IMG/VR virus record: IMGVR_UViG_3300046491_000021
Span: 1-20,348 of that record
DNA from: a virus
DNA: 20,348 nt
Strand: one strand, 5' to 3'
The notes beneath the pieces were generated by a model, which was given only the letters and a program-made list of their open reading frames with translations, was not told the origin of the DNA and ran no database searches. Below, one piece after another: positions 1 through 20,348 of this stretch (the stretch's first letter is position 1; each line of letters opens with the position of its first letter). The position numbers and the translations under genes were made by a program.

Positions 1-1
1 C

Positions 2-1873
2 GAGGTCATCCAGTCCGTCCTGCCTCCGCTGGCCGACGCGATCTCTCGCGTGGTCGAGGCGCTCCAGCCGTTCCTCCAGGCACTGCTCGCGGTCGTCAAC
101 TTCCTGATGCCGATCCTCGTGCCGGTGCTCCAGTTCATCATCGAGATCCTGGCCGGCGCCTTCGTCGCCGCGATCAACGGTGTGGGCCTGGTCCTCGAAG
201 GACTGAAGGAACTGTTCGTCGGAGTCTTCGACTACATCGTCGGCTACTTCAAGATGATCTGGGGCATCTTCGAGGGCCTGTGGAGCGGCAACTGGGACAC
301 CTTCGAGGAGGGCTTCTCCCAGCTCTGGAAGGGCATCAAGGGGATGCTCAAGGGCGCCTGGGACGCGATCCTGGGCGCGCTCGAAGTCTTCCTGAACATC
401 GGCATCATCGGCGCGGCCGGCAAGGGCCTGAAGGCCATCGGCGCGCTGTTCAAGGCCGGTTGGAAGGCAGTCGGCGAGATCTTCACGGGCGCGTTCAACG
501 CGCTCCGCGGGTACGTCGGCGTCGGCCTGACCGGAATCCGCGGTCTCGTCTCTGACGGCATCGCCGCGATCGGCCGGTTCTTCTCCTCGGGCTGGAGCAC
601 GATCCGTTCCACCGCCTCCTCGGCGCTGGGCAAGCTGGTCTCCACGATCAGCGAGTGGGTCGGCAAGGCCGTGACCACGGTCAAGGGTCTGCCCGGCAAG
701 GCGAAGTCCGCGCTCGGGTCGCTCGGTTCGACGCTGATGACCGCCGGCAAGGAGCTCATCCGGGGCTTCATCTCCGGTATCAGCTCGATGTTCGGCGAGG
801 TCAAGTCCAAGCTCGGCAGCCTCACCTCGAAGCTGACCGACTGGAAGGGTCCGCTCCCCAAGGACAAGGTCCTTCTCTACAACGCCGGTGTTGTGATCAT
901 CAAGGGTCTGATCAAGGGCCTTGAGTCGCAGTTCGACAACGTGAAGAAGAGCCTCACCGACCTGACGGGGCTGATCGGCAAGGCCAAGCTGAGCAAGTCG
1001 CTGACGGCCAGGGTCAAGGCGGACCAGGCGCATCTCAACACGCTGCTCAAGTCCTACGAGAAGCTGTCGAAGCAGCTCGACGACGCCAAGAAGAACCTCG
1101 CGGACCTCAAGGCGGCCAAGGCCGACTACGCCGCGAGCATCGCCCAGAAGATCGTTGACGACGCCAACGTCACGAACATGGAGGGCGGCTTCAAGGGGAT
1201 CATCGAGCAGCTCACGCAGGCTCGGGACCAGGCGAAGCACTTCGCGGACGTGCTGGCCAAGCTGAAGAAGCTCGGCCTGAACTCCGAGATGTTCGACCAG
1301 CTCGCGCAGGCCGGCCCCCAGGCAGGCATGGATGCGGCTGAGGCGATCCTCGGTGCGGGCAAGGCCGGCGTCGACCAGGTCAACCAGTTGGAGAAGGACA
1401 TCGCCAGCGCGGCCGGCAAGGTCGGCGCGACTGCAAGCCAGGTGATGTACGACAACGGCATCCACATGGCTGAGGGCTTGGTCAAGGGTCTGGAATCCCA
1501 GGCCGACAAGATCGAGAAGCAGATGCTGAAGATCGCCGACTCGATGGTCAAGGCCATCAAGAAGGCACTCGGCATCCACTCCCCCTCGCGGGTGGCGAAG
1601 AAGCTCGGCTCGTACTTCGGGCAGGGCTTCTCCCTCGGCGTGGTCGGCGAGAAGTCCAACATCGCCCAGGCGGTCGAGGACTCCCTGCTCGTCGGTCCGT
1701 CCTCCAACTCCACGGCGCGCAACATCGCTTCGGCGGTCGGCAGCGCCCTGAGCAGCGGCTCCTCGACGGGAGGCAGCTCGAAGACCCTCAACTACTACGC
1801 GGCACCCGGCTCCTCGCTCGGCTCTGAAGAGGATCTGTTCGCCGCCGCCAACCGAGCACGGATGGGATGGTGA
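2..1873 (+). CDS. Tape measure protein, C-terminal part (5' end outside window)
   Basis: The frame is open from the first bases, so the gene begins upstream and about 623 codons of its 3' part are visible. The tape measure protein sets tail length and lies inside the tail tube. The visible part has long hydrophobic, glycine-rich helices (first 190 residues), then a long charged coiled coil, then a small C-terminal segment. Two landmarks typical of phage tape measures are present: a W-K-G-P-L-P-x-D-K motif near the middle and G-I-H-S-P-S-R-V near the end. A helical motif of the kind 'AG..LI.GL..GI' followed by coiled coil recurs about three times, around 740-830, 885-960 and 1450-1560. It is followed within four bases by the distal tail gene, the usual siphovirus order. 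Confidence is high for family; the total length cannot be judged. Confidence 0.93.
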   Translation, partial: EVIQSVLPPLADAISRVVEALQPFLQALLAVVNFLMPILVPVLQFIIEILAGAFVAAINGVGLVLEGLKELFVGVFDYIVGYFKMIWGIFEGLWSGNWDTFEEGFSQLWKGIKGMLKGAWDAILGALEVFLNIGIIGAAGKGLKAIGALFKAGWKAVGEIFTGAFNALRGYVGVGLTGIRGLVSDGIAAIGRFFSSGWSTIRSTASSALGKLVSTISEWVGKAVTTVKGLPGKAKSALGSLGSTLMTAGKELIRGFISGISSMFGEVKSKLGSLTSKLTDWKGPLPKDKVLLYNAGVVIIKGLIKGLESQFDNVKKSLTDLTGLIGKAKLSKSLTARVKADQAHLNTLLKSYEKLSKQLDDAKKNLADLKAAKADYAASIAQKIVDDANVTNMEGGFKGIIEQLTQARDQAKHFADVLAKLKKLGLNSEMFDQLAQAGPQAGMDAAEAILGAGKAGVDQVNQLEKDIASAAGKVGATASQVMYDNGIHMAEGLVKGLESQADKIEKQMLKIADSMVKAIKKALGIHSPSRVAKKLGSYFGQGFSLGVVGEKSNIAQAVEDSLLVGPSSNSTARNIASAVGSALSSGSSTGGSSKTLNYYAAPGSSLGSEEDLFAAANRARMGW

Positions 1874-1877
1874 AAGT

Positions 1878-2732
1878 GTGCCAAAGCTCCTGCTCGTGAG
1901 CGGCGCTGACACGATCGACCTCAACGAGATCGACGAGCTGGGGGTGGGTTTCCAGGCCAAGTCCGGTGTGACTGGCCTGGGCCTGCCCCCTGTGTCGGTC
2001 CAGTGGTTGGAGGGCGCCGGAGACGGCGCCGTCTTCCGCGGGACTCGCGTACAGACGAGGGACATCGACCTCCCTCTCGACATCCTCGCGCTCGACCGCG
2101 CGGACCTACAGGACAAGCTCTCCCGGCTGGCTCTCATGCTGGCCGGGGGGTGCTCCCTGGTCCTCGACGACAACGGCGTCCGGTGGTCGACCGAGGTCCA
2201 CCGCGTCGGCGGTGGCGAGTACACCTACGGCGAGGACACGGTCGGGGCGAACGAGTTCCAGACCATCCTCACGCTGCGGGCCGGCGACCCGTACTTCACC
2301 AGCTCTCAGCAGCAGGTGCGTACGGTCTCCGGCGCGGTCGCGGGGACACCGTTCCTGTCCAGCCTCGTGTCCATGCAGGTCGCCCCCTCGCAGGCGATCG
2401 GCTCCATCGACCTCTCGAACTCGGGTGACGTTGCGGCGTACCCGGTGTGGGAGGTCCGCGGTCCTGGTGACCACTTCGTCGCGACGTCACCCAGTGGCGA
2501 GACGCTGAAGTGGAACGGCACCCTGACTGCCGGACAGAAGCTGATCGTCGACACCCGCAAGGGGACGGTGCAAGACGGGACCGGTGCCAACCGGTACGAC
2601 CTGTTGGACACCGCCCCGCGGTTCTGGACCGTCCAGCCGGGCGAGTCCACCGCGACCGCCTCCCTGTTGAACACCACCAGCGCCTCGCAGATCACCTGCT
2701 CCTGGTATCCCCGGAAGTGGATGGTGATCTGA
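1878..2732 (+). CDS. Distal tail protein (Dit-like / phage tail family)
   Basis: This encodes 284 residues directly after the tape measure gene, where siphoviruses place the distal tail protein that forms the hub between tail tube and tip. The N-terminal half is beta-rich and ends in a segment around residues 95-150 (Y-G-E-D-T-V-G-A-N-E-F-Q) that looks like the end of the Dit ring domain; the second half has a beta-sandwich character with a W-E-V-R-G-P-G motif near residue 193, common in actinophage tail proteins. The start chosen is the GTG at 1878; a GTG two bases earlier is in another frame. The next gene starts on the base after its stop. Assignment rests on position and overall pattern, so the exact family is less certain than the tail role. 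Confidence 0.75.
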   Translation: MPKLLLVSGADTIDLNEIDELGVGFQAKSGVTGLGLPPVSVQWLEGAGDGAVFRGTRVQTRDIDLPLDILALDRADLQDKLSRLALMLAGGCSLVLDDNGVRWSTEVHRVGGGEYTYGEDTVGANEFQTILTLRAGDPYFTSSQQQVRTVSGAVAGTPFLSSLVSMQVAPSQAIGSIDLSNSGDVAAYPVWEVRGPGDHFVATSPSGETLKWNGTLTAGQKLIVDTRKGTVQDGTGANRYDLLDTAPRFWTVQPGESTATASLLNTTSASQITCSWYPRKWMVI

Positions 2733-3944
2733 GTGCGCCTGGAAGACATCACCGTCGAGGTGCGTGACAAGGCTCTGGTCCGCAGGGGCATCATCCGCCC
2801 CGAGGAACTGAACCTGGAGCTCACCGACAACTTCAACAACATCGGCTCCTGGGCGCTGAGCCTGGCGTCGGAGCATCCGCTGTGTGACACGCTGCGGACG
2901 CCCGGCGCCGGGATCATCGTCACCGGGCCTGACGATGTCTTGCTGTCCGGGCCGATGGTGAAGTCGGAGTTCTCTTCGACCCCCACCGACCCGGACGGCA
3001 CGGTCTCCTTCGAGGGCGTGTCAGACACCGTCTGTCTTGCAGATGCGCTGGCCTTCCCGCAGCCGTCCAACCCGGACGGCGCCAGCCAGGCCGAAGCGCA
3101 TGACGTGCGCACCGGCAAGGTCGAGACCGTCATGCACGCGTACGTCAACGCGAACATCGGTCCCCTCGCTCCCGCCGCCCGTCGCAAGACGGGGCTCGTC
3201 ATGGGCACGGACCAGGCGCGCGGGCCGATCATCAACCAGTCCGCCCGCTTCCCCGTGCTGGGCAACCTGCTCACCGAGATCGCCCTCCTGGCCAGCCTCG
3301 GCTTCCGGGTCGTGCAGCGCGGGGCGAACCTGGTCTTCGAGACCTACGCCATCACCGACCGCACGGCCTTCGTCCGGCTCGACGTCCGCAACGGGACGCT
3401 GTCCGGGCAGAGGGTCGGCATCTCCCCGCCCGGCGTCACGCGCGCCATCGTGGCGGGCCAGGGCGACCTCACCGACCGGCAGTTCCTCCAGGTCGACAGC
3501 GCCGAGTCCATCGCCGCAGAGGCTGACTGGGGCCGGCGCATCGAGCAGTTCATCGACCAGCGCAACACCGACGACTGGACCGAGCTCAAGCAGGCCGGCG
3601 ACGAGGCCATCGCAGACGCGGGCTTCACCGCGGTCAACGTCCAGGTCGTCCCGATGGAGGACAGCCAGGCCCGCTTCGGCAAGGAGTGGGGACTCGGCGA
3701 CGCCCTGGTGGTCATCGTCGATGACCAGGAGCTGAAGTCCACCGTCACCGGCTACGTCATCAAGGCAGACCGGGACGGCTTCCGGCTCGGCGCCCTGCTC
3801 GGCGACGCCACCGGCTTCGACGCGGACGCGGCCCTGAGCAAGCGCGTGACCAACACCGAGAACCGCCTGTCCAACCTGGAGGCCAACTCCGGGGGCGGCG
3901 CCTCTTCATCCGACCAGATCATGCAAATCATGGGGGTGTGGTAA
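2733..3944 (+). CDS. Gp37-like siphovirus tail protein
   Basis: A 403-residue protein whose GTG start abuts the previous stop. The N-terminus (L-E-D-I-T-V-E-V-R-D, then N-F-N-N-I-G-S-W) and the later G-A-G-I-I-V-T-G and S-G-P-M segments match the pattern of the ReqiPepy6 Gp37-like tail family that follows Dit in many actinophages. It likely forms part of the baseplate or tail tip, in the position of the tail-associated lysin or hub protein of other siphoviruses. The last 40 residues form a short coiled coil (R-V-T-N-T-E-N-R-L-S-N-L-E) and a Gly/Ser-rich tail. No catalytic motif was recognised. The family call comes from memory of the pattern and not from a search. Confidence 0.72.
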   Translation: MRLEDITVEVRDKALVRRGIIRPEELNLELTDNFNNIGSWALSLASEHPLCDTLRTPGAGIIVTGPDDVLLSGPMVKSEFSSTPTDPDGTVSFEGVSDTVCLADALAFPQPSNPDGASQAEAHDVRTGKVETVMHAYVNANIGPLAPAARRKTGLVMGTDQARGPIINQSARFPVLGNLLTEIALLASLGFRVVQRGANLVFETYAITDRTAFVRLDVRNGTLSGQRVGISPPGVTRAIVAGQGDLTDRQFLQVDSAESIAAEADWGRRIEQFIDQRNTDDWTELKQAGDEAIADAGFTAVNVQVVPMEDSQARFGKEWGLGDALVVIVDDQELKSTVTGYVIKADRDGFRLGALLGDATGFDADAALSKRVTNTENRLSNLEANSGGGASSSDQIMQIMGVW

Positions 3945-3947
3945 GCG

Positions 3948-4253
3948 ATGGCGAACACGCCGAAGCGCCTTTCCAGAGGCACCACGACGACGACGCTGAC
4001 GAGCATCTACACGGTGCCGTCGAACACGACGACGATCGTGACGAACATCGTGGTGGCCAACTCTGGCACCACCGCGGCGACGATCCTGCTCCAGCTCAAC
4101 GGGCTGGCGATCATCCCGAACACCCCGCTCCCCGGTAACGGCATCTTCACCCTCGACATCTCCCAGGTGATGGACGCGGGCGACACCGTCAAGATCCAGG
4201 GCAGCGCGACGACCTGCTCGTACTTCATCAGCGGAGTGGAGGTGACCGCCTGA
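3948..4253 (+). CDS. Small tail-region structural protein
   Basis: A 101-residue, threonine-rich, beta-predicted protein (T-T-T-T-T-L-T-S near residue 11, V-V-A-N-S-G-T near 36) with no charged helices and a single cysteine near the C-terminus. It starts with ATG three bases after the preceding stop and shares the four bases ATGA with the next gene, so it is read as part of the tail operon. Proteins of this size and composition between the hub and the fibres are usually minor virion components. I do not recognise a specific family; virion location is inferred from context. Confidence 0.65.
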   Translation: MANTPKRLSRGTTTTTLTSIYTVPSNTTTIVTNIVVANSGTTAATILLQLNGLAIIPNTPLPGNGIFTLDISQVMDAGDTVKIQGSATTCSYFISGVEVTA

Positions 4254-5578
4254 TGGGCTTCTCCGTGATCCCGGAACCGGCCGTCTCCGGCTTCACTGGC
4301 CCGACCGGTGCGGCTGGCCCGGCCGGACCTGCGGGTGTCATCCAGTCCGTGAACGGCAAGAGTGCCGCCTCGGTCACCCTGACCGCAGCCGACGTCAACG
4401 CCCTGCCGTCCAACGCTCCCGCCACCCTCGCCGCGACGTACATGAACATCGACAGGTCCGCGGGGAACTACCGCGCGTACCGGTGGCTGACCGATGGAGT
4501 CAGCCGCTGGGAGGCCCAGGTCGACGACGTCGCGGAAGCAGGCAGCGCGGCCGGCTCCGACTTCCGCCTCTCGGCACGCAACGACGACGGCACGTTCAAC
4601 AAGACCGTCATCCACGCCAAGCGGTCGGACGGCACCATCACCTTCGGCACGACCGTGCACCACGGCACCGCCCAGGTCACCTCGGCCGGCGCGCTGGGCC
4701 TGCGCGATCTGTCCACCGACCCGGCTACCACCACGGGCGGTGTCTTCCTCTACTCGAAGGCCGGCCTGCCGTACATCAAGCAGGCGGACGGCACCGTCTT
4801 CCAGGTCGGGTCCGGCGGCACGGCCCCCGTCACCTCGGTCAACTCCAAGACCGGCGCAGTCGTCCTGGCCGCGTCCGATGTCTCTGCCGTCCCGGCCGCA
4901 TCGGTCGGCGCCGCTTCCGGCGTCGCCCAGCTCGACTCGACGACGCGCCTGCCGATCGGGCAGATCCCCACGGTGGTGTCGAAGAACGAGTGGACGCCGC
5001 AGGCCCTCGGCTTCCAGGCGTGGTCCCTCGACCCGGCGACGCTGGCCACTCCCACGGTCGGGCGCGCGATCACCATCGGCCGCACCTACCTGGCCGGGTT
5101 CAACATCACCGAGCCCACCACGGTCAGCAAGCTCTTCGTGTTCGCCGCAGGTTGGGCCGGATCGACTGTCGTCCCGGCAGCCCGGTTCTTCGCCGGCCTC
5201 TACAAGGAGGACGGCACCAGCCTCATCAGCTCGGGCACCACGGCCCTGTCGAACATCGGGGCCGCAGGCCAGACGACCGGTTCGCCCACCGTGCAGCAGA
5301 ACTCGCACGCGGGCGCCGTGCCCTTCCCGTTCACCGGGTCGGTCACCTTGCAGCCGGGCCGGTACTGGGGCGCCTTCCTCATGAGTGCCGGCGCGAGCAC
5401 GGACTTCTACTACTTCTACGCGCAGAACGAGGCGGCGACGAACACGTCGATCTTCCACAACCTGTCCAGCGCGTTCGTCCGCAACGCCTACGTCAGCGGC
5501 ATGGCGAACCTGACGACCGCGCTCACGAAGGCCAACTTCCAGCTCAACCACGACCAGATGGTCATGGCCCTCGCGTAA
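4253..5578 (+). CDS. Minor tail protein with collagen-like and 'VNxKxG' segments
   Basis: The 441-residue product begins with a short collagen-like stretch (G-P-T-G-A-A-G-P-A-G-P-A-G, residues 14-31). Two copies of a phage-fibre motif follow, V-N-G-K-S-A-A-S-V-T-L-T-A-A-D-V near residue 35 and V-N-S-K-T-G-A-V-V-L-A-A-S-D-V near residue 197, separated by a beta-rich domain. The last 190 residues form a distinct beta-rich, aromatic domain (Y-F-Y-A-Q-N-E motif) that may be a receptor- or carbohydrate-binding head. Such architecture is typical of trimeric minor tail proteins or fibres at the tail tip. It starts inside the stop of the preceding gene (ATGA). Family-level role is well supported; the ligand is unknown. 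Confidence 0.8.
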   Translation: MGFSVIPEPAVSGFTGPTGAAGPAGPAGVIQSVNGKSAASVTLTAADVNALPSNAPATLAATYMNIDRSAGNYRAYRWLTDGVSRWEAQVDDVAEAGSAAGSDFRLSARNDDGTFNKTVIHAKRSDGTITFGTTVHHGTAQVTSAGALGLRDLSTDPATTTGGVFLYSKAGLPYIKQADGTVFQVGSGGTAPVTSVNSKTGAVVLAASDVSAVPAASVGAASGVAQLDSTTRLPIGQIPTVVSKNEWTPQALGFQAWSLDPATLATPTVGRAITIGRTYLAGFNITEPTTVSKLFVFAAGWAGSTVVPAARFFAGLYKEDGTSLISSGTTALSNIGAAGQTTGSPTVQQNSHAGAVPFPFTGSVTLQPGRYWGAFLMSAGASTDFYYFYAQNEAATNTSIFHNLSSAFVRNAYVSGMANLTTALTKANFQLNHDQMVMALA

Positions 5579-5582
5579 GGAG

Positions 5583-5591
5583 TGTGCAAGT
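5583..5591 (+). repeat. TGTGCAAGT site, exact, in the ribosome binding site-start spacer
   Basis: It fills the seven bases between AAGGAG and the GTG at 5590 and includes the first two bases of the start codon. Confidence 0.7.
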
Positions 5592-5967
5592 GGGAGCGTC
5601 CCTCTACCCGCCCCCGGTCGTGAGCGCGACCGTCACCACGACCGGACTGACGCCGGGCGCGGGGGTCATCGTGAACAACTTCCAGGGCCGGAAGATCAAC
5701 GGCGTCTGCTCGTTCGCCTTCGACCTGGCCGTCACGACCAAGTTCAACGCGGGCACCACGGCCCCGTACAACCTCGCCGACACCGTCATCGCGACTCTGC
5801 CTTCCGGCTACTGGCCGGCCCGCACGGTCACGGCCCTCTACTCGACGGGCTTCGCGGACGGCGAGTGCGACGTCACGGCGGACGGCAACGTCACCATCCG
5901 AACCACGAACACCTACAGCATCGAAGTCGGCGAAACGATCCGCTGCTCCGGCGCTTTCGTCCTGTAA
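5590..5967 (+). CDS. Small beta-rich tail-region protein
   Basis: This encodes 125 residues, mostly beta-strand, Thr/Val/Ala-rich, with a C-terminal pattern (D-V-T-A-D-G-N-V-T-I) seen in phage tail accessory or head-binding domains. The start is GTG at 5590, chosen because AAGGAG (5577-5582) lies seven bases upstream; the frame is open further upstream but reads through the previous gene as a shadow. The whole spacer between the ribosome binding site and the start is the repeat TGTGCAA, running into the GTG. Adjacent tail genes suggest a minor virion component. No specific family recognised. Confidence 0.7.
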   Translation: MGASLYPPPVVSATVTTTGLTPGAGVIVNNFQGRKINGVCSFAFDLAVTTKFNAGTTAPYNLADTVIATLPSGYWPARTVTALYSTGFADGECDVTADGNVTIRTTNTYSIEVGETIRCSGAFVL

Positions 5968-5986
5968 CCCAAGGAGGGCCCAGCAA

Positions 5987-7261
5987 GTGGCGATCACGTC
6001 CTACCCCTTCGACAGCCAGACTGTCACCGAGACCGACTACTCCCGACTCTTCCGAGAGTTCCAGTCCACTGGCGTTGCCGATGGCGTGGGCGGCGGCTCG
6101 CTCTACACGTACGCGGACGGCACGGGCATGACCGTGAAGGTCGCCTCCGGCTTTGCGATCGTGCGCGGTCACGCCATCTACTCGACGGCGACCGAGGTGC
6201 TGACGATCGCGGCGTCCGGCACGTCTTCCCGCGTGGACCGTGTGGTCCTCAAGCTCGACCCGGCGACGAACAGCATCACGCTGGCGGTCAAGCAGGGGAC
6301 GGCCGGCTCGTCGACTCCGCCCGCCCTGACCCAGACCGACACGGGCGTCTACGAGCTCTCGTTGGCTCGGGTCACGGTCGGGGCCAACGTCACCTCGATC
6401 TCCGCGGCCTCCGTCCAGGGCGAGCGGAAGTTCGTCGGCAACACGGTCGGCGGCTGGACCACCGACACCCGCCCGGACACTCCCCGGATCGGCCGGCTCG
6501 GCTTCAACCAGTCGACGAGCTCGTGGGAGTTCTGGAACGGCACGGCCTGGTCCGACATGGCGCCGTCCGTGTCCTGGTCCGCGCTGACCGGCAAGCCGAC
6601 CACGTTCACCCCGGCCAGCCACACGCACCTGTGGGCCGACCTGACCGACAAGCCGACGACGTTCGCGCCGACCTCGCACACGCATGACTGGTCGCAGATC
6701 ACGGGCGAGCCGGCGACCTTCCCGCCGTCCACCCACTCCCACACGTGGTCCTCGATCACCTCGAAGCCGACCACGTTCACCCCGGCCTCGCACTCCCACT
6801 CCAGCTACCTGGAGTCCGGCGACACGATCTCCTGGGCCAACGGCTCGAAGAAGCCGCACGCCAACTCGGTGTCCGGGTCGGGCACGTACTACGCGGTGTG
6901 GGTCGAGGGCGATGGAACCTTCGCCCGCAACACCTCCTCGATCAAGTTCAAGGAGAACGTCCGCGACTACGTCATCGACCCCGACGACGTGCTGAAGCTC
7001 CGCCCGGTCATCTACGACCGCAAGGACCAGCTCGAAGACGACGGCACCGTGCGCGAGGGCCGCAAGGACGAGGTCGGCCTCATCGCGGAGGAGACCGAGA
7101 AGGCCGGCCTGGGCTGGCTCATCAACTACCTGGACGGCGAAGTGGACGGGCTGCGCTACGACCTGCTCGGCGTCGCCCTGGTCCCCCTGGCCCAGCGCCA
7201 GGCCCGGCAGATCAGCGACCTCGAAGCCCGCCTCGCCGAGCTGGAGGCCAAGCTCTCGTGA
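5987..7261 (+). CDS. Tail fibre with HTH-type repeats and C-terminal intramolecular chaperone (S74-like)
   Basis: The 424-residue protein starts at GTG after AAGGAGG (5971-5977). Residues 1-150 form a beta-rich attachment domain of the type found in phage appendages. Residues 197-272 contain four tandem 19-residue repeats, for example W-S-A-L-T-G-K-P-T-T-F, each ending in His-(Thr/Ser)-His; such repeats build metal-binding triple-stranded fibres. The final 110 residues resemble the peptidase S74 intramolecular chaperone: a N-T-S-S-I-K-F-K-E-N-V segment carries the expected Ser and Lys, followed by G-L-I-A-E-E and a closing coiled coil (L-E-A-R-L-A-E-L-E-A-K-L). In this family the chaperone helps the trimer fold and then cuts itself off. 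It probably acts as the host-recognition fibre. Confidence 0.85.
   Translation: MAITSYPFDSQTVTETDYSRLFREFQSTGVADGVGGGSLYTYADGTGMTVKVASGFAIVRGHAIYSTATEVLTIAASGTSSRVDRVVLKLDPATNSITLAVKQGTAGSSTPPALTQTDTGVYELSLARVTVGANVTSISAASVQGERKFVGNTVGGWTTDTRPDTPRIGRLGFNQSTSSWEFWNGTAWSDMAPSVSWSALTGKPTTFTPASHTHLWADLTDKPTTFAPTSHTHDWSQITGEPATFPPSTHSHTWSSITSKPTTFTPASHSHSSYLESGDTISWANGSKKPHANSVSGSGTYYAVWVEGDGTFARNTSSIKFKENVRDYVIDPDDVLKLRPVIYDRKDQLEDDGTVREGRKDEVGLIAEETEKAGLGWLINYLDGEVDGLRYDLLGVALVPLAQRQARQISDLEARLAELEAKLS
6575..6802 (+). repeat. Four tandem 57-bp coding repeats in the tail fibre
   Basis: Four units of 57 bases (6575-6631, 6632-6688, 6689-6745, 6746-6802) each encode 19 residues beginning with Trp and ending in a His-x-His pair plus one residue. 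Units 1 and 4 are closest at the DNA level (shared block CCGACCACGTTCACCCCGGC). The exact periodicity suggests growth by unit duplication, and copy number may differ between related phages. Confidence 0.85.
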
Positions 7262-7611
7262 GCGTGCTGGCTTCGGACTCAAGTGTGCAAGTTGCGCTGG
7301 TGTCCGCGGGAGGCACTCTCGGCGTCGCCCTGGTGGGCGTTGTCGTCGAGCTCCTGCGGCGCCAGGCCGGCGCCATAAACGAGGTGCGCGAGCACACGCA
7401 GGAAGCGCGCGACCAGGTCGCCAACACCCACTCGACGAACCTGCGCGACGACTTGGACGCGGTGGCCCACCGCATCGACCGGGTGCTCGCGCTCCAGGAG
7501 CGGCACAGCGAGGACATCGCTGCCCTGCGCTCCGACATCTCCCACGAACGCCGCGAGCGCCTCGCCGTGGCGGAACGACTCGACGACCACATGGCCGCGA
7601 ACGCGGCCTGA
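7258..7611 (+). CDS. Membrane-anchored coiled-coil protein (DUF2746-like, lysis region)
   Basis: A 117-residue protein starting at the GTG that overlaps the fibre gene's stop by four bases. Residues 12-34 form one membrane segment (V-A-L-V-S-A-G-G-T-L-G-V-A-L-V-G-V-V-V-E-L) followed by an Arg pair; the rest is a charged coiled coil. This layout, next to the endolysin, matches DUF2746 proteins of actinophages, sometimes annotated as holins or lysis accessory proteins. A second in-frame GTG at 7285 lies inside a copy of the TGTGCAAGT repeat, but it has no ribosome binding site, so the upstream start is preferred. A function in lysis is inferred from location. Confidence 0.72.
   Translation: MSVLASDSSVQVALVSAGGTLGVALVGVVVELLRRQAGAINEVREHTQEARDQVANTHSTNLRDDLDAVAHRIDRVLALQERHSEDIAALRSDISHERRERLAVAERLDDHMAANAA
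7284..7292 (+). repeat. TGTGCAAGT site, exact, early in the DUF2746-like gene
   Basis: AGTGTGCAAGTTG lies nine codons into the gene and includes an in-frame GTG. It differs from the copy at 13991 only in the first base of the 13-base block. Confidence 0.65.
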
Positions 7612-7622
7612 CAACAGGAGGT

Positions 7623-7631
7623 TGTGCAAGT
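7623..7631 (+). repeat. TGTGCAAGT site, exact, in the endolysin ribosome binding site-start spacer
   Basis: It follows AGGAGG by one base and runs into the GTG at 7630, in the same register as at 5583. Confidence 0.7.
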
Positions 7632-8493
7632 GACACAGGTAGCAAAGGTTCTCTCGGTCGCGAAGGCCGAAGTCGGTACCCACGAGAAGAAGTCGGGTGG
7701 CCACTGGGTCAACGACTCGAAGTACAACCGCTGGTTCGGCAAGATCCCCGGCTACGACCAGGACGGCTACGGCTGGCCCTGGTGCGCCGCGTACGTGGCG
7801 TGGGTGGCGGCCGAGGCGGGCGTCCCCGCGCTGTACCCCAAGACGGCCGGCTGCCAGACCGCGGTCGCCTGGTACAAGCGCCAGGGCCGCTTCAGCGAGT
7901 TCCCCGGCATCGGGGCGCAGGTGTTCTTCGGCAGTGGTGGCGGCGCCCACACGGGCATCGTCTATGACTACGACGACACCTACATCTACACGTACGAGGG
8001 CAACACGAACGTGAACGGGAGCGCCGAGGGCGACGGCGTCTACGCGCGGAAGCGGGTGCGCCGGGACGCCTACGTGTACGGCTACGGCTACCCGAAGTTC
8101 GCGGAGGGCATCAAGTCGGCCGACCCGAAGTTCAAGGACGAGGCGCCCAAGGCGGAGTCCAAGCCTGCTCCGTCCAAGCCCGCTCCGTCCAAGCCGGCCC
8201 CGAGCAAGCCTGCTCCCGCGAAGCCCGCGCCCTCGAAGATCGTGGCCCTGAACGCTGCGGTGAAGCCCGGCGCCAAGCACGCCCAGGTCAAGGATCTCCA
8301 GCACTTCCTGGTCAAGGCGGGCTACGGCCCGATCCCCGGCGCCTACACCACCTACTACGGCGTCGAGACCCAGAAGGCGGTCGCCCGGTTCCACAACAAG
8401 AACCCGCACCTGAAGACCGCGGGTGTCTCGTACGACCCGGTCATCGGCAAGTCCGGCTTCAAGGAGCTCCAGAAGGAGGCAGGCATCAAGTGA
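7630..8493 (+). CDS. Endolysin: CHAP amidase/peptidase plus peptidoglycan-binding domain
   Basis: A 287-residue endolysin that would cut host peptidoglycan at the end of infection. The N-terminal CHAP domain (about residues 1-155) shows the catalytic Cys52 in W-P-W-C-A-A-Y-V-A-W, His107 in G-G-A-H-T-G-I-V, and E-G-N near 123-125 for the third polar residue. A flexible linker of five K-P-A-P-S type units (about 178-202) joins it to a C-terminal peptidoglycan-binding domain (about 205-287; V-K-D-L-Q-H-F-L-V-K-A-G-Y). The start is GTG 7630, eight bases after AGGAGG (7616-7621). A GTG at 7624 in the same frame is too close to that site. The spacer contains TGTGCAA of the phage repeat. No signal peptide is present, so export would need a holin. 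Confidence 0.92.
   Translation: MTQVAKVLSVAKAEVGTHEKKSGGHWVNDSKYNRWFGKIPGYDQDGYGWPWCAAYVAWVAAEAGVPALYPKTAGCQTAVAWYKRQGRFSEFPGIGAQVFFGSGGGAHTGIVYDYDDTYIYTYEGNTNVNGSAEGDGVYARKRVRRDAYVYGYGYPKFAEGIKSADPKFKDEAPKAESKPAPSKPAPSKPAPSKPAPAKPAPSKIVALNAAVKPGAKHAQVKDLQHFLVKAGYGPIPGAYTTYYGVETQKAVARFHNKNPHLKTAGVSYDPVIGKSGFKELQKEAGIK
8161..8235 (+). repeat. Five 15-bp coding repeats (endolysin linker)
   Basis: Five consecutive 15-base units encode Lys-Pro-Ala-Pro-(Ser/Ala). They form the proline-rich hinge between the catalytic and wall-binding domains. Confidence 0.85.
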
Positions 8494-8702
8494 GCAAGCA
8501 CGCGAAGGTGACGAGCAAGGGCCTGGCGCGTATCGCGTCGGCCCTGCCCACCAGGTACAAGTCCAAGGCCGGGCTGGTTGCGGCCGGCCTCGGTGTGACC
8601 CTGTCCCTGGCTACCTACTTCGGCACCGACTACCCGCAGTTCTCGCTCGTCATCCAGGCGCTGACCGCGTTCGGGTTCGTCGAGCAGACTGACTCGGAAT
8701 GA
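8490..8702 (+). CDS. Small holin-like membrane protein
   Basis: The 70-residue product overlaps the endolysin stop by four bases (GTGA). A basic N-terminus (K-H-A-K-V-T-S-K) is followed by a likely membrane helix at residues 27-45 (K-A-G-L-V-A-A-G-L-G-V-T-L-S-L-A) and a second hydrophobic segment at about 52-65, then an acidic tail. Size, topology and place directly after the endolysin fit a holin that would let the endolysin out of the cell. The sequence alone does not prove it; the DUF2746-like gene on the other side of the endolysin is an alternative holin. The gene is followed by a strong terminator. Confidence 0.7.
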   Translation: MSKHAKVTSKGLARIASALPTRYKSKAGLVAAGLGVTLSLATYFGTDYPQFSLVIQALTAFGFVEQTDSE

Positions 8703-8705
8703 GAG

Positions 8706-8745
8706 AAGCCCCCGCTGGCCTGACGGCTGGCGGGGGCTTTCTTGT
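8706..8745 (+). terminator. Rho-independent terminator ending the lysis operon
   Basis: A 15-bp stem (8706-8720 with 8725-8739, two G-T pairs) with loop TGAC is followed by TTTCTT. It lies between the convergent holin-like gene and the minus-strand Lsr2-like gene. The T-rich side faces the plus-strand operon; in the opposite direction the tail is weaker, but the stem could still help end the minus transcript. Confidence 0.9.
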
Positions 8746-8749
8746 CGTC

Positions 8750-9076
8750 TCAGTTCTTCTTGGCTGCCTCGATCTCCTCCAGGCTGACCACCTTCGGTCG
8801 CCGCCGGGAGGTCGTCTTCTTGGCTGTGGCCGGCGCCGGGGCCGGAGCCTTCTTGGCCGGAGCCTTCTTGGCCGGCGCGGGCTCGGCCTTGGTCTCAGGT
8901 TCACACACCGGCTCGGGCGGCTCGACGACCTCCGCCTCCTCCAGCCACTCCTCGAAGGGCTCGGCGTGCTCCTCGCACAGATCCTTCGAGACGGTGCGAC
9001 CATCGCTCGCTGTGATGGTGTAAGTCTTCGCGGGGAACTTCTTGTCGATGTCGCACGCCGTGACTTGCAGCTTCAT
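8750..9076 (-). CDS. Lsr2-like nucleoid protein with lysine/alanine-rich tail
   Basis: This is the only minus-strand gene in the window. The 108-residue product has an N-terminal small beta domain: C-D-I-D at residues 8-11, a Y-T-I-T-A-S-D-G segment, and D-L-C-E-E-H-A near 32-38. That pattern recalls the N-terminal dimerisation domain of variant Lsr2 proteins in actinobacteria and their phages. An acidic linker follows, then an A-K-K-A-P repeat (about 71-83) and a basic S-R-R-R-P segment, resembling histone H1-like tails. The ATG at 9076 is preceded on its strand by GGAGGGAAGT; an upstream in-frame ATG at 9112 lacks such a site. It likely binds DNA and could silence or organise host or phage DNA. 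Family assignment is from pattern, not search. Confidence 0.72.
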   Translation of the reverse strand: MKLQVTACDIDKKFPAKTYTITASDGRTVSKDLCEEHAEPFEEWLEEAEVVEPPEPVCEPETKAEPAPAKKAPAKKAPAPAPATAKKTTSRRRPKVVSLEEIEAAKKN

Positions 9077-9088
9077 ACTTCCCTCCGG

Positions 9089-9097
9089 TGTGCATGT
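9089..9097 (+). repeat. TGTGYAAGT-family site, one mismatch
   Basis: GGTGTGCATGTTGG differs by one base from the GGTGTGCAAGTTG copy at 13991. It lies in the divergent gap, just upstream of the Lsr2-like gene's ribosome binding site. Confidence 0.5.
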
Positions 9098-9132
9098 TGG
9101 TGTGACGTCCACGATACCCGTGCGCTGTTGAC

Positions 9133-9141
9133 TGTGTAGGT
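9133..9141 (+). repeat. TGTGYAAGT-family site, one mismatch
   Basis: CTGTGTAGGTGTA differs by one base from CTGTGTAAGTGTA at 12573. It overlaps the end of the TTGACT box of the divergent region. Confidence 0.5.
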
Positions 9142-9193
9142 GTACCGTGGAAGTGTTACATGCTCAAGATCAAGTTTCACAGCGAGGAGGCAC

Positions 9194-9649
9194 ATGGGAG
9201 CGCGCAAGATCCAAGACGAGCAGGAGGTCATCCGCTGGTTCGAGGAGGGTCGCACCTACGCGTGGATGATCGAGGAGTACAAGCGGAAGTACAACATCGA
9301 CACAGTCCCCTCCATGTGGGGGAACTTCCGTCGTCGCCGCGGCCTCGATCGGCGGATCGTCCGGGATGACGAGCTCATCCCCTGGTTCGTGAAAGAGGAG
9401 CACCGCTGGGCTTACCCGCTCGCGATGCTTCGCGCGGAGGCACGGCGCCGCGCCGGCAAGGAGCTGACGGAGACAGACGCCGGCCGGCTGGCGAACTGGC
9501 TGGAGATGCTCAAGGAGGAGAAGGCGGTCGTGCACTACGACCCCGACACCGAAGAGGGCTTCTTCTACGTGCCTCGTCAGGAGGGTGATGACGACCTCAT
9601 CCACAACCCAGCACAAAAGACGACACCCCGCCCCAACGCCGACAAGTAG
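9194..9649 (+). CDS. Helix-turn-helix DNA-binding protein, candidate phage regulator
   Basis: The 151-residue product starts at ATG after GAGGAGG. Residues 8-50 look like a helix-turn-helix: a first helix around E-V-I-R-W-F, a second around T-Y-A-W-M-I-E-E-Y-K-R-K-Y, a turn N-I-D-T, and a basic recognition helix ending F-R-R-R-R-G-L. A second conserved-looking block (W-A-Y-P-L-A-M-L-R-A-E-A-R-R-R-A, about 77-92) is helical. The C-terminal part ends in a V-H-Y-D-P-D-T-E segment and a charged tail. Standing alone between two regulatory gaps, divergent from the Lsr2-like gene, it occupies the position expected of an immunity repressor or early switch protein. That role is inferred; the protein could equally regulate something else. 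Confidence 0.65.
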   Translation: MGARKIQDEQEVIRWFEEGRTYAWMIEEYKRKYNIDTVPSMWGNFRRRRGLDRRIVRDDELIPWFVKEEHRWAYPLAMLRAEARRRAGKELTETDAGRLANWLEMLKEEKAVVHYDPDTEEGFFYVPRQEGDDDLIHNPAQKTTPRPNADK

Positions 9650-9668
9650 ACGCCGGCACCCAGCTCGT

Positions 9669-9703
9669 GAGAGCCCCTCGCATCCGAACTGCGAGGGGCT
9701 CTC
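9669..9703 (+). terminator. Perfect 14-bp hairpin after the HTH gene
   Basis: GAGAGCCCCTCGCA (9669-9682) pairs perfectly with 9690-9703 around a 7-base loop. It lies 19 bases after the HTH gene's stop, so it probably ends that transcript, although no T-run follows. It would also act on transcripts from the other direction. Confidence 0.65.
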
Positions 9704-9746
9704 CGCTGTCCAGCTTAGGCTCGCCTGTCCCGATCTGGGCGGACTC

Positions 9747-9768
9747 CTTTGAATCTTCAAAGAATCTT
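9747..9768. promoter_or_regulatory. Operator-like inverted and direct repeats
   Basis: CTTTGA-ATCT-TCAAAG (9747-9762) is a perfect inverted repeat. GAATCTT occurs at 9751-9757 and again at 9762-9768, eleven bases apart, about one helical turn. The surrounding stretch is poorer in G/C than the neighbouring genes. It lies about 70 bases upstream of the candidate promoter at 9838. Confidence 0.4.
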
Positions 9769-9837
9769 GGAAAACCGTACAACCTTCTGCCTCCTTACGG
9801 AGTCGTAGGTTCCGAAAGTGAGAGAATGGTGAACTAC

Positions 9838-9867
9838 TTGACAGTTCATCTATCTCTCGTGCACTAT
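9838..9867 (+). promoter_or_regulatory. Putative sigma-70-type promoter for the early/replication block
   Basis: A perfect -35 hexamer TTGACA (9838-9843) is followed after 18 bases by CACTAT (9862-9867), which keeps the key A and final T of a -10 box; TATGGA at 9865 is an alternative with longer spacing. The repeat copy at 9884-9892 (opposite orientation) would fall just after the transcription start. It would drive the gene at 9907 and the exonuclease. Confidence 0.5.
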
Positions 9868-9883
9868 GGATCATCTAAGCGAC

Positions 9884-9892
9884 ACTTGCACA
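9884..9892 (-). repeat. TGTGCAAGT site, exact, reverse orientation
   Basis: An exact nine-base core on the minus strand, within CTGTGCAAGTGTC. It lies between the candidate promoter and the ribosome binding site of the gene at 9907. Confidence 0.65.
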
Positions 9893-9906
9893 GAAGGAGG
9901 ATTCGA

Positions 9907-10653
9907 GTGGCAGTCTTCGAGGGGGCGGATACTTCATCTTCAGCGCGCGGAGGATGGTGCGCTGAGTACAAGTCCCCGGACGCCCTCATCACCCTCGTGG
10001 TGGACGAAGAGGAGTACGACTTCCACATCGACGCGAGGCCGGGCTACAAGGCCAGCGCGATGACGGAGGTTCTGAAAACGGCCGAGAGTCGGGGCCTGGA
10101 GCTCCTCGACGAAGACGAGTGCGAGCCCGAGATCCTGGAAGACGGCACCGTCCGCATCTACCTCGCTCCCGTTACCGAGTACGCAGTCGCGCAGACCGCC
10201 GTCCCCGTGAGGCCGGTCCGCTCGATGGTCAGGCGCACGGCCGGCACATTCGCCCTCGCAGCCTGCGTCGCCTCCGCCCTCCTGCTCCCCAGCCCGGTGG
10301 GCACGAGCTACCCGGACGCCATCAGCGAAGTGTTCGACAGCATCAGCATCAACGACCCCGGCGCAGTTGAGCCGGCACCTGAACCCACGCCCCCGAACGA
10401 AGGAGTACTGAGTGGCCTTGAATCTCCTGGAGATCCCGCAGCAGTCCCGGCCCGCACATCCGAATCACTCCGTCCCAAGGGACGGGTGGAGCAGGCCGCT
10501 TATCGTTCCCGAGACCGGCGGCAAGCCGAAGGGACACACCCGCACCACCACGTTCATCGACTGCATCGAGGACAAGTCGAGCCTGATCGACTGGCAAGGC
10601 CGGATGGTCCTGCTCGGGTCATCCAAGCGGCCCGACTTGCTGGAAGCCGCTAG
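9907..10653 (+). CDS. Single-pass membrane protein; 3' end overlaps the exonuclease gene
   Basis: The GTG at 9907 follows GGAGG (9896-9900). The product as read is 248 residues: a soluble N-terminal domain (about 1-95) with an acidic V-V-D-E-E-E-Y-D-F segment, a basic stretch R-P-V-R-S-M-V-R-R, one membrane helix (about 109-127, F-A-L-A-A-C-V-A-S-A-L-L-L), then an acidic, Pro-rich region ending near residue 168. From there the frame runs another 80 codons through the start of the exonuclease gene. That stretch is Arg/His-rich with A/T-rich third positions and looks like an out-of-frame shadow. Both other frames have stops just there (10409-10411 and 10419-10421), so the original end may have been near 10411. 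Function unknown. Confidence 0.6.
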   Translation: MAVFEGADTSSSARGGWCAEYKSPDALITLVVDEEEYDFHIDARPGYKASAMTEVLKTAESRGLELLDEDECEPEILEDGTVRIYLAPVTEYAVAQTAVPVRPVRSMVRRTAGTFALAACVASALLLPSPVGTSYPDAISEVFDSISINDPGAVEPAPEPTPPNEGVLSGLESPGDPAAVPARTSESLRPKGRVEQAAYRSRDRRQAEGTHPHHHVHRLHRGQVEPDRLARPDGPARVIQAARLAGSR

Positions 10654-11356
10654 GGCTCTCGACCCTGACGACCCTGCCGACAAGAAGAAGCTCAACGCCC
10701 TGACAGAGCAGGCCAAGGACGCGGCCGGCGCGAACGAGAAGTCGCGCAAGGGCACCTACCTGCACGACCTGTCGGAGTACGTGGACCGCGGTGACCCGCT
10801 GCCCAGCACCATCTCGGGCGCGGACCTCGACGACATGGCCGCGTACATGATGGCTACGTCCGTCCTGAAGGTCATCGCGATCGAGCAGTTCGTCGCAGTA
10901 CCTGAGCTGTCCGTGGGTGGCACGTTCGACCGGCTGTCGTACTACGACGGACCCGGCCCGGACGGGAAGCCGATCTCGGGCAACTTCATCACGGACACCA
11001 AGACCGGAACGATCGAGTACGGCAAGCTCAAGATGGCATCGCAACTCGCGGTGTACTCGCGGGGCAAGCTGTACGACCACACCAGGTTCCCGGTAGACGC
11101 TTCGGACAAGAAGGCGTTTACCACCTGGAAGAAGACAGAGTTCACTGCCGAGGAGGCCGCCTCGGCGTACTCGCCGTTGCCTCCTGTGAACCAGGACTGG
11201 GGCATCATCGTCCACTTGCCAGCGGGCACCGGAGTGTGTAACTTGTACTGGGTCGACCTGAACATCGGGTGGGCACTTGCGAACCTTGCACTCACGATCC
11301 GCAAGGCGCGCTCGACGAAGGGCGCCATGAAGCCCTTCGTGACGCAGACCACATGA
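10412..11356 (+). CDS. Cas4/RecB-like PD-(D/E)XK exonuclease
   Basis: The 314-residue protein starts at GTG seven bases after GAAGGAG. The nuclease core is visible: His118 in G-T-Y-L-H-D-L, Asp173 in G-G-T-F-D-R-L, Asp195-x-Lys197 in I-T-D-T-K-T-G, and the RecB-type Gln211 in S-Q-L-A-V-Y-S. These are the catalytic and DNA-positioning residues of Cas4/RecB family nucleases, which degrade DNA ends for recombination or to recycle host DNA. I see no four-cysteine iron-sulphur cluster, so it is closer to phage RecB-like exonucleases. Its first residues (M-A-L-N-L-L-E-I-P) resemble those of the product at 12130. It stands near the start of the replication block and overlaps the preceding frame by 242 bases. 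Confidence 0.82.
   Translation: MALNLLEIPQQSRPAHPNHSVPRDGWSRPLIVPETGGKPKGHTRTTTFIDCIEDKSSLIDWQGRMVLLGSSKRPDLLEAARALDPDDPADKKKLNALTEQAKDAAGANEKSRKGTYLHDLSEYVDRGDPLPSTISGADLDDMAAYMMATSVLKVIAIEQFVAVPELSVGGTFDRLSYYDGPGPDGKPISGNFITDTKTGTIEYGKLKMASQLAVYSRGKLYDHTRFPVDASDKKAFTTWKKTEFTAEEAASAYSPLPPVNQDWGIIVHLPAGTGVCNLYWVDLNIGWALANLALTIRKARSTKGAMKPFVTQTT
11235..11243 (+). repeat. TGTGYAAGT-family site, one mismatch (inside exonuclease gene)
   Basis: GGAGTGTGTAACTTGT differs at one base from AGTGTGTAAGTTG at 11381. It is coding sequence and may be chance. Confidence 0.35.
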
Positions 11357-11359
11357 AGC

Positions 11360-11377
11360 GGAGTTGCTTTCAACTCC
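11360..11377 (+). other. Perfect 7-bp hairpin upstream of a repeat site
   Basis: GGAGTTG pairs with CAACTCC around loop CTTT, four bases after the exonuclease stop. No T-run follows. The repeat copy TGTGTAAGT begins six bases further on. Confidence 0.5.
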
Positions 11378-11382
11378 CAGAG

Positions 11383-11391
11383 TGTGTAAGT
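11383..11391 (+). repeat. TGTGTAAGT site, T variant
   Basis: AGTGTGTAAGTTGG in the 108-base gap between the exonuclease gene and the gene at 11465, in the direction of transcription. Confidence 0.65.
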
Positions 11392-11412
11392 TGGACAACG
11401 AAGAAAGCGAAG

Positions 11413-11435
11413 GTTGCACACCGAGGGTGGGCAAC
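11413..11435 (+). other. Hairpin containing a reversed, partial repeat site
   Basis: GTTGC-A-CACC pairs with GGTG-G-GCAAC (one A-G mismatch) around loop GAG. Its left arm, read on the minus strand, begins GGTGTGCAA like the repeat family, so the gap holds two facing half-matches. Confidence 0.45.
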
Positions 11436-11464
11436 GACAGCGAGAGAGAGGGGAACGGCAACCA

Positions 11465-11944
11465 GTGAGCGAACTGAGCGTCACGATCAAGTACGACAAG
11501 GGGCACGACGCCACCTGGGCGGTCTTCCGCGGGACGACCGGGGAGATCAGGGCGGACATCCTGGACTTCTTCGGGATGGACCCGGCCACGCAGGTGGGCC
11601 TGAGCCTGTCCAGCGTGGTGACGAACGCGACGCAGATCGCACACGGCAAGGGCCTGATCGCGACCGCCCTCGGGGCCACGGTCGTCGAGGAGACGACCGA
11701 GCCGGCCAAGCCCACTGACGACCCGTGGGCGGCGGCTTCGGCTGCGCAGTCTTCCGGCCCTTGGCCGGGAAGTGCAAGTGTGACTGAGCCGAAGAAGGAA
11801 GACCCCAACGCCTACATCCTCGGCGAGATCGAGAAGCAGACCACGGTCGACGGCTTGAAGAAGCTGTGGGCCGGCAACCAGTCCTTCTTCTCCGACGCTG
11901 CCGTCATGGCGGCCTGGAAGGCCAAGGGCAAGTCGCTCCAGTGA
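11465..11944 (+). CDS. Unknown phage protein, two-part, next to exonuclease
   Basis: A 159-residue protein from GTG 11465; upstream purine-rich sequence (GAGGGG) gives only a modest ribosome binding site. Residues 1-75 look like a compact beta/alpha domain (V-T-I-K-Y-D-K-G-H-D-A-T-W, then D-I-L-D-F-F-G). A Pro/Ala/Ser-rich linker (about 78-112) leads to a helical C-terminal segment (I-L-G-E-I-E-K-Q-T-T-V-D-G-L-K-K-L-W) of about 45 residues. The layout of a folded domain, flexible linker and short helical end suggests a DNA- or protein-binding accessory factor for the recombination and replication genes around it. I do not recognise the family. An AGTGCAAGT near-copy of the repeat lies in the linker coding part (11771-11779). 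Confidence 0.7.
   Translation: MSELSVTIKYDKGHDATWAVFRGTTGEIRADILDFFGMDPATQVGLSLSSVVTNATQIAHGKGLIATALGATVVEETTEPAKPTDDPWAAASAAQSSGPWPGSASVTEPKKEDPNAYILGEIEKQTTVDGLKKLWAGNQSFFSDAAVMAAWKAKGKSLQ
11771..11779 (+). repeat. TGTGYAAGT-family site, one mismatch (coding)
   Basis: AGTGCAAGT in the linker-coding part of the gene at 11465. With a changed first base and a coding position it may be chance. Confidence 0.3.
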
Positions 11945-12081
11945 AGCCGAGCGACATCGGCTACTGCATCGCGGTGATCGCGCTGCTGGCCGGAAGCATC
12001 TTCGCCTGGACGTCCGCACCGTGCGGGCTCTGGGCGTACAGCAAGGCCGGCGACATGCCGGCTCGCTGCCTCACCAAGTAA
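11941..12081 (+). CDS. 46-residue membrane peptide
   Basis: The GTG at 11941 overlaps the preceding stop (GTGA). The product has a single membrane helix at residues 8-24 (Y-C-I-A-V-I-A-L-L-A-G-S-I-F-A-W) and a short C-terminal part with two further cysteines. No strong ribosome binding site is seen, so expression probably depends on coupling to the upstream gene. Function unknown. The small size makes this less certain than its neighbours. Confidence 0.5.
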   Translation: MKPSDIGYCIAVIALLAGSIFAWTSAPCGLWAYSKAGDMPARCLTK

Positions 12082-12129
12082 TCGCACCGTAACTGCCCGC
12101 GTGGGCAACGAACGAAGGAGATCAACACA

Positions 12130-12567
12130 GTGGCTCTCAACCTCATCGACATCCCGGTCCAGGGCGGCGGCTGGTTCAAGCCGAAGGACAACCTCGACGC
12201 GCCGGCCATCCTGGTGGAGGTCCACCAGTTCGAGCGTCAGCGCCCGACCCCGAACGGCCCGAAGGACTCCGTCCTCGCGGACGTGACCGTCTTCAAGGAC
12301 GGCGGCGCGCTCCAGGCCGGCACCCCCGAGGTGACCAAGGGCCAGAGGATCGAGCAGACCATCCTCGCCCGCGACCTGGAGACCATCGTCGGCGGCGCCA
12401 CGATCGTGCGCCTGGAGCAGGTGCCCCCGAAGAAGCCCGGCGCGCACCCGGCGTGGGTGTGGCGTCCGGTGACCGACTCGGCCGTGCGCAACGCGGTCGT
12501 CGCGTACGCCGAGAAGCGCGAGCAGGCCGCGGAGCAGGCTGTCGCCGACGCTCCGGACTTCGACTGA
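12130..12567 (+). CDS. Possible single-stranded DNA-binding protein
   Basis: The 145-residue product begins at GTG with GAAGGAG eleven bases upstream. It is beta-rich through about residue 105 (A-I-L-V-E-V-H-Q-F, V-L-A-D-V-T-V-F-K, Q-T-I-L-A-R-D-L, A-T-I-V-R-L-E-Q), which suits an OB-like fold. A helix and an acidic end with aromatic residue (D-A-P-D-F-D) follow, like the acidic tips of ssDNA-binding proteins that recruit partners. Its position between exonuclease, deaminase and helicase genes supports a replication role. I do not see a clear SSB signature, so the call is tentative. Its first eight residues resemble the exonuclease start. Confidence 0.6.
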   Translation: MALNLIDIPVQGGGWFKPKDNLDAPAILVEVHQFERQRPTPNGPKDSVLADVTVFKDGGALQAGTPEVTKGQRIEQTILARDLETIVGGATIVRLEQVPPKKPGAHPAWVWRPVTDSAVRNAVVAYAEKREQAAEQAVADAPDFD

Positions 12568-12573
12568 CCTAAC

Positions 12574-12582
12574 TGTGTAAGT
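12574..12582 (+). repeat. TGTGTAAGT site, T variant
   Basis: CTGTGTAAGTGTAG begins six bases after the stop of the gene at 12130 and lies upstream of the deaminase gene, in the direction of transcription. Confidence 0.65.
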
Positions 12583-12611
12583 GTAGCTGCGAGAAGAGGG
12601 GAGGGGGATGA

Positions 12612-12627
12612 GCGGGCGCCAGCCCGC
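12612..12627 (+). other. 6-bp G/C hairpin within a 12-codon leader frame
   Basis: GCGGGC pairs with GCCCGC around loop GCCA. It lies inside a mini-frame starting at ATG 12608 (after a G-rich possible ribosome binding site) whose TGA (12644-12646) overlaps the GTG start of the deaminase gene. Confidence 0.4.
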
Positions 12628-12642
12628 AGGAGGGAGGGTCGA

Positions 12643-13116
12643 GTGAGACCTTCGAGAGATGAGTGGGCCCTCGGCATCGCCGACGAGGTGGCCACGATGG
12701 CTGACTGCACACGGGCCCAGGTGGGCGCCGTGATCCTGAGCCGACGTAAGCGGCTCCTGGGCGTGGGCTACAACGGCCTGCCGCCCGGTATCCCCGGATG
12801 TGCCACCGCGGGCAACTGTCCCCGAGGCCGGCTGTCCCGTGAGGACTGCGCTCCGGACAGCGACTACGCCAACTGCGCGGCCGATCACGCCGAGCGCAAC
12901 GCGATCCGTGACGTGCTCGACAAGGGCATCCACCCCGACGAGCTGCTGGACGCGACGCTGTACGTCACCCGCAAGCCGTGCCCGGCCTGCCAGACCCTGA
13001 TCGAAGCCGTAGGTATCGGACGCGTCGTCGTCCGTGGAGAGGAGGACAGCAAGTGCTCACCCCCGGAAGGTCCCTGGCGCTCCATGCTGCAAGTGGCCGT
13101 GAACTCCCGCGCGTAG
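12643..13116 (+). CDS. Deoxycytidylate (dCMP) deaminase
   Basis: A 157-residue zinc enzyme that converts dCMP to dUMP, feeding thymidylate synthesis for phage DNA. The zinc and catalytic residues are present: His82-Ala-Glu84 in D-H-A-E-R-N-A-I and Cys113-Pro-Ala-Cys116 in R-K-P-C-P-A-C-Q. The N-terminal Q-V-G-A-V-I and G-Y-N-G-L-P-P segments match the substrate-binding region of phage and cellular dCMP deaminases, and the Cys-rich insertion before the HAE motif (C-A-T-A-G-N-C-P-R-G) is also typical. The start is GTG after GGAGGGAGG. The 3' end overlaps the next gene by 64 bases. It works with the class II reductase at 18793. Confidence 0.93.
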   Translation: MRPSRDEWALGIADEVATMADCTRAQVGAVILSRRKRLLGVGYNGLPPGIPGCATAGNCPRGRLSREDCAPDSDYANCAADHAERNAIRDVLDKGIHPDELLDATLYVTRKPCPACQTLIEAVGIGRVVVRGEEDSKCSPPEGPWRSMLQVAVNSRA

Positions 13117-13937
13117 AGGCGTTCGACGACCTGTACGCCATGGGCGTACGGCCCCGGCATGGCGAGGTCGTCATGGTGGCCGGCCGTTCCGGCACGCAGA
13201 AGTCGGGCTTCGCCCTGTTCTGGGTTGCCCAGATGAACCTGCCGTCGCTGTACTTCTCCGCTGACATGAGCGCCTTCACGGCGAGCTCCCGTCTTGCGTC
13301 GATGGCCACCAAGGACACGACGGAGATGGTCGAGGCCGGTATGGCGGAGGGCGGCAAGTACCGGCAGGCGTACATCGACGCGCTGGCCGACTCGAACATC
13401 ACCTTCTCCTTCGGCTCCCCCATCACCTGGCGGGCGGTCGACGAGGAGCTGGAGGCGTACGTCGAGCTGTGGGACCGGTACCCCGAGGTGATCGTGTTCG
13501 ACAACCTCATGGACTTCGAGGGCGCGGAGTCGGACTACACGGAGCAGATGGCCGTGATGCAGGGCTGCACCGAGCTGGCCCGCCACACGGGCGCGACGGT
13601 GATCATCCTGCACCACGCGAGCGACAAGAACTGGGAGGCCAAGACGAACCCTTGGGCTCCCCCGTCCCGTGACCAGGTCAAGGGCGGCCTGTCCGAGAAG
13701 CCCGAGCTCTCGCTGTCCGTGGCCCTGGACCCGACGTCGCTGGCCTACAACGTGGCGTGCATCAAGCAGCGCATGGGCCCCTGCGATCCGACAGCCGGCC
13801 GCTACGCGACGATGATCTGCCAGCCGGAGTACACGCGCTTCGCGAAGGCGGAGAAGCGGGCCATCGTGCAGGCGGCCCAGGCCAAGCCTGCCGAAGAGTG
13901 GTCGCCGACCAAGGTCGCGTTGTCCCTCGGGTCGTAG
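13053..13937 (+). CDS. RecA/DnaB-type P-loop ATPase, probable replicative helicase
   Basis: A 294-residue ATPase with GTG start at 13053, seven bases after GGAGG, inside the end of the deaminase gene. The P-loop is at residues 44-51 (G-R-S-G-T-Q-K-S); the glycine normally before the lysine is replaced by Gln. Walker B follows as V-I-V-F-D-N with Asp150, then the helicase-type segment V-I-I-L-H-H-A-S (about 182-189) and a late R-M-G-P motif that may hold an arginine finger. These fit the RecA-like core of DnaB-type helicases without a separate N-terminal domain. The primase genes lie close downstream, so it likely unwinds the phage fork. A recombinase-like role remains possible. Confidence 0.8.
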   Translation: MLTPGRSLALHAASGRELPRVEAFDDLYAMGVRPRHGEVVMVAGRSGTQKSGFALFWVAQMNLPSLYFSADMSAFTASSRLASMATKDTTEMVEAGMAEGGKYRQAYIDALADSNITFSFGSPITWRAVDEELEAYVELWDRYPEVIVFDNLMDFEGAESDYTEQMAVMQGCTELARHTGATVIILHHASDKNWEAKTNPWAPPSRDQVKGGLSEKPELSLSVALDPTSLAYNVACIKQRMGPCDPTAGRYATMICQPEYTRFAKAEKRAIVQAAQAKPAEEWSPTKVALSLGS

Positions 13938-13948
13938 TGTGATACTGT
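13920..13948 (+). promoter_or_regulatory. Putative extended -10 promoter before the resolvase gene
   Basis: TTGTCC (13920-13925) and TACTGT (13943-13948) are separated by 17 bases, and TGA directly precedes the -10 box, as in extended -10 promoters. It begins within the last codons of the ATPase gene. A hairpin and a repeat site follow before the next start. Confidence 0.45.
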
Positions 13949-13960
13949 CGCAAGACACAG

Positions 13961-13976
13961 CCGGGCACCCGCCCGG
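13961..13976 (+). other. Perfect 6-bp G/C hairpin in the leader of the resolvase gene
   Basis: CCGGGC pairs with GCCCGG around loop ACCC. Only two T bases follow, so it is at best a weak terminator; it might act in the leader of a transcript from 13920. Confidence 0.45.
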
Positions 13977-13992
13977 TTCAACTGGGAGGTGG

Positions 13993-14001
13993 TGTGCAAG
14001 T
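13993..14001 (+). repeat. TGTGCAAGT site, exact, between ribosome binding site and TTG start
   Basis: GGTGTGCAAGTTG lies just after GGGAGG and runs into the TTG at 14001. Confidence 0.7.
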
Positions 14002-14378
14002 TGAGCAACAGCATCGCGGCACGGAACAAGCGCAACAAGAGGGTCGGCGCGCAGTGGGAGACGGACCTGCGCGAGGGCCTGCGCGGTGAGGGCTTCGACG
14101 TCGAGTCCCTGCGCCTGGCCGGCAAGGAGGACGAGGGCGACATGGTCGTCCGCGAGGGCGACGGCAAGTACCTGGTGATCGAGGCGAAGAACGCGAAGTT
14201 CGAGCCCGGTGTCTTCCTCGGTGAGGCCATCGTCGAGCGCGAGAACTTCGCCAAGCACCGCGGCCTGGACCTCGACGACGTCGAGTCCATCGTGGTCGTC
14301 AAGCGCCGGGGCAAGAACTGGCGCCACGCGTTCGTGCTCACGACTGTCGAGGACTACCTCGGGCTGGACCCGCAGTGA
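14001..14378 (+). CDS. PD-(D/E)XK nuclease, Holliday junction resolvase-like
   Basis: About 125 residues with a basic N-terminus (A-A-R-N-K-R-N-K-R-V-G). The nuclease core is plain: Asp47 in D-E-G-D-M-V-V, then Glu61-Ala-Lys63 in Y-L-V-I-E-A-K-N-A-K, the D...ExK arrangement of archaeal-type resolvases and related endonucleases. It would cut branched DNA arising in replication or recombination, or help process concatemers before packaging. The start is uncertain: TTG 14001 (GGAGG eleven bases upstream) gives M-S-N-S-I; GTG 13992 or 13989 would add a few residues but is too close to the ribosome binding site. The end overlaps the next start by four bases. Confidence 0.8.
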   Translation: MSNSIAARNKRNKRVGAQWETDLREGLRGEGFDVESLRLAGKEDEGDMVVREGDGKYLVIEAKNAKFEPGVFLGEAIVERENFAKHRGLDLDDVESIVVVKRRGKNWRHAFVLTTVEDYLGLDPQ

Positions 14379-14527
14379 TCGGGTTCATGGGCTGGGACAT
14401 GACGCAGGCCGAGCTCGATGCGCTGCACGACGAGACGGAAGCGTTCTTCGCCTACATCGAAGACCCCGACTCCGACCTGGCCCTGATCCTCGCCGTCGAG
14501 GAGGCCCTGGAGGTGACGCACCCATGA
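14375..14527 (+). CDS. Small acidic protein (50 residues)
   Basis: A short gene starting at the GTG that overlaps the resolvase stop and ending in an ATGA overlap with the primase zinc-domain gene. The product is strongly acidic and helical (T-Q-A-E-L-D-A-L-H-D-E-T-E-A-F-F, then L-I-L-A-V-E-E-A-L-E), without motifs. The double stop/start overlaps and G/C-rich third positions support it as real. Function unknown; it might be a small partner of a neighbouring replication protein. Confidence 0.6.
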   Translation: MIGFMGWDMTQAELDALHDETEAFFAYIEDPDSDLALILAVEEALEVTHP

Positions 14528-14955
14528 GGTTCCACCGCATCGACGCTGACCAGGGCGGCGGTTCGGACAGCAAGCCCCTGCTCGACTCGGTCATGCACCA
14601 CTTCGACGTGGACTTCAACGACCAGCGCAACGCGGGCATGGCCAAGTGCCCCCTGCACGACGACAACACCCCCTCGTTCAGCTACCGGCTCGACGAGGGG
14701 CTGTGGAACTGCCACTCCTGCGCGAATGGCGGGGACAGCTTCACCCTGATCGAGAAGTACCACGACATGCAGCTCGGCAAGGCGATCGACTTCAAGCAGG
14801 CCAAGGCGTACGCCAAGGAGCACGGCCTGGAGGAGGGCGCGGTCGCCAAGGAGACGGGCTACACCAGCCGCTACGGAGGCGGCCGGAAGGCAGCGGGCAA
14901 GAAGCCCGGACAGAAGCCAGGCGGCGGCTACGTGCCGGCCTGGAAGCGCAAGTAA
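14524..14955 (+). CDS. DNA primase, zinc-binding domain on its own gene
   Basis: The 143-residue product has a CHC2-type zinc-binding domain: Cys42-x2-His45 in K-C-P-L-H-D-D, then T-P-S-F, and Cys63-x2-Cys66 in W-N-C-H-S-C-A-N-G-G. In DnaG and T7-type primases this domain reads the template and selects the primer start. A helical segment follows, then a basic, Gly-rich tail (G-R-K-A-A-G-K-K-P-G-Q-K-P-G-G-G) likely to bind nucleic acid. The ATG has GGAGGTGA upstream. The catalytic TOPRIM domain is absent here but is found in the next gene, so the two products probably work as one primase. Confidence 0.85.
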   Translation: MRFHRIDADQGGGSDSKPLLDSVMHHFDVDFNDQRNAGMAKCPLHDDNTPSFSYRLDEGLWNCHSCANGGDSFTLIEKYHDMQLGKAIDFKQAKAYAKEHGLEEGAVAKETGYTSRYGGGRKAAGKKPGQKPGGGYVPAWKRK

Positions 14956-14969
14956 GGAGGAGAACCAGC

Positions 14970-15632
14970 TTGGCCGAGCACGAACCGCTCACGCCGCTCT
15001 CGACGTCCCAGAAGGAGATGCTGGAGGAGGCAGTCGCCACCTACCAGGCCCACCTCAACGCCGAGACGGCTGCCTACCTGATCAAGCGAGGCATCGGGCG
15101 GGACGAGGCCCTGGCCTTCCGGCTCGGGATCGTCGCCGACCCGGCGCCCGGACACGAGAAGTACCGAGGGATGCTCGCCATCCCCTACCTCGGTCGAGAC
15201 GGCCAGCCGCTCACCGTCCGCTTCCGGTGCCTGTCCGAGCACAACCACCGTGACTACTTCCACGGCAAGTACAACACCATCAAAGACGACATCCCCCGCA
15301 TGTTCCATGTGGGCGCCGTCCACCGAGCAGGCGAAGAGATCCACGTCACCGAGGGCGAGCTCGACGCCATCATCCTCAACAAGCTCGGCCTGCACGCAGT
15401 CGCCATCCCCGGCGCCAACATGTGGTTCGGCCGGCACCGAAGGATGCTCGCCGGCTTCAACCGCGTGTGGACCTGGGCCGATCCGGACGACGCGGGCGCC
15501 GAGCTCACCGGCAAGATCACCCGTCAGCTTCGCACCGCCAAGGCCGTGCGCCTGAAGGCCGACGTGACCGACACCTACATGGCACACGGGGCCGAGCACG
15601 TGCTCTCCCTGGTGCAGAAGAAGGAGGACTGA
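14970..15632 (+). CDS. DNA primase catalytic subunit (TOPRIM domain)
   Basis: A 220-residue protein with a TTG start after AAGGAGG. Residues 30-110 match the N-terminal part of a primase core (Y-L-I-K-R-G-I, R-G-M-L-A-I-P-Y, V-R-F-R). The TOPRIM metal-binding residues are visible: Glu128 in V-T-E-G-E-L-D-A and Asp171-Pro-Asp173 in A-D-P-D-D-A-G. This type of core, as in T7 gp4 and related phage primases, makes the RNA primers at the fork. There is no zinc domain and no helicase domain; these are supplied by the genes at 14524 and 13053. A short coupling helix ends the protein. Confidence 0.86.
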   Translation: MAEHEPLTPLSTSQKEMLEEAVATYQAHLNAETAAYLIKRGIGRDEALAFRLGIVADPAPGHEKYRGMLAIPYLGRDGQPLTVRFRCLSEHNHRDYFHGKYNTIKDDIPRMFHVGAVHRAGEEIHVTEGELDAIILNKLGLHAVAIPGANMWFGRHRRMLAGFNRVWTWADPDDAGAELTGKITRQLRTAKAVRLKADVTDTYMAHGAEHVLSLVQKKED

Positions 15633-15634
15633 CA

Positions 15635-15961
15635 GTGGCAGACACCGCGACGCAGGCACCGAAGAAGACCAGCCGCAAGCCCGACCCGATGACGCGCGCC
15701 ATCACCGACATGAAAGCCGCAGCCAAGCACCTGGGCGACTTCCAGGTGAAGCCGGTCCCCGAGGACCGCGCCGCGCTGCACGACCGCCGTTCGGCCGCGT
15801 GGGGCCGCGAGTACGCCGACTCCGGCACGTTCGACGCCCTGGTCCTCTCCCTCGCCTTCGAGGCCCTGGCCGGCCTCAACCCCACCGAGCGCCGCTACTC
15901 CCTCCTTCAGCTCTCCGCCGTGGCCCTGGACGAGGTCGTCAAGCTGGACGGCGCCGAGTGA
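15635..15961 (+). CDS. Unknown phage protein after primase
   Basis: The 108-residue product starts at GTG after AAGGAGG within the end of the primase gene. The N-terminus is basic and disordered-looking (A-P-K-K-T-S-R-K-P-D-P). The rest is helical, with a long hydrophobic helical region (F-D-A-L-V-L-S-L-A-F-E-A-L-A-G-L) at about residues 66-85 that is amphipathic rather than membrane-spanning. No family recognised. Its place in the replication operon and tight spacing suggest co-expression with the primase. Confidence 0.7.
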   Translation: MADTATQAPKKTSRKPDPMTRAITDMKAAAKHLGDFQVKPVPEDRAALHDRRSAAWGREYADSGTFDALVLSLAFEALAGLNPTERRYSLLQLSAVALDEVVKLDGAE

Positions 15962-16167
15962 GGCCCGAGGACGAGTCCCCCGAGGAGTGGGAGGAGGTCG
16001 AGGTCGTGAGCGTCCAGGCGGTCGTCGACCACTTCGCCAACACGAAGCGGGCAGCGTCCATCGTGGGCGACCTGCGTGCCGCCCTGCGCGGCGAGGGCTT
16101 CACCAAGGAGGAGACCTTCGAGCTGGTCCAGATGTACTGGGCCTCGGAGCTCGGGGCGTTCGACTGA
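15958..16167 (+). CDS. Small unknown protein (69 or 53 residues)
   Basis: The frame begins at a GTG overlapping the previous stop by four bases. A second in-frame GTG at 16006 has a much better ribosome binding site (GAGGAGG, eight bases away) and would give 53 residues starting M-S-V-Q-A-V-V-D. The codons between the two starts all end in G or C, which favours the longer form, so both are plausible. The product is mainly helical, with an acidic start and a conserved-looking F-T-K-E-E-T-F-E-L segment. Function unknown. It shares the overlap TGATG with the next gene. Confidence 0.6.
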   Translation: MRPEDESPEEWEEVEVVSVQAVVDHFANTKRAASIVGDLRAALRGEGFTKEETFELVQMYWASELGAFD

Positions 16168-16388
16168 TGCACCTCCCCGGTACGCCCGGCCCGACCCTGA
16201 TCGACATCTACTCCGCCCTGACCCTGGAGGAGCGGGACGCGCTGGTCCCCCACCTGATCGGCGACACCTCGGCCGACTGGCTGGCGTCCATCCTCCGCAT
16301 CCACGGACACGACGTGTCCGCTACCACCATCCGCACGTACCGCCGATCTCTTCGGCAGGAAGGAGGCTCCAGTGAGCGAGCTGCTTGA
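16167..16388 (+). CDS. Small helix-turn-helix-like protein
   Basis: A 73-residue protein starting at ATG overlapping the previous stop. Residues 22-62 show a likely three-helix unit (L-T-L-E-E-R-D-A-L-V, W-L-A-S-I-L-R-I-H, T-T-I-R-T-Y-R-R-S-L), with the last helix basic and Thr-rich like a recognition helix. It may be a small DNA-binding regulator or an adaptor. Its end overlaps the next gene by 17 bases, and the ribosome binding site of that gene (GGAAGGAGG) lies within its codons. Confidence 0.6.
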   Translation: MHLPGTPGPTLIDIYSALTLEERDALVPHLIGDTSADWLASILRIHGHDVSATTIRTYRRSLRQEGGSSERAA

Positions 16389-17571
16389 CGGACTCCTCGC
16401 CAAGCCGGTCGGCCCCGCGGTCCCCGCCCGGACCACCGACCCCGACAAGGACTTCACCCGCCAGATCGAGGTCAAGGGCGACGCTGCGGACGTGACCGTC
16501 CGGGCCGAGACCTTCGAGCAGACCGAGTCGGCCGCGACCGACGTGCTGCGCGGCCAGGGCCTGGACCCTGCCGAGTGGACCGTGACCGGCTTCCGCTCCT
16601 CGGAGTGGACCATGGCCAACGGTGACACGGGCGTGTCCACCCGCTTCTCTTTCGCCCGGTGTGCAAGTGTCACCGAGGGTGGAGGGCTTCCGCTCGACGA
16701 CCTCCTCGCCGCGATCGACTCCACCCCGCCCGACCCGGTCACCATGTTCGTCCGGGACGGCGAGGAGTACACCTTCATCGTCGCCCTCGGCGACATGCAG
16801 TTCGGCAAGATCGACGGCGACGGAGTCGAGGGCACGCTCGCGCGGACCATCGCCTGCCTCGACAAGGCGGCCGACCTCCTCGCCGAGTACCGGCTCCGCT
16901 TCAACATCCGCCACGTCCACATCCCCTGGCTCGGCGACCACATCGAAGGCTTCGTCTCGCAGGGCGGCGCCAACACCTGGCGGACCCCGCTCACCCTCAA
17001 CGAGCAGATCCGCCTCACCCGGCGCGTGATGCTCCATGCGCTCCTGCTCTTCGCGCCGATGTGCAGTCGCCTGACCATGGCCGCGGTGCCGGGCAACCAC
17101 GGTGAAGCCGTCCGCTTCATGGGCAAGGGCGTCACCCGCTACGACGACAGCCACGACACCGAGTCCCTGATCGCCGTCAAGGACGCCGCCGACCTCAACC
17201 CCGAGCGCTTCGGTCACGTCGAGTTCTTCGTCCCCGACACGGACGAGCTGAGCGTCGTCGTCGAGTGCTCGGGCACCGTCGTCGCCCACGTCCACGGCCA
17301 CCAGTTCAGGCCCGGCAAGCACTTCGAGTGGTGGAAGGGCCAGGCATTCGGCCGCAAGTCGGCCATGCACCAGGCGGACGTGCTCCTCGCCGGCCACCTG
17401 CACCACGAGTTCATCGAAGCGGACGGCCCGCGCACCTTCATCCAGGTGCCGTCGATGGAGTCGGAGTCCACGTGGTTCCGGCACAGCAAGGGCGCCGAAG
17501 GCGCCCCCGGACTGATCGTCGCAGTGACCAGCAAGGGCCGAGTGCCCGTGAAGGAGGTAGTAACAGCGTGA
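16372..17571 (+). CDS. Calcineurin-type metallophosphoesterase
   Basis: The 399-residue product carries the metal-binding motifs of calcineurin-like phosphoesterases in order: Asp141 in G-D-M-Q-F-G, Asp189-His190 in G-D-H-I-E, Asn242-His243 in P-G-N-H-G-E, His308-x-His310 in H-V-H-G-H, and His342-x-His344 in G-H-L-H-H. Members include the SbcD/Mre11 nucleases and many phage DNA phosphoesterases. Its neighbours suggest action on nucleic acid in replication or recombination, but a nucleotide substrate is possible. About 125 residues precede the catalytic domain; they are beta-rich, begin with a disordered Pro-rich part and match no family I recognise. The start is GTG after AAGGAGG. A TGTGCAAGT repeat lies in its coding sequence. 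Confidence 0.85.
   Translation: MSELLDGLLAKPVGPAVPARTTDPDKDFTRQIEVKGDAADVTVRAETFEQTESAATDVLRGQGLDPAEWTVTGFRSSEWTMANGDTGVSTRFSFARCASVTEGGGLPLDDLLAAIDSTPPDPVTMFVRDGEEYTFIVALGDMQFGKIDGDGVEGTLARTIACLDKAADLLAEYRLRFNIRHVHIPWLGDHIEGFVSQGGANTWRTPLTLNEQIRLTRRVMLHALLLFAPMCSRLTMAAVPGNHGEAVRFMGKGVTRYDDSHDTESLIAVKDAADLNPERFGHVEFFVPDTDELSVVVECSGTVVAHVHGHQFRPGKHFEWWKGQAFGRKSAMHQADVLLAGHLHHEFIEADGPRTFIQVPSMESESTWFRHSKGAEGAPGLIVAVTSKGRVPVKEVVTA
16660..16668 (+). repeat. TGTGCAAGT site, exact, inside a coding region
   Basis: CGGTGTGCAAGTGTCACC lies within the metallophosphoesterase gene, where it encodes Arg-Cys-Ala-Ser-Val-Thr. This exact core is in the sense direction. Confidence 0.55.
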
Positions 17572-17936
17572 GTATCCAGATCACTGACCTGGAGGTGACC
17601 GAGTACGAGACGGCCGAACAGGCGCGCACGGACTGGTCGTTCATGCAGGACGACGAGACCTTGAAGGTCGCCGGGCGGGCGGCCTACCGCCTGTCGCAGG
17701 ACTACGCCGACACCGGAACGATCGAGTACGACGACGCCTACCAGGAGGCGGTCATCATCCTGGCGACGAGGCCGGGCATGGTGCGCGAGTGCCTGTCCGA
17801 CCCGAGCCTCGGGTACGGGGTGCTCTACACCCGGCTGCACCAGGCGCTCGTCAAGGTCGTGAGAACCGACGCCAAGCACCGCACGAAGCACACCTCGTAC
17901 GAGGGTGCGCTCGACGTGATCGAGGTGGGCGCCTGA
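17568..17936 (+). CDS. Possible sigma factor region 2-like half
   Basis: The 122-residue product begins at GTG overlapping the previous stop, with AAGGAGG upstream in the previous gene. Its core (about residues 32-108) is helical: A-A-Y-R-L-S-Q-D-Y, I-E-Y-D-D-A-Y-Q-E-A-V-I-I-L-A, then Y-G-V-L-Y-T-R-L-H-Q-A-L and a basic K-H-R-T-K-H. The 'D-x-x-Q-E' helix followed by aromatic/basic helices recalls sigma-70 region 2, which contacts RNA polymerase and melts the -10 box. No region 4 is present, but the next gene supplies one. The likeness is from inspection only and may be wrong; it could be an unrelated helical protein. Confidence 0.5.
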   Translation: MSIQITDLEVTEYETAEQARTDWSFMQDDETLKVAGRAAYRLSQDYADTGTIEYDDAYQEAVIILATRPGMVRECLSDPSLGYGVLYTRLHQALVKVVRTDAKHRTKHTSYEGALDVIEVGA

Positions 17937-18325
17937 TGGCCGGCTACAGCCGAGCGGTCGTCGAGAAGATACTGCCCGCCGTCTGGGACCAGGACGCGGC
18001 GTACGGCATGAAGAACGAGACCAGGCCCGACCCGGACATGCCGAAGGGGCACGTCGACAAGAAGAAGGGCTCCGACTTCCTGGTCCATCTCGCCGACGTC
18101 CGACTGGCCGTCGAGAAGGGGCCTCTCTCCTTCGACGAGAAGCAGGCCCTGTTCATGCGCTACTACCTGGACGACCTCCAGGACTACATCGCCAAGCACC
18201 AGGGCGTGACGCAGCAGGCGGTCTCGTACCGGATCGAGCGGGGCGTGGGCAAGCTCGCCGCCCACCTGAACGGCGAGAAGTACATCGACGGCTACGACCA
18301 GTTGGAGGACGACCCGAGTGAGTGA
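17936..18325 (+). CDS. Sigma region 4-like helix-turn-helix protein
   Basis: A 129-residue protein starting at ATG overlapping the preceding stop. Residues 62-112 resemble sigma-70 region 4: L-S-F-D-E-K-Q-A-L-F-M-R-Y-Y then D-Y-I-A-K-H, a turn with G-V-T-Q-Q-A-V-S-Y-R-I and a basic end G-V-G-K-L-A. In sigma factors this domain reads the -35 box and binds the polymerase beta flap. The first 55 residues are charged and Lys/Asp-rich without a region 2. With the neighbour upstream it could form a two-part sigma factor, as SigO and RsoA do in Bacillus subtilis. A plain HTH transcription factor is the main alternative. Confidence 0.6.
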   Translation: MAGYSRAVVEKILPAVWDQDAAYGMKNETRPDPDMPKGHVDKKKGSDFLVHLADVRLAVEKGPLSFDEKQALFMRYYLDDLQDYIAKHQGVTQQAVSYRIERGVGKLAAHLNGEKYIDGYDQLEDDPSE

Positions 18326-18701
18326 GACCGCGCCGGAACCGATCGAGGGTGTCGAGCCCCCGGCAGGGATGACCGAGTTCCACATGGAGTTCTGGGACGA
18401 CCTGACCCTGACCTACTACTGGCGCAACGGGCCCGTCTACTCCCGCCCGTACAACGAGGACGAGCTGGCCAGCCGCGACAAGCGGATGGCGCTCGACGGG
18501 CTGCGGGCCCAGGCCGAGGAGGCGATCACCTACCTCGACCACCGCATCGACCTGAGCCTGACCTACCTCGTCAAGCCGGCGCCCACCGCGGAGGAGCTGG
18601 CGACGCAGGTCAAGGTGCTGTCCGACCTGGCCGCGTACAGCGCGGGCACGCTCAAGCGCCTGATCGTGGTGCTCGGTGAGCTGACCGGACGTCCGCTGTA
18701 G
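18318..18701 (+). CDS. Unknown helical protein
   Basis: The 127-residue product starts at a GTG overlapping the preceding gene by eight bases. An acidic Pro-rich start (A-P-E-P-I-E-G-V-E-P-P) leads to aromatic strands (L-T-L-T-Y-Y-W-R-N-G) and then two or three long amphipathic helices from about residue 57 to the end. No catalytic or metal-binding motif is seen. It is the last gene before a regulatory gap, so it probably ends the transcript of the putative sigma pair. Family not recognised. Confidence 0.65.
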   Translation: MSETAPEPIEGVEPPAGMTEFHMEFWDDLTLTYYWRNGPVYSRPYNEDELASRDKRMALDGLRAQAEEAITYLDHRIDLSLTYLVKPAPTAEELATQVKVLSDLAAYSAGTLKRLIVVLGELTGRPL

Positions 18702-18710
18702 CGGACCAGG

Positions 18711-18719
18711 TGTGCAAGT
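18711..18719 (+). repeat. TGTGCAAGT site, exact, in the leader of the reductase gene
   Basis: The surrounding TGTGCAAGTGACGCAGG matches the endolysin start region at 7623 (TGTGCAAGTGACACAGG) in all but one base. Confidence 0.7.
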
Positions 18720-18762
18720 GACGCAGGGGGCGGCCATCCGGGTCGCCCTCTTGAGGCAGTGA
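18718..18762 (+). other. Possible 14-codon leader frame
   Basis: The GTG within the repeat opens a short frame (M-T-Q-G-A-A-I-R-V-A-L-L-R-Q, stop at 18760-18762) overlapping the hairpin at 18726-18750. The ribosome binding site is weak (CCAGG). It might be a leader peptide or the remains of a gene start. Confidence 0.3.
18726..18753 (+). terminator. Terminator-like hairpin upstream of the reductase gene
   Basis: A stem of about 10 bp including two G-T pairs (18726-18735 with 18741-18750) around loop ATCCG is followed by TTG. The short T-run makes it a weak terminator or attenuator, closing the upstream operon or controlling read-through into the reductase. Confidence 0.5.
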
Positions 18763-18792
18763 GAGACCCCGAACTTCAGGAGGAACACAGCA

Positions 18793-20348
18793 GTGACGAC
18801 CGACATCCAGGTTCCGTTCGGCCCCACGGGCGAGCTGGTCTACAACCGCACATACAGCCGCACGCTGGCCGATGGCTCGAAGGAGACCTGGCCGGACACG
18901 GTCCGCCGCGTAGCGCGCGGCAACCTCGCCCTCGTCCACGGCCCCGACATGAGCACCTGGCCGAAGGAGGCCCTGGCCGAACACGAGGAGCTGGTCTACT
19001 GCATGGACCAGTTCGCGATCATCCCCGCGGGGCGCCACCTCTGGGCCACGGGCGTGAAGGGCCGCCAGTACCTGTTCAACTGCCACGTCGCTCCGTGGGG
19101 CGACGAGCTCAGCCGGCACTTCGAGTTCACCTTCATGCGCCTGATGGAAGGCGGCGGGGTCGGCGGCAACTACAGCTCCAAGTACCTCGCCCCGTTCGGT
19201 GCCCCGCGCCGCGAGCTCGACGTCCACGTGGTGTGCGACCCGATGCACCAGGACTACGAGGAGATGCGGGCCGCGGGCCTGCTGTCGACGGAGTACGACT
19301 CGGACTGGGCCGGCGCCTTCGAGGTCGAGGACTCCCGCGAGGGATGGGCTGACGCCCTGGTCGACCTGATCGACACGTTCATGAGCGACGGCGAGGTGAA
19401 GCACCGAGCCCGCGTTTACGACGTGAGCCGCGTGCGCTGCAAGGGCTCGCGCCTGAAGACGTTCGGCGGTACGGCAAGCGGCCCCGGCCCCTTCGCCCGG
19501 ATGCTGGCCGAGGTCGGCTCCATCCTCTCTCGTGCCGCCACCGCGATCGTCGGCCACCTCACCCCCACCGAGGCCATGGAGATGGACCACGCCATCGCCG
19601 AGTGCGTGGTGTCCGGTGGTGTCCGACGCTCGGCCCGCATGGCGATCTGCGCCTGGGACGACCCGTTCATCGACGCCTTCCTGGACTGCAAGGCGGACGG
19701 CAGCAAGCACTGGACCACGAACATCTCGGTCGAGATCAACGCCGCCTTCATCAACGCGCTGGGCAGCATCGACACGGCCCTCGGCCTGGAGGCCCGTCAC
19801 GTCCACTCCCGCGTGGTCGAGGGGATGCTCCGCAACGGTGAGCCCGGCTACTGGAACAGCACCTACTCCAACGAGGGAGAGGTCAACGAGGTCATCGCGA
19901 CCAACCCGTGCGGAGAGATCGCGCTCCCTCCGACCGGTGCGTGCGTCCTGGGCCACGTCAACATGGACTACTTCGCCCCCAAGACCAAGGGCGGACAGGT
20001 CGACCGCGCCGGACTGGAGCGAGCACACCAGCTCACGACCCGCTTCCTGATCCGGGCCACGTACGGCGACATGACCGACGACGAGCAGCGCTTCGTCATG
20101 CACAGCGAGCGGCGCGTTGGTGTCGGTCACCTCGGAGTGCAGGGCTTCCTCGCCAAGCAGGGCATCCGCTACTCGGAGGCCGCCTACCGGTACGAGTTCC
20201 AGCACCTGCTCAACGACCTGGCGGACGCCGTCCGTGACGAGGCCCGCGAGTACGCCTTCGAGCTGCGGATACCCGAGCCCGTGAAGGTGACGACCGTGGC
20301 CCCGACCGGCTCGATCGCGAAGCTCCCCGGCGTGAGTGAGGGCATCCA
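18793..20348 (+). CDS. nrdJ: Class II (adenosylcobalamin-dependent) ribonucleotide reductase, N-terminal part
   Basis: The frame stays open from GTG 18793 (GGAGG ten bases upstream at 18779-18783) to the window end, giving 518 codons; the 3' part lies outside. It would reduce ribonucleotides to deoxyribonucleotides using a B12-derived radical, in the cytoplasm. Key residues match the Lactobacillus leichmannii triphosphate reductase: Cys97 in F-N-C-H-V-A-P-W (partner Cys119 there), active-site Cys373 and Glu375 in T-N-P-C-G-E-I (408 and 410), and Cys384 eleven residues later (419). Further family motifs are G-G-G-V-G-G-N-Y and the late P-T-G-S-I. Phages carry it to supply dNTPs without an accessory radical subunit. 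It pairs with the dCMP deaminase. Monomeric triphosphate-type versus other class II form is inferred. Confidence 0.92.

Follow-up and report, generated by a model that had tools for sequence, protein, structure and literature searches.

The repeat TGTG(C/T)AAGT, dispersed through the 20,348-nucleotide stretch of viral DNA analysed here (the window), corresponds with a probability of about 0.9 to the sites at which an immunity repressor encoded by the phage itself (9194-9649) binds, in a repressor-stoperator system of the type known from phage R4 and the cluster A mycobacteriophages. The window is a piece of an R4-like Streptomyces phage (Arquatrovirinae) with 95.4% identity to phage Caelum, and it is most likely that such a phage, when dormant, would silence its own genes through one-way sites. 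A repressor-stoperator system has already been reported for R4 and its relatives, as stated in an excerpt of PMC10276819 citing Smith et al. 2013. Judged by its sequence, the window adds one more uncultivated phage to this known control system and differs from the R4-like systems solely by its own set of sites. R4 shares with it the subfamily, the 9-base core (10 copies of TGTGCAAGT and 7 of TGTGTAAGT in its first 50,000 bases) and a reversed site after TTGACA at the matching place.

Nine exact copies of the 9-base word were found in the window against 0.06 expected, and none of 100 shuffles of the window contained at least nine. The initial annotation had listed these nine copies by eye and estimated less than one by chance; their places and strands were all recovered, and the motif search against background that it had proposed found enrichment. 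The same word occurs 13-22 times in each of seven close relatives, where it is clustered in gaps and lies mostly along the transcribed strand.

The full motif is longer and made of two parts, TGTGYAAGTKKNRC. A C at its final position, 13 bases past the first T, was observed in 94% of 121 sites and in eight of the nine exact window sites. The extension to about 13 bases noticed earlier runs mainly rightward, and its 5' A/G is weak. Final matrices, which give around 0.5 false positives in each genome, were trained on genomes other than the one scored and on de-duplicated sites, with two exceptions: the GreenWeasel matrix came from GreenWeasel itself, and Lika was part of its own training set. 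They supersede a first run in which the same genomes served for training and testing and near-palindromic sites were scored on both strands. Matrix sites numbered 16 in the window, which is a fragment and whose count takes in marginal matches at 1869 (8.9 bits) and 10014 (10.2 bits), 25 each in the first 50,000 bases of Caelum and R4, and 26 in Omar (Table 1). Among the one-mismatch copies proposed earlier, those at 11235 and 9133 were recovered by the matrix, which also added an overlooked site at 11771. The copy at 9089 lacks the distal C, fails the matrix and was rejected. Minor cores, TGTGATACTG and TGTGCAACCT, occur beside the main core.

Table 1. Repeat sites and associated features in the window, with counterparts in related phages.
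Feature	Position	Strand	Exact copy listed at	Score (bits)	Context	Counterparts
Stoperator-type site TGTGCAAGTGGGAG	5583..5596	+	5583	18.3	Atypical final G; over mapped GTG start 5590	
Site TGTGCAAGTTGCGC	7284..7297	+	7284	24.7	Near 5' end of gene 7258-7611	Matching place in Caelum, R4, Omar
Site TGTGCAAGTGACAC	7623..7636	+	7623	23.0	Over mapped GTG start (7630) of endolysin gene	
Weaker site TGTGTAGGTGTACC	9133..9146	+		13.6	Upstream of repressor gene	
Weak candidate CGTGGAAGTGTTAC	9146..9159	+		11.4	Upstream of repressor gene	Gap carries TGTGGAAGTGTTAC in R4 and Omar
Predicted immunity repressor, 151 aa	9194..9649	+			N-terminal HTH ~5-50, C-terminal Stoperator-type domain ~51-140	
Candidate early promoter	9838..9867	+			TTGACA 9838-9843, 18-base spacer, weak -10-like CACTAT 9862-9867	
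Putative operator, reversed, TGTGCAAGTGTCGC read on -	9879..9892	-	9884	22.8	Between -10-like element and ribosome-binding site	
Site TGTGTAACTTGTAC	11235..11248	+		17.4	Within exonuclease gene	Spernnie, Caelum, R4, Omar
Site TGTGTAAGTTGGAC	11383..11396	+	11383	24.4	Gap 3' of exonuclease gene	
Minor-core candidate TGTGCAACCTTCGC, reversed	11407..11420	-		10.2		Caelum, R4; variant core in Omar
Site AGTGCAAGTGTGAC	11771..11784	+		14.7	Within gene 11465-11944	Caelum 25781, R4 26281, Omar 25888
Site TGTGTAAGTGTAGC	12574..12587	+	12574	24.1	Gap 5' of deoxycytidylate deaminase gene	
Minor-core candidate starting TGTGATACTG	13938..13951	+		Under matrix threshold	Directly 3' of helicase gene	Matching place: Caelum 27948, R4 28354, Omar 28268
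Site TGTGCAAGTTGAGC	13993..14006	+	13993	23.0	Over mapped TTG start (14001) of Holliday junction resolvase gene	
Site TGTGCAAGTGTCAC	16660..16673	+	16660	23.3	Within gene 16372-17571	
Site TGTGCAAGTGACGC	18711..18724	+	18711	24.1	Gap 5' of ribonucleotide reductase gene	

On a gene table built from Caelum genes mapped onto the window and from the open reading frame list, seven of the nine exact copies are centred in gaps, which make up 4.3% of the window, and three overlap mapped starts, in line with the earlier statement that most copies lie in gaps or at gene starts. The two exact copies outside gaps (7284 and 16660) are within genes, as are the sites at 11235 and 11771. Gaps, which represent 4-10% of the sequence, hold 11/16 matrix sites in the window, 17/25 in Caelum and 18/26 in Omar; in R4 the figure is 12/25, so that over half of its sites are not gap-centred. 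As had also been noticed, all exact copies but one (8/9) point with transcription. Between like-directed genes the same holds for 20/21 sites in Caelum, 21/23 in R4 and 18/22 in Omar, and the strand of the sites mostly tracks gene direction in both arms. For matrix sites of the window alone the bias is modest (11 along and 3 against transcription, p 0.029).

The sites recur at the same places in relatives. Within 30 bases of the place of a Caelum site were found 20 of the 25 mappable sites of R4 and 19 of the 23 of Omar, counts not attained in any of 2000 random draws matched for gaps; conservation at matching gaps, on which the initial annotation had made its proposal depend, is therefore observed. 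The window itself gave 13/15, which is less telling because it is 95% identical to Caelum. In more distant phages, Lika reached 10/18 (0/2000 controls as high) and GreenWeasel 12/29 (12/2000), one pair of neighbouring sites in each scoring twice against a single Caelum site, while the count in Joe was not significant (5/16; 153/2000).

The product of the gene at 9194, already singled out as the protein whose binding deserved testing, has the features of a repressor of the right family. Its best profile match was structure 7R6R, a DNA-bound cluster A repressor from TipsytheTRex (E 6.1e-9), while a Pfam search of the protein gave nothing over the cut-off. With the predicted fold, 7R6R was the top match both in Foldseek (E 3.9e-5, probability 1.00, TM 0.51-0.55) and in VIA-align (Z 10.5, 137 residues, rmsd 4.6), where the runner-up row had a Z of 6.3. 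The two proteins share an HTH followed by a Stoperator domain over the full-length predicted fold, but are only 22% identical, and, in an alignment read by eye, the base-contacting K75, D78, K79 and K81 of 7R6R correspond to E68, R71, W72 and Y74. In the same alignment D104, which positions the essential R108 in the TipsytheTRex repressor (PMC9283540), corresponds to T94, adjoining D95. R108 itself aligns with R98, which is invariant in 35/35 homologues. D104 is important in one repressor and is not known as a family-defining residue. The R4 homologue, 84.4% identical across 91% of the query, is annotated as 'similar to L5 gp71'.

Downstream of the repressor gene, the arrangement resembles an early promoter under repressor control. 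TTGACA followed after 17-18 bases by CANNAT is present in 8/8 YAAGT-type phages examined, a pattern spotted in printed sequences and counted afterwards (post hoc), and all eight have a reversed site 40-42 bases 3' of TTGACA. A standard promoter consensus scan returned 0 promoters at 9838-9867. A regular expression for a -35/-10 pair had no match. In Lika the reversed site is present but TTGACA is missing.

Each asymmetric 14-bp site would be occupied by one repressor monomer through both of its domains: by analogy, the HTH would contact TGTG, and the Stoperator domain the core plus the distal C. Bound at 9879-9892, just past the candidate early promoter, it would block initiation of the replication operon, and at the forward-pointing sites it would act as a roadblock, halting leaking RNA polymerase within the dormant prophage. 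Since initiation would be blocked and leaking polymerase halted, a single repressor could silence the whole genome and render the lysogen immune to related phages. The site at 9133..9146 may possibly serve autoregulation of the repressor gene.

Alternatively, the sites could bind another phage or host protein and be activator or middle/late promoter elements. Sites often lie 5' of genes or over gene starts, and two genes could encode such a binder, a small DNA-binding protein (8750-9076, divergent) and a sigma-factor-like protein (17936-18325); both have Caelum counterparts annotated as DNA-binding proteins and the latter product also matches a PHROG sigma-factor family. We consider this improbable, however, since the repressor is homologous to a known binder of such one-way sites and since a site past a -10-like element is not at an activator's usual place. 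Moreover, the core type mostly tracks repressor groups, the repressor being the one protein for which covariation was compared.

The orientation of most sites along transcription and the three overlaps with start codons (5590, 7630 and 14001) led us to consider a role at the RNA level, with the sites serving as signals for translation or anti-termination where genes start. This is very unlikely, because the eight YAAGT-type phages, as well as Lika and GreenWeasel, carry the site that follows the repressor gene in reverse orientation, and its transcript would therefore carry the complement; in addition, several sites are intragenic and the phage encodes a DNA-binding repressor belonging to the right family. 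A replication, packaging or recombination motif unrelated to transcription is hardly credible: origin iterons and Chi-like sites can be dispersed and strand-biased, but the strand mostly tracks gene direction in both arms, the sites concentrate in gaps, and the cores of Lika and GreenWeasel differ at kept positions.

The proposed system can also be compared with those of cluster A. In the excerpts available of PMC3029335 and PMC6550527, L5 has 24 and Bxb1 34 stoperators, asymmetric and of 13 bp, located mainly in gaps and one-way relative to transcription. The window shares with L5 and Bxb1 numerous asymmetric sites of about 13 bp that are gap-rich and one-way, and a homologous repressor. The likeness to one-way stoperators perceived in the initial annotation is supported by recurrence, gap enrichment, orientation, repressor homology and predicted fold, and matching places, and reading the unaided sequence had, in all probability, found a real genome-wide control system. 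The consensus differs, being GGTGGMTGTCAAG in L5 and GTTACGWDTCAAG in Bxb1 according to the part of PMC3029335 that gives them, and the window sites match neither when these are taken as a strict mark of cluster A. These two consensus sequences have TCAAG in common and differ in their 5' part; in the sites described here it is the 5' TGTG that is constant, and the remainder is variable.

Within the subfamily, Joe, Lika and GreenWeasel (Camvirus, Likavirus and Hautrevirus) have a homologous repressor and mostly one-way, gap-rich sites starting with TGTG, but their main cores are ACAGT in Joe, YAACC/nTACC in Lika and WTAGA in GreenWeasel instead of YAAGT. Relatives with a diverged repressor mostly have other cores, often in the same gaps in two of the three genera. 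What is possibly new as a sequence pattern is that changes affect the core and the second domain, with little variation in the HTH half and in TGTG. The accessible portion of the PMC5311408 main text, which concerns phage Joe, contains none of the words stoperator, repressor and immunity, and literature text matches for TGTGCAAGT had unrelated titles among the matches listed.

Tentatively, immune specificity in the subfamily might evolve largely through the Stoperator domain changing together with the core (YAAGT, YAACC, ACAGT, WTAGA), often at unchanged positions. This reading is weakened by two relatives (L064 and L065) with a diverged Stoperator domain, whose repressor is 72% identical and which keep YAAGT, and by GreenWeasel, whose repressor differs in the HTH too. 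Core and repressor also lack a one-to-one match, as seen in L064, L065 and Joe, the last having 6 copies of TGTGCAAGT alongside 12 of TGTGACAGT. These phages nevertheless form a natural series of some 20-35 sites per genome with a switched core, partly at a kept place, which makes it testable how a repressor and its scattered sites change specificity jointly, and which domain is responsible.

Nine exact copies of TGTG(C/T)AAGT, eight on the plus strand and one on the minus strand, were recovered in the window, a complete virus record of 20348 bases, just where the initial annotation had read them by eye, against 0.06 expected from dinucleotide shuffles. The word also recurs in related phages. 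Counted for most records over the first 50000 bases, seven R4-like genomes hold 13-22 copies each (Caelum 17, Spernnie 22, Omar 16, Amethyst 13, phiScoe1 22, R4 17, Paedore 14), and copies are few in six relatives of other groups: 1 each in Lika and Caliburn, 6 in Joe, 3 in Amela, 4 in Saftant and 3 in GreenWeasel. Alignment of the 121 exact sites of these seven genomes extended the motif rightward to TGTGYAAGTKKNRC. Counting the first T as 0, a C was found at position 13 in 94% of them, as well as in eight of the nine exact window sites, the exception being 5583 with a G.

Site matrices trained on other genomes, at a threshold of about 0.5 false positives per sequence, identified 16 sites in the window, of which 11 lie in gaps that represent 4.3% of its length. 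In the same way, 17 of 25 sites were in gaps in Caelum (gap fraction 8.3%), 12 of 25 in R4 (6.6%) and 18 of 26 in Omar (10.1%). The claimed orientation with transcription held as well for sites between like-directed genes (window 11/14, Caelum 20/21, R4 21/23, Omar 18/22), and in the right arm of Caelum, Spernnie, Omar and Amethyst, where genes run leftward, the majority of copies are on the minus strand. The site 3' of the repressor gene is an exception to this rule in the window, Caelum, R4 and Omar alike. Three window sites enclose the start codon mapped for the gene that follows (5590, 7630, 14001).

The proposal that the gene at 9194 encodes the cognate repressor gained support from its best solved-structure match, the cluster A immunity repressor 7R6R/7TZ1 (E 5.3e-5 with the single sequence, 6.1e-9 with a profile). 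Read from the ATG at 9194, the ORF at 9140-9649 encodes 151 residues. It has matches in 172 phage records, every one Streptomyces, including the R4 repressor at 84.4% identity; it also matches a PHROG family, 3929, labelled 'transcriptional repressor' (9e-89). An AlphaFold2 model built with 35 homologues (mean pLDDT 83.7, pTM 0.66) predicts three N-terminal helices followed by a second part with two helices and two strands. With this model, 7R6R was the sole Foldseek match below E 0.001 (3.9e-5), and VIA-align superposed the two over 137 residues at 4.6 A (Z 10.5; next chain Z 6.3). R108 is described as essential in the cluster A repressor (PMC9283540). It aligns with R98 of the window's repressor, invariant in 35/35 homologues, given a 20-residue chain offset, inferred from the fact that it brings K75, D78, K79, K81, D104 and R108 each onto the correct letter.

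All eight YAAGT-type phages compared (the window, Caelum, Spernnie, Omar, Amethyst, R4, Paedore and phiScoe1) share one arrangement in the gap 3' of the repressor gene: TTGACA and CANNAT are separated by a spacer of 17-18 bases, and a site in reverse orientation follows, beginning 40-42 bases from the first base of TTGACA. The same gap holds TTGACA and two reversed sites of its own core in GreenWeasel, and one reversed site of its own core without TTGACA in Lika. A standard promoter scan reported nothing at the pair (9838-9867), and the promoter there is therefore a candidate only; its place before the replication genes would make it the early lytic one. The repressor would block initiation at this promoter and elongation at forward sites, by analogy with cluster A, where site inversion abolishes repression of elongation according to PMC9283540. 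PMC10276819, citing Smith et al. 2013, attributes a repressor-stoperator system to R4, and it reports at least eight R4 stoperator sites in intergenic regions of its twelve R4-like phages. PMC6550527 reports immunity systems resembling that of cluster A in groups of Streptomyces phages. Such systems being already described there, the one in the window is a further case of a known type.

Coordinates of candidate promoter elements, the reversed site and YAACC-core sites
Feature	Genome	Position	Remark
TTGACA	window	9838	candidate promoter element
CANNAT element	window	9862	candidate promoter element
Reversed site	window	9879-9892	3' of the TTGACA-CANNAT pair
YAACC-core site	window	11407-11420 (-)	
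YAACC-core sites	Caelum	25417, 45220, 48100	
YAACC-core sites	R4	25906, 45837, 48457	

The core, that is the bases following TGTG, differs by genus: the words over-represented in R4-like phages contain YAAGT, those of Joe, Amela and Saftant ACAGT, those of GreenWeasel WTAG, and those of Likaviruses YAACC and nTACC. A search with the core proper to each genome gave 34 sites in GreenWeasel (30 in gaps, 32/34 with transcription), 26 in Lika (15 in gaps, 18/24) and 20 in Joe (14 in gaps, 18/19). Sites were mapped via orthologous genes, and those coming no further than 30 bases from where a Caelum site lies were counted and compared with 2000 gap-matched random draws. Coincidence was found for 10 of 18 Lika sites (0/2000 draws as high) and 12 of 29 GreenWeasel sites (12/2000); for Joe, 5 of 16 was not significant (153/2000). 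Among 14 repressors, relatedness ignored, proteins of different core types share 82% identity across the HTH region and 66% across residues 51-92, versus 91% and 89% within a type. This greater divergence of residues 51-92 is suggestive only, because relatedness was ignored, GreenWeasel is a single sequence that differs in the HTH too, and the IMG/VR contigs L064 and L065 have YAAGT sites despite a repressor just 72% identical. These contigs carry 9 YAAGT sites in 10-13 kb, a higher density than in R4-like phages.

R4-like genomes also contain a minor core, TGTGATACTG, which has the same frame as the main sites. There are six copies each in Omar and Spernnie (same distal C in 12/12), and it also stands at window 13938. 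YAACC, a main Likavirus core, likewise occurs at a few sites in R4-like genomes. A further dispersed word, GGTTTCGCCT, is present in part or whole on either strand in 5-8 copies per genome in Caelum, phiScoe1, Paedore, Amethyst and Spernnie.

Over 98% of its length the window is 95.4% identical to Streptomyces phage Caelum; Spernnie, Omar and Amethyst reach 82-86%, and all four are Arquatrovirinae. Thirty Caelum genes were placed on the window, from the minor tail protein to ribonucleotide reductase. G+C-rich hairpins were read by eye at 8706-8739, where genes 8490-8702 and 8750-9076 converge, and at 9669-9703, directly 3' of the repressor gene; a terminator scan reported neither. The minor tail protein gene (4253-5578), for which the best matching piece only was retained, matches Caelum residues 286-580 of 580, and its 5' part may differ. 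Two neighbouring genes at 17568-18325, one sigma-factor-like, are 44% and 53% identical to those of Caelum, versus 80-100% for the best piece of each of the other 28, which suggests a local exchange.
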